Below, piece after piece: positions 1-64,000 of a DNA stretch of 64,000 nucleotides. Under the pieces are notes generated by a model. It worked only from the letters and a program-made list of their open reading frames with translations. It did no database searches and was not told where the DNA came from. How positions within the stretch are numbered: the first letter of the stretch is position 1; the number at the start of each line of letters is the position of its first letter. The DNA lies in assembly GCF_000266905.1 (NCBI RefSeq), contig NC_018027.1, positions 620,001 to 684,000 on the forward strand, given 5' to 3'. Source of the stretch: Mycolicibacterium chubuense NBB4. GTDB lineage: Bacteria; Actinomycetota; Actinomycetes; Mycobacteriales; Mycobacteriaceae. Position numbers and translations under genes: made by a program.

Positions 1-47
1 CCGCGGCGGGATCAACCGGAACAGGAACAGCGATGCCGGGGCTGCGC

Positions 48-836
48 TCATTCCGCGGCGCGGGTGGCCGGATGCACCGCGATGAGCCCTAAACCGCTGC
101 GGCGCTTGCACATCGCCGCGAGCTCGGCATACACCTTTTCGCCCAGCAGTTCGGTGAGCTCGGGAGCATACGACTCCCAAACTGGTTTCTCGCCGACATG
201 GGCGGCGGGGTCGCCGGTGCAGTACCACGTCAGGTCGAGGCCGCCCTCGCCCCAGCCGCGCCGGTCGTACTCGGTGATCGTCGACTTGAGGATCTCCGAC
301 CCGTCAGGCCGCGTGACCCACTCCTGGGTCCGGCGGATCGGCAGCTGCCAGCAGACTTCCGGTTTGAGGGTCAGAGGCTCGACCCCGAGCTTGAGCGCCT
401 TGGTGTGCAGCGCGCACCCGATGCCTGCCGGCCAACCGGGGCGATTGAGAAAGATGCACGCGCCCTTGTACTTTCGCGTGCGCAGATTCGGCTTGTCGTC
501 GTAGGAGTCCCACTCGAGGTACCCCTTCTTGCCCAGACCCTTGTCGCGGAACTGCCAATCCTCGTCGGTGAGCAGCTTCACGGCGTCGTCGAGCTGGGCG
601 CGGTCGTCGTCGTCGGACAGAAACGCGCCGTGCGAACAACATCCGTCGTCGGGCCGGCCCTCGACGGTGCCTTTGCAGGCCGGCGTCCCGAATACACACG
701 TCCACCGCGACAGCAGCCACGTCATGTCCGCGGCGATCAGATGCTTGGGGTCGTCGGGGTCGTAGAACTCCACCCACTCGCGGGCGAAATCCAATTCGAC
801 CTCACCGGGGTAAGGGGATGCGCTCACGGTTTTCAC
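48..836 (-). CDS. Conserved hypothetical protein, Rv0495c-like
   Basis: Predicted 262-residue soluble protein with no recognised catalytic domain. It is rich in Trp, Cys and acidic residues; Cys pairs in the N-terminal third ([16 protein letters not shown]) and further Cys ([13 protein letters not shown]) could bind a metal, though that is inference. The start chosen is GTG at 836 with an AGAGGG Shine-Dalgarno-like stretch about 7 nt upstream. A longer reading from 941 would run through the divergent ppx1 gene. Position beside ppx1 matches Rv0495c-Rv0496 of M. tuberculosis. Function unknown. Confidence 0.85.
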
Positions 837-847
837 GGTAGACCCTC

Positions 848-853
848 TAGGTT
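848..853 (+). promoter_or_regulatory. -10 element of ppx1, leaderless pattern
   Basis: TAGGTT fits TANNNT and ends 6 nt before the GTG at 860, so transcription should begin at or next to the start codon. This supports GTG 860 over the out-of-frame ATG at 856. Confidence 0.55.
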
Positions 854-859
854 GGATGA

Positions 860-1909
860 GTGCGATTAGGCGTGCTCGACGTGGGCAGCAACACCGTCCA
901 CCTGTTGGTGGTGGACGCGCGTCGCGGTGGGCACCCCACACCGATGAGCTCCACCAAGGCTTCCTTGCGACTGGCCGAGGCCATCGACAATTCGGGCAAG
1001 CTCACCCGCCGCGGCGCCGACAAGATGATCGGCACCATCGACGAGTTCGCCAAGATCGCCTCGAGCTCGGGATGCTCGGAGCTGATGGCGTTCGCCACGT
1101 CCGCGGTGCGCGACGCGAAGAACTCCGAAGACGTGCTGGCCCGGGTGAAAGCCGAGACCGGCGTGTCGCTGCGTGTGCTCAGCGGGGTCGACGAATCGCG
1201 ACTCACCTTCCTGGCCGTGCGTCGCTGGTACGGGTGGAGTGCCGGGCGCATCATCAACATCGACATCGGCGGCGGTTCTCTGGAGCTGTCCAGCGGTGTC
1301 GACGAGGAGCCCGACGTCGCGATGTCGCTGCCGCTGGGTGCGGGCCGCCTCACCCGGGAGTGGTTGGCCGACGACCCGCCCGGCCGCCGGCGCGTCAACA
1401 TGCTGCGTGACTGGCTGGCCAGTGAGCTCTCCGAAGCCGGCGCTGCGATCACCGCGGCGGGCAGCCCCGACCTCGCGGTGGCGACGTCGAAGACGTTCCG
1501 GTCGCTGGCGAGGCTCACCGGCGCCGCCCCCTCCGGTGCGGGGCCGCGCGTCAAACGCACGCTGACCGCCCCGGGGCTTCGTCAGCTCATAGCTTTCATC
1601 TCTAGGATGACCGCGTCCGACCGTGCGGAACTGGAAGGGGTGAGTGCCGATCGCGCACCGCAGATCGTCGCGGGCGCCCTCGTGGCGGAAGCGAGCATGA
1701 AGGCACTCGGTATCGACAGCGTGGACATCTGCCCCTGGGCGTTGCGAGAGGGGTTGATCCTGCGGAAACTCGACAGCGAAGCCGAGGGCACGGCTCTGGT
1801 CGGCGGTGCCGACGAGACGGGCAACGTCGGCGGTACGGGCCGGGGGTCGCGTGGTGGTGCCGCAGAATCGGCACCACGAGGAATGTCCGTGCGTAATGCT
1901 GGACAGTGA
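860..1909 (+). CDS. ppx1: Exopolyphosphatase / Ppx-GppA family
   Basis: 349-residue member of the Ppx/GppA phosphatase family (actin-like ATPase fold), which releases phosphate from the ends of short inorganic polyphosphate chains or hydrolyses pppGpp. The N-terminal phosphate-binding loop is visible as [13 protein letters not shown] (residues 7-19), and the second glycine-rich loop as [11 protein letters not shown] near residue 135. Length fits the short two-domain mycobacterial Ppx1 (Rv0496) rather than the longer Ppx2. Divergent from the Rv0495c-like gene with only 23 nt between starts. The last 30 or so residues are Gly/Ala-rich and poorly conserved looking. Confidence 0.92.
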
Positions 1910-1936
1910 AGCAGCGAGGCTCAAAGGCAACAGGCG

Positions 1937-3229
1937 ATGACTGAATCAGACGACATCAGCAGTACGCGGCCGATCTCGGTCGCCGAACTGCTGGCAAGGA
2001 ACGGCACCATCGGTGCGCCACCGGTCGGTGGTAGACGCCGTCGCAGGCGCGGCAACGCCGATGCCGTCACTGTCGCCGAACTCACCGGCGAGATCCCGAT
2101 CATCCGGCCCGAGGATGCGGCGCCCGCCCCCGAAGCGGAGGAGCCCGCCGCCGAGGCCGAGATCCCCGAGGCCGAGATCGACGAGACCCCCTCGACCAAC
2201 GGGGCGGTCGACCACGCCACCGACGGCGATGTCGAATCCGAGCCCGACAGCGAGGTCGACACCGACGCGGAGAGCGTCGACACCGAGGCGGAGCCCGTCG
2301 ATGAGGAGACCGCCGAGGAAGAGCCGGCCGGCGAGGACGCCGTAGACGAGGCCGAAGTCGCCGAGTCCGACGTCGAGGCCGAGACCGAGACCGAAGGCGA
2401 CGTCGATGAGGAGGCCGAAGAAGCCGAACTCGACGATGAGGACGCCGCGCAGACCGAGGCCGAAGAGGACGACGACACCGGCGTCGGAGACGACGTCGAC
2501 GACGAATACGCCGACGCGGTCGCCGACTACACGGCTCACCTCGAGCAACGCGACGCCGAGTCCGCTCCCGTCGACTTCTTCACCCCGCCCCGGCGGTCCG
2601 GCTTCAAACGCTGGTCTCGCAAGCAGGCCATCGACGTCGACGCCGAGCACATGAGTCCCGATCCCGTCGAGGTGGAGTCGGCGGTCGACCTGGTAGACGC
2701 CCCGGAGATCGAGGATCTCGACACCGAAGCCGCGGTGGCCGCCGGCCTCGACGAGGACGGCACCAGGACGGTCGACGAGGACGAACTGCCGTCCTATCTC
2801 CGATCGACCGAGGAGCCGCTGTTCGGCGGCCAGACGGTCGCCGACGACATCGCCACGCGAGACACCCGCCCCTCACCGGAAGACATCGACCTCGACGAGG
2901 ACGACCTCGACGAGGACGATCTCGACGAGGACCTCGAGGATGAGGAGGCGGTGGAGCCCCGCCGGATGTCGTCGCTGGTGCACGGGGCCTGGATCGTCGC
3001 GCAGAGCGTCATCGCGGTGGTGTTCGGCGCGGGCCTGTTCGTCGCGTTCGACCAGCTCTGGAAGTGGAACAACATCGTCGCCCTGGTGCTGTCGGTACTG
3101 GTGATCCTGGGTCTCGTGGTCGGCGTGCGGGTGGTGCGCAAGACCGAGGACATCGGCAGCACGCTGATCGCGGTCGCGGTGGGGGCGTTGGTCACGCTCG
3201 GCCCGCTGGCGCTGCTGCAATCGGGCTGA
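1937..3229 (+). CDS. Acidic-tail membrane protein, Rv0497-like
   Basis: 430 residues. Residues about 1-35 are basic (GGRRRRRRGN); residues about 55-200 and 280-335 are extremely acidic, built from repeated E/D-A/V-E/D units; the last 90 residues hold about three hydrophobic helices (SVIAVVFGAGLFVAF, IVALVLSVLVILGLVVGV, STLIAVAVGALVTLGPLALL). The likely arrangement is a long disordered acidic cytoplasmic domain anchored by a C-terminal membrane bundle. The M. tuberculosis counterpart Rv0497 is clearly shorter, so the acidic region appears expanded here. A 15-bp unit encoding LDEDD repeats at about 2889-2930. Follows ppx1 by 27 nt and probably shares its transcript. Function unknown. Confidence 0.85.
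   Translation: MTESDDISSTRPISVAELLARNGTIGAPPVGGRRRRRRGNADAVTVAELTGEIPIIRPEDAAPAPEAEEPAAEAEIPEAEIDETPSTNGAVDHATDGDVESEPDSEVDTDAESVDTEAEPVDEETAEEEPAGEDAVDEAEVAESDVEAETETEGDVDEEAEEAELDDEDAAQTEAEEDDDTGVGDDVDDEYADAVADYTAHLEQRDAESAPVDFFTPPRRSGFKRWSRKQAIDVDAEHMSPDPVEVESAVDLVDAPEIEDLDTEAAVAAGLDEDGTRTVDEDELPSYLRSTEEPLFGGQTVADDIATRDTRPSPEDIDLDEDDLDEDDLDEDLEDEEAVEPRRMSSLVHGAWIVAQSVIAVVFGAGLFVAFDQLWKWNNIVALVLSVLVILGLVVGVRVVRKTEDIGSTLIAVAVGALVTLGPLALLQSG
2889..2931 (+). repeat. 15-bp in-frame tandem repeat encoding LDEDD
   Basis: The unit GACCTCGACGAGGAC recurs nearly three times, giving the peptide pattern LDEDDLDEDDLDED inside the acidic domain. Copy-number slippage would only change the length of a disordered acidic stretch. 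Confidence 0.75.
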
Positions 3230-3238
3230 CGGAACCGA

Positions 3239-4084
3239 GTGCGTCCAGCCATCAAGGTCGGTCTCTCGACGGCCTCGGTCTATCCGTTGAAGACCGAGGC
3301 TGCCTTCGAGTACGCCGCCAGGCTGGGTTACGACGGTGTCGAACTCATGGTGTGGGCCGAATCGGTCAGCCAGGACGTCGATGCCATTCAGGCGATGTCG
3401 AAGCGCTACGACGTCCCGGTGCTGTCGGTGCACGCGCCGTGCCTGCTCATCTCGCAGCGGGTGTGGGGAGCCAACCCGATCCCGAAGCTGGAACGCAGTG
3501 TGCGGGCCGCCGAGCAACTCGGTGCGCAGACCGTCGTGGTGCATCCGCCGTTCCGCTGGCAGCGCCGCTACGCCGAGGGCTTCTCCGACCAGGTCGCCGA
3601 GCTCGAGTCGACCGGTGACGTGATGGTCGCCGTCGAGAACATGTTCCCGTTCCGGGCGGACCGGTTCTTCGGGGCGGGCCAGACGTCGATCGAGCGGATG
3701 CGCAAGCGCGGGGGCAGCCCGGGGCCGGGCATCTCGGCGTTCGCGCCGTCGTACGACCCTCTCGACGGCGGCCACGCGCACTACACGCTGGACCTGTCCC
3801 ACACCGCGACCGCGGGCACCGACGCCGTCGACATGGCGCGGCGCATGGGGGAGGGGTTGGTGCACCTGCACCTGTGCGACGGCAGCGGCGCCTCGACCGA
3901 CGAGCATCTGGTGCCGGGACGCGGGACGCAGCCGACGGTGGAGGTGTGCGAGATGCTGGCGGCAAGCGACTTTGCCGGGCATGTCATCCTCGAGGTGACG
4001 ACGTCCGGTGTGCGCACCGCCGCCGAGCGGGAGGCGCTGCTGACCGAGTCGCTGCAATTCGCCAGGGCGCATCTGCTGCGCTGA
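3239..4084 (+). CDS. Sugar phosphate isomerase/epimerase-like TIM-barrel protein (Rv0498-like)
   Basis: 281 residues with the AP-endonuclease-2/xylose-isomerase-like TIM-barrel pattern: strand-loop motifs KVGLSTASVYP at the N-terminus, YDGVELMVW near 35, VLSVHAPCLL near 60, VAVENMFPF near 130, HYTLDLSHTATAG near 180 and GHVILEVTTSG near 250. His and Glu residues in these loops are the metal-ligand positions in the family. Substrate unknown. GTG start 10 nt after the preceding stop, in the conserved ppx1-Rv0497-Rv0498-Rv0499-proC run. Confidence 0.85.
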   Translation: MRPAIKVGLSTASVYPLKTEAAFEYAARLGYDGVELMVWAESVSQDVDAIQAMSKRYDVPVLSVHAPCLLISQRVWGANPIPKLERSVRAAEQLGAQTVVVHPPFRWQRRYAEGFSDQVAELESTGDVMVAVENMFPFRADRFFGAGQTSIERMRKRGGSPGPGISAFAPSYDPLDGGHAHYTLDLSHTATAGTDAVDMARRMGEGLVHLHLCDGSGASTDEHLVPGRGTQPTVEVCEMLAASDFAGHVILEVTTSGVRTAAEREALLTESLQFARAHLLR

Positions 4085-4105
4085 CCCTCGAGGACGGCCG
4101 GAACG

Positions 4106-4927
4106 TTGACGAAGAGCTCGACACTGTTCACCGACGCGATGGCGCTGACGCCCGTGGGCGACGGGATCTATCACGGGGAGCTCAACGAGCACTGGACCAT
4201 CGGGCCCAAGGTGCACGGCGGCGCGATGCTGGCGCTGTGCGCGAACGCGGCCCGCCACGAGTTCGGTGACGAGCCGGGCGTCGAGCCCATCGCCGTGTCG
4301 GGCAGCTTCCTGTGGGCGCCGGATCCCGGGCCCATGGAGGTGGTCACCACGGTGCGCAAGCGCGGGCGGCGGGTGAGCCTCGTCGACGTCGAACTGAACC
4401 AGGGGCCGCGGACCGCGTTGCGCGCGGCGATCACGATGGGCACGCCGGAACACCGGGTGCCGCCGCTGCTGTCGGTCAATCCGGTGCTGGCGCTCATGAC
4501 ACCCGAGCCGCCACCCGGCCTGGAACCGATCGGGCCGGGCCATCCGATGGCCGACATCGTGCACTTGGCCCACGGCTGCGACATCCGGCCGTCGCTGACG
4601 ACGTTCGGCCCTCGCGGCGACGGAGGTCCGCCGCTGATCGAGTATTGGGTGCGGCCGAAGGGGGTGGCACCGGACGTGCTGTTCGCGCTCCTGTGCGGCG
4701 ATGTGTCGGCCCCGGTGACCTACGGCGTCAATCGGTTCGGGTGGGCGCCGACGGTCCAGCTGACGGCGTACCTGCGTGCGATGCCGGCCGACGGCTGGCT
4801 GCGGGTCATGTGCACGACGACCCAGATCGGCGAGGACTGGTTCGACGAGGATCACGTCGTCGTCGACCGCGAGGGGCGGATCGTGGTGCAGACGCGCCAG
4901 CTCGCGATGGTGCCCGCAGCCGGCTGA
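4106..4927 (+). CDS. Thioesterase-family protein, double hot-dog (Rv0499-like)
   Basis: 273 residues resembling the acyl-CoA thioesterase/TesB-like family. The N-terminal hot-dog half shows the KVHGGAMLALCANAARHEFG helix, and the second half ends with DEDHVVVDREGRIVVQTRQLAMVPA, the usual final strand of TesB-like proteins. It probably hydrolyses or binds an acyl-CoA; substrate not inferable. The start is TTG at 4106; an in-frame ATG at 4139 is a shorter alternative. Lies 21 nt after the isomerase-like gene. Confidence 0.8.
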   Translation: MTKSSTLFTDAMALTPVGDGIYHGELNEHWTIGPKVHGGAMLALCANAARHEFGDEPGVEPIAVSGSFLWAPDPGPMEVVTTVRKRGRRVSLVDVELNQGPRTALRAAITMGTPEHRVPPLLSVNPVLALMTPEPPPGLEPIGPGHPMADIVHLAHGCDIRPSLTTFGPRGDGGPPLIEYWVRPKGVAPDVLFALLCGDVSAPVTYGVNRFGWAPTVQLTAYLRAMPADGWLRVMCTTTQIGEDWFDEDHVVVDREGRIVVQTRQLAMVPAAG

Positions 4928-4939
4928 AACTGCCGTGGA

Positions 4940-5833
4940 ATGCTGTCCGGCATGGCCAGGATCGCGATCATCGGCGGAGGAAGCATCGGAGAGGCTCTGC
5001 TGGCGGGGCTGCTGCGTGCGGGCAGGCACGTCAAGGACCTCGTGGTGGCGGAGAAGGACCCGGCTCGCGGCCGGTATCTCGCCGGAAAGTACTCCGTGCT
5101 GGTGACCTCGGTGCCCGATGCGGTGGACGCCGCCACCTACGTCGTCGTCGCAGTCAAGCCGACCGACGTGCAGCACGTCATCGGGGACATCGTCGATACC
5201 GCCGCAAGAGCGGAAAGCAATGCCGCCGAACAGGTTTTCGTGACGGTGGCCGCCGGTGTCAGCACCGCCTACTACGAGAACAAGCTGCCCGCCGGTTCGC
5301 CTGTGGTCAGGGTCATGCCCAACGCGCCGATGCTGGTCGGCGGCGGTGTCAGCGCTCTCGCGCCGGGCCGGTTCGCCACCGCCGAGCACCTCAGGGAGGT
5401 GTCGTCGCTGTTCGACGCCGTCGGCGGCGTGCTCACGGTGGCCGAGTCCCAGCTCGACGCGGTGACCGCTGTCTCCGGGTCCGGACCGGGCTACTTCTTC
5501 CTGATGGTCGAGGCGCTCGTCGACGCGGCGGTGGACGCCGGTCTGGCGCGCGGGGTCGCCACCGATCTGGTGACGCAGACGATGGCCGGGTCGGCCGCGA
5601 TGTTGCTCGAGCGTCTGGATCAAGCGGCCGTGGGCGGCGATTCGACCGACGTGCCGATGGCCGCAGCGATCGACACGTCGCCGGCGCAACTGCGCGCCAC
5701 GGTGACCTCCCCGGGCGGCACCACCGCCGCTGGTCTGCGGGAACTCGAGCGCGGAGGTCTGCGGGCCGCCGTCGCCAACGCCGTGGAAGCCGCGAAAAAG
5801 CGCTCTGAGCAGCTAGGAATTACATCCGAGTAG
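4940..5833 (+). CDS. proC: Pyrroline-5-carboxylate reductase
   Basis: 297-residue cytosolic enzyme reducing pyrroline-5-carboxylate to proline with NAD(P)H, the last step of proline synthesis. The Rossmann loop is IAIIGGGSIGEALLAGLL at the N-terminus, and the family signature appears near the C-terminus as LRATVTSPGGTTAAGLRELE. Active-site region VSGSGPGYFFLMVEAL is intact. Start ATG 4940 gives MLSGMARIAI, like the mycobacterial orthologue (Rv0500); ATG 4952 is a shorter alternative. Last gene of the plus-strand run that begins at ppx1. Confidence 0.95.
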   Translation: MLSGMARIAIIGGGSIGEALLAGLLRAGRHVKDLVVAEKDPARGRYLAGKYSVLVTSVPDAVDAATYVVVAVKPTDVQHVIGDIVDTAARAESNAAEQVFVTVAAGVSTAYYENKLPAGSPVVRVMPNAPMLVGGGVSALAPGRFATAEHLREVSSLFDAVGGVLTVAESQLDAVTAVSGSGPGYFFLMVEALVDAAVDAGLARGVATDLVTQTMAGSAAMLLERLDQAAVGGDSTDVPMAAAIDTSPAQLRATVTSPGGTTAAGLRELERGGLRAAVANAVEAAKKRSEQLGITSE

Positions 5834-5890
5834 TTCACCAATTTCCGACGGATTAGCCCACACCCGTCGCAGTAACCCCACCTGCCACGC

Positions 5891-5896
5891 TATTCT
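5891..5896 (+). promoter_or_regulatory. -10 element upstream of the HTH gene
   Basis: TATTCT, a good TANNNT match. Transcription should start near 5903, a few nt before the two-tier hairpin, leaving a structured leader of about 70 nt before the ATG at 5973. Confidence 0.5.
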
Positions 5897-5907
5897 CCCA
5901 GTGGTAA

Positions 5908-5954
5908 GCACGGGTTGGTGCCAGCGGTGGGGAAGCCGCTGGAACTGCCCGTGC
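5908..5954 (+). promoter_or_regulatory. Two-tier stem-loop in the leader of the Rv0500A-like gene
   Basis: Outer arms GCACGGG (5908-5914) and CCCGTGC (5948-5954) pair perfectly over 7 bp. Inner arms CCAGCGG (5921-5927) and CCGCTGG (5936-5942) also pair over 7 bp, around an 8-nt loop. The tiers are separated by an asymmetric 6/5-nt internal loop. The structure starts about 5 nt after the predicted transcription start. No U-tract follows, so an ordinary intrinsic terminator is unlikely. Confidence 0.55.
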
Positions 5955-5972
5955 CTGATGGATTGGGTTGCG

Positions 5973-6236
5973 ATGACGTCTATGAACGGGCCGTCGGCGC
6001 GGGATGGGGCAAATGGGAAGGCGGCGCGTGACGCCGGGCAGACCGAAGGTCAGCCACCCCGGGCTCAATTTCTCACCGTCGCCGAGGTGGCGAGCCTGAT
6101 GCGGGTCAGCAAGATGACGGTGTACCGGCTGGTGCACAACGGCGAGCTGCCTGCGGTCCGGGTGGGCCGCTCGTTCCGCGTGCACGCCAAGGCAGTCCAC
6201 GACATGCTGGAGAGCTCGTACTTCGACGCCGGTTGA
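5973..6236 (+). CDS. Helix-turn-helix DNA-binding protein, excisionase/MerR-like fold (Rv0500A-like)
   Basis: 87 residues. The C-terminal 55 residues match the excisionase-family winged HTH: FLTVAEVASLMRVSKMTVYRLVHNGELPAVRVGRSFRVHAKAVHDML. Such small proteins bind short operators or act as accessory factors; target unknown. The start chosen is ATG 5973 (MTSMNGPSARDG), matching the mycobacterial orthologue; the frame is open back to 5901 but that part is low-complexity Trp/Cys-rich and lies inside the leader hairpin. The final codons and stop fall inside a 33-bp tandem repeat. Confidence 0.9.
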   Translation: MTSMNGPSARDGANGKAARDAGQTEGQPPRAQFLTVAEVASLMRVSKMTVYRLVHNGELPAVRVGRSFRVHAKAVHDMLESSYFDAG

Positions 6237-6317
6237 TTTGCTCTTCGCGCGAGCGCTCATCGCCGGTTGATTGCTCTTCGCGCGAGCGCTCATCGCCGGC
6301 TGATTTGCTCTTCGCGC
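6228..6317 (+). repeat. Tandem repeat, 2.7 copies of a 32-33-bp unit
   Basis: Copies begin at 6228, 6262 and 6295 (unit starts GCCGGTTGATTTGCTCTTCG and ends with the palindromic GAGCGCTC followed by AT). Copy 2 lacks one T; copy 3 has one substitution and stops after CTTCGCGC. The first copy contains the last two codons and the stop of the HTH gene. The unit also contains the self-complementary TCGCGCGA. Confidence 0.85.
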
Positions 6318-6333
6318 TCTCCACGCAAGCGTT

Positions 6334-6388
6334 GAAATCCACGGTGTGCGCCCCGGGTCGTGCACCTCATCGGCGAAAGGTGGATTTC
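6334..6388. repeat. Inverted repeat upstream of bS22
   Basis: Arms GAAATCCAC (6334-6342) and GTGGATTTC (6380-6388) are perfect over 9 bp, with 37 nt between that contain a smaller GTGCG/CGTGCAC-type pairing. Located after the HTH gene and before the bS22 promoter, so it could end the first transcript or bind a regulator. Confidence 0.5.
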
Positions 6389-6409
6389 GTCGTGGGAACA
6401 GCGCCCGGG

Positions 6410-6415
6410 TAAGGT
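6410..6415 (+). promoter_or_regulatory. -10 element of bS22
   Basis: TAAGGT (TANNNT). The predicted start near 6422 gives a leader of about 34 nt containing GAGGTAGCGGAG, a purine-rich ribosome binding site before ATG 6456. Confidence 0.45.
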
Positions 6416-6455
6416 GACCCGTCGGTCGTCATTCACAACTGAGGTAGCGGAGTTC

Positions 6456-6557
6456 ATGGGTTCTGTCATCAAGAAGCGGCGCAAGCGCATGTCGAAGAAG
6501 AAGCACCGCAAGCTGCTTCGTCGCACGCGGGTGCAGCGCAGAAAACTGGGCAAGTAG
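6456..6557 (+). CDS. Small ribosomal subunit protein bS22 (AURKAIP1/COX24-domain peptide)
   Basis: 33 residues, extremely basic ([20 protein letters not shown], then [12 protein letters not shown]). It matches the AURKAIP1/COX24 C-terminal domain annotated as Rv0500B in M. tuberculosis. This peptide was found as the extra 30S protein bS22 in mycobacterial ribosome structures, near the decoding centre. The start is the ATG at 6456, preceded by a strong purine-rich site; the frame extends upstream to 6360 without support. Its own promoter and short leader fit high expression. Confidence 0.93.
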
Positions 6558-6575
6558 GTTCACACGCCCTCTCGC

Positions 6576-6581
6576 TAGGCT
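6576..6581 (+). promoter_or_regulatory. -10 element, leaderless start of epimerase gene
   Basis: TAGGCT followed by 6 nt and then ATG 6588. The same hexamer precedes several other genes in this window. Confidence 0.55.
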
Positions 6582-6587
6582 GTCTGG

Positions 6588-7676
6588 ATGGATTCCGACG
6601 GTCGTTCCGAGACACCGGACACCCGTGACGGACTGAGCTATCCCAAGGTCGTTCTGGTCACCGGCGCATGCCGATTCCTCGGGGGCTACCTGACCGCACG
6701 GCTGGCGCAGAACCCCCTGATCAACCATGTGATCGCGGTGGATGCGATCGCGCCGAGCAAGGATCTGCTGCGCAGGATGGGGCGCGCGGAATTCGTCCGC
6801 GCCGACATCCGCAACCCGTTCATCGCCAAGGTGATCCGCAACGGCGACGTCGACACGGTGGTGCACGCGGCCGCAGCGTCCTACGCGCCCCGGTCCGGTG
6901 GCCGCGCGACGCTCAAGGAACTGAACGTCATGGGCGCCATCCAGCTGTTCGCGGCCTGCCAGAAGGCGCCGTCGGTGCGCCGGGTCATCCTCAAGTCGAC
7001 CTCGGAGGTGTACGGGTCGAGCTCGCGTGACCCGGTGCTGTTCGCGGAGAGCAGCAGCCGCCGCAGGCCGCCGGGCGAGGGTTTCGCACGCGACAGCATC
7101 GACATCGAGGGCTACGCCCGCGGCCTCGGCAGGCGCAGGCCGGACATCGCGGTCACCATCCTGCGCCTGGCGAACATGATCGGCCCGGCCATGGACACCG
7201 CGCTGTCGCGGTATCTGGCCGGTCCGGTGGTGCCGACGGTGATCGGGCACGACGCCCGGATGCAGCTCCTGCACGAGCAGGATGCCCTGGGGGCCCTCGA
7301 GCGCGCCACGATGGCGGGGAAGGCGGGCACCTTCAACATCGGCGCGGCGGGCGTCATCATGATGAGCCAGGCGATCCGGCGGTCGGGCCGGCTGGCGCTG
7401 CCGGTGCCGCGATCGGCGTTGGTCGCAGTCGATTCGCTGTGGCGGGCCACCCGCAATACGGAACTGGACCGCGAACAGCTCGACTACCTGAGCTACGGCC
7501 GCGTCATGGATACCACGAGGATGCGCAGAGAGCTCGGCTTCGCCCCGAAGTGGACCACGGCCGAGGCCTTCGACGATTACGTGCGCGGCCGCGGACTGAA
7601 ACCGATCATCGATCCTTCCTGGGTACGTTCTGTGGAGGATCGCGCCGTAGCGGCGGCGCAGCGCTGGGGACGCTAG
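6588..7676 (+). CDS. NAD-dependent epimerase/dehydratase (Rv0501/GalE2-like)
   Basis: 362-residue extended SDR. The N-terminal cofactor loop reads VVLVTGACRFLGGYLTARLA, where the usual GxxGxxG is altered to GACRFLGG. The region after SSSRDPVLFAESSS lacks a clear YxxxK; the family Tyr-Lys pair is hard to place. It is therefore probably a nucleotide-binding epimerase-like protein rather than a proven UDP-galactose epimerase. Frequently named galE2 in mycobacteria, but substrate is not shown by the sequence. Leaderless start and conserved neighbour of bS22 and of the acyltransferase that follows 50 nt downstream. Confidence 0.82.
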   Translation: MDSDGRSETPDTRDGLSYPKVVLVTGACRFLGGYLTARLAQNPLINHVIAVDAIAPSKDLLRRMGRAEFVRADIRNPFIAKVIRNGDVDTVVHAAAASYAPRSGGRATLKELNVMGAIQLFAACQKAPSVRRVILKSTSEVYGSSSRDPVLFAESSSRRRPPGEGFARDSIDIEGYARGLGRRRPDIAVTILRLANMIGPAMDTALSRYLAGPVVPTVIGHDARMQLLHEQDALGALERATMAGKAGTFNIGAAGVIMMSQAIRRSGRLALPVPRSALVAVDSLWRATRNTELDREQLDYLSYGRVMDTTRMRRELGFAPKWTTAEAFDDYVRGRGLKPIIDPSWVRSVEDRAVAAAQRWGR

Positions 7677-7679
7677 ACT
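7674..7679 (+). promoter_or_regulatory. -10 element of acyltransferase gene
   Basis: TAGACT overlaps the stop of the epimerase gene. Transcription should start near 7686, giving a leader of about 40 nt that contains GGGAGAGG, 7-8 nt before GTG 7727. Confidence 0.4.
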
Positions 7680-7726
7680 CGGTGCTCATATCAGGGCCGG
7701 GGGGTATTGGGGGAGAGGACAACACG

Positions 7727-8797
7727 GTGGCGGGCGATTCCAAAGCGAAAGTGATTCCGCTGCACTCGAATTCGGGTCGCAGCGCGTCTCAGCGTCGAAC
7801 GGCCGCGCAGCGTGCCGACAACTCCCGCAGGCACCCCTCGCTGCTTGCCGACTCCGACGGCCGCGACTCGGCCGAAGACCTTGCCGCCGTCGTCCGCGAG
7901 ATCGACCAGCATCGGGCCGGTGGTGCCGGGGCCGGCGGCGCCGACTCGACTCCCACCGAACTCGCCAAGCGGATCTCCGCCGTCGGGGATTTCCTCCGCA
8001 AGCGGATGTCCGGCGACTACACCGTCGACGAGTTCGGGTTCGATCCGCACCTCAACAACGCAATCTTTCTTCCTTTGCTGAGAGTGTTCTTCAACTCCTG
8101 GTTCCGGGTTGAGGTCAGCGGAGTGGAGAATTTGCCGGAGACCGGGGCGGCGCTGGTCGTGGCCAACCACGCGGGCGTGCTGCCGTTCGACGGCTTGATG
8201 ACCTCGGTGGCCGTGCGCGACAAGCACCCCGCACACCGGGATCTGCGGCTGCTGGCCGCGGACATGGTGTTCGACATGCCCGTCGTCGGGCAGGCTGCGC
8301 GCAAGGCCGGCCACACCATGGCGTGCGTCGACGACGCGCACCGCCTGCTGGCCGCCGGGGAGCTGACCGCGGTGTTCCCCGAGGGCTACAAGGGGCTCGG
8401 CAAGCACTTCAAAGACCGCTACAAGCTGCAGCGTTTCGGCCGGGGCGGGTTCGTGTCGGCCGCGCTGCGCACGAAGGCGCCGATCGTGCCGTGCTCGATC
8501 GTCGGGTCCGAGGAGATCTACCCGATGGTCGCCGACGTCAAGTTGATCGCCCGGCTGCTGGGGCTGCCGTACTTCCCGGTGACGCCGCTGTTCCCGCTCG
8601 CGGGTCCGCTCGGCGTGGTGCCGCTGCCCTCGAAGTGGTACATCCAGTTCGGCGAACCGATCGACGTCAGCGACTACGACGAGTCCGCCGCCGAGGATCC
8701 GATGGTCACTTTCGAGCTGACCGACCAGGTGCGCGAGACCATCCAGCAGACGCTGTATCAGCTGCTGGCCAACCGGCGCAACACGTTCTTCGGCTGA
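7727..8797 (+). CDS. PlsC-type 1-acyl-glycerol-phosphate acyltransferase family protein (Rv0502-like)
   Basis: 356 residues. The N-terminal 100 residues are polar and Gln/Arg-rich; the PlsC domain follows. Acyltransferase block I reads VVANHAGVLPFDG, where the catalytic NHxxxxD is intact; block III is VFPEGYKGLGKHFKDRYKLQRFGRGGF; a later block is APIVPCSIVGSEEIYPM. It is expected to transfer an acyl chain to a lipid acceptor at the membrane; acceptor unknown. GTG 7727 was chosen for its GGGAGAGG site. In M. tuberculosis this gene is followed by cmaA2, which is absent here. Confidence 0.88.
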   Translation: MAGDSKAKVIPLHSNSGRSASQRRTAAQRADNSRRHPSLLADSDGRDSAEDLAAVVREIDQHRAGGAGAGGADSTPTELAKRISAVGDFLRKRMSGDYTVDEFGFDPHLNNAIFLPLLRVFFNSWFRVEVSGVENLPETGAALVVANHAGVLPFDGLMTSVAVRDKHPAHRDLRLLAADMVFDMPVVGQAARKAGHTMACVDDAHRLLAAGELTAVFPEGYKGLGKHFKDRYKLQRFGRGGFVSAALRTKAPIVPCSIVGSEEIYPMVADVKLIARLLGLPYFPVTPLFPLAGPLGVVPLPSKWYIQFGEPIDVSDYDESAAEDPMVTFELTDQVRETIQQTLYQLLANRRNTFFG

Positions 8798-8809
8798 CGC
8801 CTATATCGC

Positions 8810-9340
8810 CTAGCTGGTTTGCTTGGCAATCATCTTCCGCAGGGCCTCGTCGCGCGCCGCAGCGATCCGATCGCTCACCTCGTCGGCTTCGGTGTCCGAC
8901 TGCGCCTCGCCCATCACGGTGACGACACTCGTGAGCACGGGTTCGCCGTTCTCGTCGGTCACCTCGCCGCGGACCTCGGTGACCACCGCCCCGTGCGATT
9001 CGGTCACCGAGTCGAGATACGAGTCGAAGTAGAGCTTGTCGCCGGCCAGGATCGGGCGGTGGAAGGTGATCTTCTGGTCGCGGTGCAGCACCCGCTCCAT
9101 GTTGATCGGCACGTCGAACTGGTTGAAGATCTCCAGCTGGACCCGGCGGCCGGCCACCGCGAGGAAGGTCAGCGACGCGATCAGCGCGTCGTGACCGCAC
9201 TCCTTGGCCGCCTCTTCGGTGTAGTGCGCCGGATGGTCGTCCTTGACGGCCCGCGCGAACTCGCGGATCTTCTCGCGATCGACCTCGAAATAGTCCGGAT
9301 ACCGGTAGTGCGTTCCGATGATGTTTTCAGCGATGCTCAC
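8810..9340 (-). CDS. hadD: FAS-II-type (3R)-hydroxyacyl dehydratase subunit, UPF0336/HadD
   Basis: 176-residue MaoC-like hot-dog protein of the UPF0336 group (Rv0504c). The related HadA has the same length and fold and pairs with a catalytic hydratase-2 subunit. The Rv0504c orthologue of M. smegmatis has been reported as HadD, required for full-length alpha- and epoxy-mycolates. Visible features are the [24 protein letters not shown]-terminal segment and [34 protein letters not shown]. The catalytic DxxxxH hydratase-2 motif is not evident, as expected for a partner subunit. GTG start with purine-rich leader; convergent with the acyltransferase gene, 12 nt apart. Confidence 0.85.
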
Positions 9341-9370
9341 GACGTCTTCCCGTCCTCCAGTGCCGGCGCG

Positions 9371-9376
9371 AGCCTA
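9371..9376 (-). promoter_or_regulatory. -10 element of hadD
   Basis: TAGGCT on the minus strand; predicted start near 9364, leader of about 24 nt with GGGAAG before GTG 9340. Confidence 0.45.
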
Positions 9377-9416
9377 TCAGCGGCAGGATTGACGGCCCGG
9401 CCGTCGCGGCTTGCTG

Positions 9417-10322
9417 TTACTTCTTCTCGCGCCGCGACACCGCCGCGGCCAGGGCGCCCCCGACCGCACCGAGCGCCAGCGCCGACGGCACCCCGATGCG
9501 CGCCGCCTTGCGGGCGGTGCGGAAGTCCCGGATCTCCCAGCCGCGCTGCCGCGCCAGGTCCCGCAGATTGGCGTCCGGGTTGATCGCCACCGCGGTGCCG
9601 ACCAGCGACAGCATCGGCACGTCGTTGAAGCTGTCCGAGTACGCCGTGCACCGGCGCAGGTTGAGGCCCTCGCGGATGGCCAGCGACCGCACCGCGTGCG
9701 CCTTGCCCGTGCCGTGCAGGATGTCGCCGACCAGCCGGCCCGTGAACACCCCGTCGATCGACTCGGCCACCGTGCCCAGGGCTCCGGTCAGCCCCAGCCG
9801 GCGCGCGATCGTGTCCGCCAGTTCGTAGGGCGTCGCGGTGACCAGCCAGACCTGCTGGCCCGCGTCGAGATGCATCTGCGCCAGCGCCCGGGTGCCCGGC
9901 CAGATCTTGTCGGCGATGATCTCGTCGTAGGTCTCCTCCCCGAGCGCGACGAGCTCGGCGGTGGAGCGGCCCTCGATGAAGCTGAGCGCCTTGCGCCGCC
10001 CGGCGGCCACGTCGTCGCTGTTCTCCTTGCCGGTGAGCTGGAATTTCGCCTGCGCCACCGCGAACCGCGCGAGGTCTTTGTAGGTGAAGTACTCGCGGGC
10101 GGCCAGCCCGCGGGCGAAGTGGATCAACGACGACCCGTGCACCAGCGTGTTGTCGACGTCGAAGAAGGCCGCCGCCGTGAGATCGGGCGGTGGCGGGGGT
10201 GGCGTCGGCCCCGCGGGTTCCAGCTCGGTGAGGCCCGCGGCGGCGACCTCGGCGCTGATCTCCCCGGCGAATTCCTGCGCCCGGACGTCAGGCCGGTCCC
10301 CAGACCCTCCGGTGTCGGACAC
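9417..10322 (-). CDS. serB1: HAD-IB family phosphatase, SerB1-like
   Basis: 301 residues. HAD motif I is [15 protein letters not shown] (nucleophile Asp in DVDNT), motif II/III regions are [10 protein letters not shown] and the [16 protein letters not shown] segment carrying the DxxND metal site. It belongs to the HAD-IB/SerB group, named serB1 (Rv0505c) in mycobacteria; phosphoserine phosphatase activity is plausible but the true substrate is uncertain. The N-terminal 45 residues are acidic/proline-rich ([11 protein letters not shown]) and the C-terminus ends in a small hydrophobic stretch plus SRREKK, suggesting membrane attachment. In M. tuberculosis mmpS2/mmpL2 lie next to it; here they are missing. 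Confidence 0.85.
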
Positions 10323-10328
10323 GGCTAC

Positions 10329-10334
10329 AACATT
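10329..10334 (-). promoter_or_regulatory. -10 element, leaderless start of serB1
   Basis: TAATGT on the minus strand, followed by 6-7 nt and then GTG 10322. Confidence 0.5.
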
Positions 10335-10349
10335 AGGTCACCAGCTGGC

Positions 10350-10355
10350 GATACT
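10350..10355 (+). promoter_or_regulatory. -10 element, leaderless start of glutaredoxin-like gene
   Basis: GATACT followed by 6 nt and GTG 10362. The divergent serB1 promoter lies only about 16 nt away, so the two polymerase sites overlap face to face. Confidence 0.5.
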
Positions 10356-10361
10356 GGCGGG

Positions 10362-10616
10362 GTGGATCGACAGGTGCGGCTGCTCACCCGCGACGGATGC
10401 CCGATGTGCCAGACGGCGGCGACGCGCCTGGCCGAGCTGGCCGGCGAGCTCGGGTTCGTGTTCTTGGTCACCGACGTCGACGCCGAGGCCGCGGCGGGGG
10501 ACCCGTCGCTGCGGGCCGAATTCGGCGACCGGCTCCCGGTGGTGCTGCTCGACGGGCTGGAGCACAGCTATTGGGAGGTCGACGAGCCGAGGCTGCGGGC
10601 GGACCTCGCCGGCTGA
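10362..10616 (+). CDS. Glutaredoxin-like protein, DUF836 family (Rv0508-like)
   Basis: 84-residue thioredoxin-fold protein. The redox motif CPMC is at residues 13-16 after the first strand (VRLLTRDG), followed by the typical FLVTDVDAE strand and DRLPVVLLDG with the conserved cis-proline. Likely a small cytosolic thiol-disulfide protein; partner unknown. Start GTG 10362 is supported by a -10 element 6 nt upstream. Followed by an inverted-repeat element and then hemA. Confidence 0.85.
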   Translation: MDRQVRLLTRDGCPMCQTAATRLAELAGELGFVFLVTDVDAEAAAGDPSLRAEFGDRLPVVLLDGLEHSYWEVDEPRLRADLAG

Positions 10617-10621
10617 GCCCA

Positions 10622-10690
10622 TTCCCGCCGAACTTGCATTCCGTGTGGCGTGCACTCGCACTTTGCCTCGTGGAATGCAATTTCGGCGGA
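10622..10690. repeat. Intergenic inverted-repeat element, copy 1
   Basis: Left arm 10625-10642 (CCGCCGAACTTGCATTCC) and right arm 10672-10689 (GGAATGCAATTTCGGCGG) pair over 17 of 18 positions around a 29-nt loop. Lies between the glutaredoxin-like gene and hemA. Loop sequence resembles that of copy 4 (GGCGT, CACTCG, ACT, TGC in the same order). Confidence 0.9.
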
Positions 10691-10761
10691 AGAAGAGCAA
10701 ATTTGGTGGCCGGCTGGTGAACGACTACCGTTGACCGAGTGGTCTGCGTGGTGAGGAAGCC

Positions 10762-12126
10762 ATGAGCGTCTTGCTTTTCGGCGTCTCGCACCGCAGCGCG
10801 CCGGTATCCGTTCTGGAGAATCTGAGCACCGACGAGTCCGATCAGGCCAAGATCGTCGACCAGGTGCTGCAGTCGTCGCTGGTGACCGAGGCGATGGTGC
10901 TCTCCACCTGCAACCGCGTCGAAGTCTATGCGGTCGTCGAGGCCTTCCACGGCGGCCTGTCGGTGATCGGGCAGGTGCTCGCCGAGCACTCCGGGATGTC
11001 GCTGCACGACGTCACCAAGTACGCCTACGTCCGGTACGCCGAAGCCGCGGTCGAGCATCTGTTCGCCGTGGCCAGCGGCCTGGACTCCGCGGTGATCGGC
11101 GAAGCGCAGGTCCTCGGCCAGGTCCGGCGGGCCTACGCGGCGGCCGAGGCCAACCACACCGTCGGCCGCACCCTGCACGAGCTCTCCCAGCGCGCGCTGT
11201 CGGTCGGCAAGCGGGTCCACTCGGAGACCGGCATCGACGCCGCCGGCGCCTCGGTGGTGTCGGTGGCCCTGGACATGGCCGACCGCAAAGTCGGTTCGCT
11301 GGCCGGCCGCAAGGCGGTGGTGATCGGCGCCGGGTCGATGGGCGCGCTGGCATCCAAGCAGCTGATGCGGGCCGGGGTGGATCGCATCCACATCGTGAAC
11401 CGTTCGCTGCCGCGCGCCAAGAGGCTGGCCGAGAACATGCGGGCCCAGGGTGTGGCGGCCGACGCGTTCCCGTTCGATCATCTTCCGCCGCTGCTCACCG
11501 ACGCCGACGTCGTCGTCAGCTGCACCGGCGCGGTGCGCCCGGTGGTCTCCCTGGCCGACGTGCACCGCGGACTGGCGCACGGCGCGGAACGCAAGGAGCT
11601 GGTGATCTGCGACCTCGGCATGCCGAGAGACGTCGATCCGGCCGTGGCCGGGCTACCCGGCGTGTACGTCATCGACATGGAGCGCATCCTGCGTGAGCCG
11701 AAGGCCCGCACAGCTACCTCCGACGCCGAAGCCGCCCGCGCGATCGTCGCCGCCGAGGTGGCCAGTTACCTCGCCGGACAGCGCATGGCCGAGGTGACCC
11801 CCACCGTCACCGCGCTGCGCCAGCGCGCCGCCGACGTGGTCGAAGCCGAGCTGCTGCGGCTGGACAACCGGCTGCCCGATTTGGAGGCCGCCCACCGCGA
11901 CGAGGTCGCCAACACCGTGCGTCGCGTGGTCGACAAGCTCCTGCACGCCCCGACGGTGCGCGTCAAACAGCTGGCCGGCGCGCCGGGCGGGGACAGTTAC
12001 GCCGAAGCGCTGCGCGAACTGTTCGAACTCGACCAGCATGCGGTCGATGCCGTGGCGGCAAGCGAATTGCCCCTGCTCGGCGGAGACCTCGAGCCACTGA
12101 CCTCCGATCTCGACCCCACCGAGTGA
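10762..12126 (+). CDS. hemA: Glutamyl-tRNA reductase
   Basis: 454 residues. Catalyses NADPH-dependent reduction of glutamyl-tRNA to glutamate-1-semialdehyde, the committed step of C5-pathway haem synthesis. Catalytic Cys50 lies in [12 protein letters not shown]; the signature [11 protein letters not shown] is at residues 111-121; the NADPH loop [11 protein letters not shown] is at 187-198. The C-terminal dimerisation helix domain is complete. The leader contains GTGAGGAAG just before ATG 10762. First gene of hemA-hemC-hemD-hemB, with its dedicated partner hemL further along in the same window. Confidence 0.97.
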
Positions 12127-12151
12127 CGCCCTGCCCACTGAAAGCCGTGAC

Positions 12152-13087
12152 GTGATCCGCATAGGCACCCGGGGCAGTCTGCTGGCCACGACTCAGGCAG
12201 GTGTCATCCGGGACGCCCTGATCGCGGCCGGGCACGCTGCCGAACTCGTGATCGTCTCCACCGAGGGAGACCGCTCCGACGCTCCGATCGCCGACATCGG
12301 TGTCGGGGTGTTCACCGCCGCGCTGCGCGAAGCGATCGCCGACGGCACCGTCGACATGGCGGTGCATTCCTACAAGGATTTGCCGACCGCGACCGATCCG
12401 CGGTTCGTGATCGCCGCGATCCCGGTGCGCGAGGACCCTCGGGACGCCCTCGTCGCCCGTGACGGATTGGTGCTCGGAGAGTTGCCGGCAGGGTCGGTGA
12501 TCGGCACCTCGTCCCCGCGGCGGGTGGCACAGCTTAAAGCACTGGGTCTCGGTTTGGAAATTCGCCCCCTACGAGGCAACCTAGATACCAGGTTGAGCAG
12601 GGTGAGCAGCGGTGATCTCGACGCCGTCGTGGTGGCCCGAGCGGGATTGGCCCGTATCGGTCGCCTCGACGCTGTCACCGAGGCGCTGGAACCGGTACAG
12701 ATGTTGCCGGCGCCGGCCCAAGGTGCATTGGCAGTCGAGTGCCGTGCCGGGGACACCGGCCTGGCGACACTGTTGGCGGAGTTGGACGACGCCGACAGCC
12801 GGGCTGCGGTCACCGCAGAGCGAGCCCTGTTGGCCGAACTGGAGGCGGGGTGTTCCGCACCGGTGGGCGCGATCGCCGAGGTGGTCGAGTCCATCGATGA
12901 GGATGGCCGAGTCTTCGAAGAGCTGTCGCTGCGCGGTTGCGTGGCGACGCTGGACGGATCCGACGTGATCCGTGCGTCCGGTATCGGAACACCCGGTCGG
13001 GCACGGGAGCTGGGCCTCTCGGTAGCCGCGGAGCTGTTCGAGCTGGGAGCACGCGATCTGTTGGACGAACGCGGGAGAGACACATGA
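12152..13087 (+). CDS. hemC: Porphobilinogen deaminase (hydroxymethylbilane synthase)
   Basis: 311 residues. Polymerises four porphobilinogens to hydroxymethylbilane on a covalently bound dipyrromethane primer. The primer-carrying Cys is Cys234 in [11 protein letters not shown]; the active-site loop VHSYKDLPT is at residues 71-79; substrate arginines lie in [11 protein letters not shown] and [11 protein letters not shown] start 25 nt after hemA. Its stop overlaps the hemD start in ATGA. Confidence 0.97.
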
Positions 13088-14790
13088 CTCGCCAGATGAG
13101 CTTGCGAGGGCGCAAGGGCAAGCCCGGTCGCATCACGTTCGTCGGTTCCGGCCCGGGTGATCCGGGCCTGCTGACGACGCGAGCCCGCACCGTGCTGGCC
13201 AACGCCGCACTCGTGTTCACCGACCCCGACGTGCCCGAAGCGGTGCTGGCCCTGGTGGGCTCCGAGCTGCCGCCGCCGTCGGGACCGTTGCCCGCCGACG
13301 CGGCCCCGGCAGCCGCCAAGGCCGATGCCGCCGACAAGCCGGCGGTCGACGACGCGAAGCCGGCCGACGCGGTCGACCAGGCGACGGTCATCCCCGGTGG
13401 GCCCGATGTGCGGCCCGCGCTGGGCGATCCCGCCGAAGTCGCCAAGACGCTGGCCGCCGAGGCTCGCGGTGGCGTGGACGTCGTGCGCCTGGTCGCCGGC
13501 GATCCGCTGTCTGTCGACGCGGTCATCACCGAGGTGCAGGCGCTGGCCCGCACCCAGCTGCAGTTCGAGGTCGTGCCCGGGCTGCCCGACACCTCGGCCG
13601 TGCCCACCTATGCGGGGCTGCCGCTGGGTTCGTCGCACACGGTCGCCGACGTGCGCGACCCGAACGTCGACTGGGCTGCGCTGGCCGCCGCGCCGGGACC
13701 GCTGATCCTGCACGCCACGGCCTCACATCTGCCCGAGGCGGCGCGCACCCTCATCGAGTACGGCCTGGCCGACAGCACGCCGGCCGTGGTGACCGCCAAC
13801 GGCACCACCTGCCAGCAGCGCTCGGTGGAGACGACGCTGGCCGGACTGCTCGACAAGGCCACCCTCGCGGGCACCGAACCCACGGGCCCGCTGACCGGCA
13901 CGCTGGTCGTCACGATCGGTCGCACCGTCACCAACCGCGCCAAGCTGAACTGGTGGGAGAGCCGCGCGCTCTACGGCTGGACCGTGCTGGTGCCGCGCAC
14001 CAAGGACCAGGCGGGCGAGATGAGCGATCGGCTGGTCGGGCACGGCGCGCTGCCGATCGAGGTGCCGACGATCGCGGTCGAGCCGCCGCGCAGCCCGGCC
14101 CAGATGGAAAGGGCCGTCAAGGGTTTGGTCGACGGGCGCTTCCAGTGGGTGGTGTTCACGTCCACCAACGCCGTGCGCGCGGTGTGGGAGAAGTTCAACG
14201 AGTTCGGTCTGGATGCCCGCGCCTTCTCGGGTGTCAAGATCGCCTGCGTCGGTCAGGCCACCGCCGACCGGGTCCGGGCGTTCGGCATCAACCCCGAGCT
14301 GGTGCCGACGGGTGAGCAGAGCTCGCTCGGCCTGCTCGACGAATTCCCGCCCTACGACGACATTTTCGATCCGGTCAACCGGGTGCTGCTGCCGCGCGCC
14401 GACATCGCCACCGAGACGCTGGCCGAGGGACTGCGCGAACGCGGCTGGGAGATCGAGGACGTCACGGCTTATCGCACCGTGCGTGCGGCCCCGCCGCCCG
14501 CGCACACCCGCGAGATGATCAAGACGGGTGGCTTCGACGCGGTGTGCTTCACGTCGAGCTCGACGGTGCGCAACCTGGTCGGCATCGCCGGTAAGCCGCA
14601 CGCCCGCACCATCGTTGCGTGCATCGGCCCGAAAACAGCGGAGACGGCAGCGGAATTCGGTCTGCGCGTCGATGTGCAGCCCGACGTGGCAGCGGTCGGC
14701 CCGCTGGTGGAGGCGCTCGCTGAGCACGCCGCCCGCCTGCGCGCCGAGGGTGCGTTGCCGCCACCGCGGAAGAAGAGCCGCCGCCGCTAG
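13084..14790 (+). CDS. hemD: Fused uroporphyrinogen-III methyltransferase-like / uroporphyrinogen-III synthase
   Basis: 568 residues in two parts. Residues about 15-270 follow the SUMT (CysG/CobA) fold, starting with [19 protein letters not shown]. Residues about 290-550 are HemD, with [48 protein letters not shown] and [17 protein letters not shown]; this half closes and inverts ring D to give uroporphyrinogen III. The methyltransferase half is unusual: an Ala/Asp/Pro-rich insert (about 74-110) interrupts it, and the GDPxxFGRGxEE-type motif is reduced to [15 protein letters not shown]. Methylation (sirohaem branch) may be lost or altered. Starts in ATGA overlap with hemC; very basic C-terminus KKSRRR. 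Confidence 0.9.
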
Positions 14791-14811
14791 CCGCGAGGAG
14801 GATGGCAGTCC

Positions 14812-15792
14812 ATGCCCTTTCCGGGTCACCGTCCACGGAGGCTGCGCACCACCCCGGCCATGCGCCGGCTGGTAGCCGAGACATCGCTGGAGCCACGGCA
14901 TCTCGTGTTGCCGATGTTCGTGGCCGACGGCATCGCCGAACCGCGCGAGATCGGGTCGATGCCCGGTGTCGTGCAGCACACCAGGGATTCGCTGCGCCGC
15001 GCGGCTGACGACGCCGTCCGGGCGGGCGTGGGCGGGTTGATGCTTTTCGGCATCCCCCGGGAGGACGACAAGGACCCGCTGGGATCGGCCGGTGTCGACC
15101 CGGACGGAATCCTCAACGTCGCGCTGCGGGACCTGGCCGCCGACCTCGGCGATGCCACGGTGCTGATGGCCGACACCTGCCTCGACGAGTTCACCGACCA
15201 CGGCCACTGCGGGATCGTCGACGCCGACGGCCGGGTCGACAACGACGCGACCAACCACCGGTATGTGGAACTCGCTGTCGCACAAGCGAATGCGGGTGCG
15301 CACGTGGTGAGCCCGAGCGGGATGATGGACGGTCAGGTCGCCGCGATCCGCAACGGGCTCGACGCCGAGGGGCTCACCGACACCGCCGTCCTGGCCTACG
15401 CGGCGAAGTTCGCCTCGGGCTTCTACGGCCCGTTCCGTGAGGCCGTGGCGTCCAGCCTGCAGGGCGACCGGCGCACGTACCAGCAGAATCCGGGCAACGC
15501 CCGCGAGGCGATCCACGAGGTGGACCTCGACGTCGACGAAGGCGCCGACATCATCATGGTCAAGCCTGCGATGGCCTACCTCGACGTGCTCCGCGCCGCC
15601 GCCGACGTCTCGCCGGTTCCGGTTGCGGCGTACCAGGTTTCGGGCGAGTACTCGATGATCAGCGCGGCGGCCGCCCACGGCTGGATCGACCTGAAGACCG
15701 TGGTGCTCGAGACGTTGACCGGCATCCGGCGCGCCGGCGGCGACATCGTGCTGACCTACTGGGCCGTCGACGTGGCCCGGTGGCTGTCGTGA
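14812..15792 (+). CDS. hemB: Delta-aminolevulinic acid dehydratase (porphobilinogen synthase)
   Basis: 326 residues. Condenses two aminolevulinates to porphobilinogen. The two substrate-binding lysines are Lys199 (LAYAAKFASGFYGPFR) and the Schiff-base Lys251 (DIIMVKPAMAYLD). The zinc-site region reads DTCLDEFTDHGHCG: Cys123 and Cys133 are present but the middle ligand is Asp125 where E. coli has Cys. AGGAGG-type site (CGAGGAGGATGG) before ATG 14812. Order A-C-D-B puts the enzyme acting second (HemB) last. Confidence 0.96.
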   Translation: MPFPGHRPRRLRTTPAMRRLVAETSLEPRHLVLPMFVADGIAEPREIGSMPGVVQHTRDSLRRAADDAVRAGVGGLMLFGIPREDDKDPLGSAGVDPDGILNVALRDLAADLGDATVLMADTCLDEFTDHGHCGIVDADGRVDNDATNHRYVELAVAQANAGAHVVSPSGMMDGQVAAIRNGLDAEGLTDTAVLAYAAKFASGFYGPFREAVASSLQGDRRTYQQNPGNAREAIHEVDLDVDEGADIIMVKPAMAYLDVLRAAADVSPVPVAAYQVSGEYSMISAAAAHGWIDLKTVVLETLTGIRRAGGDIVLTYWAVDVARWLS

Positions 15793-16244
15793 CCGGGCCG
15801 TCTCCCGCCCGCCCCCCGGAGCCGTCCCCGCAATCCGCCCGACCCGGTGGATCGTCTCCCGCCCGCCCCCCGGATGTCGACACCGGATTCTGGCTGTGGC
15901 TGGTGGCCCTGCCGTTGATGGTCGCCGGCTACGTCGTCGACCTGCTGACGACCGGGCTCTCCGGACTGGTGCTGGCGATCAGCATCGTGTTCGTCGTCCT
16001 GATGGCCACGGTCGTCGTCACGTTCCTGATCCTGATGCGGCAGGGATACCGGTGGGCGCGCACCGTCCTGACGGGCGGCGCCATCGCTGCGGTGGTCTAT
16101 TCGGTCAGCAAGCTCTTCACGGTCGAGCGCCACACGGCCGCGGCCGTGGCCTATGCCGCGCCGGTCATCATCGGCTCCGTGCTCGTGTGCGGGGGAGCGT
16201 TCCTGCTGCACCGCAAGGATGCCCACGACTTCTTCACGCGGTGA
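15789..16244 (+). CDS. Small integral membrane protein (Rv0513-like)
   Basis: 151 residues. A 35-residue Pro/Ser/Arg-rich N-terminus is followed by about four hydrophobic segments (WLWLVALPLMVAGYVVDLL, LVLAISIVFVVLMATVVVTFLI, WARTVLTGGAIAAVVYSV, VAYAAPVIIGSVLVCGGAFLL). GTG 15789 was chosen because it overlaps the hemB stop in GTGA; GTG 15780 is possible. No enzymatic motif. The proline-rich tail contains two copies of a 22-bp direct repeat. Confidence 0.8.
   Translation: MTGPSPARPPEPSPQSARPGGSSPARPPDVDTGFWLWLVALPLMVAGYVVDLLTTGLSGLVLAISIVFVVLMATVVVTFLILMRQGYRWARTVLTGGAIAAVVYSVSKLFTVERHTAAAVAYAAPVIIGSVLVCGGAFLLHRKDAHDFFTR
15799..15875 (+). repeat. Direct repeat inside the proline-rich N-terminus
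   Basis: The stretch TCTCCCGCCCGCCCCCCGGA appears at about 15800-15820 and again at about 15854-15874, 54 bp apart, so in frame; both encode the SPARPP peptide. Confidence 0.7.
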
Positions 16245-16248
16245 GGCG

Positions 16249-16740
16249 GTGACGCCCGTCGACGCGGACGTCGCCGGCTACGTGCGCGCCCAGGCGACGA
16301 TCGCATCGCTGGTCAACGTCGTCGTCAACCCCGGAATCGATTGGCTCTCCTCGCGGCATGAAGGGCCGCAGACGATCTGGGCCGCCGACGGAGTGGTGGT
16401 CAACTTCGCGATCACGTCGCTGATTCTGTCGAGCCTGGTGGGAGCATTCGCGGCGTATGGAGCGCGCCGGAAGATCCGGCTGGGGCAACTGGCCGGCGCC
16501 GCCGCCGGCCCGCGCCGGCTGCCGTACCGCGGTTGGCTGGCCGGCCTCGTCCTGGGCGCGGTCGCGGCAGCACTGGTGATCGTGGCGTGCCGGCTGCTCG
16601 ATGTCGCCGGGGTGGTCACGGTGTCGCTGATGCCGCTGCTGGCGGCGAAAGCGGTCTACTCCGGGGTGCTCGGCTTTGTGGTTGCGCGCTCGGTCATCCT
16701 GCGACAACTCGGGCGACCGGCCGCGAGGGGAGCACAGTAG
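16249..16740 (+). CDS. Hypothetical integral membrane protein
   Basis: 163 residues with about four hydrophobic segments (TIASLVNVVVNPGI, VVVNFAITSLILSSLVGAFAAYG, WLAGLVLGAVAAALVIVACRLL, AAKAVYSGVLGFVVA). GTG start 4 nt after the preceding stop, so translation is probably coupled. No recognised family. Part of the five-gene membrane-protein tail behind hemB. Confidence 0.75.
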   Translation: MTPVDADVAGYVRAQATIASLVNVVVNPGIDWLSSRHEGPQTIWAADGVVVNFAITSLILSSLVGAFAAYGARRKIRLGQLAGAAAGPRRLPYRGWLAGLVLGAVAAALVIVACRLLDVAGVVTVSLMPLLAAKAVYSGVLGFVVARSVILRQLGRPAARGAQ

Positions 16741-16752
16741 GCTGACCCGACC

Positions 16753-17205
16753 ATGACCGCGTCCACACCGCCGCCGGCGAATCGGCCCCGTCTGGTCGAC
16801 GTGGCCTTCTGGTGCTTCATCGCCGGCGCCGTCGTGATGATCGTGGGCGGGCTGCTGGCCGCGACGGCGTCGTATGAGGCCGCCCGCGCCGCGATCCCGG
16901 CCTCCGTCGGGGACGACCAGGTGCGCAGCTACCTCACCCTTTATCGCGGGCTGGGTGTGGGCGCGGTGGTGGTCGCCGGGGCGCTGGCCTTCCTCGGCGG
17001 GCGGGCCCGCCGCGGGGACGCACGATTCCGTCTCGCGACGTTGGGGCTGGCGTTCGCCACGGTCGTCGTCGTGGGGCTGTTCGCGCTCGGTGTCGGTGTC
17101 GCGCAGCCGTTGATCCTGCTGTCGCTGCTCCCGATCCTGGTGGGGGCGGCGCTGTTCACCCGGCCGGCAGCCCGCGCCTGGTACGACCGTGAGGACCTTG
17201 CGTGA
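16753..17205 (+). CDS. Hypothetical integral membrane protein
   Basis: 150 residues with four clear hydrophobic segments (VAFWCFIAGAVVMIVGGLLAAT, GLGVGAVVVAGALAFLGG, LATLGLAFATVVVVGLFALGV, PLILLSLLPILVGAALFTRP). TAGGCT lies 9 nt before ATG 16753, so a near-leaderless promoter may add to read-through from hemB. No known domain. Stop overlaps the next GTG in GTGA. Confidence 0.75.
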   Translation: MTASTPPPANRPRLVDVAFWCFIAGAVVMIVGGLLAATASYEAARAAIPASVGDDQVRSYLTLYRGLGVGAVVVAGALAFLGGRARRGDARFRLATLGLAFATVVVVGLFALGVGVAQPLILLSLLPILVGAALFTRPAARAWYDREDLA

Positions 17206-17702
17206 CCGAGAGAGCCGACCCGATGTCGCCGTCTGACGTGCTGTTCTACGAGCAGGGCGCCAGCTGGCTGTGGCTTCTGGCCGGGCCCGCTGCCGGGGTG
17301 TCGATGGCACTGATCCAGCTGTCGGCCGGTTACGGCATCCAGTGGATGGTGCCGGGCGCGTTCTTCGTGCTGGTCACGCTGTTCCTGGGCATCCAGGTCA
17401 AGGCCGCGCGCATCCACACCTCGGTAAAATTGACCGCCGACAAGCTGCGCCAAGGCACCGAGACGATTCTGACCAGCGAGATCGTCCGGGTCTATCCGGA
17501 AGCCGACGGCTCCGAGACCCCGAAGTGGCAGTACGCGCGCGCCCTCGGCGAGCTGACCGGCGTGCCGCGCGGACGCACCGGCATCGGCCTGCGGATGACG
17601 AACGCCCGCACGGCGCAGGCCTGGGCGCGCAAGCACCAGCAGTTGCGGGCGGCCCTGACGAACCTGCTCGAAGAACGCATTCCGCCGGAGCCCGCGTCAT
17701 GA
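17202..17702 (+). CDS. Membrane-anchored protein, possibly DUF3093 family
   Basis: 166 residues. Two hydrophobic segments near the N-terminus (WLWLLAGPAAGVSMALIQL and WMVPGAFFVLVTLFLGIQV) are followed by a soluble domain beginning KAARIHTSVKLTADKLRQGTE. The layout, two helices then a beta-rich domain with VPRGRTGIGLRMTN, resembles DUF3093, but I am not certain. Overlaps its neighbours by 4 nt on both sides (GTGA, ATGA). Confidence 0.72.
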   Translation: MTERADPMSPSDVLFYEQGASWLWLLAGPAAGVSMALIQLSAGYGIQWMVPGAFFVLVTLFLGIQVKAARIHTSVKLTADKLRQGTETILTSEIVRVYPEADGSETPKWQYARALGELTGVPRGRTGIGLRMTNARTAQAWARKHQQLRAALTNLLEERIPPEPAS

Positions 17703-17941
17703 CCCGGCCGAGTCGTCGGCGCGCGGTCGTGGAGCTGCTGCTGGCCGTCGTCGCGGCGGTCGGTTGTGTGGTCAGTGGGGTCGCGGCGAAGACCCGGGTG
17801 GTGGTGGCACCGATCCTCGACGGCGAGCCTTCGACGACCTCGGACATGTATTACGCCCCGCTGCTGACGTTGTCGCTGCTGCTGGCCGCCGTGGCGGGGG
17901 TGCTCGCCGTGGTGGCCGTCAGCCGCCTGCGCCGCCGCTGA
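17699..17941 (+). CDS. Small two-helix membrane protein
   Basis: 80 residues: a basic N-terminus (TRPSRRRA), a first helix (VVELLLAVVAAVGCVVSGVAA), a short external loop with DGEPSTTSDMYYAP, a second helix (LLTLSLLLAAVAGVLAVVAVS) and a basic end (RLRRR). Starts in ATGA overlap with the preceding gene. An inverted-repeat element begins directly after its stop codon. Function unknown. Confidence 0.75.
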   Translation: MTRPSRRRAVVELLLAVVAAVGCVVSGVAAKTRVVVAPILDGEPSTTSDMYYAPLLTLSLLLAAVAGVLAVVAVSRLRRR

Positions 17942-18010
17942 TTCCCGCCGAAACGGCATTCCGCGCGGCTTTTCACCCGTTTTTCCCGCGGCGGACGCAA
18001 TCTCGGCGCC
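17942..18010. repeat. Intergenic inverted-repeat element, copy 2
   Basis: Begins immediately after a stop codon with ATTCCCGCCGAA. The left arm (17945-17962) and right arm (17991-18008) pair only partly, but the left end, the loop (GCGGC, TTTTCAC, CGTTT) and the right end CGCAATCTCGGCG closely match copy 5. It forms a second subtype with that copy. Confidence 0.75.
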
Positions 18011-18045
18011 CGGTGTCACGCGGATGTGGCCCTCGCCACAGCACC

Positions 18046-18073
18046 TTGGTACAAAGTGCAGATTCTGTAACAC
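18046..18073 (+). promoter_or_regulatory. Promoter of DUF2236 gene
   Basis: TTGGTA (18046-18051), a 16-nt spacer and TAACAC (18068-18073), then 7 nt to ATG 18081: a leaderless arrangement. Confidence 0.45.
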
Positions 18074-18080
18074 TGTGCCC

Positions 18081-18938
18081 ATGACGGAGTTGGCTCAGCA
18101 CACCGAACCTCTCGACGACGCCCTGCCACTGGGACCGAGCTCGCTGGTGTGGCGCTACTTCGGCGACAACCGGATGTATCTGATCGGCCCGCGGCCCGCG
18201 GTGCTGCAGAACATGCTCGCCGAGCTCGGTCAGGGCGTGTACGACCACTCGACGTTCTTCGCCGACACCGCCGAGCGGCTCAGGCGCACGATCCCGCCGA
18301 TCTTCAACACCGTCTACGGGTCCGACGACCGCAACGCCGGCACTCAGGTCCGCGACTTCCACCACGACGTCAAAGGCGAGATGCCCGATGGCGGTCGTTA
18401 CCACGCCCTCGACCCGGAGACCTACTTCTGGGCGCACGCGACGTTCGTCGAGCAGATCTACTACTTCGCCGACACGTTCGTGAAGCGGCTGACCGACGCC
18501 GAGAAAGAGCAGATCTGGCTCGAGTCCAAGACGTGGTACCGCCGCTACGGCGTCAGCGACCGGCCCATGCCGGCGACCTACGCCGAGTTCGAGCGGTACT
18601 GGAACCAGATGATGGACGACGTCCTGGTCGCGCACCCGTCGGCGAAGTACGGCGTCGGCTACGTCACCAAGGGCTTCCCGAGGCCCAAGGCGGTGCATCC
18701 GCTGGTGTGGCGGCTGGTGGCGCCGGTCTTCAACCCGCTTGCCGCCTTCCTGACCACCGGTGGTCTGCCACCGCGCGCCCGCGCGCTGCTCGGTCTGCCC
18801 TGGACCGACACGCAGGAACGGCGCTATCAGCGCTTCGCCGCGTTCTGGCGGTCGCGGCCGGTGAACTGGATCTGGGACCGGCTGCCGATGCGGGTCCGCT
18901 ACAACGGTCATGCGCTCAAGGGCTATGCGCGAGCCTGA
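18081..18938 (+). CDS. DUF2236 (oxygenase MpaB-like / Lcp-like) protein
   Basis: 285 residues of the DUF2236 family, related to the ER-bound oxygenase MpaB and to latex-clearing proteins, which bind haem or iron. Visible family features are the N-terminal [38 protein letters not shown] segment, [15 protein letters not shown], the [19 protein letters not shown] helix with a candidate metal/haem His, and [16 protein letters not shown]. Substrate unknown; related proteins act on hydrophobic compounds. Directly upstream of and overlapping a TetR gene. Confidence 0.82.
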
Positions 18939-19530
18939 CGTGGCCGCCGACCGCGCCACCGGGCAGATCCTCGACGCCGCGGTCGTCGAGTTCGAGCGGC
19001 ACGGATTCCGCAAGGTGGCGCTCGACGACGTCGCGCGCCGCGCGGGCGTCAGCCGCACGACGATCTACCGGCGGTTCGCGAACAAGGACGAACTCGTCGG
19101 CGCCGTCATCGAACGCGAGAACGCCCGGCTGTTCGCCGATATCGCTGCCGAACTCAAAAGCGCTGGGCCGCAAGCGAACTACTACGTCGAGGCCTTCACG
19201 CTGTCGATCGTGAAGTTCCGCAGCCACCGGGTGCTGCACCAGATGATCGTCGACGAGCCCGGCCTCGTGCTCGAGTTGGCGAGCCGCTACCACCGGGCGG
19301 CGATCGAGCGCATGGCCGAGGCACTGCGGATCATCTTCCCGCCCGGCTTCGCCGAGCGGATCGGCGCCGACGCAGTCGACGAACTCGCCGACTGCATCCT
19401 GCGCTACGCCGCGATGGTGCTGCTGCTCCCGAGCAGCCGTCCTCTCGAGACCGCCGACGACATCCGTGCCTTTGCGCGACAGCACTTCCTGCCGAGCCTG
19501 CCCGTGGCGCTGCGCGCCGTGCCGGCGTGA
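18925..19530 (+). CDS. TetR-family transcriptional regulator
   Basis: 201 residues. The N-terminal HTH is [33 protein letters not shown] (about residues 30-62). The ligand domain that follows is alpha-helical and poorly conserved. ATG 18925 was preferred over ATG 18910; either overlaps the end of the DUF2236 gene (by 14 nt or more), so the two are co-translated and the regulator probably controls this block. Confidence 0.85.
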
Positions 19531-19570
19531 CACTGTTTCGCAGATCACACATTCGGGCAGTCGTAAGACC

Positions 19571-19921
19571 ATGACCGCCGAAGAGACCACCGAAGACCGC
19601 CAGAGCAGCGACAAGAAGGGCGACACGCCCAACGTCAAGCTGGAACACGTCACCGAGACGCCGGATCCCGACAAGCAGAAGCTGACCGAGAAACCCGAGG
19701 TCACCGAGGAGCACAAAGAGAAGGCCAACCAGATGGCCGAGGCTTACAAGGAGGACAACCTCCAGACCACGACGCTGCCGGGCAGCAGTGGCACGGTGTC
19801 GGGAACCTCGGTCACCGACTGGGTGGACGACGAGGACAAGGGCAAGATCGAGACCAGCGCCGACGTGGGCAACGTCGAGTACCGCAACACCGAGGAGTTC
19901 AAGAAGAAGCTCGAGGGCTGA
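19571..19921 (+). CDS. Hydrophilic low-complexity protein of unknown function
   Basis: 116 residues, dominated by Glu, Lys, Asp and Thr, with no Cys, one Trp and no hydrophobic core. Repeated motifs such as VTETPDPDK, LTEKPEVTEEHKEK suggest an intrinsically disordered or stress-type protein. ATG 19571 gives MTAEETTEDRQ. Coding bias matches its neighbours. No family recognised. Confidence 0.7.
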   Translation: MTAEETTEDRQSSDKKGDTPNVKLEHVTETPDPDKQKLTEKPEVTEEHKEKANQMAEAYKEDNLQTTTLPGSSGTVSGTSVTDWVDDEDKGKIETSADVGNVEYRNTEEFKKKLEG

Positions 19922-19975
19922 CGCGTCTGGCAGGCGTCTGGCACCGGTCTTCGCCCGCCCCCGGGCGGATATGCC

Positions 19976-19981
19976 TAGGCT
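19976..19981 (+). promoter_or_regulatory. -10 element, leaderless start
   Basis: TAGGCT ends 8 nt before GTG 19990, favouring this start over TTG 19984. Confidence 0.45.
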
Positions 19982-19989
19982 GATTGCTC

Positions 19990-20484
19990 GTGAACCCACT
20001 CGACCGGATCGCGCCCGCCTTCATCGACATGGCGCACTCGATCGTGTGGGCTTCGGTGGCAACCGTGGACGCCGACTGCCGACCGCGTTCGCGGATCCTG
20101 CACCCCATCTGGGAGTGGGACGGAACCGACCTCTTCGGCTGGATCGCCACCGTCCCGAGCCCGGTGAAACGCGCCCACCTCGCGGCCCATCCGGAGATGT
20201 CGGTCAGCTACTGGACCGCGACGCACGACACCTGCAGTGCCGAGTGTCTGGTGGAGTGGTATCTCGACGACGAGACGCGCTCGGCGGTGTGGGACAAGTT
20301 CGCCACCGCGCCCGAGCCCGTCGGATACGACCCGCGCATCATCCCGATGTGGCACGACGGTCCCACGTCCGAAGAATTCGCCGTGCTGCGACTCGCGCCC
20401 TACCGGCTGCGCGTGATGCCGGGAGCCGTGCTGACGCAGGGGAAAGGCGCACCGCTGACGTGGAGTGACCGCAGTGGCCGCTGA
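19990..20484 (+). CDS. Pyridoxamine 5'-phosphate oxidase-like FMN-binding split-barrel protein
   Basis: 164 residues. The PPOx/flavin split-barrel fold is suggested by IVWASVATVDADCRPRSRILHPIWEWDGTDLFGWIATVPSPVKRAHLAAHPEMSVSYW, with the usual strand-loop-strand and Arg residues that contact the flavin phosphate. Substrate unknown; mycobacterial relatives use FMN or F420. Its end overlaps the P450 start by 20 nt, so the two are co-expressed. Confidence 0.8.
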   Translation: MNPLDRIAPAFIDMAHSIVWASVATVDADCRPRSRILHPIWEWDGTDLFGWIATVPSPVKRAHLAAHPEMSVSYWTATHDTCSAECLVEWYLDDETRSAVWDKFATAPEPVGYDPRIIPMWHDGPTSEEFAVLRLAPYRLRVMPGAVLTQGKGAPLTWSDRSGR

Positions 20485-21862
20485 GGTCGAGACCGGGACC
20501 GCGGCAGAGACGGTGACGGCCGACGTCGCAGCGCTGCCGTTGGCGCCGCGCAATCCGCTGCCGTACCGGCAGCTGATGAAGCTGGTGCGCACCCTCGACA
20601 CCGGCCAGGTGGTGATCCGCAACGCCGGCGGTCCCATCACCCGGGTGCAGGTGGGCCCCAGGTGGCTGGTCCCGCCGTTCGTCGCCGTGTTCTCGGCGGA
20701 GGGCATCCGCGACGTGCTCGGTCGCAACGACGCGTTCGCCGAACGCTGCATCGTGCACGAGGAGGTCCGCGACATGGCGGGCGACAGCCTGTTCGTGCTG
20801 CCCAACGAGCAGTGGCGGCCCCGCAAGCGCGCCCTGCAGCCGGTGTTCACCCCGCACAACGTCCGGGCCTTCGGCGGCCACATGTCCCGTGCGGCGCAGG
20901 TCTTCGTCGATGCCTGGCCCGACGGCGGTGACGTCGACCTCGACCTGGAATGCCGCCGCATCACGATGCAGTCGCTCGGCCGTTCGGTCCTCGGCGTGGA
21001 CCTCAACGAGAGCGCCGAGGTCATCGCCGAGCACATGCACGTGGCCTCGTCCTACACGGCCGATCGGGCTCTGCGTCCGCTGCGCGCGCCGCGATGGCTG
21101 CCGACACCGGCCCGCCGGCGCGCCCGCGCGGCGGTCAAGGCGATGTACGACGTCACCGACGAGATCCTGCAGGCCTGCCGCGCCGACCCGACACGGGACG
21201 CGCCGCTGGTGCACGCGCTGATCGCGGCCACCGACCCGGAGACGGGCCGGCCGCTGTCCGACCAGGACATCTGCAACGACCTGCTCATCTTCATGCTCGC
21301 CGGCCACGACACCACAGCCACCGCGCTGACGTATGCGCTGTGGGTGCTGGGGCATCACCCCGAAGCGCAGGACCGCGTCGCAGCCGAAGTCGCCGAACTC
21401 GGCGACCGGGACCTGACGCCCGCCGATGTGCCGACGCTGCGCTACACCGTCCAGGTGCTCAACGAGGCGCTACGGCTGTGCCCGCCGGCCGCCGGCGTCG
21501 GGCGGGTGGCGCTGCGGGACATCGCCGTGGGCGGCTACCGGGTCCAGGCGGGCACGTTGGTGGCCGTCGGGATCTATGCGCTGCACCGCGATCCGTCCAT
21601 CTGGGAGAACCCGGACACCTTCGACCCGGATCGCTTCAGTCCGGAGAACGCCGCCGTGCGGGGTCGCTGGCAGTTCCTGCCCTTTGCGGGCGGCTCGCGG
21701 TCGTGCATCGGCGAGCACTTCGCGCGTCTGGAGACGACGCTGGCCCTGGCCACGGTGATCCGCAGCATGCGGGTACGTGCGCTGGACGACGACTTCCCGG
21801 TCGACGTGCCGTTCACGACGGTCGCGCACGGGCCGATCAGGGCGCACCTGTCCCCGCGCTAG
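20465..21862 (+). CDS. Cytochrome P450
   Basis: 465-residue soluble P450. The I-helix oxygen-binding motif is FMLAGHDTTATAL (about residue 275), the K-helix ExxR is NEALRLCPPAAGVG, and the haem-ligand loop is FAGGSRSCIGEHFARLE with Cys near residue 413. The MKLVRTLDTGQVVIRNAGGP N-terminus and length suggest a family related to CYP4/CYP102-type bacterial enzymes acting on lipophilic substrates; no specific CYP number is claimed. GTG start within the flavin-protein gene; its TAG stop shares CTAG with the convergent gene. Confidence 0.93.
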   Translation: MTAVAAEVETGTAAETVTADVAALPLAPRNPLPYRQLMKLVRTLDTGQVVIRNAGGPITRVQVGPRWLVPPFVAVFSAEGIRDVLGRNDAFAERCIVHEEVRDMAGDSLFVLPNEQWRPRKRALQPVFTPHNVRAFGGHMSRAAQVFVDAWPDGGDVDLDLECRRITMQSLGRSVLGVDLNESAEVIAEHMHVASSYTADRALRPLRAPRWLPTPARRRARAAVKAMYDVTDEILQACRADPTRDAPLVHALIAATDPETGRPLSDQDICNDLLIFMLAGHDTTATALTYALWVLGHHPEAQDRVAAEVAELGDRDLTPADVPTLRYTVQVLNEALRLCPPAAGVGRVALRDIAVGGYRVQAGTLVAVGIYALHRDPSIWENPDTFDPDRFSPENAAVRGRWQFLPFAGGSRSCIGEHFARLETTLALATVIRSMRVRALDDDFPVDVPFTTVAHGPIRAHLSPR

Positions 21863-22260
21863 CCCCTGCGCAGGACGACGGCCTGTTCGAACGGCAGCAC
21901 CGCGAACAGCGGGCGCATCAGCCCTCTGATCGCCGGCTTCGCCTGCGCCTTGGTCATTACCTGCGGATCGACGACGGAGAACGACCGGCCGTAGCGCCGC
22001 ATGGTGCCGCCGCCGGCGGCGGTGATGTTCTTCAGCCAGTCCCGGTCGGGGCCGTAGGTCAGCAGGATCGCGACGGCGTCGTGGCCGTCGACGGACGCGC
22101 TGAACACCGTGAGCGGCGTGCGGTAGCGCCTGCCGGACCGCCGTCCGACGTGCTCGAGGATGCCCATCGTCGGAGCCCACCCGGCCCACAGCCGCTGGAC
22201 CGGGTTCGTGACGTGCCGGTTGAACCGCGCCAACCATTGCGGCAGCTGCATACCGGCCAT
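21859..22260 (-). CDS. Deazaflavin-dependent nitroreductase-like protein (DUF385)
   Basis: 133 residues of the F420/FMN-binding split-barrel group that includes Ddn. Family segments are GWAPTMGILEHVGRRSGRRYRTPLTVF and AILLTYGPDRDWLKNITAAGGG; the GRRSGR turn and DWxxNI contact the cofactor in relatives. Its stop overlaps the P450 stop in the shared CTAG at 21859-21862. ATG 22260 chosen; ATG 22251 is possible. Divergent from a paralogue starting 15 nt away. Confidence 0.85.
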   Translation of the reverse strand: MAGMQLPQWLARFNRHVTNPVQRLWAGWAPTMGILEHVGRRSGRRYRTPLTVFSASVDGHDAVAILLTYGPDRDWLKNITAAGGGTMRRYGRSFSVVDPQVMTKAQAKPAIRGLMRPLFAVLPFEQAVVLRRG

Positions 22261-22274
22261 CAAACTCGTCAGTG

Positions 22275-22655
22275 ATGGCCTATCTCAAGCCCCCGTGGTT
22301 CACGAGGCGGATCTTCAACCGCGTCGCGATGCGGTTCGGCATGGGACAGACGCTGACGGTCACCCGTCGGCAGAGTGGTCGCGTCCAGCAGATTCCGGTC
22401 GTGGTCCCCGAAGTGGACGGCGTCAGGTACCTGGTGTCGACGCGCGGCGAGTCGGACTGGGTGAAGAACGTGCGCGCCCGCCCTCGCGTCACCGTGGGCA
22501 CGACCGCGTACGTCGCCGTCGAGATCCCGGTCGAACAGCGGGCGCCGGTCCTGGCCGCGTACCGGCCCTTGGCAGGCAAGGTCGCGGACAGCTACTGGCG
22601 GCGGTTACCGGACGACGCCGATCACCCGGTGTTCGCGCTCACCCCCGCGCCGTAG
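22275..22655 (+). CDS. Deazaflavin-dependent nitroreductase-like protein, paralogue
   Basis: 126 residues of the same fold: MGQTLTVTRRQSGRVQQIPVVVPEVDGVRYLVSTRGESDWVKNVRARPRVTVG carries the family SGR turn and the DWxxNV motif. Probably a flavin/F420-dependent oxidoreductase of unknown substrate. ATG 22275 is used (GTG 22272 also in frame). The gap to the divergent paralogue is only 14 nt, so promoters must lie inside the coding sequences. Confidence 0.85.
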   Translation: MAYLKPPWFTRRIFNRVAMRFGMGQTLTVTRRQSGRVQQIPVVVPEVDGVRYLVSTRGESDWVKNVRARPRVTVGTTAYVAVEIPVEQRAPVLAAYRPLAGKVADSYWRRLPDDADHPVFALTPAP

Positions 22656-22674
22656 GCGTTCCCTCGGTTGCCAC

Positions 22675-22740
22675 TCAGAGGAGCGTGAACGGCAGCACCG
22701 GCCAGAACGGCAGGAGGATGTAGAACATCCATTGCTCCAT
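22675..22740 (-). CDS. Candidate 21-residue hydrophobic membrane peptide
   Basis: Reads MEQWMFYILLPFWPVLPFTL plus a final L: one membrane-spanning segment rich in aromatic and proline residues. AGAAGGG on the minus strand lies 6 nt before ATG 22740, an excellent ribosome binding site; an in-frame ATG at 22746 is too close to it. Convergent with the preceding gene and divergent from hemL. Below the usual gene-caller cutoff; no homologue is claimed. Confidence 0.5.
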   Translation of the reverse strand: MEQWMFYILLPFWPVLPFTLL

Positions 22741-22875
22741 GGTCATCCCTTCTGGGCGATCGGACGGCGTGCCTGGACCCGCTGGCAGGCTACCGGCGCT
22801 CGCTGGGACTGACGTGTGAGCACGGGTATGGCCTGCACCACTACACCCTGTAGTTGACGCTCGCACCCCGGCTGG

Positions 22876-22881
22876 GACACT
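22876..22881 (+). promoter_or_regulatory. -10 element, leaderless start of hemL
   Basis: GACACT followed by 6 nt and ATG 22888. There is no Shine-Dalgarno sequence, consistent with leaderless initiation. Confidence 0.4.
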
Positions 22882-22887
22882 GGTCGC

Positions 22888-24192
22888 ATGAGCGGTACCG
22901 ACCTGTCTGCGAAGCTGTTCGCCGACGCCTCCTCCGTCATCCCCGGCGGGGTGAACTCCCCGGTGCGCGCCTTCAACTCGGTCGGCGGTACGCCGCGGTT
23001 CATCACGTCCGCCTCGGGATACTGGCTGACCGACGCCGACGGCAACCGCTACGTCGACCTGGTGTGCTCCTGGGGGCCGATGATCCTCGGCCATGCCCAT
23101 CCCGCCGTGGTGGAGGCGGTGCAGCGGGTGGCCGCCGACGGGCTGTCCTTCGGGGCGCCGACGCCGTCGGAGTCGGAACTCGCGCACGAGATCATCGACC
23201 GCATCGCTCCCGTGGAACGGCTGCGGCTGGTGAACTCGGGCACCGAATCCACCATGAGCGCGATCCGGCTGGCCCGCGGCTACACCGGCCGGGCCAAGAT
23301 CATCAAGTTCTCGGGCTGCTACCACGGCCACAGCGACGCCCTGCTCGCCGACGCCGGATCGGGTGTCGCGACGCTCGGCCTGCCGTCGTCGCCGGGCGTC
23401 ACCGGCGCCGCCGCCGCGGACACGGTCGTGCTGCCCTACAACAACGTCGCCGCGGTGGAGGAGGTCTTCGCACGCTTCGGTGACGAGATCGCGTGCGTCA
23501 TCACCGAGGCCAGCCCGGGCAACATGGGCACCGTGCCGCCGCTGCCCGGCTTCAACAGCGAGCTGCGCCGCATCACCGCCGCGCACGGCGCGCTGCTGAT
23601 CGTCGACGAGGTGATGACCGGCTTCCGCGTCAGCCGCTCCGGGTGGTACGGCGTCGACCCGGTCGACGCCGACCTGTTCACCTTCGGGAAGGTGATGAGC
23701 GGCGGGCTGCCCGCGGCAGCGTTCGGCGGCAAGGCCGAGGTGATGGGCCGGCTGGCGCCGCTCGGCCCCGTCTACCAGGCGGGCACGCTGTCGGGGAATC
23801 CGGTGGCGATGGCCGCGGGCCTGGCGACGTTGCGCGCCGCCGACGACGCCGTCTATTCGGCGCTGGACGCCAACGCCGACCGGCTCATCGCGATGATCGG
23901 TGATGCACTGACCGAAGCCGGTGTGGCGCATCGAATCTCGCGGTCGGGCAACATGTTCAGTGTCTTCTTCGGCGGCGAGCCGGTCACCGACTTCGCGTCG
24001 GCGCGCGCCACCGAGACGTGGCGGTTCCCGGCGTTCTTCCACAGCCTTCTCGACGCGGGCGTCTACCCGCCGCCGAGCGCGTACGAGACCTGGTTCGTCT
24101 CCGCCGCGCTGGACGACGACGCGTTCGACCGCATCGCTGCGGCACTGCCCGGCGCCGCGCGCGCCGCAGCGGAGGCGTCGAAGCCGGCATGA
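22888..24192 (+). CDS. hemL: Glutamate-1-semialdehyde 2,1-aminomutase
   Basis: 434-residue PLP enzyme converting glutamate-1-semialdehyde to 5-aminolevulinate, directly downstream of HemA in the pathway. The PLP lysine is Lys268 in [17 protein letters not shown]; the cofactor Asp lies in [12 protein letters not shown]; the phosphate-binding [16 protein letters not shown] and the substrate loop YHGHSD are intact. Full family length. Starts the operon that continues into cytochrome c maturation, linking haem supply to its use. Confidence 0.96.
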
Positions 24193-24800
24193 CGAGCGAC
24201 AAGACGGTGGTGCACGTGATGCGCCACGGCGAGGTGCACAACCCGGAGAAGATCCTCTACGGCCGTTTGCCGGACTACCACCTCTCCGACCGCGGCCGGG
24301 CGCAGGCGCAGGCGGTCGCCGACTGGCTGGCCGCGCGCGACATCACCTATGTGGTGGCGTCGCCGCTGGAGCGCGCTCAGGAGACGGCTGCGCCCATCGC
24401 GGCCCGGCACGGACTCGCGATCGAGACCGACCACGAGCTGATCGAATCGTCGAACATCTTCGAGGGACAGCGGGTTTCGCCCGGCGACGGCGCGCTGCGC
24501 GACCCGCGCAACTGGTGGCATCTGCGCAACCCGCGCACTCCCTCGTGGGGGGAGCCCTACAAGCAGATCGCCGCGCGGATGACCCGCGCCGTGGAACGTG
24601 CCGCGGTCAGCGCGGCCGGCCACGAGGCGGTGTGCGTCAGCCACCAACTGCCCGTCGAGACGCTGCGGCGGGCCATGACCGACAAGCCGCTGCACCACTT
24701 CCCGACCAGGCGCATGTGCAACCTGGCCTCGGTCACCTCCTTCTACTTCCACGACGATGTCTGCGTGGGCTGGGGGTATGCGGAGTTGGCCGGGCAGTGA
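24189..24800 (+). CDS. Histidine phosphatase (phosphoglycerate mutase) family protein (Rv0525-like)
   Basis: 203 residues. The catalytic phosphohistidine motif is [16 protein letters not shown], and the second His lies in [15 protein letters not shown]; the catalytic acid region is [14 protein letters not shown]. Likely a broad phosphatase rather than a glycolytic mutase. ATGA overlap with hemL and GTGA overlap with the next gene, so it belongs to the haem/cytochrome c operon, but its substrate is unknown. Confidence 0.88.
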
Positions 24801-25411
24801 ATCGGTCGGTGGCGCTCAAGCGCACGCTGCTTGCGGCGTGCGCGGCCACCCTCGTGCTCGCCGGGTGTTCGACCGGGCATGACGCGGTCGCGCAAGGCGG
24901 CACCTTCGAATTCGTTGCGCCGGGCGGCAAGACCGACATCTTCTACGACCCGCCGGACCGCCGCGGTAAGCCGGGACCGCTGTCGGGCCCGGACCTCAGC
25001 GACACGAACAAGACGCTCTCCCTGAAAGACTTCGCCGACAAGGTCGTCGTCATCAACGTGTGGGGGCAATGGTGCGGGCCGTGCCGCACCGAGATCCCCG
25101 AGCTGCAGAAGGTCTACGCCGCGACGCGGGACAAGGGCGTGGCGTTCCTCGGGATCGACGTGCGGGACAACAACATCGACGCGGCGCGCGACTTCGTCGT
25201 CGACCGCGGCGTCACGTTCCCGTCGATCTACGACCCGCCGATGCGCACGATGATCGCCTTCGGCGGTCGCTACCCGACCACCGTCATCCCCTCGACGGTG
25301 GTGCTCGACCGCGAACACCGCGTCGCCGCGGTGTTCCTGCGCGAGCTGCTGGCCTCGGACCTGCAGCCGGTGGTCGAACGGCTGGCCGCCGAAGGGCCGT
25401 CGGACAAATGA
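24797..25411 (+). CDS. TlpA/ResA-like thioredoxin lipoprotein (Rv0526-like)
   Basis: 204 residues. A signal peptide with lipobox LVLAGC places the lipidated Cys at residue 24. The thioredoxin domain follows with the active site WGQWCGPC (Cys93, Cys96), the WCGPC typical of TlpA/ResA. Anchored outside the membrane, it should reduce apocytochrome c CxxCH thiols, taking electrons from CcdA encoded next. GTGA overlap with the preceding gene and ATGA with ccdA. Confidence 0.92.
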   Translation: MNRSVALKRTLLAACAATLVLAGCSTGHDAVAQGGTFEFVAPGGKTDIFYDPPDRRGKPGPLSGPDLSDTNKTLSLKDFADKVVVINVWGQWCGPCRTEIPELQKVYAATRDKGVAFLGIDVRDNNIDAARDFVVDRGVTFPSIYDPPMRTMIAFGGRYPTTVIPSTVVLDREHRVAAVFLRELLASDLQPVVERLAAEGPSDK

Positions 25412-26187
25412 GTCCTGATCAGCTCGACCACCTCACGGCCGGCGGCCCGCTGCTGTTGGCGATGGCGGTCAGCATCCTCGCCGGACTGGTGTCGTTCGCC
25501 TCGCCCTGCGTGGTCCCGCTCGTACCCGGATACCTGTCGTATCTCGCCGCGGTGGTCGGCGTCGAAGACGCGCCCGCGCCGGTCACGACACTGCGCGGTG
25601 CCCGGCTGCGCGTCGCCGGTGCGGCCGCCCTGTTCGTCGGCGGGTTCACCGCGGTGTTCCTGCTCGGCACCGTCGCGGTGCTGGGGATGACGACGACGCT
25701 GATCACCAATCAGCTTCTGCTGCAACGGGTCGGCGGAGTGATCACGGTGCTGATGGGCCTGGTCTTCATCGGCCTGATCCCGATGCTGCAGCGCGACACC
25801 CGGTTCACCCCGAGACAGATCTCGACGCTGGGCGGCGCGCCGCTGCTCGGCGCGGTGTTCGCGTTGGGCTGGACGCCGTGTCTGGGCCCGACGCTGACCG
25901 GGGTGATCGCGGTCGCGTCGGCCACCGAGGGCAGCAACGTGGTCCGCGGCGTGCTCCTCGTCATCGCGTACTGCCTGGGACTCGGAATACCGTTCGTGGC
26001 GCTGGCTTTCGGTTCGGCGCGCGCGGTCGCCGGCCTCGGCTGGCTGCGCCGGCACACCCGCGCGATCCAGGTCTTCGGCGGAGTATTGCTGATCCTGGTA
26101 GGTACCGCGCTGGTCACCGGTGTGTGGAACGACTTCGTGTCGTGGGTGCGCGATGCGTTCGTCAGCGACGTGAGGTTGCCGATCTGA
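25408..26187 (+). CDS. ccdA: Cytochrome c biogenesis protein CcdA
   Basis: 259 residues with about six transmembrane helices. The electron-carrying Cys pair is Cys34 (SFASPCVVPLVPG) and Cys158 (LGWTPCLGPTL), each in the conserved P-C-helix setting. It moves electrons from cytoplasmic thioredoxin to the external thioredoxin-like lipoprotein. Its TGA stop overlaps the resB ATG (TGATG). Confidence 0.95.
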   Translation: MSPDQLDHLTAGGPLLLAMAVSILAGLVSFASPCVVPLVPGYLSYLAAVVGVEDAPAPVTTLRGARLRVAGAAALFVGGFTAVFLLGTVAVLGMTTTLITNQLLLQRVGGVITVLMGLVFIGLIPMLQRDTRFTPRQISTLGGAPLLGAVFALGWTPCLGPTLTGVIAVASATEGSNVVRGVLLVIAYCLGLGIPFVALAFGSARAVAGLGWLRRHTRAIQVFGGVLLILVGTALVTGVWNDFVSWVRDAFVSDVRLPI

Positions 26188-27863
26188 TGGTCACCGCGTC
26201 CCCGCGAGCAGACGTGAACTCGCACAAGAACGGCCCGAAACGCGCGATTTCGCGTCTGCTCGCCCTGGTCCGCAACACGTGGCGGACGCTGACGTCGATG
26301 GGCACCGCGCTGGTGCTGCTGTTCCTGCTCGCGCTGGGCGCCATTCCCGGCGCGCTGCTGCCGCAACGGAGCCTCAACGAGGGCAAGGTCGCCCAGTACA
26401 TCGACGACCATCCGATCCTCGGCCCGTGGCTGGATCGCCTACAGGCCTTCGACGTGTTCTCCAGTTTCTGGTTCACCGCGATCTACGTGTTGCTGTTCGT
26501 CTCACTGGTGGGCTGTCTGACGCCCAGGCTGGCCGAACACCTGCGCAGCCTGCGCGCCATGCCGGTTCCGGCGCCCCGCAATCTGGCGCGGCTGCCCAAG
26601 CACCACACCGCGCAAGTCCCGGGCGACGCCGCCGCGATGGCCACCTCCGTCGAGCACACGCTGCGTGGCTGGCGCAAGACCACCCGCCGCGACGGCGAGT
26701 CGGCCGGAGCCGCTCCGTCGGCGACATCGAGCATCGAGGTCTCGGCCGAGAAGGGCTATCTGCGCGAGTTCGGCAACATCGTGTTCCACTTCTCGCTGCT
26801 GGGCCTGCTCGTCGCGGTCGCGGCCGGCAAGCTGTTCAGCTACGAGGGCAACGTGATCGTCGTGGCGGACGGCGGACCCGGGTTCTGTTCGGCGTCCCCG
26901 GCGGCGTTCGACTCCTTCCGGGCCGGCAACGTCGTCGACGGCACGTCGCTGTATCCGATGTGCCTGCGGGTCAACGATTTCCAGGCCAACTATCTGCCGA
27001 ACGGGCAGGCCACGTCGTTTCAGGCCGACATCGACTACCAGGCCGGTGACGACCTGACCGCGGGCACCTGGCGGCCGTATCTGCTCAAGGTCAACGAGCC
27101 CCTGCGCATCGGTGGCGACCGGGTCTACCTGCAGGGGCACGGGTACGCGCCGACGTTCAGCGTCACGTTCCCCGACGGCAAGACCCGGACGCAGACGCTG
27201 CAGTGGCGCCCCGAGGACCAGATGACGCTGCTGTCGTCCGGTGCGATGCGATTCGACCCGCCCGGGGGTACCTACGCCGACGAACGCGACCGCCGCAAGA
27301 ACCAGATCGCGATCCAGGGCCTGTTCGCCCCGACCGAGCAGCTCGACGGCACGCTGCTCTCGTCCCGCTACCCCGCGATGAACGAGCCCGCGGTGGCGGT
27401 CGACATCTACAAGGGCGACACCGGCCTGGACACCGGGCGGCCCCAGTCACTGTTCAGCCTCGACCCGCGGATGGTCGGGCAGGGCCGGCTGACGAAGATG
27501 GCGCGGGTGAACCTGCGCGCCGGGCAGGACACCCGGTTGCCGGACGGCACGATCGTGCGGTTCGACGGTGCGGTGCCGTTCGTCAACCTCCAGGTGTCGC
27601 ACGACCCGGCCCAGGTCTGGGTCCTGGTGTTCGCGATGACGATGATGGCCGGGCTGCTGGTGTCGCTGATCGTGCGCCGCCGACGCGTCTGGGTGCGGCT
27701 CACCCCGGGCCCTGCGGGTACGGTGAACGTCGAGCTGGGCGGTCTCGCACGCACCGACAACTCGGGGTGGGGCGATGAGTTCGAACGGCTGACGGCGCGG
27801 TTGCTCGCCGGGTTCCAGACCCTCGCGCCGGTCGAGGAAGAGAAGAAGGCGGATCGCGCATGA
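26187..27863 (+). CDS. resB: Cytochrome c biogenesis protein ResB (system II)
   Basis: 558 residues. Three N-terminal helices (MGTALVLLFLLALGAIPGALLP; FWFTAIYVLLFVSLVGCLTPRL; FGNIVFHFSLLGLLVAVAAG), a large external domain and a final helix (VWVLVFAMTMMAGLLVSLIV). Partner of CcsA in the haem delivery and ligation complex of system II; the His in FHFSLLG is a candidate haem ligand. ATG 26187 overlaps the ccdA stop; the stop overlaps the ccsA ATG. Confidence 0.93.
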   Translation: MVTASPRADVNSHKNGPKRAISRLLALVRNTWRTLTSMGTALVLLFLLALGAIPGALLPQRSLNEGKVAQYIDDHPILGPWLDRLQAFDVFSSFWFTAIYVLLFVSLVGCLTPRLAEHLRSLRAMPVPAPRNLARLPKHHTAQVPGDAAAMATSVEHTLRGWRKTTRRDGESAGAAPSATSSIEVSAEKGYLREFGNIVFHFSLLGLLVAVAAGKLFSYEGNVIVVADGGPGFCSASPAAFDSFRAGNVVDGTSLYPMCLRVNDFQANYLPNGQATSFQADIDYQAGDDLTAGTWRPYLLKVNEPLRIGGDRVYLQGHGYAPTFSVTFPDGKTRTQTLQWRPEDQMTLLSSGAMRFDPPGGTYADERDRRKNQIAIQGLFAPTEQLDGTLLSSRYPAMNEPAVAVDIYKGDTGLDTGRPQSLFSLDPRMVGQGRLTKMARVNLRAGQDTRLPDGTIVRFDGAVPFVNLQVSHDPAQVWVLVFAMTMMAGLLVSLIVRRRRVWVRLTPGPAGTVNVELGGLARTDNSGWGDEFERLTARLLAGFQTLAPVEEEKKADRA

Positions 27864-28846
27864 ACACCACCCACATCGATCTGGGGCTGGCCCGGTATTC
27901 CGACTGGGCGTACACGTCGTCGCTGGTGGTTCTGGTGGTCGCGCTGCTGCTGCTGGCCGTCGAGCTGGCCTACAGCCGCGGACGGAGCGTCGAGACGCGG
28001 GAGCTGGTCGGCGCGACGTCGGGGCGATCGGGCGCCGTCGCGGGCGACAGTGCGGTCCCGGGCCGTGTCGTCGACGCGCCGCGACGCCCGTTCGACGAGC
28101 GGCTGGGCTCCTCCGGGCTCGCGCTGGTCTACGTCGGCATCGGCCTGCTGGCGGCCTGCATCGTGCTGCGCGGGCTGTCCACCGCGCGGGTGCCGTGGGG
28201 CAACATGTACGAGTTCATCAACCTCACCTGCTTCTGCGGGCTGGTCGCCGGAGCCGTCGTACTGCGCCGTCCGCAGTACCGCTCGCTGTGGGTGTTCGTT
28301 CTCGTTCCCGTCCTGATCCTGCTGACCGTCTCGGGTCACTGGCTGTACTCGCATGCCGCCCCGGTCATGCCCGCGCTGCAGTCCTACTGGCTGCCCATCC
28401 ACGTGTCGGTCGTCAGCCTGGGATCGGGGGTGTTCCTGGTCGGCGGTGTCGCGAGCATTCTGTTCCTGCTCAAGATGTCGCCGCTGGGTGACCGCACCGA
28501 CGCGCTGGGCCGGGTGGTGCAGAAGTTGCCGGACGCCCAGACGCTGGACCGGATCGCGTACCGGACAACGATCTTCGCGTTCCCGATCTTCGGGTTCGGC
28601 GTCATCTTCGGGGCCATCTGGGCGGAGGAGGCGTGGGGCCGCTACTGGGGCTGGGATCCCAAGGAGACGGTGTCGTTCATCGCCTGGGTCGTCTACGCCG
28701 CCTACCTGCACGCACGCTCGACTGCGGGCTGGCGCGACAAGAAGGCCGCGTGGATCAACGTGGTCGGGTTCGTCGCGATGGTCTTCAACCTGTTCTTCAT
28801 CAACCTGGTGACGGTCGGCCTGCACTCGTACGCTGGCGTCGGCTGA
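27860..28846 (+). CDS. ccsA: Cytochrome c biogenesis protein CcsA/CcsB-type haem lyase subunit
   Basis: 328 residues, multi-spanning. The WWD-type haem-binding signature appears as WGRYWGWDPKETVSFIAWVVYAAYLHAR, and conserved His residues flank it (SGHWLYSH, LHSYAG at the C-terminus). Together with ResB it exports haem and attaches it to apocytochromes such as those of the bcc-aa3 chain. A polar insert (about residues 40-80) separates the first two helices. Last gene of the hemL operon. Confidence 0.95.
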   Translation: MNTTHIDLGLARYSDWAYTSSLVVLVVALLLLAVELAYSRGRSVETRELVGATSGRSGAVAGDSAVPGRVVDAPRRPFDERLGSSGLALVYVGIGLLAACIVLRGLSTARVPWGNMYEFINLTCFCGLVAGAVVLRRPQYRSLWVFVLVPVLILLTVSGHWLYSHAAPVMPALQSYWLPIHVSVVSLGSGVFLVGGVASILFLLKMSPLGDRTDALGRVVQKLPDAQTLDRIAYRTTIFAFPIFGFGVIFGAIWAEEAWGRYWGWDPKETVSFIAWVVYAAYLHARSTAGWRDKKAAWINVVGFVAMVFNLFFINLVTVGLHSYAGVG

Positions 28847-28873
28847 GCCGACTGAGCCGGCTGAGCCGACAAG
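28842..28873 (+). repeat. Three near-identical TGAGCCG direct repeats after ccsA
   Basis: The heptamer TGAGCCG recurs every 10 bp at about 28844, 28854 and 28864, each followed by AC or GC. The first copy contains the ccsA stop codon. Followed by a purine-rich stretch that may serve the next gene. Confidence 0.65.
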
Positions 28874-28897
28874 GGACGGGGAGGAAGGGGTCGATGG

Positions 28898-30058
28898 TTG
28901 TCTGAGGTTCCGAGCAGTTTTCGGGCGCAGCAACGATTCACCGATCCGATGGCGATCCCGCCTGCCGAGTGGACGGCTCCGACGCCTCCCGACGGCGTCA
29001 CACCGGTCTCCATCGCTCCGGTAGGGCCTACCGATCCACCCGCCGCCGACGCGGCACCCTACCTGGACCTGTCCACCGTCGCGTTGCTCGGCAAGGCCAG
29101 GCGGGCGCCGTCGGCGGGCTGGCGCAAGTGGCTGTACTGGGGTTCGGCCCGGCTCGTCAACATGGGCGAGAGTCCGGCGGCGGTACGGCACGACACCCTG
29201 GTCGCACAGGTCCAACGCCCGCTGCGGGGCTGCTACCGGATCGCGATGCTGTCGCAGAAGGGCGGCGTCGGCAAGACGACGATCACTGCCACGCTGGGCG
29301 CGACGTTCGCCATCACCCGCGGAGACCGCGTCATCGCCGTCGATGCCAACCCCGACCGCGGCACGCTGAGCCAGAAGGTGCCGCTGGAGACGCCGGCCAC
29401 GATCCGGCACCTGCTGCGCGACGCGGAGGGCATCGCGTCCTACAGCGACGTGCGCCGGTACACCTCGCAGGGCGCCAGCCACCTCGAGGTGCTCGCTTCG
29501 GAGAGCGACCCGGCGGTGTCCGAGGCGTTCAGCGCAGAGGACTACTCGCACACCCTCGAGGTGCTCGAGCGGTTCTACAGCGTCGTGCTCACCGACTGCG
29601 GCACCGGCATGCTGCATTCGGCGATGTCAGCGGTGATCGACAAGGCCGACGTGCTGGTGGTCATCAGCTCCGGTTCGGTGGACGGTGCCCGCAGCGCGTC
29701 GGCGACGCTGGACTGGCTCGACGCCCACGGCCACGAGGACATGGTGCGCAACTCGATCGCCGTCATCAACGCGGTACGGCATCGATCGCGGCGCAGCCGA
29801 ACCAAAGTCGACCTGACGAAAGTCACCGATCATTTCGCGCGACGGTGTCGTGCGGTGTGTCAGGTGCCCTTCGATCCGCACCTGGAGGAAGGCGGCGAGA
29901 TCAGCCTCGACCGGTTGCGGGCCGAGACCCGGGAAGCGCTGCTGGAGTTGGCCGCCACGGTGGCGGACGGATTCCCCGGGGCGCGGCGGGTGACCGACCC
30001 GGTCGGGTGGGGCGACGGCCGGACGGTCAGGAGCGCGGCTTGTCGTCGCGGGGGGTGA
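28898..30058 (+). CDS. MinD/ParA-type ATPase (Rv0530-like)
   Basis: 386 residues. The deviant Walker A is MLSQKGGVGKTTITATLGATFA (about residues 115-135); Walker A-prime IAVDANPDRGTLSQ and switch region VVLTDCGTGMLHSAM follow. A 100-residue Pro-rich N-terminal extension precedes the ATPase. Such proteins in mycobacteria accompany ESX and Mce loci as well as division; role here unknown. Start TTG 28898 lies after a purine-rich stretch. Its 3' end overlaps a convergent small gene by 32 nt. Confidence 0.85.
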   Translation: MSEVPSSFRAQQRFTDPMAIPPAEWTAPTPPDGVTPVSIAPVGPTDPPAADAAPYLDLSTVALLGKARRAPSAGWRKWLYWGSARLVNMGESPAAVRHDTLVAQVQRPLRGCYRIAMLSQKGGVGKTTITATLGATFAITRGDRVIAVDANPDRGTLSQKVPLETPATIRHLLRDAEGIASYSDVRRYTSQGASHLEVLASESDPAVSEAFSAEDYSHTLEVLERFYSVVLTDCGTGMLHSAMSAVIDKADVLVVISSGSVDGARSASATLDWLDAHGHEDMVRNSIAVINAVRHRSRRSRTKVDLTKVTDHFARRCRAVCQVPFDPHLEEGGEISLDRLRAETREALLELAATVADGFPGARRVTDPVGWGDGRTVRSAACRRGG

Positions 30059-30191
30059 TCCGCCGCAGGAAGTCCGGATCGTCGTCCGGCCCGATCACCC
30101 GGGTGTGCGATCGATTCACAGACATCCGGGCCACCCGCCAGCCGACGTAGACCAACGCGGCCAAGACGAGAATCAGGAGCAAATACGCCAC
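30027..30191 (-). CDS. Small single-span membrane protein (Rv0530A-like)
   Basis: 54 residues: an N-terminal helix (VAYLLLILVLAALVYVGW) followed by a basic, then acidic tail (RVARMSVNRSHTRVIGPDDD ... ITPRDDKPRS). Start GTG 30191 has AGGAGG 6 nt upstream, among the strongest sites in the window, and a TATATT promoter behind it. Overlaps the convergent MinD-like gene by 32 nt. Matches the small gene annotated at this position in M. tuberculosis. Confidence 0.88.
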   Translation of the reverse strand: MAYLLLILVLAALVYVGWRVARMSVNRSHTRVIGPDDDPDFLRRITPRDDKPRS

Positions 30192-30210
30192 TCAAAACCT
30201 CCTTCCTGCC

Positions 30211-30216
30211 AATATA
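30211..30216 (-). promoter_or_regulatory. -10 element of the Rv0530A-like gene
   Basis: TATATT on the minus strand, start predicted near 30204, giving a short leader containing AGGAAGGAGG. Confidence 0.55.
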
Positions 30217-30227
30217 CGCGCCGTGGG

Positions 30228-30233
30228 TACGCT
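30228..30233 (+). promoter_or_regulatory. -10 element, leaderless start of DUF4229 gene
   Basis: TACGCT followed by 6 nt and GTG 30240. The divergent TATATT lies about 12 nt away. Confidence 0.5.
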
Positions 30234-30239
30234 CGGACC

Positions 30240-30584
30240 GTGTCTGAGGACGGAGGGCGGAGATCCCGCCTACTGCTTGATGTGTTGGCCTACACTGCCG
30301 CCCGGCTGGCGCTCGTCGCCGTCGTGACCGCGGTGATTCTCGGTGTCGGTCACCTGGTCGGGATTCGCGAATTCCCGGTCACTGTGGCACTGCTGTTCGC
30401 GATCGTGATCGGCCTGCCGCTGGGGATCTGGCTCTTCACGCCGCTGCGTCGGCGCGCGACGGCGAGCATGGCCGCGCTGGATGAGCGCCGGCGCACCGAC
30501 CGTGCACAACTGCAAGCCCGATTGCGCGGCACCAGCGCATCCGAGCCGCCACGAACGGAGAACGGCGAGCACCGGGACGGATGA
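30240..30584 (+). CDS. DUF4229-type small membrane protein (Rv0531-like)
   Basis: 114 residues. Two helices (VLAYTAARLALVAVVTAVILGVGHLVG and VTVALLFAIVIGLPLGIWLF) are followed by a basic, helical tail (LRRRATASMAALDERRRTDRAQLQARLRG). The arrangement fits DUF4229. Start GTG is leaderless. Function unknown. Confidence 0.8.
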   Translation: MSEDGGRRSRLLLDVLAYTAARLALVAVVTAVILGVGHLVGIREFPVTVALLFAIVIGLPLGIWLFTPLRRRATASMAALDERRRTDRAQLQARLRGTSASEPPRTENGEHRDG

Positions 30585-30754
30585 CCGGCCGTCTCGGCGA
30601 ATGGCCCTGTGCTAGGCCTTCTTCGGCCGACGGTGCGGGTCCTTTCCATGGCAATCAGAACGCGCGCCCGCTTCGATACGGCAACGTCGTTGCCACCCGG
30701 TCCGCAAATATTCGGGCTGCATAGCCGCGACCGAAGCGGGGTAACCCACGTCAC

Positions 30755-31171
30755 ATGAGCAATCAGCCCGTGATGGACCGCCCCAGGGTGATCAGCAGTC
30801 ACAGAAACATCTCCAGCCACAGGCCGGTGAATAGCCAGAAGCAGGTGTACAAGCGCTGGCTCCACGAATTGTGGGCGGGGGACCCCGTCGTCGACGAGTT
30901 GGTGTCCGAGGATTTCGTCGGCCACTGGCCCAACCGCGATGTGCACGGCCCCGCCGAGCTGCAGACGATCATCGACAGCACCCGTGGCAGGCTGCGGGAG
31001 CTGGCGTTCGTGATCGATGTCGGTCCGTTCATCGACGGCGATCTCGTCGCGGCCCGGTGGATCGCCACGGGCTCGGGCAAGGACGGACCCGCCCGGTTCA
31101 CCGGTAACGACATCCTGCGCGTGATCGACAACAAGGTTGTCGAGTACTGGGCAGGATCCTCGCGCGGCTAA
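30755..31171 (+). CDS. SnoaL-like / NTF2-fold protein
   Basis: 138 residues. After a 28-residue polar N-terminus with repeated SSHR/SHRP pieces, the NTF2-like fold reads VYKRWLHELWAGDPVVDELVSEDFVGHWPNRDVHGPAELQTIIDST, typical of SnoaL-like polyketide cyclase relatives with the WPN and H positions in the pocket. Reaction unknown. Its stop overlaps that of the convergent Bat-like operon (CTAA, 31168-31171). Confidence 0.82.
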   Translation: MSNQPVMDRPRVISSHRNISSHRPVNSQKQVYKRWLHELWAGDPVVDELVSEDFVGHWPNRDVHGPAELQTIIDSTRGRLRELAFVIDVGPFIDGDLVAARWIATGSGKDGPARFTGNDILRVIDNKVVEYWAGSSRG

Positions 31172-31893
31172 CCGGTTGCGGCGTCGCGCAGCAGCCGACG
31201 CAGGGCGTCGAGCGGATCGCCGGCCGTCGGATCGAGCCGGAGTTCCCGCGGAGGCCGGTCCGGCTCGGCCGCGGTGACCGGAGGAGCCGCCGGCGCGGCG
31301 ACGCCGGCAGGAGGCGCGGACAACGGTGGCGCGAGGGGTGCCACCCTTCCGAGCGCACCGAGTTTGGCGGCGATGCGCGCGGCGGCGTCCTCTCTGATCG
31401 CGCGGCGAGCCGGGTCCGGGTCCTGGTTGCCCGCGAAACAGCCCCCGGGTGCGCCGGTGATCACCGAGAGCGCGCTCTCGTAGTTCGTCCGCGCGGTGTC
31501 CAGCCTGGCCTCCCAGGCGTCGATATCGCCCCGGCGTTCCCGGACGAGCTCGAGGTTGACCCGCGCCGGACAGGACTCCGCGACGTCGACTCCCGCGACG
31601 GCCCGGGCGAACTGCGTGTCGGCGACGTCCAACCGGTCCTGGAGCACCGCGAGGTCGCCTGCCGCGAACGAGGTGTTCGCGGGTTCGATGACGTCGGCGA
31701 TTCGCAGCAACGACACGTCTTCGCCCAGTGCGCCGATGGCGCCCGACGCATAGTGGCTCTGGGCTGAATGACCGATGAGCACCACGGAGATCAACTTCAC
31801 GGCGACCGCGAGAACGATCAGCGCCGGCGGCGTGGACCACACCAGCAGGCGGCGCCGGCCTCTCAGCCGGGAGGGCAGCTTCCTGCGCATCAC
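31168..31893 (-). CDS. Membrane-anchored helical protein at the end of the MoxR/VWA operon
   Basis: 241 residues. One N-terminal helix (LLVWSTPPALIVLAVAVKLISVVLIG) is followed by an external helical region (about 60-165, with two Cys at CPAR and GGCFAG) that could be TPR-like, then a Pro/Ala-rich C-terminal 70 residues. The position matches BatC-type TPR partners of Bat operons, but no clear TPR consensus is visible. GTG 31893 overlaps the preceding stop. Confidence 0.72.
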   Translation of the reverse strand: MMRRKLPSRLRGRRRLLVWSTPPALIVLAVAVKLISVVLIGHSAQSHYASGAIGALGEDVSLLRIADVIEPANTSFAAGDLAVLQDRLDVADTQFARAVAGVDVAESCPARVNLELVRERRGDIDAWEARLDTARTNYESALSVITGAPGGCFAGNQDPDPARRAIREDAAARIAAKLGALGRVAPLAPPLSAPPAGVAAPAAPPVTAAEPDRPPRELRLDPTAGDPLDALRRLLRDAATG

Positions 31894-32801
31894 GGCAGCA
31901 CCTCCCGGCGAGTGGAGCGGGCGCGGCGCAGGTCGCGTGCGGACAGATAGATCTCGGCCAGCAGCAGCGCCGAGGCCAGGATCGCGAGGTACCAGTAGAA
32001 CTCGTCGCGCTGATTCGCTGTGCCTGCGGCGGGCTGGTCCGCGGTGCCGGGCGCTGGCTGTGCGGCGCGGGGTAGCGCTTCGCCGGGTTCCCGTGCGACG
32101 AAGGGGACGCCGAGTTGGTTCGCGACGGAGCGCAGCGTGGCGTCACCGGGCCCCTTGTCGTACCCGAACACCGCGCCGCCGTCGACGGCGTCGGTGTCGA
32201 AGGCGCCCTGCGGTGCGGTCGACCGGCCTGCGCCGGACCCGAGGTAATAGACGAGGTTCTCGGAGTGCGGATACTGCTGACCCGCGGCGATGAGTTGATA
32301 GCGAAGCACATTCGCCGCGGCTGCCGCGTTGACCTGATCGGCGGGGGCGTCGGGGTATGGGTTCAGCGCCTCGATCACGGGTCGCAGGCTCCAGGTGTCC
32401 TCCGACAGCGGCCAGTCGACCGCGGGCCTGGAGGCGAATGCGATGACCGCGAACCGCGCCCCGGGGTGTGCGTGGATCACGGCTTCGATGTCGTCGCGCA
32501 TGCCCGACATCCGTGTCGTGCCCCCGAAGTCGGCGATCGCGGAGTCCGCCGAACGATCCACGACGAAGTAGATGTTCTCTCCCGCCGCGGTCTTGGCCGG
32601 GCGCTCGTCGTGCACGGTGCCGCTCCCGGGTCGCGCAGCGGCCAGCAGGACCAGCAGCAGCGCGAGCGTTGTGGCGCCCCAGCGCAGGAACGCGCCGCGG
32701 CCGGTTCCGACCGCGAGCCGCAACGCGATGAGGCGCACGCCGACGAGCACCACGGCGACGACCCCGAGGATCAGCGGTGGCAGCGCGGGGTCGAACGTCA
32801 T
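31890..32801 (-). CDS. VWA-domain membrane protein, BatA/BatB-like (second copy)
   Basis: 303 residues: N-terminal helices (LILGVVAVVLVGVRLIALRLAV; WGATTLALLLVLLAAARP), a von Willebrand A domain, and a C-terminal helix (FYWYLAILASALLLAEIYLSA). The MIDAS region reads NIYFVVDRSADSAIADF, where the DxSxS motif is changed to DRSAD, so metal binding may be weakened. A later MIDAS Thr could lie in DFGGTTRMSGM. ATGA overlap with the upstream VWA gene. Confidence 0.82.
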   Translation of the reverse strand: MTFDPALPPLILGVVAVVLVGVRLIALRLAVGTGRGAFLRWGATTLALLLVLLAAARPGSGTVHDERPAKTAAGENIYFVVDRSADSAIADFGGTTRMSGMRDDIEAVIHAHPGARFAVIAFASRPAVDWPLSEDTWSLRPVIEALNPYPDAPADQVNAAAAANVLRYQLIAAGQQYPHSENLVYYLGSGAGRSTAPQGAFDTDAVDGGAVFGYDKGPGDATLRSVANQLGVPFVAREPGEALPRAAQPAPGTADQPAAGTANQRDEFYWYLAILASALLLAEIYLSARDLRRARSTRREVLP

Positions 32802-33796
32802 CGCCGGACCGCCGTCAGCGACACGCCGAGCAGCCCGGCCAGCGCCAGCGCGGCGATCAGTGCCGGGTCTGGCGCGTCCCGGCGCTGCTCGGCACCGGCG
32901 CTCCCGTGGGTGGCCGATCGAATCGCATCCAGTTCGCCGTCGAGCGCAGCCGGATCGAAGCGGACGAACGAGCCGTCGGTGGCCTTGGCGATCGTGGCCA
33001 GCGACGCCGTGTCACGTCCGGCGGTGGCGACGGTGTCGATGCGTACGCCGGCCCGCCGGGCCATGTCGGTGACCTGCGCGTCGGTGTAGAGCGAGGGCCG
33101 GGTGTCCCCGGGCGCCCGCAGCACCCCCGGCCCCAGGTAGACCAGTGAGCGCTGGGTCTCGCTCCCTCGCTCGAAGTCGGGGAATCCGGTGAGGCACAAC
33201 GCGAGCACATCGGCGACCGTCGGTGTGTAGTCGGTGTAGGCGACCGGTGCCGAGAAGGCCTCGGTGCGGGCCCGCAGCGCGACGGCCCCGGCGGGAGGGA
33301 GCGTTCCCGCATCGGCCTCGGCCTGTGCTCGCGAAGCCTGGGCGAAGTCCCCGAAACGCCCCGCCGCGAACTGATAGTCCCGGGTCAGCGGAACCAGCCG
33401 CCGGTTCACCGAGGTCAGCCCGATCCGCTCGGTGCCGTAGGTGGTGGCCTGCCGGGCGAAATAGTTGAGGAATGCACCGGTGGCCGGATCGGCGACGGGC
33501 TGTCCGACGCACAGCATGATGTCCTCGCGCGGTCGGGCGGCGTCGGAAAAGGATCCCGTGGGCCGGGCGCCGGCGAGCACGGTCACCGCGAACAGCAACG
33601 TCAGGAACGTGAGCACCATTGCGGTCGCCAGCGTCTGGCGACGCACCACGGCGCGGTACTCGGGCAGCCGGGTCAGGCGGGCGGTGTGAGCCAGCGGCTG
33701 TCGCCGGTCGGCGGTGTTGCGGTTCGGCAGCAGCCACACCAGCGCCACCACCAGGATGAAGCAGCCTGCGCCGACGGCCGCCACCGGCCACCACAT
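32798..33796 (-). CDS. VWA-like membrane protein, BatA/BatB-like (first copy)
   Basis: 332 residues with helices at the N-terminus (WWPVAAVGAGCFILVVALVWLL; TLATAMVLTFLTLLFAVTVLAG) and C-terminus (ALIAALALAGLLGVSLTAV). The domain between has the VWA layout, but the MIDAS DxSxS is replaced by DIMLCVGQPVADP, so it probably does not bind metal classically. ATG 33796 overlaps the previous stop (TGATG); GTG 33805 is an alternative. Confidence 0.78.
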   Translation of the reverse strand: MWWPVAAVGAGCFILVVALVWLLPNRNTADRRQPLAHTARLTRLPEYRAVVRRQTLATAMVLTFLTLLFAVTVLAGARPTGSFSDAARPREDIMLCVGQPVADPATGAFLNYFARQATTYGTERIGLTSVNRRLVPLTRDYQFAAGRFGDFAQASRAQAEADAGTLPPAGAVALRARTEAFSAPVAYTDYTPTVADVLALCLTGFPDFERGSETQRSLVYLGPGVLRAPGDTRPSLYTDAQVTDMARRAGVRIDTVATAGRDTASLATIAKATDGSFVRFDPAALDGELDAIRSATHGSAGAEQRRDAPDPALIAALALAGLLGVSLTAVRR

Positions 33797-34269
33797 CAAC
33801 TCCACGAGCGGATCAACTCTTCGGTGCGAGCTCCCAGTCGGTCGACGTCGGCTGTCGACGTGTCGTCGAACTGCGCTTCTCCGAGCGCCTCGAGTACCGT
33901 TGCGGCAGAGGCGAGTTCGGTGTCGGCGAATGCCCGCAGCTGCATGTACTGGACCCGTCGACCGGTTGCCTGATGCAGAAAGCTGCGCAGCGTTCGGCTC
34001 AGCGCGGCGCTCGCCTGAACCCGCGAGAGCTCCTCGTGCCGGTGCCGCCGGGTGATCTCCCTGGCGGTCCGCGCGAACCGGTAGCGCAGCACCCGGGAGT
34101 GCAGGGATCTGATAGCCGGAATTCCGCGCAGCTTCTGAGAGGGCATCGTGGCCACCAGAAGTACTGTGTACCAGGCGATCACGAGCACCACCAGAACGCA
34201 GCCCAGCCACAGCCACCACCAGGAGTAGCCCGGCGGCCCGCTGACGAACTTCAGCAGATCATCCGGCAC
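33796..34269 (-). CDS. Small membrane protein of the MoxR/VWA operon (DUF4381-like position)
   Basis: 157 residues. One strong helix (WWWLWLGCVLVVLVIAWYTVLLVATM) then a basic, helical cytoplasmic domain (HSRVLRYRFARTAREITRRHRHEELSRVQASAALSRTLRSFLHQATG). Topology and position match the DUF4381-type protein found between DUF58 and VWA genes in Bat operons, though identity is uncertain. GTG 34269 overlaps the DUF58 gene by 11 nt. Confidence 0.75.
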   Translation of the reverse strand: MPDDLLKFVSGPPGYSWWWLWLGCVLVVLVIAWYTVLLVATMPSQKLRGIPAIRSLHSRVLRYRFARTAREITRRHRHEELSRVQASAALSRTLRSFLHQATGRRVQYMQLRAFADTELASAATVLEALGEAQFDDTSTADVDRLGARTEELIRSWS

Positions 34270-35125
34270 GCGACCACACACCGGTCATCTCGACGATCCC
34301 GCGGCGCAGCCCGTCGGTGCCCGAGAGTGTGACGTGGGGGATCGCCCTGGAGGCCATCAGTTCGGCCAATCGCCGGGCACGCTCCTTCTCGGCGCGGCGG
34401 TAGGCGGCCACGACGCGCGGTTCGCGGGCGGCCGCACCCAGCACGGAGCGGCCGGTCGCGACGTCGTAGCCGCCGTCGCCGCCGATCGCGACGGCAGGCA
34501 TGTCGGCGACAATCGCCCACATCACGTCATGACGTCCGGTGACCCGCGTCAGCGCGGCCTCGAGCCGCGCGTCGGCATCGGGTTCGTCGGACACCACGAC
34601 GACGAGCATCCGATGCCGGTAATGCTCTGCCACATAGGTCAATTGGCACGCGATGTCACTGGATCCGCGGCTCGTGGCGACGTGGTTGCGGTAGCAGTGC
34701 AGCAGACTCTCGATGTGGTTCTCGCCCCGGCGCTGCCGCACGCGGGCGCTGCCGCCCGCGTCGCCGTACACCATGCCGATCTCGTCGGATCTGCCGAGCG
34801 TGATCAGCCCGACGGCACCCAGGATATGCAGTGCGACATCGGATTTGCGCTCCCCGCTCGGCGCCGGAGCGGTCATGTTGCGGCCGGTGTCGGCCACCAG
34901 CAGGATCTTGTGGTGCTTCTCGGAGACGAACCGTTTGATCAGCACGCTGCCCGAGCGGGCCGAGGCCTTCCAGTCGATGTCGCGGACGTCGTCGCCGGGC
35001 ACGTACGGTCGCAGCTCGTCGAATTCCAGTGTCCGCGTGTGCAGCAACGCGTAGCGGCCGCCTTCGAGCATGCCGCGGGTGTCACCGCCGAAACGCGTCT
35101 TGACCCGGTTGAGGTACTTGCCCAT
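34259..35125 (-). CDS. DUF58-domain protein
   Basis: 288 residues. The DUF58 signature is LEFDELRPYVPGDDVRDIDWKASARSGSVLIKRFVSEK (about residues 33-70), followed by a VWA-like fold with ILLVADTGRNM as a remnant MIDAS strand. DUF58 proteins are constant partners of MoxR ATPases. Starts 13 nt after the MoxR gene. Confidence 0.9.
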   Translation of the reverse strand: MGKYLNRVKTRFGGDTRGMLEGGRYALLHTRTLEFDELRPYVPGDDVRDIDWKASARSGSVLIKRFVSEKHHKILLVADTGRNMTAPAPSGERKSDVALHILGAVGLITLGRSDEIGMVYGDAGGSARVRQRRGENHIESLLHCYRNHVATSRGSSDIACQLTYVAEHYRHRMLVVVVSDEPDADARLEAALTRVTGRHDVMWAIVADMPAVAIGGDGGYDVATGRSVLGAAAREPRVVAAYRRAEKERARRLAELMASRAIPHVTLSGTDGLRRGIVEMTGVWSRAG

Positions 35126-35138
35126 GGTCAGGCCCCGC

Positions 35139-36143
35139 TCAAGGCACCCGGACTGCGCGCAGCGCTGCGTCGATCACCACATCGGCCGTGACACCCGCGC
35201 TGGCCGCCTCGAACCCCAGGATCACCCGGTGCGCCACGACGCGGTGCGCCAGATCGGCGATGTCGCCCGGCAGGACGTGATTGCGCCCGGACAGTACTGC
35301 GAGCGCGCGCGCCGAGGTGCACAGCGCGATGGTGGCGCGGGGGCTGGCGCCGTACTCGATCAGCCGCGCCACCTGGCTCGGCAGATAGTTCGCCGCGTCG
35401 CGCGTGACCCCGACCAGCCGGCTCGCGTAGAGCATCAGATCCCGGCTCATGTAGACGTCGCGGGCGACGCGCTGCAGCCGGCGGATGTCGTCGAGGCTGG
35501 CGACCGGCGTGGTGGCGCGGTCTCTGTCGTAGAGGCCGGCGTCGCGCCGGGTGAGTACCTCGACCTCCTGCTCGGGGCTGGGATAGCGCACGATCTCCTT
35601 GAGCAGAAATCGGTCGGTCTGCGCCTCCGACAACTCGTAGGTGCCTTCCTGGTCGACCGGGTTCTGCGTCGCGATCACCAGGAACGGCTCCGGGATGGGA
35701 TAGACGGTGCCGGCGATGGTGGTCTGGCGTTCCTCCATGGCCTCGAGCATCGCGCTCTGGGTCTTGGCGCTGGAGCGGTTGATCTCGTCGAGCAACACGA
35801 TGTTGGCGTGCACCGGGCCCAGCTGCGTGACGAACGACGCGGTGGCGGCGTCGTAGATCTGCGTCCCGATGATGTCGCTGGGCAGCAGGTCCGGCGTGCA
35901 CTGGATGCGCCGGAACTGCCCGTCGATGGCTTCGGCGATCACGCGCGCAGCCGTCGTCTTCGCCAGGCCCGGCACGCTCTCCAGCAACACGTGGCCGCCG
36001 GTCAGCAGACCGATGAGCAGCGACTCGCGCAGGTGCTCCTGGCCGACGACCTTCGCCGAGAACGCCTCGGTCAGCGCCGCGACCACGCGCTGCGCGGCCT
36101 GCGCGTCCTCGTCGAACCGTCGTGGTGCCGGCGCAGCTGTCAT
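35139..36143 (-). CDS. MoxR-family AAA+ ATPase
   Basis: 334 residues. Walker A is ESVPGLAKTTAARVIAEA, Walker B is NIVLLDEINRSSAKTQSAMLEAMEE, with sensor 1 in PFLVIATQNPVDQEGTYELSEAQTDRFLL, all typical of MoxR. These ATPases act as chaperone-like activators of VWA partner proteins, which are encoded behind it here. ATG 36143 was chosen; the frame is open to 36227 but the added residues are low-complexity. First gene of a six-gene minus-strand operon not found at this position in M. tuberculosis. Confidence 0.92.
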   Translation of the reverse strand: MTAAPAPRRFDEDAQAAQRVVAALTEAFSAKVVGQEHLRESLLIGLLTGGHVLLESVPGLAKTTAARVIAEAIDGQFRRIQCTPDLLPSDIIGTQIYDAATASFVTQLGPVHANIVLLDEINRSSAKTQSAMLEAMEERQTTIAGTVYPIPEPFLVIATQNPVDQEGTYELSEAQTDRFLLKEIVRYPSPEQEVEVLTRRDAGLYDRDRATTPVASLDDIRRLQRVARDVYMSRDLMLYASRLVGVTRDAANYLPSQVARLIEYGASPRATIALCTSARALAVLSGRNHVLPGDIADLAHRVVAHRVILGFEAASAGVTADVVIDAALRAVRVP

Positions 36144-36249
36144 CCCGCGGTATGTACCACGCCCTCCCGGGCCCCAAACAGCGCGCGCCGCCCGCAACGG
36201 ACGCGCCGTCGCACGGTTCGGAAACACTCGCGACGGGTAGGCAGATCAC

Positions 36250-36513
36250 GTGGGCAGCAACATCGCAGACCTCGTCGCTGAGCGAGCCGGCTACGGGCGC
36301 CTACGCCGGTTCGTGCACACCTATCCACGGGTGAACACGTGGATCAGTGTGTTCGGCGGGCTCATCTTCTTCGTCGGAAGCATCCTGTTCCTGTACTCCG
36401 GCGCCGCCAAGGAGGTCGGAACGTACCTGTTCATCGTCGGCTCGCTGGGAATGTTCGTCGGCAGTATCGGGCAACTGTTCAAGGACGACATCCAGCGCGA
36501 CCTGCGGTCGTGA
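36250..36513 (+). CDS. YrhK-like small membrane protein
   Basis: 87 residues. Two helices, WISVFGGLIFFVGSILFLYSG and GTYLFIVGSLGMFVGSIGQLF, follow a soluble N-terminus; the GSILFLY and GSLGMFVGS pattern matches the YrhK domain. GTG start, divergent from MoxR and convergent with menA (15 nt apart). Function unknown. Confidence 0.82.
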   Translation: MGSNIADLVAERAGYGRLRRFVHTYPRVNTWISVFGGLIFFVGSILFLYSGAAKEVGTYLFIVGSLGMFVGSIGQLFKDDIQRDLRS

Positions 36514-36528
36514 CCGCAGGCTCGAGGA

Positions 36529-37398
36529 TCAGCCGAACGCCAGCGCGGCGGCGACTGCCACGGCCCACACCAGCATCGTCAGCCCGGTGTCGCGCAGTAC
36601 GGGGATCAATTCCCGGCCGCCGGACCCGGCGCGCACCGGCTTGGCGGCCCGCAGCGCCGGCGGCAGGGCGATGAGCCCGACCGCGCACCAGGGCGTCGCG
36701 CGCAGCAGCACCAGCGTCAGCACGAACGCGACCGCCAGCAACGCCTGGAACAGCACTCTGGTGCGCGCGTCGCCGAGCCGCACCGCCAAGGTGATCTTGC
36801 CCGTCTGGGCGTCGGTCGGGATGTCGCGCAGATTGTTGGCCACCAGCACCGCCGAGGACAGGCACCCCATCGCGACCGCCAGCGCGGCGCCGACCCAGTC
36901 GATGCGCAGCGCCTGGGTGTACTGCGTGCCGAGCACCGCCACCAGGCCGAAGAACACGAACACCGCGACCTCGCCGAAACCGAGGTAGCCGTAGGGCTTG
37001 GCCCCTCCGGTGTAGAGCCACGCTCCGGCGATGCACACCGCGCCGACGGCGATCAGCCACGGGGCCGAGAACCACGCCAGTACGAGTCCGGCGACGGCGC
37101 CGACGGTCAGGCTCACGACCGCGGCGGTCAGCACCGACCGCGGCGCAGCCAGTTTCGACCCGACCAGCCGCAGCGGCCCGGACCGGACGTCGTCGGTGCC
37201 GCGGATGCCGTCGGAGTAGTCGTTGGCGTAGTTGACCCCGACGATCATCCCGATCGCGACGAGCAACGCCAGCAACGCTTTCCACCACGACGCGGCGTCC
37301 AGCCATGCGGCGGCGCCGGTTCCGGCGATCACCGGCGCGACGGCGTTGGGCAGCGTCCGCGGACGCGCACCCGCCACCCACTGAGCGAGACTGGCCAC
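36529..37398 (-). CDS. menA: 1,4-dihydroxy-2-naphthoate polyprenyltransferase
   Basis: 289-residue UbiA-family integral membrane enzyme that attaches the polyprenyl tail to DHNA, giving demethylmenaquinone. The first Asp-rich motif is [15 protein letters not shown] (about 56-70), and the second Asp-rich region lies in [25 protein letters not shown]. About eight helices. GTG 37398 has a -10 element 7 nt upstream. Divergent from the 72-aa gene. Confidence 0.94.
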
Positions 37399-37405
37399 GG
37401 TCGTC

Positions 37406-37411
37406 AGTCTT
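37406..37411 (-). promoter_or_regulatory. -10-like element, leaderless start of menA
   Basis: AAGACT on the minus strand, 7 nt before GTG 37398. Its sequence mirrors CAGACT (37429-37434), 6 nt before ATG 37441 on the plus strand, making a compact divergent promoter. Confidence 0.4.
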
Positions 37412-37440
37412 GCAGGTGCTGACCGTGGCAGACTGACCGC

Positions 37441-37659
37441 ATGGACGACCGACTGAGCAAGGGCGAGATCCGCAAGGACGCGGTACAGGAGATCGTCGGC
37501 GCGGGCGCATCGGCGGTCGGTGAGGTCACCTCGATCATCACCACAGCGGTCAAGGACGTCGCGAACGCGATCGGCGGGTTCGCCACCGACGTGTTCGAGA
37601 TCCGCGACGGGGCCCGCCGCGCCTCCCGGCGTCTGCACGAGGACGAGGACGACCAGTAA
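37441..37659 (+). CDS. Small conserved-looking protein upstream of mtnP
   Basis: 72 residues: charged ends ([32 protein letters not shown]) around a Gly/Ala/Val middle ([35 protein letters not shown]) that could form an amphipathic helix. Plus-strand start is leaderless (CAGACT 6 nt upstream). Followed 5 nt later by mtnP. No known family. Confidence 0.75.
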
Positions 37660-37664
37660 CCCCG

Positions 37665-38450
37665 ATGCTCGGAGTCATCGGCGGTAGCGGCTTCTACTCG
37701 TTCTTCGGTCCCGACGCCCGGGCGGTCGACCTGGATACGCCGTATGGGGCGCCGAGCGCCGCCATCACGGTCGGCACGGTCGGTGACCGGGAGGTCGCGT
37801 TCCTGCCGCGGCACGGCACCTCGCACGAGTACTCGGCGCACACGGTGCCCTACCGGGCCAACATGTGGGCGCTGCGCGCGCTCGGGGTGCGGCGGATCTT
37901 CGCCCCGTGCGCGGTCGGTAGCCTCGACCCCGAATTGGGACCCGGCGCGATGGTGGTGCCCGATCAACTCGTCGACCGGACGTCGGGGCGACCCGACACG
38001 TACTTCGACTCCGGCGGCATCCACGTCGGTTTCGCCGACCCGTACTGCCCGACGCTGCGCGACGCGGTGACCGCCCTGCCCGACGTGGTCGACGGCGGCA
38101 CGATGGTGGTGATCCAGGGGCCGCGGTTCTCCACGCGCGCGGAGAGCCGGTGGTTCGCCGGTCAGGGCTTCCGGCTGGTGAACATGACCGGCTACCCGGA
38201 GGCCGTCCTGGCTCGCGAGCTCGAGATGTGTTATGCCGCAATTGCTTTGGTGACCGATCTGGATGCGGGTATCGACACCGGGCAGGGCGTGCGCGCCGTG
38301 GACGTCTTCGCCGAGTTCGAGCGCAACATCGGCCCGTTCAAGCAGCTCGTGCGCGAGGCCATAGAACGGGCGGTGGACACGTCACCCGAGCGGACCTGCA
38401 CCCACTGCCTGGCCCACGACGGCGTCGAGCTCCCGTTCGACCTGCCGTGA
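37665..38450 (+). CDS. mtnP: S-methyl-5'-thioadenosine phosphorylase
   Basis: 261 residues of the PNP/MTAP family. Phosphate loop [12 protein letters not shown] at the N-terminus; family signature [34 protein letters not shown]; substrate region [45 protein letters not shown]. Splits methylthioadenosine from polyamine or SAM metabolism to adenine and methylthioribose-1-phosphate. Corresponds to Rv0535. GTGA overlap with the next gene. Confidence 0.93.
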
Positions 38451-39481
38451 GGGTGCTGCTCACCGGCGCGGCCGGTTTCATCGGAACCCGGATCGCGGCC
38501 CGGCTGGCCGACGCCGGCCACGAGGTCGTCGCGGTCGACGCGATGCTGCCCGCGGCGCACGGACAGGACGCCGAACTGCCCGGCGCCGTGCGCCGGGTCG
38601 ACGTCCGCGACGCCTCGGCGGTGGCCGACGTGCTCGACGGGATCGACGTGGTGTGCCACCAGGCGGCGGTGGTCGGCGCCGGCGTGGACGCCGCCGACGC
38701 CCCGTCCTATGCATCGCACAACGACTTCGCCACCGCCGTGCTGCTCGCGGAGATGTTCGCGGCGGGATGCCGGCGGCTGGTGCTGGCGTCGTCCATGGTC
38801 GTCTACGGGCAGGGCCGGTACGTCTGCCCGCAGCACGGCGACGTCGACCCTCTGCCGCGCCGGCGGTCCGACCTCGACGCCGGGGTCTTCGATCACCGCT
38901 GCCCGATCGGCGGGGAGCCCGTCGACTGGGCGCTGGTCGCCGAGGATGCCCCGTTGCGCCCGCGCAGTCTGTATGCGGCGAGCAAGCTCGCTCAGGAGAA
39001 TTACGCGCTGGCCTGGAGCGAGGCCACCGGGGGCTCGGTGATCGCGCTGCGCTACCACAACGTCTACGGTCCGGGCATGCCGCGCGACACCCCGTATTCG
39101 GGAGTGGCCGCGATCTTCCGCTCGGCGCTGGAATCAGGCGATGTGCCAAGGGTTTTCGAAGACGGCGGGCAGATGCGGGACTTCGTCCACGTCGACGACG
39201 TCGCGGCTGCGAACGTGACGGCCGTCGAGTCCGGCCTGCAGGGGTTCGACGCGTTCAACGTGTGCTCCGGGCGTCCGGTGTCGATCCTGGACGTCGCGAC
39301 CGCGCTGTGCGAGGCGCGCGGCGACGTGTCACCGCTGGTCACCGGTCAGTACCGCAGCGGCGACGTCCGCCACATCGTCGCCGACCCGTCCCGGGCCGCC
39401 GAGGTGCTCGACTTCCGTGCCGTCATCGATCCCGCCGAGGGCCTGCACGAGTTCGCGACCGCGCCCCTGCGCGGCATCTAG
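38447..39481 (+). CDS. NAD-dependent nucleotide-sugar epimerase/dehydratase (Rv0536/GalE3-like)
   Basis: 344-residue extended SDR with the complete cofactor loop LLTGAAGFIGTRIAARLA and active site SSMVVYGQG (Ser) and YAASKLAQE (YxxxK). The GQMRDFVHVDDVAAANV motif is typical of UDP-sugar epimerases/dehydratases. Sugar substrate unknown, although it is often called galE3. Starts in GTGA overlap with mtnP. Confidence 0.88.
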   Translation: MRVLLTGAAGFIGTRIAARLADAGHEVVAVDAMLPAAHGQDAELPGAVRRVDVRDASAVADVLDGIDVVCHQAAVVGAGVDAADAPSYASHNDFATAVLLAEMFAAGCRRLVLASSMVVYGQGRYVCPQHGDVDPLPRRRSDLDAGVFDHRCPIGGEPVDWALVAEDAPLRPRSLYAASKLAQENYALAWSEATGGSVIALRYHNVYGPGMPRDTPYSGVAAIFRSALESGDVPRVFEDGGQMRDFVHVDDVAAANVTAVESGLQGFDAFNVCSGRPVSILDVATALCEARGDVSPLVTGQYRSGDVRHIVADPSRAAEVLDFRAVIDPAEGLHEFATAPLRGI

Positions 39482-39484
39482 CTT

Positions 39485-39502
39485 CCTTGACACCTGTCAA
39501 GG
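39485..39502. promoter_or_regulatory. Palindromic operator before nitronate monooxygenase gene
   Basis: CCTTGACA-CC-TGTCAAGG: two perfect 8-bp arms around 2 bp. The left arm contains TTGACA. A GATACT -10 (39504-39509) follows and ends 6 nt before ATG 39516, so a bound repressor would cover the promoter of a leaderless gene. Confidence 0.65.
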
Positions 39503-39515
39503 GGATACTGGGGAG

Positions 39516-40646
39516 ATGACCTCCACAGCGCTGTGTGAACAATTCGGCATCGACTTCCCGCTCTTCGCGTTCAGCCACTGCCGCGACGTCGTGGCCGCGG
39601 TGACCAACGCGGGCGGCTTCGGGGTCCTCGGTGCGACCGCCTACACGCCGACGCAGCTCGACCAGGAGCTGGCGTGGATCGACGAGGCGGTCGGCGGCAA
39701 ACCCTACGGTGTCGACCTCATCGTGCCCGCCAAGTACGAGGGCAAGGGCGAGAAGGTCACCAGTTCCGATCTGGCGCAACGTATTCCGGAGAGCTACCGC
39801 GAGCTGGTGGACGATCTGCTGCGCGCCCACGACATCGAGCCCGAGCCCAAGCGCAGGCTCGGCGGGGCGTCGCTGTCGGGCAGCACCGGCCGCGAGTTGC
39901 TCGACGTCGCGCTCACTCACCCCGTCAAGCTCATCGCCAACGCGTTGGGCGTGCCGCCGGACTACATGATCGAGGCGGGCAAGGAGCGCGGCATCCCTGT
40001 GGCCGCGCTGGTCGGCGCCAAGGAGCACGCCGTCAAGCAGGTCGCCGCGGGTGTCGACCTGATCGTGGCGCAGGGGACCGAGGCCGGCGGTCACTGCGGT
40101 GAGGTCAGCACGCTCGTCGTGGTCCCCGAAGTGCTCGAAGCCATCGAGCAGATGGGGTCGGCGACACCGGTGCTGGCCGCCGGCGGCATCGTCACCGGCA
40201 GGCAGATGGCCGGCATGGTCGCCATCGGCGCGGCCGGTGCCTGGACGGGCTCGGTGTGGCTGACCACCGAGGAGGCGGAGACGGCGCCGCACACCGTCGC
40301 CAAGATGCTTGCCGCGACCTCGCGGGACACCGTGCGCTCGGCGGGCCGCACAGGCAAGCCGTCGCGGCAGCTGGCGTCGGAGTGGACCGATGCGTGGCTG
40401 CCGCACGCCGGCGGGCACCAGCCGTTGCCGCTGCCCCTGCAGTCGATGCTCTGCGAGCCGGTGATCCGCCGCATCGACGTGCTCGCCTCGCAGGGCCATC
40501 CGGGAGCGCAGGCGCTGGCCACCTACTTCGTCGGCCAGGGGGTGGGGCTGATGAACAAGGTGAAGCCGGCCCGCGAGGTCGTGCGCGAGTTCATCGAGGA
40601 CTACCTGGCTGCCGCGGAGCGGCTGAGCAACTCGCTACCCGGCTGA
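39516..40646 (+). CDS. Nitronate monooxygenase (2-nitropropane dioxygenase) family flavoenzyme
   Basis: 376-residue FMN TIM-barrel protein. Family segments are the N-terminal ITFDFPLFAF-like strand (IDFPLFAFSHCRDVVAAVTNAGGFGVLGA), AAGVDLIVAQGTEAGGHCGEVSTLVVVPEV with the phosphate-binding Gly and His, and PVLAAGGIVTGRQMAGMVAIGAAGAWTGSVWLTTEEA. Oxidises nitronates or, in several mycobacterial relatives, serves steroid/lipid breakdown; substrate unknown. Palindromic operator and leaderless -10 directly upstream. Confidence 0.88.
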   Translation: MTSTALCEQFGIDFPLFAFSHCRDVVAAVTNAGGFGVLGATAYTPTQLDQELAWIDEAVGGKPYGVDLIVPAKYEGKGEKVTSSDLAQRIPESYRELVDDLLRAHDIEPEPKRRLGGASLSGSTGRELLDVALTHPVKLIANALGVPPDYMIEAGKERGIPVAALVGAKEHAVKQVAAGVDLIVAQGTEAGGHCGEVSTLVVVPEVLEAIEQMGSATPVLAAGGIVTGRQMAGMVAIGAAGAWTGSVWLTTEEAETAPHTVAKMLAATSRDTVRSAGRTGKPSRQLASEWTDAWLPHAGGHQPLPLPLQSMLCEPVIRRIDVLASQGHPGAQALATYFVGQGVGLMNKVKPAREVVREFIEDYLAAAERLSNSLPG

Positions 40647-40649
40647 CCT

Positions 40650-40717
40650 TTCGCCGAACTGGGATTCCCGGCTGTGAAATAGCCCGCGACAACGACCGGG
40701 AACCTCAGTTCGGCGCA
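40650..40717. repeat. Intergenic inverted-repeat element, copy 3 (divergent)
   Basis: Left arm 40652-40671 and right arm 40696-40715 pair over 18 of 20 positions (CGCCGAACTG....TTCCCGG), with a 24-nt loop. The ends match the family; the inner arms and loop differ most from the other copies. Between convergent genes, so it could act as a bidirectional terminator. Confidence 0.75.
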
Positions 40718-40724
40718 GAGGGGC

Positions 40725-41750
40725 TCAGTCGGTGGCCAGCGGAAGGCGCACCTCGAAGCGGGCGCCCGTCGGCAGGTTGTGCGCCGAGAGCGTCCCGCGA
40801 TGCGCCTGCACCAGTCCCGCGGCGATCGCCAGGCCCAGCCCCGAACCGCTCGGCAGCGACGAATCCGCCCGCGGCACACGGCTGTTCGAACCGCGATAGG
40901 CGACGTCGAAGACCCGCGGCAGGTCCGCCTCGTCGATACCCACCCCGGTGTCGTCGACGCGGGCCCACGCACTGTTCTCGTCGGCGCCCAGCGCCAACTC
41001 GACGCTGCCGCCCTCGGGCGTGTGCGCGATCGCGTTGGCCACCAGGTTCGACAGCACCCGCACCAGGGCGCGGTCGCTGCCGACCACGCGCACGGGCTGC
41101 TCCGGCAGGTTCGCCCGCAGGTCCACCCCGGCGCGCTCCGCGGCGATCCGGTGGGCGGCGAGCACGTCGTCGACGACCTCGTCGAGCGCGACCTTGTCGA
41201 AGGACGGCGTCAGCGCGCCCGCGTTGATCTTCGACATCTCGAACAGGTCGTCGACCATCTCCGACAGGCGCACCGACTCGTGCTCGATGTGCTTGGCGTG
41301 CACCCGCACCTCGTCGTCGGGGACCACACCGTCGGCGATCGCCTCCGACACCGCGCGGATGCCGGCCAGCGGGGTCCGCAGATCGTGGCTGACGAAGGCG
41401 ACCAGCCTGCGCCGGGATTGCTCGGCCGAGCGCTCGGAGTCGCGGATCTCGGCCTCCCACACCGTGCGCCGGGCCTGGAAACGGCCCAGCATCACCGCCG
41501 CGGGAATCGTCACGATCGACACGATGACCAGCACCACGGCCGTCCGCTCGAACGTCTGGGTGATCATGAACCCGCTCGCGCCGAGCACTCCGGTGAACGT
41601 CGCCAGCACCGGGATCAGCACCAGCGCCACCATGCTGACGGCCAGCGACCACGTGCGCGCCAGCCGGATGACCGCGGCGCCGGCCAGCACCACGGGGACC
41701 GAACAGGCCAGGGCCCAGCCGACGATCTCCCAGAATTCAGTTGTCGGCAT
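40725..41750 (-). CDS. Sensor histidine kinase
   Basis: 341 residues. Several N-terminal hydrophobic segments (VGWALACSVPVVLAGAAVIRL; LAVSMVALVLIPVLATFTGVL; TAVVLVIVSIVTIPAAVML) precede the H-box AFVSHDLRTPLAGIRAVSEAI and the HATPase_c domain (N-box NLVANAIAHTPEGG; G boxes DDTGVGIDEADLPRVFDVAYRG and SGSGLGLAIAAGLV). No large external sensor domain. Overlaps its response regulator by 14 nt. Confidence 0.92.
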   Translation of the reverse strand: MPTTEFWEIVGWALACSVPVVLAGAAVIRLARTWSLAVSMVALVLIPVLATFTGVLGASGFMITQTFERTAVVLVIVSIVTIPAAVMLGRFQARRTVWEAEIRDSERSAEQSRRRLVAFVSHDLRTPLAGIRAVSEAIADGVVPDDEVRVHAKHIEHESVRLSEMVDDLFEMSKINAGALTPSFDKVALDEVVDDVLAAHRIAAERAGVDLRANLPEQPVRVVGSDRALVRVLSNLVANAIAHTPEGGSVELALGADENSAWARVDDTGVGIDEADLPRVFDVAYRGSNSRVPRADSSLPSGSGLGLAIAAGLVQAHRGTLSAHNLPTGARFEVRLPLATD

Positions 41751-42453
41751 TCGGCCGCCCGGAGCTCGCAGCCTCGGAGGTCCACATGTAGCCGCGGCCC
41801 CACACGGTCTGTACGCGGTGTCGGTCGCCGAGCTTGGAGCGCAGCCGCTTGACGTGCACGGTGACCGTCGACAGGTCGCCGAAGTCCCAGTGCCACACCT
41901 GCTTGAGCAGGTCCTCCCGGGTGAACACGGCGTCGGCGTGGGTGAGGAAGAACAGCAGCAGGTCGAACTCGCGGTTGGTGAGGCTGACCGGTCTGCCCGC
42001 GACGGTCACTGTCCGCGACGCGGTCGAGACGGTGAGCTCGCCGGCGTTGAGATCCATCGGCAGCACGCCCGCGGCGGTCGGCGACCGGCGCAGCACCGAC
42101 CGGACGCGCAGCGCGAGTTCACGAGGGCTGAACGGTTTGGTGAGGTAGTCGTCCGCGCCGGCTTCGAGCCCGGCGATGCGGTCGTCCTCTTCACCGAGGG
42201 CGGTCAGCAGGATCACCGGCATGCCGTAACCCGACCGGTCGCCCCGCTGGCGCAGGCTGCGGCACAGCGACAAGCCGTCGGGGCCCGGCATCATCACGTC
42301 GAGGACGGCGACGTCGATGCGCTGGGAACCGAGCAGGCGCAGCGCCTCGGTGCCGTCGTGGGCGGTGGACACCTCGAGTCCGTCGCGCTCCAGATACCGG
42401 CGCACGACGTCGCGGACGACGTCGTCGTCGTCGGCTATCAAGACTCGGGTCAC
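41737..42453 (-). CDS. OmpR/PhoB-family response regulator
   Basis: 238 residues. Receiver domain with phosphoacceptor Asp52 in VAVLDVMMPGPDG, acidic pocket VLIADDDD and Lys in DDYLTKPFSPRELALRVR; winged-helix effector with LTNREFDLLLFFLTHADAVFTREDLLKQVWHWDFGDLSTVTVHVKRLRSKLG. GTG 42453 lies 7 nt after TAACCT (leaderless); GTG 42456 is the alternative. Divergent from the GT2-led operon, its nearest likely target. Confidence 0.94.
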   Translation of the reverse strand: MTRVLIADDDDVVRDVVRRYLERDGLEVSTAHDGTEALRLLGSQRIDVAVLDVMMPGPDGLSLCRSLRQRGDRSGYGMPVILLTALGEEDDRIAGLEAGADDYLTKPFSPRELALRVRSVLRRSPTAAGVLPMDLNAGELTVSTASRTVTVAGRPVSLTNREFDLLLFFLTHADAVFTREDLLKQVWHWDFGDLSTVTVHVKRLRSKLGDRHRVQTVWGRGYMWTSEAASSGRPNADN

Positions 42454-42460
42454 CACACCG

Positions 42461-42466
42461 AGGTTA
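42461..42466 (-). promoter_or_regulatory. -10 element, leaderless start of response regulator
   Basis: TAACCT on the minus strand, 7 nt before GTG 42453. Confidence 0.5.
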
Positions 42467-42542
42467 GCGCGGCACCGCCACTACCTGCGCCGTTGTCACG
42501 GTTTCGTCAGGCTTGCCGCTCGCGCCGCAGAGGCGGCTGACC

Positions 42543-42548
42543 TAACGT
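42543..42548 (+). promoter_or_regulatory. -10 element of the GT2-led operon
   Basis: TAACGT, 8 nt before ATG 42557; about 77 nt from the divergent response-regulator promoter. Confidence 0.45.
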
Positions 42549-42556
42549 CGGAGGCG

Positions 42557-43216
42557 ATGCCTGCCTGTCCGGTCACCGTCGTGCTGCCCTGTCTCAACGA
42601 GGCAGAGTCGCTTCCCGGCGTGCTTGCCGCCGTTCCCGCTGGGTATAGAGCTCTGGTGGTCGACAACAACAGCACCGACGGCACGGCCGAGGTGGCCCGC
42701 CGCCACGGTGCTGACGTCGTCGCCGAGAGGACGCCCGGATACGGCGCGGCGGTCCACGCCGGTGTGGTGGCGGCGTCGACGCCGATCGTCGCCGTGCTGG
42801 ACGGGGACGGTTCGCTGGACCCCGCGCAGCTGCCCGCCCTGGTCGCCGATGTCGAGGGCGGGGCCGCCGACATGGCGATCGGGCGCCGGCGCCCGACGCC
42901 CGGCCTGAAGTGGCCGTGGCACGCCCGGCTCGGTACGGCCGCGGTGTGCTGGCGGTTGCGGCGCCGGCACGGGTTGCCCGTCCACGACATCGCCCCGATG
43001 AGAGTGGCGCGCAGGGAGGCGCTGCTCGCGCTCGGCGTCACCGACCGGCGGTCCGGCTATCCGCTCGAGTTGCTGGTGCGGGCTGCCCGGGCCGGATGGA
43101 CGGTCACCGAGCGCGACGTCGACTACGGCCCACGCACCGGAGGCACCTCGAAGGTCAGCGGATCGGTGCGCGGTAGTGCGATCGCCGCACTGGACTTCTG
43201 GAAGGCGATTTCGTGA
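42557..43216 (+). CDS. Family 2 glycosyltransferase, dolichol-phosphate-mannose-synthase-like (Rv0539-like)
   Basis: 219 residues. GT2 fold: VTVVLPCLNEAESLPGVL at the N-terminus, NNSTDGTAEVARRHGADVV, donor-binding VAVLDGDGSLDP (DxD) and RRSGYPLELLVRAARAGWTVTERDVDYGPRTGGTSKVSG. It should transfer a sugar from a nucleotide donor to a lipid carrier or acceptor. No membrane anchor. First gene of a five-gene operon with 1-4-nt overlaps. Confidence 0.88.
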   Translation: MPACPVTVVLPCLNEAESLPGVLAAVPAGYRALVVDNNSTDGTAEVARRHGADVVAERTPGYGAAVHAGVVAASTPIVAVLDGDGSLDPAQLPALVADVEGGAADMAIGRRRPTPGLKWPWHARLGTAAVCWRLRRRHGLPVHDIAPMRVARREALLALGVTDRRSGYPLELLVRAARAGWTVTERDVDYGPRTGGTSKVSGSVRGSAIAALDFWKAIS

Positions 43217-43872
43217 CGTGCCTGCTGGTGGTCGCGAAGGCGCCGGTGCCCGGGCTGGCCAAGACGCGGCTGGCCGCCCGACTGGGCGCCGACGCGGCCG
43301 CCGACATCGCCGCCGCGGCCCTGCTGGACACGCTGGACGCGGTCGCCGCCACCGACGCCACCGCGCGGGTCGTGGCGATGACGGGCGACCTCGACGCCGC
43401 CCGGCGCGCCGACGACCTGAGGGCGCGGCTGTCCGACTTCACCGTCGTCGCGCAGCGCGGCGAGGACTTCGCCGATCGGCTGGCCAACGCGCACCTCGAC
43501 GCCGTCGCGGCCACGGGTGCCGGGGCGGTGGTGCAGATCGGGATGGACACGCCTCAGGTCACTCCGCAGCTGCTCACCGGCGCTGCCTCGGGCTTAGACG
43601 ATCACGACGCCGTGCTCGGGCTGGCCCGCGACGGCGGGTGGTGGGTGCTCGGCGTCCGCGACGCCGCGGCGGCCGACTGCCTGCGCGGCGTGCCGATGTC
43701 CGTCGCCGACACCGGGATCCTGACGCTGCAGGCGTTGCGCCACAACGGATTACGCGTGACACTCACCGAGGAACTCGCCGACGTCGACACCCTCGACGAC
43801 ATCGACGCGGTGCGCCGCGTCTGCCTGCCCGAGTCCCGGTTTCACCGGGCCACCGCCACCGTGGAGGTCTGA
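43213..43872 (+). CDS. DUF2064 / TIGR04282-type glycosyltransferase-like protein (Rv0540-like)
   Basis: 219 residues. The N-terminus LLVVAKAPVPGLAKTRLAARLGADAAADIAAAALLDTLDAV and QIGMDTPQVTPQLL (DxP) are typical of DUF2064, a nucleotidyl/glycosyl-transferase fold that often sits beside GT2 genes, as here. Catalytic activity unproven. GTGA overlap with the GT2 gene; TGATG with the next. Confidence 0.85.
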   Translation: MTCLLVVAKAPVPGLAKTRLAARLGADAAADIAAAALLDTLDAVAATDATARVVAMTGDLDAARRADDLRARLSDFTVVAQRGEDFADRLANAHLDAVAATGAGAVVQIGMDTPQVTPQLLTGAASGLDDHDAVLGLARDGGWWVLGVRDAAAADCLRGVPMSVADTGILTLQALRHNGLRVTLTEELADVDTLDDIDAVRRVCLPESRFHRATATVEV

Positions 43873-44501
43873 TGTTCGGCCAGTTGTACGACCGTGCCCT
43901 CGACGGCGAGCGATGTTGGGTACGGCGTGACGACGGGCGCCTGAGCCGACTGCCGGTGCGCAACTGGCTGGGCGGCCGCGGAGCCGACAGCCAGTTCGAC
44001 CACGCGGTGGTCGGCATGTGCGAGGGTCCGACGATCGACCTGGGTTGTGGGCCGGGACGTCTGGTCGCGCACCTGGTGCAGCGCGGCGTCCCGGCGCTGG
44101 GTGTGGACCTGTCGGCGACGGCGGTGGCGCTGGCCCGCAACAGCGGCGCGCCTGCGCTGAGACGCGACGTGTTCGAGCCGCTGCCGGGAACCGGCCGCTG
44201 GCAGACCGTGCTGCTGGCCGACGGCAACGTCGGTCTGGGCGGCGATCCCGGCCGGATCCTCGGCAGGGCCGCGGAGTTGATGCGCCGTGGTGGGACATGC
44301 CTGGCCGAGTTCGACCCGAGCACGGCGGGAATCGACGTCGGGTGGGTTCGGCTCGAGTCTTCGAGCACGATCGGTCCGTGGTTCCGCTGGGCGTCGGTGG
44401 GGATCGACTGCGTGCACTCGCTGGCCACCGAGGTCGGCCTTGCGGTGGCCGGGATCCATCACATCGGCACCCGCGTGGTCGCGAGGCTGGCCGCGACGTG
44501 A
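43872..44501 (+). CDS. Class I SAM-dependent methyltransferase
   Basis: 209 residues. Motif I TIDLGCGPGRLVAHLVQRG, motif II-like ALGVDLSATAVALAR, and post-I VLLADGNVGLGGDPGRILGRAAELMRRGGTCLAEF. Substrate unknown; context suggests a carbohydrate or lipid intermediate of this operon. Overlaps neighbours by 1 and 4 nt. Confidence 0.86.
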   Translation: MFGQLYDRALDGERCWVRRDDGRLSRLPVRNWLGGRGADSQFDHAVVGMCEGPTIDLGCGPGRLVAHLVQRGVPALGVDLSATAVALARNSGAPALRRDVFEPLPGTGRWQTVLLADGNVGLGGDPGRILGRAAELMRRGGTCLAEFDPSTAGIDVGWVRLESSSTIGPWFRWASVGIDCVHSLATEVGLAVAGIHHIGTRVVARLAAT

Positions 44502-45604
44502 AGACCGTCCCGCTGCGCGGGACACCGATCACCGCGAGAGTGGGCGTGGCGCTCGGTGGCGCCATCGCCGTGTGTTTCGCGACGGGCCTGATCAGCCACC
44601 TGATCCAGCATCCGCCGCCGTGGTTCTCCTGGCCCACCCGTCCGGTGTGGCTCTACCGGTTCACCCAGGGCGTGCACGTCGCGTCGGGTATCGCCGCGAT
44701 CCCGCTGCTGATCGTCAAGCTGTGGTCGGTGTGGCCGAAGCTGTTCGAGCGCCCCGTCATCGGTGGCGCGGTCCGCGCGCTGGAACGGTTGTCGATCCTC
44801 GTGCTGGTGGCCTCGACGATCTTCCAGCTCAGCACCGGCCTGCTCAACATCGCCCAGTGGTATGCGTTCGAGTTCTTCTTCACCACAAGTCATTACGCGA
44901 TGGCATGGGTCGCGATGGGTGCGGTCGTCGTGCACATCGGGGTGAAGTTGCCGCTGATCCGGTCCGCGCTCGGCGAGCCACTCGATGCGGGGCCGCAGGG
45001 GCAGCTGCTCGGGCCGTCGCGGCGCACGGTGCTGCGCGGCACGTGGTTGTCGGTGGCGCTGGCGAGTCTGGTGACGGTGGGGCAGACGGTGCCGCTGCTG
45101 CGGCACGTCGCCGTGCTCGCGCCGCGCTCCGGTCAAGGGTCCCAGGGTGTTCCGGTCAACCGCTCGGCTGCGGCCGCGGGCGTGCCGGCCGCGGCACGGT
45201 CACCGGGCTATCGCCTCACCGTCACCCACGGTGACCGCAGCGCGGTGTTCACCGTCGCCGACCTGCAGGCGATGCCGCAGACCACCCACCGGCTGCCGAT
45301 CGCCTGCGTCGAGGGGTGGAGCGCCGAGGGGCAGTGGACGGGCGTGGTGCTGGCCCGGCTGTTGGCGGAGGTCGGTGCGCCGCCGGAGTCGGACGTGCGG
45401 ATGATCTCGCTGGAGCCGCCGGGGCCCTACTCCCGCACGGTGCTGCCGGCCCGCCATGCCCGCGACGACATGACGCTGATCGCCCTGCAGCTCAACGGCC
45501 GGCCCCTCGACCTCGACCACGGATATCCGTGCCGGTTGATCGCACCGTCGAGACCCGGTGTGTTGCAGACGAAGTGGCTCAGCCGGATCGAGGTGGTGGC
45601 ATGA
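44498..45604 (+). CDS. Cytochrome b-like / oxidoreductase molybdopterin-binding fusion protein
   Basis: 368 residues in two parts. Residues 1-190 form about four helices with conserved His (GLISHLIQH, GVHVASG, SHYAMAW, VVHIGVKL), like a cytochrome b561-type haem domain. Residues about 230-368 are a sulfite-oxidase/YedY-type molybdopterin domain with the molybdenum-ligand Cys in HRLPIACVEGWSAEGQWTGVVLARLL. Electrons could pass between the cofactors across the membrane. No Tat signal is visible; the domain may be exported by the helices. Substrate unknown. Confidence 0.88.
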   Translation: MKTVPLRGTPITARVGVALGGAIAVCFATGLISHLIQHPPPWFSWPTRPVWLYRFTQGVHVASGIAAIPLLIVKLWSVWPKLFERPVIGGAVRALERLSILVLVASTIFQLSTGLLNIAQWYAFEFFFTTSHYAMAWVAMGAVVVHIGVKLPLIRSALGEPLDAGPQGQLLGPSRRTVLRGTWLSVALASLVTVGQTVPLLRHVAVLAPRSGQGSQGVPVNRSAAAAGVPAAARSPGYRLTVTHGDRSAVFTVADLQAMPQTTHRLPIACVEGWSAEGQWTGVVLARLLAEVGAPPESDVRMISLEPPGPYSRTVLPARHARDDMTLIALQLNGRPLDLDHGYPCRLIAPSRPGVLQTKWLSRIEVVA

Positions 45605-46068
45605 GCATCGCGCGAGTCCTGCTCATCGTGGGAGGCGTGGCCGCGGTCGGTTACGGGGCGGTGCTGCTGTGGGACAACGCGACGGCGGTGCTCGTGCGGA
45701 TCGTGGTGTGGGCGGCGGTCGGGGTCGTCGTGCACGATTTCGTGTTCGCGCCGCTGTGCGTCGTGTGCGGGCTGGCGGGCCGGAGACTGCTGCCTCCACG
45801 ATGGCGGGCGCCGGTGGCGGTGGCGGCCTTGTGCACCGTCGTGCTGGCCGTGCTCGCGATCCCGGTGTACAGCCGGCCCGGCATGCGTCCCGACAACACC
45901 TCGGTGCTCGACCGGAATTATCCGGCGGGGTTCTGGATCGCCGTCGCCGTGGTGTGGGTGGGCGCCGTGCTGTGGTCGCTGCTGGCGGCCCGGCTACCAG
46001 TTCGTCAGGATCAGGTGGTTGATCACCAGCGCGCCGATCACGTTGAGGGCCAACCACCACCGGTGTGA
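45601..46068 (+). CDS. Integral membrane protein at the end of the GT2/molybdopterin operon
   Basis: 155 residues with about four helices (VLLIVGGVAAVGYGAVLLWD; VLVRIVVWAAVGVVVHDFVFAPLCVVCGLAG; PVAVAALCTVVLAVLAIPVY; WIAVAVVWVGAVLWSLLAARL). The last 24 residues are hydrophilic and encoded entirely within the convergent gene (75-bp overlap). ATGA overlap with the molybdopterin gene. Unknown family. Confidence 0.78.
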   Translation: MSIARVLLIVGGVAAVGYGAVLLWDNATAVLVRIVVWAAVGVVVHDFVFAPLCVVCGLAGRRLLPPRWRAPVAVAALCTVVLAVLAIPVYSRPGMRPDNTSVLDRNYPAGFWIAVAVVWVGAVLWSLLAARLPVRQDQVVDHQRADHVEGQPPPV

Positions 46069-47349
46069 GCGCGGCGGCAGCAGCGCCGCGGATGCGACCA
46101 GCCAGACGGTGAACGGCAGCCAGATGCGTTCGGTTTCGGCCTTGCTCAGCCGCGACAGGTCGGCGCACACGATCGCCAGCAGTGCGCCGAGGGTCAGCAG
46201 GTGGAAGCCGCTGCGCCGCTTGATCGCGGCGAGGTCGAACGTCCGTGCCAGGCCGGCCACGCCGGCGAGCCCGATGGCGCACACCACCGCCGCGAGGTTG
46301 CCCCACACCCAGTACTGGAACGGCCGGTCGTTGGCGATGCCCTGCCAATATCGTTCCTGCACCAAGGTGTACCCGTCGAACCACCAGAACCCGGCCGCCA
46401 GGAACGCCACCACGACCGCGCCCGCGGCGAGCGCTGCGGGCACCACCGCGGTCAGGGCCGCGCGCCGGCTTCGCGCGCTCAACAACACCGCGGCCGCGGG
46501 CAGCGCCATCAGGCCCAGCCCGTAGTTCAGGAAGATGCCCCAGCCGAGCAACAACCCCGACCCGGCGGAGGCCAGCAGCGGCAGGCGAACCGAGCGGGTG
46601 ACCGCCAAGACCAGCAGCGTGATGCCCCACGCCGCGACACCGGCGAAGTAGCCGTCGGCCGACACCGCGATCCAGATCGCGGCCGGCGCCACCCCGACGA
46701 ACGGTGCGGCCCTGCGGGCTGTCCCGTCGTCGGCCAGCGCCCGCACCGCCACGACGATCGCGGCGGCGGCACTCGAGCCGGCCAGCAGGCACAGCAGGCC
46801 CGCCCATGCGCCGCCGCCCAGTCCGATACGGTCCAGCCAGACGAACGTCAGCAGGGCGCCGGGAGGGTGCCCGGACACGTGGGTGATCCACGAATCCGGT
46901 TGGTAGTCCAGGATTCTGCCCGCGAACGTCCGCACCGCCTCCGGGATGTCGGTGATGGTGGGCACCTGCCGCAGGTATTCGTGCCGGGCGGTGAGCCGTC
47001 CGGCGAAGCCGCGTTGCCAGCCGTCGACCAGAGCCAGACTGAACGCCCACGCGCACGACGTCGCCCACGCCGCCCACGGCACCCAGCGCCACGGCAGGCG
47101 CGCGGCGAGCGACGGACCCCAGAGCACCGCGGCGATGGCGATCGCGATCGCCGGTATGGTGCCGGGACCCGTATGCGCGTTCCACCAGCCGAAGATCGGC
47201 GCCGTGTCGGCGAAACTGCGGAAGCGCTCGGGCGAGGCATTGATCAGCGGGGTGACGGTGCCGAGGTGCAGGCGCGGCACGACGAACGCCGCGACGACGA
47301 GAACCACGGCGGCCGGGACCGCCACCGCCTCTTTGCGACCGATGGACAC
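45994..47349 (-). CDS. Multi-spanning membrane protein, glycosyltransferase-C-like (Rv0541c-like)
   Basis: 451 residues, about ten to twelve helices. The N-terminal external loop contains EYLRQVPTITDIPEAVRTFAGRILDYQPDSWITHVSGHPPGALLTFVWLDRIG, where acidic and HPPG residues recall GT-C/GT39-type enzymes that use lipid-linked sugars; this assignment is tentative. GTG 47349 follows TAGGCT by 7 nt (leaderless). 3' end overlaps the convergent gene by 75 bp. Confidence 0.82.
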   Translation of the reverse strand: MSIGRKEAVAVPAAVVLVVAAFVVPRLHLGTVTPLINASPERFRSFADTAPIFGWWNAHTGPGTIPAIAIAIAAVLWGPSLAARLPWRWVPWAAWATSCAWAFSLALVDGWQRGFAGRLTARHEYLRQVPTITDIPEAVRTFAGRILDYQPDSWITHVSGHPPGALLTFVWLDRIGLGGGAWAGLLCLLAGSSAAAAIVVAVRALADDGTARRAAPFVGVAPAAIWIAVSADGYFAGVAAWGITLLVLAVTRSVRLPLLASAGSGLLLGWGIFLNYGLGLMALPAAAVLLSARSRRAALTAVVPAALAAGAVVVAFLAAGFWWFDGYTLVQERYWQGIANDRPFQYWVWGNLAAVVCAIGLAGVAGLARTFDLAAIKRRSGFHLLTLGALLAIVCADLSRLSKAETERIWLPFTVWLVASAALLPPRSHRWWLALNVIGALVINHLILTNW

Positions 47350-47356
47350 GACCGCC

Positions 47357-47362
47357 AGCCTA
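47357..47362 (-). promoter_or_regulatory. -10 element, leaderless start of Rv0541c-like gene
   Basis: TAGGCT on the minus strand, 7 nt before GTG 47349. Confidence 0.55.
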
Positions 47363-47613
47363 GAGGCGCCGCCCCGATGGCCCCGTCACCGGTAACACAG
47401 TGGTAAGACTCGGAGGATCGGTGCTGCCTACGGTTCGGCACCGGCCGATTTGTGACGCGTCGATGACGTCGGTTTGCCCCGCAGGCCCGCGCGGGTATTC
47501 GACGTCCGTGCGTGCCCGTTGGAGGTCCCGGTGTCGGCCTTGCTGCGCTCCCCGATGCGTCGAGACGGCGGCCCGCCGACCCGCTGGCGCACCCGCCACG
47601 GTCACGACGGCGG

Positions 47614-47641
47614 TATGACACACAGCTTTCCGCTGTAGCGT
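47614..47641 (+). promoter_or_regulatory. Promoter of the 41-aa ORF / phospholipase D operon
   Basis: TATGAC, 16-nt spacer, TAGCGT. Transcription should start near 47648, giving a leader of about 75 nt that ends in AGGAGG before GTG 47724. ACAGC-TTTCC-GCTGT between the boxes could be an operator. Confidence 0.4.
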
Positions 47642-47723
47642 GTCGAACGCCTGGTCGGTCCGTGGACTCTCGGCGTGTGTGGCGCGGAGGACAACGAACC
47701 AGACGACCGCAGGAGGACCCGCC

Positions 47724-47849
47724 GTGACCACCACCGCTGTCGCTCCCGGCGCGAACGGCCCGCTGACGATCGTGGCCCGCGAGATGCAGGGGGTCGCCGT
47801 CCGGGCCGTGCTGCACGTCGACGTCGACGCACGGGCCGTCGTGCGATGA
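47724..47849 (+). CDS. 41-residue small protein, translationally coupled to the phospholipase D gene
   Basis: Sequence begins VTTTAVAPGANGPLTIVARE and continues MQGVAVRAVLHVDVDARAVVR. The GTG start has AGGAGG 7 nt upstream, and its TGA stop overlaps the next ATG in ATGA. The phospholipase D gene has no ribosome site of its own, so this ORF may be needed for its translation. No homologue is recognised. Confidence 0.68.
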   Translation: MTTTAVAPGANGPLTIVAREMQGVAVRAVLHVDVDARAVVR

Positions 47850-49462
47850 CCACCGCGGTGGGGCAGGATTCTGCGCGGCCGGTCGAATCGCTCGACGGAA
47901 GCGACCGCCGGCTGCTGACACCGGGCGAAACATGCTGGCGCACAGCCCATGCGGAACGCTTCAGCCATCTCATCGACGGCGCCGACTACCTCTACCACGT
48001 GAAGTCGGCGATGCTCGGCGCGCGCCGGCGGATCATGATCATCGGCTGGGACCTCGACTACCGCACGGCGTTCGAGGCTCCGGGGCCGTCGCTGGCCGGG
48101 CCCAACCACCTGGGCCCGTTCCTGCACTGGCTGGTGTGGCGGCGTCCGGACCTCGAGGTGTACCTGTTGAAGTCGAACCTGCGGCTGCTGCCGGCCTTCG
48201 ACGGCTTCTGGTTCGGTGTCACGCCCGTGACGCTCGTCAACCGGATCACCTCCCCACGAATGCATTTCGCCGTGGACGGCGCCCACCCGACCGGTGCGGT
48301 CCACCACCAGAAGATCGTCGTCGTCGACGACGCGGTGGCGCTCTGCGGCGGCATCGACCTGACACTCGGGCGGTGGGACACCCGTGCGCACCGCCGGCAC
48401 GATCCCGGGCGGACCGCCGCGGGACACTCGTACGGTCCCCGCCACGAGGTCGCGACGGCCGTCGACGACGACGCCGCAGCCGCCCTCGCCGAACAGGCCC
48501 GGGAACGCTGGCACGCCGCCACCGGCGAGACGCTGGACCCTGTGACCGCCGACCGCTTCGTGTGGCCGCGCGACCTGCACCCCGCGGTCCGCGACGTCGA
48601 GGTGGGCATCGCCCGTACGCTGCCCGCGCTCTCCGGGCGCAGTGAGATCCGCGAGGTCGAGGCGCTCAACCTCGCCGCGATCGCGCAGGCGCGGCGCGTC
48701 ATCTATCTCGAGAACCAGTATCTGGCCTCCAGGCGCCTGGCCGAGGCCCTTGCGGCGCGGCTGCGGGAGCCGGACGGTCCGGAGATCGTGATCATCCTGC
48801 CCCGCAGCTCGGAGAGCCGGCTGGAGCAGGAGTCGATGGACAGCGCCCGTGAGCGACTTCTGCGCATGCTGTGGGAGGCCGACGAGCACGGCCGTCTGGG
48901 CGTGTACTGGCCGGTGTCCGACGGCGGGACGGCCGTCTACGTGCACTCGAAGGTGATGATCGTCGACAACCGGCTGCTGCGGATCGGGTCGTCGAATCTC
49001 AACAACCGGTCGCTGGGCTTCGACAGCGAATGCGACGTCGCGCTCGAGGCCGTCCCCGGCGCACCCGCCTGCGCCGACATCCGGACCGAGATCGTCTCCG
49101 CCAGAGACGATCTCGTCTCAGAACACCTCGGCGTGTCGATGGCCGTCTTCCGCGAAGAGATGGCCCGCCGGGGGTCGTTTCTCGCGACCGTCGACGCGCT
49201 GCGCAGCACTGGACGGTCGTTGCGCAGGTTCACCGGTTTCATGGTCGCGGCCGACGTGAGTCCGTTCGCGGAGAACGATCTGATGGATCCCGACCATGTT
49301 CCCGCATCGTTGGCCCAGAGTGTGGGCAGCGTGGTGGAGGGGTTGTTGATGTGGCCTGTGGAGCGGGTGTGTCCGGAGGCTGCGTCCCTGGCGCGGCAGG
49401 CGATCGATGATGTCGCACAGCACCTTTCGGGTGTACTCGGATCGGTCCTGGGGAACCGGTGA
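47846..49462 (+). CDS. Phospholipase D / cardiolipin synthase family protein
   Basis: 538 residues with two HKD catalytic motifs: GAVHHQKIVVVDDAVALCGGIDL (about residue 150) and AVYVHSKVMIVDNRLLRIGSSNLNNRSLGFDSECD (about 365). Both halves of a PLD active site are present, so it should hydrolyse or transfer phosphodiesters such as phospholipids. No clear membrane helix, arguing against classical cardiolipin synthase. ATGA-coupled to the 41-aa ORF. A matching gene is not part of the H37Rv order here. Confidence 0.9.
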   Translation: MTTAVGQDSARPVESLDGSDRRLLTPGETCWRTAHAERFSHLIDGADYLYHVKSAMLGARRRIMIIGWDLDYRTAFEAPGPSLAGPNHLGPFLHWLVWRRPDLEVYLLKSNLRLLPAFDGFWFGVTPVTLVNRITSPRMHFAVDGAHPTGAVHHQKIVVVDDAVALCGGIDLTLGRWDTRAHRRHDPGRTAAGHSYGPRHEVATAVDDDAAAALAEQARERWHAATGETLDPVTADRFVWPRDLHPAVRDVEVGIARTLPALSGRSEIREVEALNLAAIAQARRVIYLENQYLASRRLAEALAARLREPDGPEIVIILPRSSESRLEQESMDSARERLLRMLWEADEHGRLGVYWPVSDGGTAVYVHSKVMIVDNRLLRIGSSNLNNRSLGFDSECDVALEAVPGAPACADIRTEIVSARDDLVSEHLGVSMAVFREEMARRGSFLATVDALRSTGRSLRRFTGFMVAADVSPFAENDLMDPDHVPASLAQSVGSVVEGLLMWPVERVCPEAASLARQAIDDVAQHLSGVLGSVLGNR

Positions 49463-49506
49463 CGGTGTCCTCGACGAGAAGCGCTGCTGCGAAACGTATG
49501 TGAACG

Positions 49507-50601
49507 TCAGTCGCCGGAGCCGAACATCCGCGCGAGTGCGCGGCGGTCGATCTTGCCGATGCCGCGCCTGGGCAGTTCCTCGACGACGTGCACCTCGCGA
49601 GGGGCGGCCGTCGACGGCAGCGTGGCGCTGACGTGAGACCGAAGCTCGGCCGCCGTCACCGAGGCGCCGTCCTCGACCACCACGGCCGCGACGACACGCT
49701 GGCCCAGTCGCTCGTCGGCGACACCGAACACTGCGCACTCGGCCACCGCCGGGTGCGTCGCCACCGCCGTTTCCACCAGGCTCGGCAGCACCGTCAACCC
49801 GCCGGTGCTGATCGCGTCGTCGATGCGCCCGAGAACCTCGAGGACCCCCGAATCATCAACGGCGCCAATGTCGTCGGTCCGGAACCAGCCGGGCTCTGCG
49901 AACGGGTCCGGGGTCACCGGATTGCGATACCCGGAGGCGACGGTCGGACCGCCCAGCGAGACCCTGCCGTCGGCGGCCAGCTTCACACGGACGCCGTCGA
50001 GCGGCACGCCGTCGTAGACGCATCCGCCCGAGGTCTCGCTCATACCGTAGGTGCGCACCACGCGAATCCCCGCCGTACGGGCCCGCTCGGCCACCCCCGC
50101 GGGCATCGGACCGCCGCCGATCAGCACGGCGTCGAGTGAGGCGAGCGCGTCGGCCGCCTCGGGCGCCCGCAGCACCTTGTCGAGTTGCGCGGCGACCAGC
50201 GAGGTGTACCGGCGGCCGGATCCCATCGCGCCGATCGCCGCGACCAGCTCGTCAGGGTCGAACGCGGCCGGCACGGCGACGGGTTCGGTGCCCGCCAGCA
50301 CGGAGCGCACGAGCACCTGGAAGCCGGCCACGTGATACGCCGACAACGCGAGCAGCCACCTGCCGGTGCCGCCGAGTCGCTCGTGCGTCGCCTCGGCGCT
50401 GGCCCGCAGCGCGGCAGCGGTCAGCAGCGCACCCTTCGGTGTTCCCGTGGTGCCCGACGTCGACAGCACCACCGCGACGTCGTCGTCGATCTCCTCACCG
50501 GCCCGCAATGCCGTTGTCAGAGCCGCGGTTTGGCCGGCGTCCTCGGCAGGCACCGGCAACACGCTCGCGCGGCCCGCGAGCAGGTCCTCGACGACGCTCA
50601 C
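49507..50601 (-). CDS. menE: o-Succinylbenzoate-CoA ligase
   Basis: 364 residues of the ANL superfamily. AMP-binding loop AVVLSTSGTTGTPKGALLTAAAL, A5 motif RTYGMSETSGGCVYDGVPLDG, hinge and A8 VLGRIDDAISTGGLTVLPSLVETAV, and catalytic Lys motif RRGIGKIDRRALAR at the C-terminus. Activates o-succinylbenzoate for MenB. GTG 50601 gives a length close to the M. tuberculosis enzyme (Rv0542c), but no good ribosome site precedes it; the frame is open further upstream without ATG, so the true start is unsure. Confidence 0.88.
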   Translation of the reverse strand: MSVVEDLLAGRASVLPVPAEDAGQTAALTTALRAGEEIDDDVAVVLSTSGTTGTPKGALLTAAALRASAEATHERLGGTGRWLLALSAYHVAGFQVLVRSVLAGTEPVAVPAAFDPDELVAAIGAMGSGRRYTSLVAAQLDKVLRAPEAADALASLDAVLIGGGPMPAGVAERARTAGIRVVRTYGMSETSGGCVYDGVPLDGVRVKLAADGRVSLGGPTVASGYRNPVTPDPFAEPGWFRTDDIGAVDDSGVLEVLGRIDDAISTGGLTVLPSLVETAVATHPAVAECAVFGVADERLGQRVVAAVVVEDGASVTAAELRSHVSATLPSTAAPREVHVVEELPRRGIGKIDRRALARMFGSGD

Positions 50602-50651
50602 GGCGGACAGCGCGGCAGCACCCGGACCGATGCCGACCGCGCGCAGGACGG

Positions 50652-50978
50652 CTATGGGGTGTCCTCGGTGTCGCGAGGGTCGTCGAGCGGCCAGCCCTGG
50701 GAGGCCAGGCGCTCGCGGACACGTTCGACGTCGTCGAGAGACGGGAGCTCGTCGGTGATCTGGGTGATGAGGACCCCGATGTCGACGGGATCGATCTCGC
50801 CGCCGCGCGGCGTGCCGAATTCCGCACGGGCGGTCAGCTCGGCGACGACCGCCTTGACTTCGTCGTCGGTCAGCCGGCGGCGCAGCAGCGCCAGCAGCGG
50901 GACCCGGTCGGGGCCGGGGACCCCCTCCGGATAGCCGGCGACGATCCACGCCACGATCCTGGTGAGAAACTTGGTCAC
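50652..50978 (-). CDS. DUF3349-family protein (Rv0543c-like)
   Basis: 108 residues, all-helical. Family pattern IVAWIVAGYPEGVPGPDRVPLLALLRRRLTDDEVKAVVAEL followed by RERLASQGWPLDD. Structures of DUF3349 proteins are known but function is not. Its paralogue lies at 52777-53082 on the other strand, with pitA between. Upstream of menE. Confidence 0.9.
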   Translation of the reverse strand: MTKFLTRIVAWIVAGYPEGVPGPDRVPLLALLRRRLTDDEVKAVVAELTARAEFGTPRGGEIDPVDIGVLITQITDELPSLDDVERVRERLASQGWPLDDPRDTEDTP

Positions 50979-51091
50979 AACGTCAACTCCCCACGGGCGG
51001 ACACGGTGCCCTCGATAGCCCGAATAGTAGCCCCCGCACGGGGTCTGGGCCGCGACGAGCCCGTCTGTCGGCCAACGACTCCGGTACTGCA

Positions 51092-51112
51092 GGTGAACAG
51101 TGGATGAACACC
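51092..51112 (+). promoter_or_regulatory. PHO-box-like direct repeat upstream of pitA
   Basis: TGAAC at 51094-51098 and again at 51105-51109, exactly 11 bp apart, within GGTGAACAGTGGATGAACAC. On the opposite strand this reads GTTCATCCACTGTTCACC. PhoB/RegX3-type regulators bind GTTCA-type direct repeats with this period. Located about 90 bp before the pitA start. Confidence 0.5.
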
Positions 51113-51195
51113 TCGCCTGCTGAGGAAAAAGTGCCTTTTGGCCCTCGAATCTGGGGCGTTTCGTGATTGGTCAAAACAACCGTCTGACCCGCAGA

Positions 51196-52452
51196 ATGAG
51201 CGTTATGACCGCAGAGATGATCATCCTCGTGCTGTTGATCGTCACGGCATTGGTCTTCGACTTCACCAACGGGTTCCACGACACCGGGAACGCGATGGCG
51301 ACGTCGATCGCCACCGGCGCTCTCAAGCCCAAGGTGGCTGTGCTGCTGTCCGGCGTTCTCAATCTCGTCGGCGCGTTCCTGTCGGTGGAAGTCGCCGTGA
51401 CCGTCACCAGCTCGGTGCTGAAAGTCCAGGACACCAAAACCGGCTCCCTGTTGCCGAACATCGACGCGTCCACCGGACTGACGATCATCTTCGCCGGCCT
51501 CATCGGCGGCATTCTCTGGAACCTGCTCACGTGGCTGTTCGGTATTCCGTCGAGCTCCTCGCACTCGCTGTTCGGCGGGTTGATCGGGGCGGGGCTCGCG
51601 GCGCTCGGCCTCGCGGGCGTCAACTGGCCCGGCATCACGCAGAAGGTGCTCATCCCCGCGGTCGCCTCGCCGTTCATCGCCGGCATCGTCGCCGGATGCG
51701 GAACCTGGCTGGTCTACCGGATCACCCGCAGCGTCAAAGCCGGCCGTCGCGAGCAGGGCTTCCGCTGGGGACAGATCGCGACCGCGTCGCTGGTGTCCCT
51801 GGCCCACGGCACCAACGATGCCCAGAAGACCATGGGCGTCATCGCGCTCGCCCTGATCACCACCGGCCACCTGACCGGGGACGTCAAGAAGGACGGGTTG
51901 CCGTTCTGGATCATCTTCAGCTGCGCGCTGGCGATCGGCCTCGGCACCTACATCGGTGGCTGGCGCGTCATCCGCACGCTGGGCAAGGGGCTGGTCGAGA
52001 TCGAGTCCCCGCAGGGTCTCGCGGCGGAGGCGTCGTCCGCAGCCGTCATCCTGACGTCGAGCGCCGCCGGCATGGCGCTGTCGACGACGCACGTCGCCAC
52101 GGGTTCCATCCTCGGCAGCGGCGTCGGCAAGCCGGGCGCCGAGGTGCGCTGGGCCGTCGCCGGCCGGATGGCGGTCGCGTGGCTGCTCACCCTCCCGGCA
52201 GCCGCCCTCGTCGGGGCGCTCGCCTATTGGCTCTCCTACGGCCTCGAGTCGGCCACCGATTCGCCACTGATCGGCGACGGCGCCATCTTCCTCGTCCTGG
52301 TCGCGCTCTCGGGCTACATGTACTGGCGCGCCCAGCAGCAGAAGGTCGACCACCGGAACGTCAACGCCGAATGGGATTCGGCGACGAACTCCGTGGTCCC
52401 GGCCGAGGTCCGCGAACCCCGCCCGGACACCAAGCCCACCGCTTCGGTCTGA
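51196..52452 (+). CDS. pitA: Low-affinity inorganic phosphate transporter (PiT family)
   Basis: 418 residues, about ten helices. The two PiT signatures are FDFTNGFHDTGNAMATSIATGAL at the N-terminus and SLAHGTNDAQKTMGVIALALITTG in the second half. Proton- or metal-coupled phosphate uptake. ATG 51196 gives a length close to M. tuberculosis PitA; ATG 51205 and 51163 are alternatives. In M. tuberculosis pitA runs with Rv0544c and Rv0543c; here it heads a plus-strand operon with the Rv0544c-like gene and a second DUF3349. Confidence 0.93.
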   Translation: MSVMTAEMIILVLLIVTALVFDFTNGFHDTGNAMATSIATGALKPKVAVLLSGVLNLVGAFLSVEVAVTVTSSVLKVQDTKTGSLLPNIDASTGLTIIFAGLIGGILWNLLTWLFGIPSSSSHSLFGGLIGAGLAALGLAGVNWPGITQKVLIPAVASPFIAGIVAGCGTWLVYRITRSVKAGRREQGFRWGQIATASLVSLAHGTNDAQKTMGVIALALITTGHLTGDVKKDGLPFWIIFSCALAIGLGTYIGGWRVIRTLGKGLVEIESPQGLAAEASSAAVILTSSAAGMALSTTHVATGSILGSGVGKPGAEVRWAVAGRMAVAWLLTLPAAALVGALAYWLSYGLESATDSPLIGDGAIFLVLVALSGYMYWRAQQQKVDHRNVNAEWDSATNSVVPAEVREPRPDTKPTASV

Positions 52453-52480
52453 GCCCCGACAACCGAGAAGGACGCGTGCG

Positions 52481-52759
52481 ATGCACTACGTCGAAGCCAT
52501 ACTGAAGGTCCTCGCGGTCGGGCTGGTGCTCGGGGCGGGCCTGCCCGGGGTCTTCGCCCTCGGGCTCGTCGCCTACTCGCGCGGTGCGGGCGGCGCGGAA
52601 GCCGACGGCACCACCACGGCGCCCCACCCGGCACTCAAGGCGCTCGGCCTGCTGCTGTTCGCGTTCGTCGCCGCGGTCATCGTGATCGCGATCCTGTACA
52701 TCACCAAGGGGACGATCATCCACCACTTCGGTGTCAACCCCGTCCCCTTCCTCCCCTGA
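52481..52759 (+). CDS. Small two-helix membrane protein (Rv0544c-like)
   Basis: 92 residues: helix 1 LKVLAVGLVLGAGLPGVFALGLVAY, a polar linker GAGGAEADGTTTAPHP, and helix 2 LGLLLFAFVAAVIVIAILYITKG, ending HHFGVNPVPFLP. Conserved neighbour of pitA in mycobacteria, so possibly a transporter accessory protein. GAGAAGGA precedes ATG 52481. Confidence 0.85.
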   Translation: MHYVEAILKVLAVGLVLGAGLPGVFALGLVAYSRGAGGAEADGTTTAPHPALKALGLLLFAFVAAVIVIAILYITKGTIIHHFGVNPVPFLP

Positions 52760-52776
52760 GTGAGCTGATCGAAGCG

Positions 52777-53082
52777 ATGGCAGATAACTCGAACATCCTC
52801 AACAACGTCCTCGGATGGCTGCACGAGGGTTACCCCGAAGGCGTGCCGCAGAAGGACTACTTCCCGCTGCTGGCGCTGCTGGTGCGGTCGTTGTCCGAAG
52901 AAGAGGTGGTCAAGGCCGCCCAGACGGTGCTCAAGGGCAGTGATTCCGACACCGTCACGCCGGAGGAGATCCGCGCGGCGATCCACCTGGTCACCGAGCG
53001 GGAGCCCAACCCCGAGGAGATCCATCAGGTGGCGGCGCGGCTCGCGTCCGTCGGCTGGCCGCTGGCGACCGCGGCGAACTAG
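52777..53082 (+). CDS. DUF3349-family protein, second paralogue
   Basis: 101 residues. Same pattern as the gene at 50652-50978: VLGWLHEGYPEGVPQKDYFPLLALLVRSLSEEEVVKAAQTVLKG and IHQVAARLASVGWPL. Helical, cytosolic, function unknown. Its TAG stop shares CTAG (53079-53082) with the convergent VOC gene. Confidence 0.9.
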   Translation: MADNSNILNNVLGWLHEGYPEGVPQKDYFPLLALLVRSLSEEEVVKAAQTVLKGSDSDTVTPEEIRAAIHLVTEREPNPEEIHQVAARLASVGWPLATAAN

Positions 53083-53465
53083 TCGCGGAGGTCGCGGCGC
53101 AGCGGGTGGTCCTCGGGCACCTGCACGAAGATCAGCATGACACCGTCGGGATCGACGACGTGCATCTCGAACAGCCCCCACGGTTCACGCAGGGCTTCCC
53201 GGGCGATGTCGATGCCGCGCTCGCGCAACTCGTTCTGCGTCGCGTGCAGGTCGCGGACCTGGAGCCACAGCGCCCCCGGGAACGGCGGCGCATCCCGCCC
53301 GGGAGCCCCATGGCCGGCGATCTCGATCAGCGACTGCCCGGCGTAGAAGACGGTGCCGCCGGAGTACTCCCGGGCGATCGCGAGCCCGATGCCGTCGCGG
53401 TAGAACGCGATCGACCTCTGGTAGTCCTTCGGACGGAACAGCACCCGGCTGGCCAGGATCTCCAT
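53079..53465 (-). CDS. Glyoxalase/VOC-superfamily protein (Rv0546c-like)
   Basis: 128 residues. Paired beta-alpha-beta-beta-beta units: VLFRPKDYQRSIAFYRDGIGLAI and GTVFYAGQSLIEIAG, then WLQVRDLHATQNELRERGIDI and WGLFEMHVVDPDGVMLIFVQVPE, the last with the typical DPDGxxxxF end. Probably metal dependent; reaction unknown. Stop codon overlaps that of the convergent DUF3349 gene. Confidence 0.87.
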   Translation of the reverse strand: MEILASRVLFRPKDYQRSIAFYRDGIGLAIAREYSGGTVFYAGQSLIEIAGHGAPGRDAPPFPGALWLQVRDLHATQNELRERGIDIAREALREPWGLFEMHVVDPDGVMLIFVQVPEDHPLRRDLRD

Positions 53466-53484
53466 GCGTCTGTGTCTACCACGG

Positions 53485-55035
53485 TCAGCCGATGCGGCGG
53501 TCGGCGCCGGCCCAGTGCGGTTCGCGCAGTGCGCGTTTGAGGATCTTCCCGCTCGGGGTGCGGGGCAGGGCGTCGACGAAGTCGACGGACTTGGGCAGTT
53601 TGAACCCGGCCAGTCGCTGCCGGGCGAAGTCGATCAGCTCGGCTTCGCCGATCGACGAGCGACGTGTGCGCACGACGACGGCTTTGACGGCCTCGCCCCA
53701 GCGGTCGTCCGGGACGCCGATGACCGCCGCGTCGGACACGGCCGGGTGGGTCATCAGGACGTTCTCCACCTCGATCGGGTACACGTTCTCGCCGCCCGAG
53801 ACGATCATGTCCTTCAGACGGTCGTGCAGGTAGAGGTAGCCGTCGGCGTCGACGTAACCGGCGTCGCCCGTCCGCAGCCAGCCGTCGGCGGTCAGCGTCG
53901 CCGCGGTCGCTTCCGGGTTGTTCCAGTAGCCCAGCATGTTCTGCGCGGACTTCGTCCAGACCTCTCCGACGGTGCCCGGGGCCACGTCGCGGCCGTCGGG
54001 TGCGACGACGCGGATCCGCACCCACGGGTACGGCCTGCCGCACGAGCGCAGCAGTTGCGGCAGGTGCTCCTCGCCGTCCAGCTGGGTGATCGAGCCGGTC
54101 GTCTCGGTCATTCCGTACACCTGGGCGAACACGCCGCCGAAGCGCTCGATCCCGCGGACCAGGACGTCGTCGCTGATCGGGGAGGCGCCGTAGACGATCA
54201 CCCGCAGGTGCGAGAAGTCCGCGGTGTCGATGCCCGGTGTGTCGAGCAGGAATTGGATGACGGCGGGCACCACCAGCATGTTGGTGATGCGGTGTGTGGC
54301 GACGGCGTCGAGGATCGCCGCCGGGTCGACGTCGCGCAGCACGACGGTGGTGGCGCCCTGCCACAGCGCGGCGAACGCCCATCCCGAACCCGCCATGTGG
54401 AACAGCGGCATCACGGCCAGGCAGACCGCGTCGGCGGTGATGCGCCACGGCCCGGCCGCGACGCCACCGGTCTTGGCCGCGTAGTTCGCGTTGGAGAGCA
54501 TGACGCCCTTGGGGGCGCCGGTAGTTCCCGATGTGTACATCAGGAACACCAGATCGTCGGGCCCGGTGACGACGCCGGGGTCGACGGCCGGGTGCGCGGC
54601 CACCCACGCCGCGAACTCAGGCCAGCGCGCATGCGATCCGATCGCGATCACCGACGCGCTCAGCTCGTGCTCGATGGCCTCGATCCGGTCGAAGAAGTCT
54701 TCGCCCACCACGACGGCGGAGGCGCCGGAGTCCTGCAGGACGTGCCGGATCTCCGGCGCCGCGAGCCGCCAGTTGACCGGGACGCCGACGGCACCGAGCT
54801 TGGCCAGACCGAACACGACCTCGAAGAACTCGACGCCGTTGCGCTCGATGAAGGCGACCCGGTCGCCGGCGCCGACGCCGGCGTGAGCGAAGGCCTGCGC
54901 CACCTGGCTGGACCGGGCGTCGAGGTCGCCGAAGGTGATCACGCGTTCACCGGTGATCAGTGCCGGCACGTCGGGGTGCTCACGGCCGTGCGTGCGGATG
55001 ATGTCGGCAATGGCGCCGATGCCGGGAGAAGTCAT
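53485..55035 (-). CDS. Acyl-CoA synthetase (FadD family)
   Basis: 516-residue ANL enzyme activating a carboxylic acid as acyl-AMP and then acyl-CoA. P-loop LVFLMYTSGTTGAPKGVMLSN, A5 QVYGMTETTGSITQLDG, A7-A8 WLRTGDAGYVDADGYLYLHDRLKDMIVSGGENVYPIEVENVLM and A10 PRTPSGKILKRALRE with the catalytic Lys. Chain preference not evident. ATG 55035 chosen, TTG 55044 possible. Downstream of the SDR gene in the menB-SDR-FadD set. Confidence 0.9.
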   Translation of the reverse strand: MTSPGIGAIADIIRTHGREHPDVPALITGERVITFGDLDARSSQVAQAFAHAGVGAGDRVAFIERNGVEFFEVVFGLAKLGAVGVPVNWRLAAPEIRHVLQDSGASAVVVGEDFFDRIEAIEHELSASVIAIGSHARWPEFAAWVAAHPAVDPGVVTGPDDLVFLMYTSGTTGAPKGVMLSNANYAAKTGGVAAGPWRITADAVCLAVMPLFHMAGSGWAFAALWQGATTVVLRDVDPAAILDAVATHRITNMLVVPAVIQFLLDTPGIDTADFSHLRVIVYGASPISDDVLVRGIERFGGVFAQVYGMTETTGSITQLDGEEHLPQLLRSCGRPYPWVRIRVVAPDGRDVAPGTVGEVWTKSAQNMLGYWNNPEATAATLTADGWLRTGDAGYVDADGYLYLHDRLKDMIVSGGENVYPIEVENVLMTHPAVSDAAVIGVPDDRWGEAVKAVVVRTRRSSIGEAELIDFARQRLAGFKLPKSVDFVDALPRTPSGKILKRALREPHWAGADRRIG

Positions 55036-55050
55036 GGCGGTCAACGGGTT

Positions 55051-55938
55051 TCAGTTCCTGGGCTGCATGCGCTGACGCTTCATGATCGAGTCCACCGCGG
55101 CGGGAGCGATGCTGTTGATCGCGTGCGCGGTGACGGCGATGCGCGGAGCGATGCTCACGGGCCGGTGGCGCGCCGCGGTGACGATCCAGTTCGCCGCTTC
55201 GTCTGCCGAGAGTCCGGGGAGGCCGTCGTAGGCGCGCGTCGGCGCGATCATCGGGGTCTTCACCAGCGGGTAGTACAGCGTCGTCGCGTGCACGCCTTTG
55301 TCGGACCATTCCGTCTCGATGATGCGGCTGATCGACGACAGCGCCGCCTTCGACGCGTTGTACACCCCGAACAGCGGTGGCGACTCGGTCTTCACACCCC
55401 AGGTGGAGACGTTGATGATGTGGCCTTCTGCGCGCTCGAGCATGCCGGGCGCCAGCCCGCGGATCAATCGGACCGGCCCGTAGTAGTTGAGCGTCATCGT
55501 CCGCTCGACGTCGTGCCACCGCTCGAGCGACTCGACCAGCGGCCGCCGGATCGACCGGCCGGCGTTGTTGACCAGGATGTCGATGCCGCCGAACTCGGCG
55601 TCGACGGTCGCGACCAGTTCGTCGATCGCGTCGAGGTCGGACAGGTCGCAGGCAAGCGCGCGAGCCTGCCCACCGGCGTCGGCGATCCGCGCGGCGACGG
55701 CGTCGAGCAGCTCCTGGCGCCGGGCCACCAGCACAACCCGTGCGCCGCGGCGGGCCAGCTTCTCGGCCGCGGCTTCGCCGATGCCCGAGGACGCCCCGGT
55801 CAGCAGGATCCGCTTGCCCCTCAGGTCGATGACCTCGCGGTCGGGCCGGTACTGCAGCAGCGTCGGAAGGAGCGGCGGGCGCATGCTCGTCAGCACGACC
55901 TGGTCGGCCAGCCGCCGCAAGGGGTTCCTGCGTGTCAC
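55051..55938 (-). CDS. Short-chain dehydrogenase/reductase (Rv0547c-like)
   Basis: 295 residues, classical SDR: cofactor loop RILLTGASSGIGEAAAEKLARRGARVVLVARR, NNAG motif DILVNNAGRSIRRP, Ser in IINVSTWGVK, and catalytic YNASKAALS. The C-terminal tail (TAHAINSIAPAAVDSIMKR) suggests membrane association. GTG 55938 chosen; ATG 55983 lies inside the inverted-repeat element. Confidence 0.88.
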   Translation of the reverse strand: MTRRNPLRRLADQVVLTSMRPPLLPTLLQYRPDREVIDLRGKRILLTGASSGIGEAAAEKLARRGARVVLVARRQELLDAVAARIADAGGQARALACDLSDLDAIDELVATVDAEFGGIDILVNNAGRSIRRPLVESLERWHDVERTMTLNYYGPVRLIRGLAPGMLERAEGHIINVSTWGVKTESPPLFGVYNASKAALSSISRIIETEWSDKGVHATTLYYPLVKTPMIAPTRAYDGLPGLSADEAANWIVTAARHRPVSIAPRIAVTAHAINSIAPAAVDSIMKRQRMQPRN

Positions 55939-55966
55939 GGGAAGCGAGTCTAGGTCCGTTCCCCAA

Positions 55967-56035
55967 CCCCGCCGAAATTGCATTCCGGCAGGGCGTCACT
56001 CGAACTCTTGCACGCGGAATGCAATTTCGGCGGGA
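55967..56035. repeat. Intergenic inverted-repeat element, copy 4 (perfect arms)
   Basis: Arms 55968-55986 (CCCGCCGAAATTGCATTCC) and 56016-56034 (GGAATGCAATTTCGGCGGG) are perfectly complementary over 19 bp, with a 29-nt loop like that of copy 1. Lies between the menB stop and the SDR start. Confidence 0.95.
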
Positions 56036-56037
56036 GG

Positions 56038-56949
56038 TCAGAAGTAGCGGGGGAACGGTGTCCAGTCGGGGTCGCGCTTCTCCAGGAACGCGTCGCGACC
56101 CTCGACGGCCTCGTCGGTCATGTACGCCAGCCGCGTCGCCTCGCCGGCGAACAGCTGCTGGCCCACCAGGCCGTCGTCGAGCAGGTTGAACGCGTACTTC
56201 AGCATCCGGACGGCCTGCGGCGACTTGCCATTGATCTCCGAAGCCCATTGCAGCGCAACGCTTTCCAGATCAGCGTGGTCGACGACCTCGTTCACCGCGC
56301 CCATCGCGTGCATCTGCTCGGCGGTGTAGGGGCGGCCCAGGAAGAAGATCTCGCGGGCGAACTTCTGCCCGGTCTGGCGCGCGAGGTAGGCGCTGCCGTA
56401 GCCGCCGTCGAAGCTGCCCACGTCGGCGTCGGTCTGCTTGAACCGCGCATGCTCGCGCGACGCCAGCGTCAGGTCGCACACCACGTGCAGGGAGTGCCCG
56501 CCGCCGGCGGCCCATCCGTTGACCAGGCAGATCACCGGTTTGGGCATGAACCGGATCAGGCGCTGCACCTCGAGGATGTGCAGGCGCCCCGCGCGGGCCG
56601 GGTCGACGGTCTCGGCCGTCTCACCGGCGGCGTACTGATAGCCCGAGCGGCCGCGGATGCGTTGGTCGCCGCCGGAGCAGAACGCCCAGCCGCCGTCCTT
56701 GGGCGACGGGCCGTTGCCGGTCAGCAGGACGACGCCGACGTCCGAGGACATCCGGGCGTGGTCGAGCACCCGGTACAGCTCGTCGACGGTGTGCGGGCGG
56801 AACGCGTTGCGCACCTCCGGACGGTCGAACGCCACCCGCACCGTCGGCAGGCGCGTCCCGTCGGCGACATGGCGGTGGTAGGTGATGTCGGTCAGGTCGT
56901 CGAAGCCGGCGACCGGCTCCCAGAGGCTGGCGTCGAACGGATTGCTCAC
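56038..56949 (-). CDS. menB: 1,4-dihydroxy-2-naphthoyl-CoA synthase
   Basis: 303-residue crotonase-fold enzyme that cyclises o-succinylbenzoyl-CoA. Oxyanion-hole segments GWAFCSGGDQRIRG and CLVNGWAAGGGHSLHVVCDLTLAS, and the active-site Asp region TDADVGSFDGGYGSAYLARQTG are all intact, as is the C-terminal FLEKRDPDWTPFPRYF. GTG 56949 has TAGCGT 7 nt upstream, inside the previous gene, so menB has its own leaderless promoter. With menA and menE it supplies menaquinone. Confidence 0.95.
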   Translation of the reverse strand: MSNPFDASLWEPVAGFDDLTDITYHRHVADGTRLPTVRVAFDRPEVRNAFRPHTVDELYRVLDHARMSSDVGVVLLTGNGPSPKDGGWAFCSGGDQRIRGRSGYQYAAGETAETVDPARAGRLHILEVQRLIRFMPKPVICLVNGWAAGGGHSLHVVCDLTLASREHARFKQTDADVGSFDGGYGSAYLARQTGQKFAREIFFLGRPYTAEQMHAMGAVNEVVDHADLESVALQWASEINGKSPQAVRMLKYAFNLLDDGLVGQQLFAGEATRLAYMTDEAVEGRDAFLEKRDPDWTPFPRYF

Positions 56950-56952
56950 GGC

Positions 56953-57402
56953 TCAGACGCTATCGAAGCGGAATACCGAGCAGCGCCCGGCCAGCGCCTC
57001 GAACTCCTCGGGGTGCGGCCCGGTCACCAGACCGGCGTTCTTCATGAACCCGACACCCGACGGAACCAGCATCGGGAACTGCCGCAGCAGCGGGCGGGCC
57101 TCGTCGGCGCTGAGCTCCACCATCCGCACCGGCCGGCGGACCTTGCCGCGGACCAGGACGGCCTCCGGGTTGGCCTGAACGTTGCGCACCCAGTCCGAGC
57201 CCGGCAGGCCACCGACCACGTAGCTCGCGCCGTCGACCTCGAACGGGGTGATCGGAGTCGAGCGCGGCTGCCCGGACTTGCGGCCGGTCACCGTCAGCAC
57301 CACGGGCCCGTCCTTGAGCAGGCCGGTCTTGTTGATCGCGATCATCACCTTGTTCACGTACTTCAGCCACCACGGCGGCCGAATGCGCTCACTGTTCGCC
57401 AT
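56953..57402 (-). CDS. Deazaflavin-dependent nitroreductase-like protein
   Basis: 149 residues of the Ddn-like F420 family: INKTGLLKDGPVVLTVTGRKSGQPRSTPITPFEVDGASYVVGGLPGSDWVRNVQANPEAVLVRGK shows the GRKSG turn and DWVRNV motif. A third member of this fold in the window (others near 22 kb). TAGCTT lies 7 nt before ATG 57402, overlapping the HAD stop codon. Confidence 0.88.
   Translation of the reverse strand: MANSERIRPPWWLKYVNKVMIAINKTGLLKDGPVVLTVTGRKSGQPRSTPITPFEVDGASYVVGGLPGSDWVRNVQANPEAVLVRGKVRRPVRMVELSADEARPLLRQFPMLVPSGVGFMKNAGLVTGPHPEEFEALAGRCSVFRFDSV
56957..56962 (-). promoter_or_regulatory. -10 element, leaderless start of menB
   Basis: TAGCGT on the minus strand inside the 3' end of the upstream gene, 7 nt before GTG 56949. 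Confidence 0.5.
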
Positions 57403-57409
57403 GCCAGAG

Positions 57410-57415
57410 AAGCTA
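57410..57415 (-). promoter_or_regulatory. -10 element, leaderless start of deazaflavin reductase-like gene
   Basis: TAGCTT on the minus strand, 7 nt before ATG 57402; the TAG is also the stop of the HAD gene. Confidence 0.5.
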
Positions 57416-58120
57416 CAGCTGGACGCCGTGCGCCCACAGCGCTGCGACCAGGCCGTCCTTGCGGTCCCGCGTCGGCAGCGGGTCGACGAGTGCGAACGCG
57501 CATCCCAGCGCGCGGGCGCCCCCGTCGGCTTCGTCGCTGTCGCCGACCATCAGCGCCCGTTCGGCGGGCACGCCGAGCCGGTCCAGCGCGGCCTGAAAGA
57601 TCGCGGGGTCCGGTTTGACGGCGCCGACCTCGAAGGACAACACGAACTCGTCGACGTCCCCGGCGGTGCCGAGGGCCTCGAACGCGGGCCTGATGTCGAA
57701 CGCGATGTTGGACACCACCGCGGTCTTGATGCCGCGGCGGTGCAGACCGGCGAGCACCGTCGCGGTGTCCGCGTACGGGGTCCAGCACGCGGGGTCGATC
57801 ACCTTGCCGTACAGCGCTTCCGCGTGGTGATGGGCCAGCCCGGACTCCCGCAGCACATGCAGGTAGGCCTCGCGGTGCAAATGCGGTTTGAGGTCGCGGT
57901 TCATCCACGTCTCGAGCGCCTCGGGCGTCATCGTCACCGACCGTCCGGTCGGCGCGGTCAGCCGCCGCATCAACTCGGCCTGGACGTGGCCGTCGATCTC
58001 GCGGGTCTCGTCCGGGCTCAGCGGGGCGTCGAGTTCCATGCCGGTGAACCAGCTGTCGTCTTCCTCGAGCCGGAACAGCGTGCCGGAGAAGTCGAACATC
58101 ACCGCGTGCAGTTCGGTCAC
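57413..58120 (-). CDS. HAD-superfamily hydrolase
   Basis: 235 residues. Motif I VMFDFSGTLFRLEED carries Asp-x-Ser in place of the usual DxD: the first Asp is the nucleophile but the second position is Ser, which favours phosphonatase/dehalogenase-like or altered chemistry. Motif II VVSNIAFD, motif III KPDPAIF and motif IV MVGDSDEADGG are normal. Cap domain between residues 15 and 100. GTG 58120. Substrate unknown. Confidence 0.86.
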   Translation of the reverse strand: MTELHAVMFDFSGTLFRLEEDDSWFTGMELDAPLSPDETREIDGHVQAELMRRLTAPTGRSVTMTPEALETWMNRDLKPHLHREAYLHVLRESGLAHHHAEALYGKVIDPACWTPYADTATVLAGLHRRGIKTAVVSNIAFDIRPAFEALGTAGDVDEFVLSFEVGAVKPDPAIFQAALDRLGVPAERALMVGDSDEADGGARALGCAFALVDPLPTRDRKDGLVAALWAHGVQL

Positions 58121-58170
58121 CTCACCATCCTGCCAGGTGTGAAACCGCCGTCGAACGGCTAAATACCCGC

Positions 58171-58911
58171 ATGATCTCGTCCGCGGGCCAGCCGAATCAG
58201 ACCGTGGTCGTGGTGCCGGCTCACAACGAACTTACCGATCTGCCCCGGTGCCTGCGCGGACTGACCACCGCGGCGCTGTGCCTGCCGAGCCCGGTCGCCA
58301 CCGTCGTGGTCCTCGACTCCAGTGACGACGGCAGCGAGCGGCTGGCCGGCGAATTCGGACCCGACGTCCACTTCATCGCGGTCGACGCGGGCAACGTGGG
58401 AGCGGCCCGTGCGGCGGGTTTCGAATACGCCCGGCGGCTGCTCGGCGACGACGAGCTGGACATGACCTGGTACGCGACCACCGACGCCGACAGTGTCGTC
58501 GACGCCGACTGGCTGGTGCGGATGCACGACCCCGAGGTACACGGCGGCGCGGACATGGTGCTCGGTGTCGTGCGGGTGCCCGTCTGGCGGCACTTCTCGC
58601 CGGCCGTCGCGCGCCGCTACCTGCGCGCGTACCGCTCCAACGGACCCGGCCACCGCCACGTCCACGGCGCGAACATGGGATTCCGGGCCGACGCCTACTG
58701 GCACGTCGGCGGCTTCCGCGCCCTGCCCACCGGCGAGGACGTCGAACTCGTGCGACGCTTCGAGGCCGCCGGTCTGCGCATCCACCGGGACCCGGCGCTG
58801 TCGGTGGCGACCTCGGACCGGCACGAGGGCCGGGCACCGAGCGGCTTCGCCGCGCACCTGAAGAACCTGTCGCGGTCCGTCCGCACACCGAGAGCCGGTA
58901 CCGCTTCGTGA
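58171..58911 (+). CDS. Family 2 glycosyltransferase
   Basis: 246 residues. VVVVPAHNELTDLPRCLRGL starts the GT2 fold; VVVLDSSDDGSERLA, donor site WYATTDADSVVDADWLVRM (DAD), and acceptor region GANMGFRADAYWHVGGFRALPTGEDVELVRRFEAAG with the ED pair follow. No membrane helix. Leads a four-gene operon in which every junction is a 4-nt overlap. Confidence 0.88.
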   Translation: MISSAGQPNQTVVVVPAHNELTDLPRCLRGLTTAALCLPSPVATVVVLDSSDDGSERLAGEFGPDVHFIAVDAGNVGAARAAGFEYARRLLGDDELDMTWYATTDADSVVDADWLVRMHDPEVHGGADMVLGVVRVPVWRHFSPAVARRYLRAYRSNGPGHRHVHGANMGFRADAYWHVGGFRALPTGEDVELVRRFEAAGLRIHRDPALSVATSDRHEGRAPSGFAAHLKNLSRSVRTPRAGTAS

Positions 58912-59849
58912 GCGTCGGCCTGGTCCGGGACTGGCTCGCCTCCGGCGCGCTGGACCTTCCGCTTCCCGGCCAGGGCGACACCGCGCGGCGCTGGCAGCGC
59001 CTCGCGCAACTGACCGAATCCGACGTCACCGCCGGGCGGCTCGCCGAAGCCCATGCCGACGCCACCGCGATCCTCGCCGAGCTCGGCGGTGCGCCGCCGG
59101 CGCCGGGCCAGTGGTGGGGAGTGTGGGCCGCCGAAGCTCCCGGCGGTGCGCTGTGCGCGGCCGTCGAGGGCACGCAGGTCCGGCTCGAGGGGACGAAGGC
59201 GTGGTGCTCAGGTGCCGGCCTGTGCTCGCACGCCCTGGTGACCGCACGGCTGCCGTCGGGCGAGCGCGGCCTGTTCGCGGTCGACCTCGGCGCGCCCGGT
59301 GTCCGTCCGCTGCCCAGCGACTGGTGTGCGCCGGGTATGGCCGAATCAGACACGCGCTCAGTGGAATTCACTGATGTCCCGGCGGTGCAGGTGGGCCGGC
59401 CGGGGGAGTATCTGTCGCGGCCCGGGTTCTGGCACGGCGCCGTCGGGGTGGCGGCCTGCTGGCTCGGTGGTGCGCGGGCGGTGGCGGCGCCGCTGTCCGC
59501 GCGCGTCGCCGGCGCGACCGCGGACGCGCACACCCTGGCACACCTGGGCGCAGTGGACGCGGCACTGTTCGCCGCGGAGGCGACAGTGGCGGCGGTCGCC
59601 CGCGAAATCGACGCAGACCCGTCGAATCACAGGGGCAGCGCCGAGCTGCTGGCACGGCGGGCCAGGGCGGTGGTCGAGACGGCGGTCGACGAATCGATCA
59701 CCCGCACGGCGCGAGCGCTCGGTCCCGCGCCGTTGTGTCTGGATGCCGCGCACGCGAGACGGGTCGCCGACCTGTCGATCTACGTCCGGCAGAGCCATGC
59801 CGAGCGGGATCTCGAACGGCTCGGCTCGCTGGCGGGAGGGCGGAGATGA
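58908..59849 (+). CDS. Acyl-CoA dehydrogenase-like protein (short)
   Basis: 313 residues, shorter than the usual 380 or so. The central beta-domain (LEGTKAWCSGAGLCSHALVTARL) and part of the C-terminal helical bundle (WLGGARAVAAPLSARVAGATADAHTLAHLGAVDAALFAAEATVAAVAREID) can be followed, but the N-terminal domain is reduced and the typical ACAD signatures and catalytic Glu are not obvious. It may bind FAD without normal dehydrogenase chemistry. GTGA and ATGA overlaps with its neighbours. Confidence 0.8.
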   Translation: MSVGLVRDWLASGALDLPLPGQGDTARRWQRLAQLTESDVTAGRLAEAHADATAILAELGGAPPAPGQWWGVWAAEAPGGALCAAVEGTQVRLEGTKAWCSGAGLCSHALVTARLPSGERGLFAVDLGAPGVRPLPSDWCAPGMAESDTRSVEFTDVPAVQVGRPGEYLSRPGFWHGAVGVAACWLGGARAVAAPLSARVAGATADAHTLAHLGAVDAALFAAEATVAAVAREIDADPSNHRGSAELLARRARAVVETAVDESITRTARALGPAPLCLDAAHARRVADLSIYVRQSHAERDLERLGSLAGGRR

Positions 59850-60613
59850 CCACTGCGCAGACGGGTAACGCGGCGCGGCTGGCCGCCCGCCCCGTGCCGG
59901 GCGGAGGCACGCCCACCCGCACCTGGCTCGACGCCGGTGTGCACCTGACGGTGCTCGACCTGGCCGAGTGCCCGGAGCTGGTGCTCGTCGGTGCGCACCC
60001 CGACGACGAGACTCTCGGCTTCGGAGCGACGGCGGCGCTGCTGGCCGATGCGGGCGTGCCGGTGCAGACCGTCTCGGCGAGCGACGGCGGTGCTGCCTAC
60101 CCGGAATTGACTCTGCTGCAACGCTATCGGCTGGAACGGACCCGGCGGGAGGAACTGCGCCGCGCGACGGCCGCACTCGGATTGCACGTGCCTCTGTCGC
60201 TCGGTCTGCCCGACGGCGAGATCGAACGGCACGAGGAGCGGCTCGCGGATCTGCTCACCGAGATCCTGGCCACCAAGCCCGTCGGCACGTGGTGTGCGGC
60301 GACCTGGCGCGGCGACGGGCACCCCGACCACGAGGCGGTCGGGCGTGCCGCCGCGACCGCGGTCGAGCGCACCAGGGCCGTGCTCGTCGAGTACCCGGTG
60401 TGGATGTGGCACTGGGCGTCGCCGGGCGACCCGGCGGTGCCGTGGGGCCGGGCCGTCACGGCACCCCTGACGCCGGCGGTCATGGATCGCAAACACAGTG
60501 CTGCGCAGTGCTTTCAGAGTCAGTACGTGGCTCCGTTCAGCGGGGGCGACCCGGTTCTGCCGCCGGCGGTGCTGCACCGGCTCCTCACGGTCGGCGAGGT
60601 GATGTTCCGCTGA
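59846..60613 (+). CDS. PIG-L / LmbE-family N-deacetylase
   Basis: 255 residues. The zinc motif LVLVGAHPDDETLGFGATAAL (AHPDDE, near residue 50) and the second His motif WRGDGHPDHEAVGRAAA are intact, so it should hydrolyse an N-acetyl or amide group from a sugar, as MshB, Mca and PIG-L do. ATG 59846 overlaps the preceding stop. Context suggests deacetylation of a glycosylated product of the GT2. Confidence 0.9.
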   Translation: MTTAQTGNAARLAARPVPGGGTPTRTWLDAGVHLTVLDLAECPELVLVGAHPDDETLGFGATAALLADAGVPVQTVSASDGGAAYPELTLLQRYRLERTRREELRRATAALGLHVPLSLGLPDGEIERHEERLADLLTEILATKPVGTWCAATWRGDGHPDHEAVGRAAATAVERTRAVLVEYPVWMWHWASPGDPAVPWGRAVTAPLTPAVMDRKHSAAQCFQSQYVAPFSGGDPVLPPAVLHRLLTVGEVMFR

Positions 60614-61233
60614 GTTCGCGACTACCCGACAGCTACTTCGACCGCATGTACGCCGAGGCCGACGATCCTTGGCAGCTGCAGACCCGGTGGTACGAGGACC
60701 GCAAGTACGCGATCACGATGGCGCTGTTGCCGTATCGGCGATACCGGCACGCCTTCGAGCCGGGGTGCTCCGTCGGCGTGCTCACCCGGCGTCTGGTCGA
60801 CCGGTGCGATCACGTCACCAGCACCGACGTCAGCACCGCCGCGCTCGATGCCACACATCGCCGCCTCGTCGCCGACCGGGTCGACGCCCGGGTGACGCTG
60901 ATGCGGGGATCACTCGATCAGCCCTGGCCGCCAGCGCGTTTCGATCTGGTGGTGCTCTCCGAGGTCGGCTACTACCTGCAGCCGCAGTTGTTGCGCACGG
61001 TCCTCGACCGGGAGGTGCCGCGCCTCGCGCGACCCGCCACGGTGCTCGCGGCGCACTGGAGACACGCGGTCGCGGACTACCCGATGACCGGCGACCAGGT
61101 CAACCAGATCGTCGGCGCCACCGCGGGTCTGCACCACCTCGGCGGCTATCGGGACGCCGACGTGGTCATCGACGTGTTCGACACGTCGAGCCCGGACTCG
61201 GTCGCGGCACGCAACGCGGTCCCCGGCGCCTAA
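60610..61233 (+). CDS. NodS-like SAM-dependent methyltransferase with CTG start
   Basis: 207 residues. The N-terminus SSRLPDSYFDRMYAEADDPWQLQTRWYEDRKYAITMALLPYRRYRHAFEPGCSVGVLTRRL is the family start with SAM motif I (GCSVG); STDVSTAALDATHRRL and FDLVVLSEVGYYL follow. There is no ATG, GTG or TTG before this conserved region; CTG 60610 overlaps the deacetylase stop as CTGA, like the other junctions of the operon. ATG 60643 would remove the conserved SYFD. NodS relatives N-methylate a deacetylated aminosugar. Confidence 0.82.
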   Translation: MSSRLPDSYFDRMYAEADDPWQLQTRWYEDRKYAITMALLPYRRYRHAFEPGCSVGVLTRRLVDRCDHVTSTDVSTAALDATHRRLVADRVDARVTLMRGSLDQPWPPARFDLVVLSEVGYYLQPQLLRTVLDREVPRLARPATVLAAHWRHAVADYPMTGDQVNQIVGATAGLHHLGGYRDADVVIDVFDTSSPDSVAARNAVPGA

Positions 61234-61234
61234 C

Positions 61235-61303
61235 TCCCCGCCGAACTTGCATTCCACGCGGCATCTTCACGCATTTCCGCACGCTGCACGCAATCTCGGC
61301 GTC
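61235..61303. repeat. Intergenic inverted-repeat element, copy 5
   Basis: Left arm 61238-61255 is identical to that of copy 1 (CCGCCGAACTTGCATTCC). The right end CGCAATCTCGGCG and the loop (ACGCGGC, TCTTCACGC, TTTCC) match copy 2; arms pair over about 12 of 17. Lies between convergent genes. Confidence 0.8.
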
Positions 61304-61310
61304 AGGAACC

Positions 61311-62921
61311 TCAGCCCACCGAACGCCCCGCGCCCTCCCAGAACTGCGCCCGCACCGCCTTCTTGTCCGGCTTGCCCAGCGCGGTCACCGGCACCGATTC
61401 CACCACGATCACCTGCTTGGGCGAATGCACCGAACCCTTGCGGTCCTTCACCGTCGCCTGGATCTCGGCGACCATCACCTCGACCGCCTGCTCGTCGGAC
61501 GCCACGTCCGGCCGCAGCACCACCACGGCCGTCACCGCTTCGCCCCACTTCTCGTCGGGTGTGCCGATCACACACACCTGCGCGACCGAGGGATGCTCGG
61601 CGACAACGTCTTCCACCTCGCGGGGGAACACGTTGAAGCCGCCGGTGACGATCATGTCCTTGGTGCGGTCGACGATGTAATAGAAGCCGTCCTCGTCCTC
61701 GCGGGCGAGGTCGCCGGTGTGCATCCAGCCGTCGCGGAACGTTTCCGCCGTCGCCTCCGGCAGCTTCCAGTACCCACCCGACAGCAGCGGACCCGACACG
61801 CAGATCTCGCCGACTTCGCCCTGCGGCACCGGCTGGCCGTCCTCGCCGAGCAGCGCCACACGGGCGAACAACGTCGGCCGCCCACACGACGTCAAGCGCT
61901 TCTCGTCGTGGTCCTTCTTCGCCAGGTAGGTGATCACCATCGGCGCCTCGGACTGGCCGTAGTACTGCGCGAAGATGGGACCGAACCGCCGGATCGCCTC
62001 CTGCAGCCGGACCGGGTTCATCGCCGAGGCCCCGTAGTACACCGTCTCCAGCGACGACAGGTCGCGGGTGTGGGAGTCCGGGTGGTCCATCAGCGCGTAG
62101 ATCATCGACGGCACCAGCATCGTCGCGGTGATCTTCTGTTCCTCGATGGTCCGCAGCACCTCGGCGGGGTCGAACTTCGTCAGCACGATCAGCTCGCCGC
62201 CCTTGACGATCACCGGGGTGAAGAACGCCGCACCGGCGTGGGACAGCGGTGTGCACATCAAAAAGCGCGGGTTCTCCGGCCATTCCCATTCGGCCAGCTG
62301 CACGGTCGTCATCGTCGTGATCGACTGGGTGGTGCCCATGACGCCCTTGGGCTTGCCGGTGGTGCCGCCGGTGTAGGTCAGGCCCCCGATGTGGTCGGGC
62401 GGCAGGTCCGCGGCGACCAGCGGATGCGGCGGATACTTGGCGGCCTCGGCGGTCAGGTCGACCGCGGTCACGCCGCTGTCGGCCAGCTCGGCCGGCACCG
62501 GCCCGATGGTCAGCACCTGCTTCAGCGACGGCACCTTCTGCAGCAGACCGAGCGCCCGCTCGACGAACATCGGGTTCGGGTCGATGATCAGCGAGCTCAC
62601 CTCGGCGTCGGAGAGGACGTAGGCGTGATCGTCCAACGAGCCGAGAGGGTGTAGTGCCGTGCGCCGGTAGCCCTGGGTCTGCCCGGCGCCGATGATCATC
62701 AGCACCTCCGGCCGGTTCAGCGACAGCAGACCGACGGCTGCACCGGTGCCCGCGCCGAGCGCTTCGAAGGCCTGAATGTACTGGCTGATCCGGTCGGCGA
62801 GCTCCCCGCCCGTCAGCGTGGTCTCCCCGAGGAAGAGCACGGGCCGGTCCCGGTGGCGCTTCAGTGCGCCCACGGTGAGGTGGCCGGAGTGGACAGGATG
62901 GCGCAGCAGCTGATCACTCAT
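61311..62921 (-). CDS. fadD8: Acyl-CoA synthetase FadD8
   Basis: 536-residue ANL enzyme. P-loop GLTYTGGTTGKPKGVMGTTQS, A5 AQYYGQSEAPMVITYL, A7-A8 WMHTGDLAREDEDGFYYIVDRTKDMIVTGGFNVFPREVEDVV, A10 VTALGKPDKKAVRAQF with the catalytic Lys. P-loop Tyr-Thr-Gly-Gly replaces the common Thr-Ser-Gly. Resembles Rv0551c by sequence style and position. ATG 62921 lies 7 nt after TAGTCT (leaderless). Divergent from a TetR gene. Confidence 0.88.
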   Translation of the reverse strand: MSDQLLRHPVHSGHLTVGALKRHRDRPVLFLGETTLTGGELADRISQYIQAFEALGAGTGAAVGLLSLNRPEVLMIIGAGQTQGYRRTALHPLGSLDDHAYVLSDAEVSSLIIDPNPMFVERALGLLQKVPSLKQVLTIGPVPAELADSGVTAVDLTAEAAKYPPHPLVAADLPPDHIGGLTYTGGTTGKPKGVMGTTQSITTMTTVQLAEWEWPENPRFLMCTPLSHAGAAFFTPVIVKGGELIVLTKFDPAEVLRTIEEQKITATMLVPSMIYALMDHPDSHTRDLSSLETVYYGASAMNPVRLQEAIRRFGPIFAQYYGQSEAPMVITYLAKKDHDEKRLTSCGRPTLFARVALLGEDGQPVPQGEVGEICVSGPLLSGGYWKLPEATAETFRDGWMHTGDLAREDEDGFYYIVDRTKDMIVTGGFNVFPREVEDVVAEHPSVAQVCVIGTPDEKWGEAVTAVVVLRPDVASDEQAVEVMVAEIQATVKDRKGSVHSPKQVIVVESVPVTALGKPDKKAVRAQFWEGAGRSVG

Positions 62922-62928
62922 GGCCTAC

Positions 62929-62948
62929 AGACTAGAACGTGTTCCAAT
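62929..62948. promoter_or_regulatory. fadD8 -10 element and overlapping operator-like inverted repeat
   Basis: On the minus strand TAGTCT (62934-62929) precedes ATG 62921 by 7 nt. TAGAAC-GTGT-GTTCCA (62933-62948) is a 6-bp inverted repeat with one mismatch that overlaps it. A repressor bound there would block fadD8; the divergent TetR is the obvious candidate. Confidence 0.45.
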
Positions 62949-62981
62949 TTCAGTCAGCCGGTCCCCGCGAAACGGCAGCTA

Positions 62982-62987
62982 GGGTGA
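62982..62987 (+). promoter_or_regulatory. -10 element, leaderless start of tandem TetR gene
   Basis: TAGGGT followed by 6 nt and ATG 62994. Confidence 0.5.
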
Positions 62988-62993
62988 CGAGAT

Positions 62994-64000
62994 GCCCACC
63001 GCTGCCGCCGTCCACGGGGAGGGCCGTAGGCGACCCCGGGACCGTAAGCAGCAGATCGCACGGGCCTCGGCCGAAGCGTTCAGCGAGCTCGGCTACCACG
63101 CGGTGAGCATGGAGGACATCGCCGCACGCGTCGGCGTCACCGCCGCCTCGCTCTACCGGCACTACGCCGGCAAGTACGAGTTGTTCCGCGCGGCGGTGCT
63201 GGGGCTCGGCGAACAGCTCGTCACGTGCACGGCGTTGGCCGACGGCGATCTGGAGTCGCCGCCGGACGAAGTGTGGGACCGGATCGTCGCGCGACTGATC
63301 GACACCACGCAGAAGAACCGGTCGAGCGGCGGCCTGTACCGCTGGGAAGGCCGCTATCTGCGTGAAGAAGACCAGGCTCTGCTCAACGAGCAGATCAAGC
63401 TGGTGAACCGCAGGCTGCAGGAGCCGCTGAGAGAATTGCGGCCCGATCTCGACAGCAGGCAGCGGTGGACCATCTCCTCGGCGGTGCTCAGCGTGATCGG
63501 CAGCATCACCGATCACCGTGCCAAACTGCCGACGCAGGAGCTGCGGACGCTGTTGGCGACGCTGGCACGAGAACTCCGCGACGCCGACCTGCCGGCCGTG
63601 ACGGCGACGGCCGAGCCCTCCGCGTCGCGGACGACATCGATCGGCGCTGCAGGCGAATACGAGCTCATCCTGCACACCGCGATGGTGCTGTTCAACGAGC
63701 GCGGCTATCGCGAAACGGGGATGGACGACATCGCCGCGGCCATCGGGCTCCCGACGTCGAGCATCTACCGGTTCTTCAGCGGAAAGGCCGCGATACTGGC
63801 GACCGTCTACCGGCGCGCCGCCGACCGCGTGTCCGGTGATGTGCCGACGATCCTGGCGACGACCGACAACCCGCACGAGATCGTTGCCCGGTTGGTGGAC
63901 GCCTACGTCTGGCGATCGTTCGCGAGCCCGGAGCTGGCGTATGTGTACTACGCCGAACGCGTCAACGTGCCGGCTGATGACCGTGTGGCGCTGCACAACA
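62994..64000 (+). CDS. Tandem TetR regulator with two DNA-binding domains (cut by window end)
   Basis: At least 335 residues, open at the right edge. Two HTH domains are present: residues about 22-65 (AFSELGYHAVSMEDIAARVGVTAASLYRHYAGKYELF) and about 220-265 (MVLFNERGYRETGMDDIAAAIGLPTSSIYRFFSGKAAIL), each followed by TetR-type helices. Two fused TetR units occur among actinobacterial lipid regulators. ATG 62994 is leaderless. Divergent from fadD8, with the operator-like repeat between them; likely acyl-CoA responsive (inference). Confidence 0.88.

Follow-up and report, generated by a model that had tools for sequence, protein, structure and literature searches.

TRIT, as Gardner et al. set it out in 2011 (RNIE), is said to be a conserved structured motif at mycobacterial gene termini. 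Extracts of PMC3526491 credit the model of this name ('tuberculosis Rho-independent terminator') to Gardner et al. 2011. In the bacteria covered by extracts of PMC1590033, stable stem-loops are found preferentially between convergent genes and in the first 50 bp downstream of stop codons. For the 121 mapped termination sites of M. tuberculosis, PMC10937400 reports that the sequence 3' of the hairpins lacks a conserved motif. REPs, according to extracts of PMC3733652, carry a GTAG or CGTC tag and have stems of 5-13 bp, the GTAG types often showing GT pairs and being accompanied by RAYTs; in two genomes shown there, most convergent REPs are no more than 20 bp from either 3' end. DNA uptake sequences (DUS) occur in species dialects, and their inverted pairs are associated with terminators (extracts of PMC3630211 and PMC5217627). 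A CGAAA(N)19TTTCG dyad that is widespread in Mycobacterium is located in genes, according to an extract of PMC5217627.

The elements described here resemble each of these systems in part. They are palindromic, extragenic and placed at 3' ends, as are REP/BIME sequences of the GTAG and CGTC superfamilies, but their arms measure ~22 bp, they lack the tag and any preference for G.U, and the genome gives no Y1 transposase match. With DUS/USS they share species spellings, two dialects in one genome and inverted pairs, whereas their half-site is longer, their copies number only ~70, their pairing is near-fixed and no lone sites occur among the 100 arms listed. As in intrinsic terminators, hairpin-capable sequence follows right after the stop codon, yet there is no U-tract, the arm letters are conserved and the center spans ~19 nt. 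They resemble TRIT in its general description, as a structured motif at mycobacterial gene ends. The spacing differs from that of the CGAAA(N)19TTTCG pair as extracted, the outer CGAA and TTCG blocks of the elements being ~49 nt apart. We tentatively favor the view that they form a genus-restricted gene-end family, each member a bipartite DNA site at which a putative protein would end or insulate transcription.

Five copies in the window and the wider family

The window, a stretch of 64,000 nucleotides from Mycolicibacterium chubuense NBB4 (genome G000), contains five copies, all found where the initial annotation had placed them and all matched by our family covariance model R1. The core of copy 1 (63 bp, 10626..10688; cores are given without strand) lies at a tandem junction, 9 nt past the stop of a glutaredoxin-like gene (10374-10616(+)) and upstream of a glutamyl-tRNA reductase (hemA-like) gene at 10762(+). 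Copy 2 (63 bp, 17946..18008), with a diverged right arm and a weak hairpin, lies 4 nt past the stop of ORF 17729-17941(+), and an MpaB-like gene follows at 18081(+). Copy 3 (64 bp, 40652..40715), from a divergent subgroup, occupies a convergent junction between a nitronate-monooxygenase-like gene (39516-40646(+)), whose stop is 5 nt away, and a histidine kinase gene (40725-41750(-)), whose stop is 9 nt away. Copy 4 (63 bp, 55970..56032) is 5 nt from the stop of an enoyl-CoA hydratase-like gene (56038-56949(-)), the next gene being an SDR (55051-55983(-)); its junction in G500, the second species studied in detail, holds an element of a different dialect (C1:836195). Copy 5 (63 bp, 61239..61301), whose right arm has also diverged, sits at a convergent junction between a methyltransferase-like gene (60646-61233(+), stop 5 nt away) and an AMP-binding gene (61311-62921(-), stop 9 nt away). 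A sixth copy begins 253 bp past the window's end. The description of the copies as never inside genes is correct for the window with one exception: the SDR gene 55051-55983, as called, reaches 14 nt into the core of copy 4 at its start; a later start is likely, because the Pfam domain of this gene begins at residue 57.

R1 matched the five copies at best-strand E-values of 1.3e-15 to 1.9e-06, with the next-best match in the window at 0.18; its seed of 25 sequences includes copies 1, 2, 4 and 5, so copy 3 is the only independent match. Copy 3 is a divergent relative, and by eye three G000 copies are similar to it (C3:898404, 4275286, 4367175). Two loop types had been proposed but are not clearly distinct: copies 1 and 4 do share the plain center motif, but copies 2 and 5 carry a weak version of the same motif, and the feature common to these two is the diverged right arm. 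Folding energies are -37 to -43 kcal/mol for copies 1, 3 and 4, far better than for shuffled sequences (z -8.0, -5.4 and -6.6, respectively); copy 5 folds slightly better than shuffles (z -2.3) and copy 2 no better (z -1.0; 28 of 200 shuffles were equally good). Long hairpins at 3' ends resemble RNA terminators, and the high stability of three of the five copies speaks against a site read as DNA. Rfam gave no gathering-level match in the window. Some relatives weakly matched mir-2062 and further miRNA families, all scoring below gathering, and these matches were set aside as long hairpins fitted to long-hairpin models.

Across the genome, G000 holds at least 72 elements including the five in the window, and G500 has 71; these copy numbers are lower bounds, as 150, 131 or 17 candidates were scored per genome depending on the search. 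Each element is a palindrome of 63-64 bp that ends in CGCCG/CGGCG and consists of two inverted ~22-bp arms flanking a ~19-bp center with the directional motif YACTCGnACTTT. A 19-base arm pattern allowing up to 3 mismatches matched the G000 genome 64+65 times and its reversed control 0+0 times; of these 129 matches 100 were listed, and every listed one lies within an element. The initial annotation had argued for common descent, and this is supported by the near-fixed length, the common center motif and the many copies. Relatives occur in other mycobacteria, across much of the GTDB genus (39 of a 40-genome set, mostly picked for having R1 matches, which is not a prevalence), and in 0 of 38 genomes from 30 sister genera. 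An M. tuberculosis complex diagnostic repeat was found in 0 of 396 genus genomes, and M. tuberculosis was not recognized among those sampled. A literature text search with six arm spellings retrieved no paper.

Placement at gene ends and tests of RNA pairing

Gene calls from our own gene finder place 38 of the 72 G000 elements at convergent junctions, 31 at tandem and 2 at divergent ones, with 1 unassigned; the 71 G500 elements divide into 36 convergent, 33 tandem and 2 divergent, and 85 elements from other genomes (88 minus 3 already among those of G000 or G500) into 50, 31 and 1, with 3 at locus edges. Measured against the remaining gaps of 60 nt or more in those regions (all gaps minus element junctions), this bias has p = 2e-16 and 1e-18. 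The median distance from stop codon to element is 8 nt in G000 (103 of 107 distances used; 94 at most 25 nt) and 9 nt in G500 (98 of 105 used; 90 at most 25 nt). Three G000 elements (C3:213100, 1251282, 4607700) and four G500 elements whose distances are strongly negative (C1:216423, 345420, 402790, 4610687) fall within called ORFs, which we take for ORF miscalls, albeit without proof. The elements are extragenic, located at 3' ends and rare between divergent genes, as REP-type sequences are, and the enrichment at gene termini that marks TRIT is seen in G000, in G500 and in the other genomes. Their abutting of stop codons supports the earlier suggestion of a structural or termination signal.

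Such a signal might act in RNA, and the main rival explanation, which we regard as possible though doubtful, is an RNA hairpin, conserved in sequence and active in both directions, by which transcripts would be ended or trimmed at gene 3' ends, in line with the TRIT idea or as an RNase processing hairpin. Its stem would form in the RNA of either strand between convergent genes, where stop codons are abutted on both sides. The stability of copies 1, 3 and 4 (z -5.4 to -8.0), the TRIT model mentioned in the extracts of PMC3526491 and the preference of stem-loops elsewhere for convergent junctions and the 50 bp after stops (PMC1590033, in extract) are consistent with this, as is strong covariation, both sides having changed in 12 of 23 pairs across species and in 16 of 22 in another comparison. 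Covariation of this strength is expected of an RNA stem too, which weakens the case for a DNA site. However, three tests failed to show clearly that RNA pairing is under selection. At tandem junctions read in the transcript sense, G.U showed no excess over A.C (25 vs 29 in G000, 33 vs 32 in G500), the dimorphic stem positions vary largely independently, and the orientation of the center in scorable tandem elements is even overall (sense:antisense 13:8, 12:7 and 9:19 in three sets, summing to 34:34), although this even sum may be partly chance, as the three sets differ. In the window, copy 2 folds poorly and copy 5 has only a slight advantage over shuffled sequences, and an RNA hairpin does not account for the conservation of arm letters within a genome. 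A U-tract is also absent: over the first 8 positions outward, the share of T at any single position is 6-26% in G000 and 9-30% in G500. A terminator-like scan of 52-64 kb marked neither copy 4 nor copy 5; on these two grounds a classical intrinsic terminator was rejected.

Dialects, inheritance and mobility

The arm dialects are lineage-specific and differ in both arms at many loci. Two coexist in G500, where 70 of the 71 elements have a single dialect in both arms (by arm position 6, 36 belong to family I, 34 to family II and 1 is mixed). Arm position 8 in G000 is divided between A and C (73:71), and agreement between the two arms is seen in 43 of the 72 elements (Fisher p 0.16). At position 18 (A/G) of G000 the arms agree in 24 of 63 elements, a departure in the direction of disagreement (p 0.04), and at position 10 of G500 family I in 26 of 36 (p 0.058). 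The lean towards agreement at the last of these and at G000 position 8 sits less easily with a DNA site. The letters tolerated in one arm are the complements of those tolerated in the other, as expected if both arms represent the same double-stranded site. Distant species (G029, G308, G285, G363) have quite different, mirror-symmetric arms around a similar center; matches of the R3 model lean to the center motif, which it contains, and the center conservation in these species is therefore partly selected for. A single DNA-binding specificity gives no simple account of arms as different as these.

Dialects also characterize DNA-transfer signals such as the DUS of Neisseriaceae, and elements of that kind would have half-sites that a transfer machinery recognizes, kept uniform by biased recombination and paired at gene ends, where they would aid termination. 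Species dialects, two of them in one genome, parallel DUS as described in extracts of PMC3630211; however, DUS run to thousands, coding DNA included, in the same source, while the present family numbers ~70 copies, and none of the 100 arms listed of 129 is a lone half-site. We consider a transfer signal very improbable.

Comparison of the two species indicates how the elements persist. Of the G500 elements, 32 of 71 lie at junctions that also hold an element in G000 (24 pairs identified by both flanks, 8 by one; 31 G000 elements involved). At these junctions the centers are 0.494 identical versus 0.361 in permuted pairs (0 of 1000 as high; strand-aware, 26 of 32 pairs being of equal length), with a small excess when strand is ignored (0.507 vs 0.458), and we therefore conclude that the elements are, on average, vertically inherited. 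Most arm positions are strongly conserved and the center changes faster: arm positions 2-5, 11 and 14-17 are identical in 94-100% of shared junctions, while center identity is lower than that of third codon positions (0.71). The dialect positions 9 and 12 are identical in just 27% and 33%, the letters differing in both arms. Some gain or loss does occur, as 6 of the 71 G500 elements have no G000 counterpart at a covered junction (1 by both flanks, 5 by one).

Presence and absence at some orthologous junctions is one of several features that would suit a mobile palindromic element (MITE- or REP-like) moved in trans by a putative gene-end-targeting transposase, its arms being uniform because only recognizable ends move. 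The elements have the terminal inverted repeats of MITEs and a near-fixed length, 72 copies are dispersed in G000, the center is found in both orientations, and Y1 transposase matches that pass the cut-off exist in two other high-copy genomes, G332 and G459. Nevertheless, direct flank matches are near the shuffled level at k = 2-9 for 72 G000 and 71 G500 elements, one 5-mer in G000 (1 vs 0.03 expected) being the sole exception, and there is no excess of target duplications. The Y1 transposase (PF01797) matched in 5 of 20 genomes, over the cut-off in 4, and had no match in the other 15, which include G000 and six more genomes with 48 to 128 element matches; on this search and the anatomy, RAYT/REP was rejected. 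No unpaired arms were seen among the 100 listed of 129, and no copies were found in viral contigs searched by pattern or in plasmids and phages searched with copy 4 only, so that a phage or plasmid origin was also rejected. The 32 junctions occupied in both species, with their related centers, argue in the same direction. A mobile element is thus improbable, and the initial proposal of a non-autonomous, REP/MITE-like element that is still spreading was not sustained; the elements resemble functional signals at gene ends more than they do mobile DNA.

A proposed bipartite site at gene ends

In the bipartite DNA-site reading that we favor, two inverted half-sites of ~18-22 bp, held at near-fixed spacing (63-64 bp overall) directly past stop codons, would both be bound by a sequence-specific protein co-evolving with the dialects. 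The resulting protein-DNA complex would serve as a barrier or insulator, ending or separating transcription whichever direction it comes from, and such bidirectional action would explain the preference for convergent junctions and 3' ends and the avoidance of 5' regions. A broader version, which we judge unlikely, is a dedicated mycobacterial gene-end system, in which the putative protein or proteins halt or insulate transcription from both sides at ~70 sites that co-evolve into dialects; paralogous proteins, one per dialect, might then be present in genomes such as G500.

With a fixed design that marks the ends of genes, and convergent ends above all, the family offers concrete sites for tests. 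A partner molecule is suggested by the dialects, whose letters differ in both arms at dozens of inherited loci, and the dialects of different species constitute natural specificity variants.

Copies, anatomy and placement at gene ends

All five repeat sites reported in the initial annotation (window positions 10622-10690, 17942-18010, 40650-40717, 55967-56035 and 61235-61303) were located, and a covariance model of the family (R1), seeded with 25 copies from the M. chubuense NBB4 genome that included four of the five window copies, matched these sites and otherwise only noise in the window. Across the whole 6.34-Mb genome the arm pattern occurs 64 + 65 times, as compared to 0 + 0 for a reversed control, and the 140 R1 matches define 71 distinct places. 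With window copy 3 added, the genome holds at least 72 elements, a lower bound because 150 of 3717 candidates were scored; further copies exist beyond those first noticed. Every listed R1 place lies on the main contig (C3), which starts near dnaA and holds the window at 620001-684000, and copies thin towards the terminus (17, 23, 19, 9 and 4 in successive origin-to-terminus fifths). Elements are also fewer near the terminus in a second species, G500 (12, 18, 20, 15 and 6).

Each element comprises a ~19-bp centre between two inverted arms of ~22 bp each, yielding a core of 63 bp in 60 of the 72 M. chubuense elements and 64 bp in the other 12 (63 bp in 65 of 71 G500 elements). The M. chubuense arm approximates CGCCGAAMTTGCATTCC(A/G)CGCG, and the centre, read in one orientation, tends to YACTCGnACTTT. 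No arm was found outside an element among the matches listed (100 of 129 counted). Copy 3 (core 40652-40715) is divergent and has three look-alikes elsewhere in the genome. A second arm spelling, roughly CGCCGAGAYTGCATSCA, recurs opposite one standard arm (C3 positions 329855, 637944, 681237, 1250064, 1255193 and others); such arms may form a separate half-site class, as opposed to random decay.

Based on our own gene calls, the 72 M. chubuense junctions are 38 convergent, 31 tandem, 2 divergent and 1 unclassified, and the 71 in G500 are 36 convergent, 33 tandem and 2 divergent, a bias that is strong relative to the other gaps of 60 nt or longer within those regions (p = 2e-16 and 1e-18). The core begins a median of 8 nt after the stop codon in M. 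chubuense (103 of 107 distances used; 94 at 25 nt or less); for G500 the median is 9 nt (98 of 105 used; 90 at 25 nt or less). A further 85 elements from other genomes comprise 50 at convergent, 31 at tandem and 1 at divergent junctions, with 3 at locus edges.

Two other repeats were noted in the window. A different 60-bp palindrome with ~20-bp arms and a few mismatches (26204-26263) lies 16 nt past the stop of gene 25408-26187(+) and overlaps the start called for the following gene. The 11 bases at its arm end are matched exactly nowhere else in the window, and a 12-base form is present in 1 of 289 fetched loci. At 6238-6303, directly 3' of ORF 6099-6236(+), two adjacent copies of a 33-bp unit are 97% identical, each closed by TGA.

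Spread and arm dialects within the genus

The exact 17-base arm is present in 2 of 301 genomes of the family, and when 17 candidates per genome were scored with R1, relatives were present in 189 of the 297 genomes tested from the GTDB genus. R2, a broader model, matched 39 of 40 genus genomes hand-picked mostly for R1 matches, with a maximum of 128 matches counting both strands. Over 40 genomes of the family it was positive in 2, both from the genus of M. chubuense, and gave zero matches in 38 genomes from 30 other genera. Exact paired arms occur at named loci of M. austroafricanum, M. sp. NAZ190054, M. vaccae, M. chubuense, M. parafortuitum and M. chlorophenolicum. No copy was found in phages or plasmids when searched with copy 4, or in viral contigs when searched by sequence pattern. 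One 4.0-Mb genome (G302) has nine Y1 transposase matches and one R2 element match.

Arms differ between species at a few positions, mostly matched across both arms of an element: among 41 elements from the genus, both-side changes occur at 12 of 23 pairs and 95.4% of cells pair. Two such spellings, or dialects, coexist in G500, distinguished at arm position 6 (36 elements of family I and 34 of family II, 1 mixed). In four distant species (G029, G308, G285 and G363) the centre is similar but the arms flanking it, still mirror-symmetric, are spelled quite differently, although centre conservation in distant species found with a third model (R3) is partly selected for, as R3 includes the centre. 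Their 30 loci are 22 convergent, 7 tandem and 1 divergent. Distant elements, similar in size and placement, have arm types such as CGTTGACTCTGCG and CGCGAGATCGC (loci L281-L289 from G029; L290-L319 from G029, G308, G285, G363 and G322).

Descent at shared junctions

For 32 of the 71 G500 elements, the corresponding M. chubuense junction also carries an element; both flanks support the assignment for 24 and a single flank for 8, and 31 M. chubuense elements are involved. Six face a covered junction without an element, 29 have no match in the fetched regions and 4 are ambiguous; gain or loss therefore also occurs, as some relatives' elements face empty junctions in M. chubuense. At shared junctions the flanking genes are 71% identical at third codon positions, and the centres in inherited orientation are 49% identical versus 36% when permuted (26 equal-length pairs; none of 1000 permutations reached the observed value). 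Identity is 94-100% at arm positions 2-5, 11 and 14-17 but only 27% and 33% at dialect positions 9 and 12. These identities indicate that, on average, elements have been inherited at their sites, with a fast-changing centre, most arm letters held and dialect letters altered in both arms at many loci.

Inheritance in place combined with two-arm dialect change is hard to reconcile with recent transposition or with drift, and target duplications are not in excess at elements. The suggestion that this is a small mobile element still spreading is consequently not borne out, and we consider a mobile-element reading, which is less well supported, unlikely; a DNA-transfer reading, also less well supported, is very improbable.

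A DNA site or an RNA stem

We tentatively favor a bipartite DNA site that a sequence-specific protein would recognize, an interaction that would end or insulate transcription at gene ends. Its main rival, possible if somewhat doubtful, is a bidirectional RNA hairpin terminator. Two observations count against the DNA site: strong cross-species arm covariation, which is expected under either reading, and the stable hairpins predicted for three of the five window copies. Three tests for selection on an RNA stem gave no clear mark. First, at dimorphic positions the two arms vary largely independently: they agree in 43 of 72 M. chubuense elements at position 8 (A/C; p 0.16) and 24 of 63 at position 18 (A/G; p 0.04, in the direction of disagreement), and in G500 there is no association at position 13 of family II (p 1.0) and a lean to agreement at position 10 of family I (26 of 36; p 0.058). 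Second, G.U pairs show no excess over A.C in transcript sense at tandem junctions (25 versus 29 and 33 versus 32). Third, the directional centre is sense:antisense 34:34 overall, with separate sets differing (13:8, 12:7 and 9:19). The letters tolerated in the two arms form complementary sets, which fits one double-stranded half-site used twice.

The tuberculosis Rho-independent terminator (TRIT) motif reportedly goes back to Gardner et al. 2011, and as an RNA hairpin the present family may be this motif. PMC3526491 mentions TRIT, with the same attribution. What our analysis adds is the dialects, the change in place and the half-site pattern, in an element family that may itself be TRIT.
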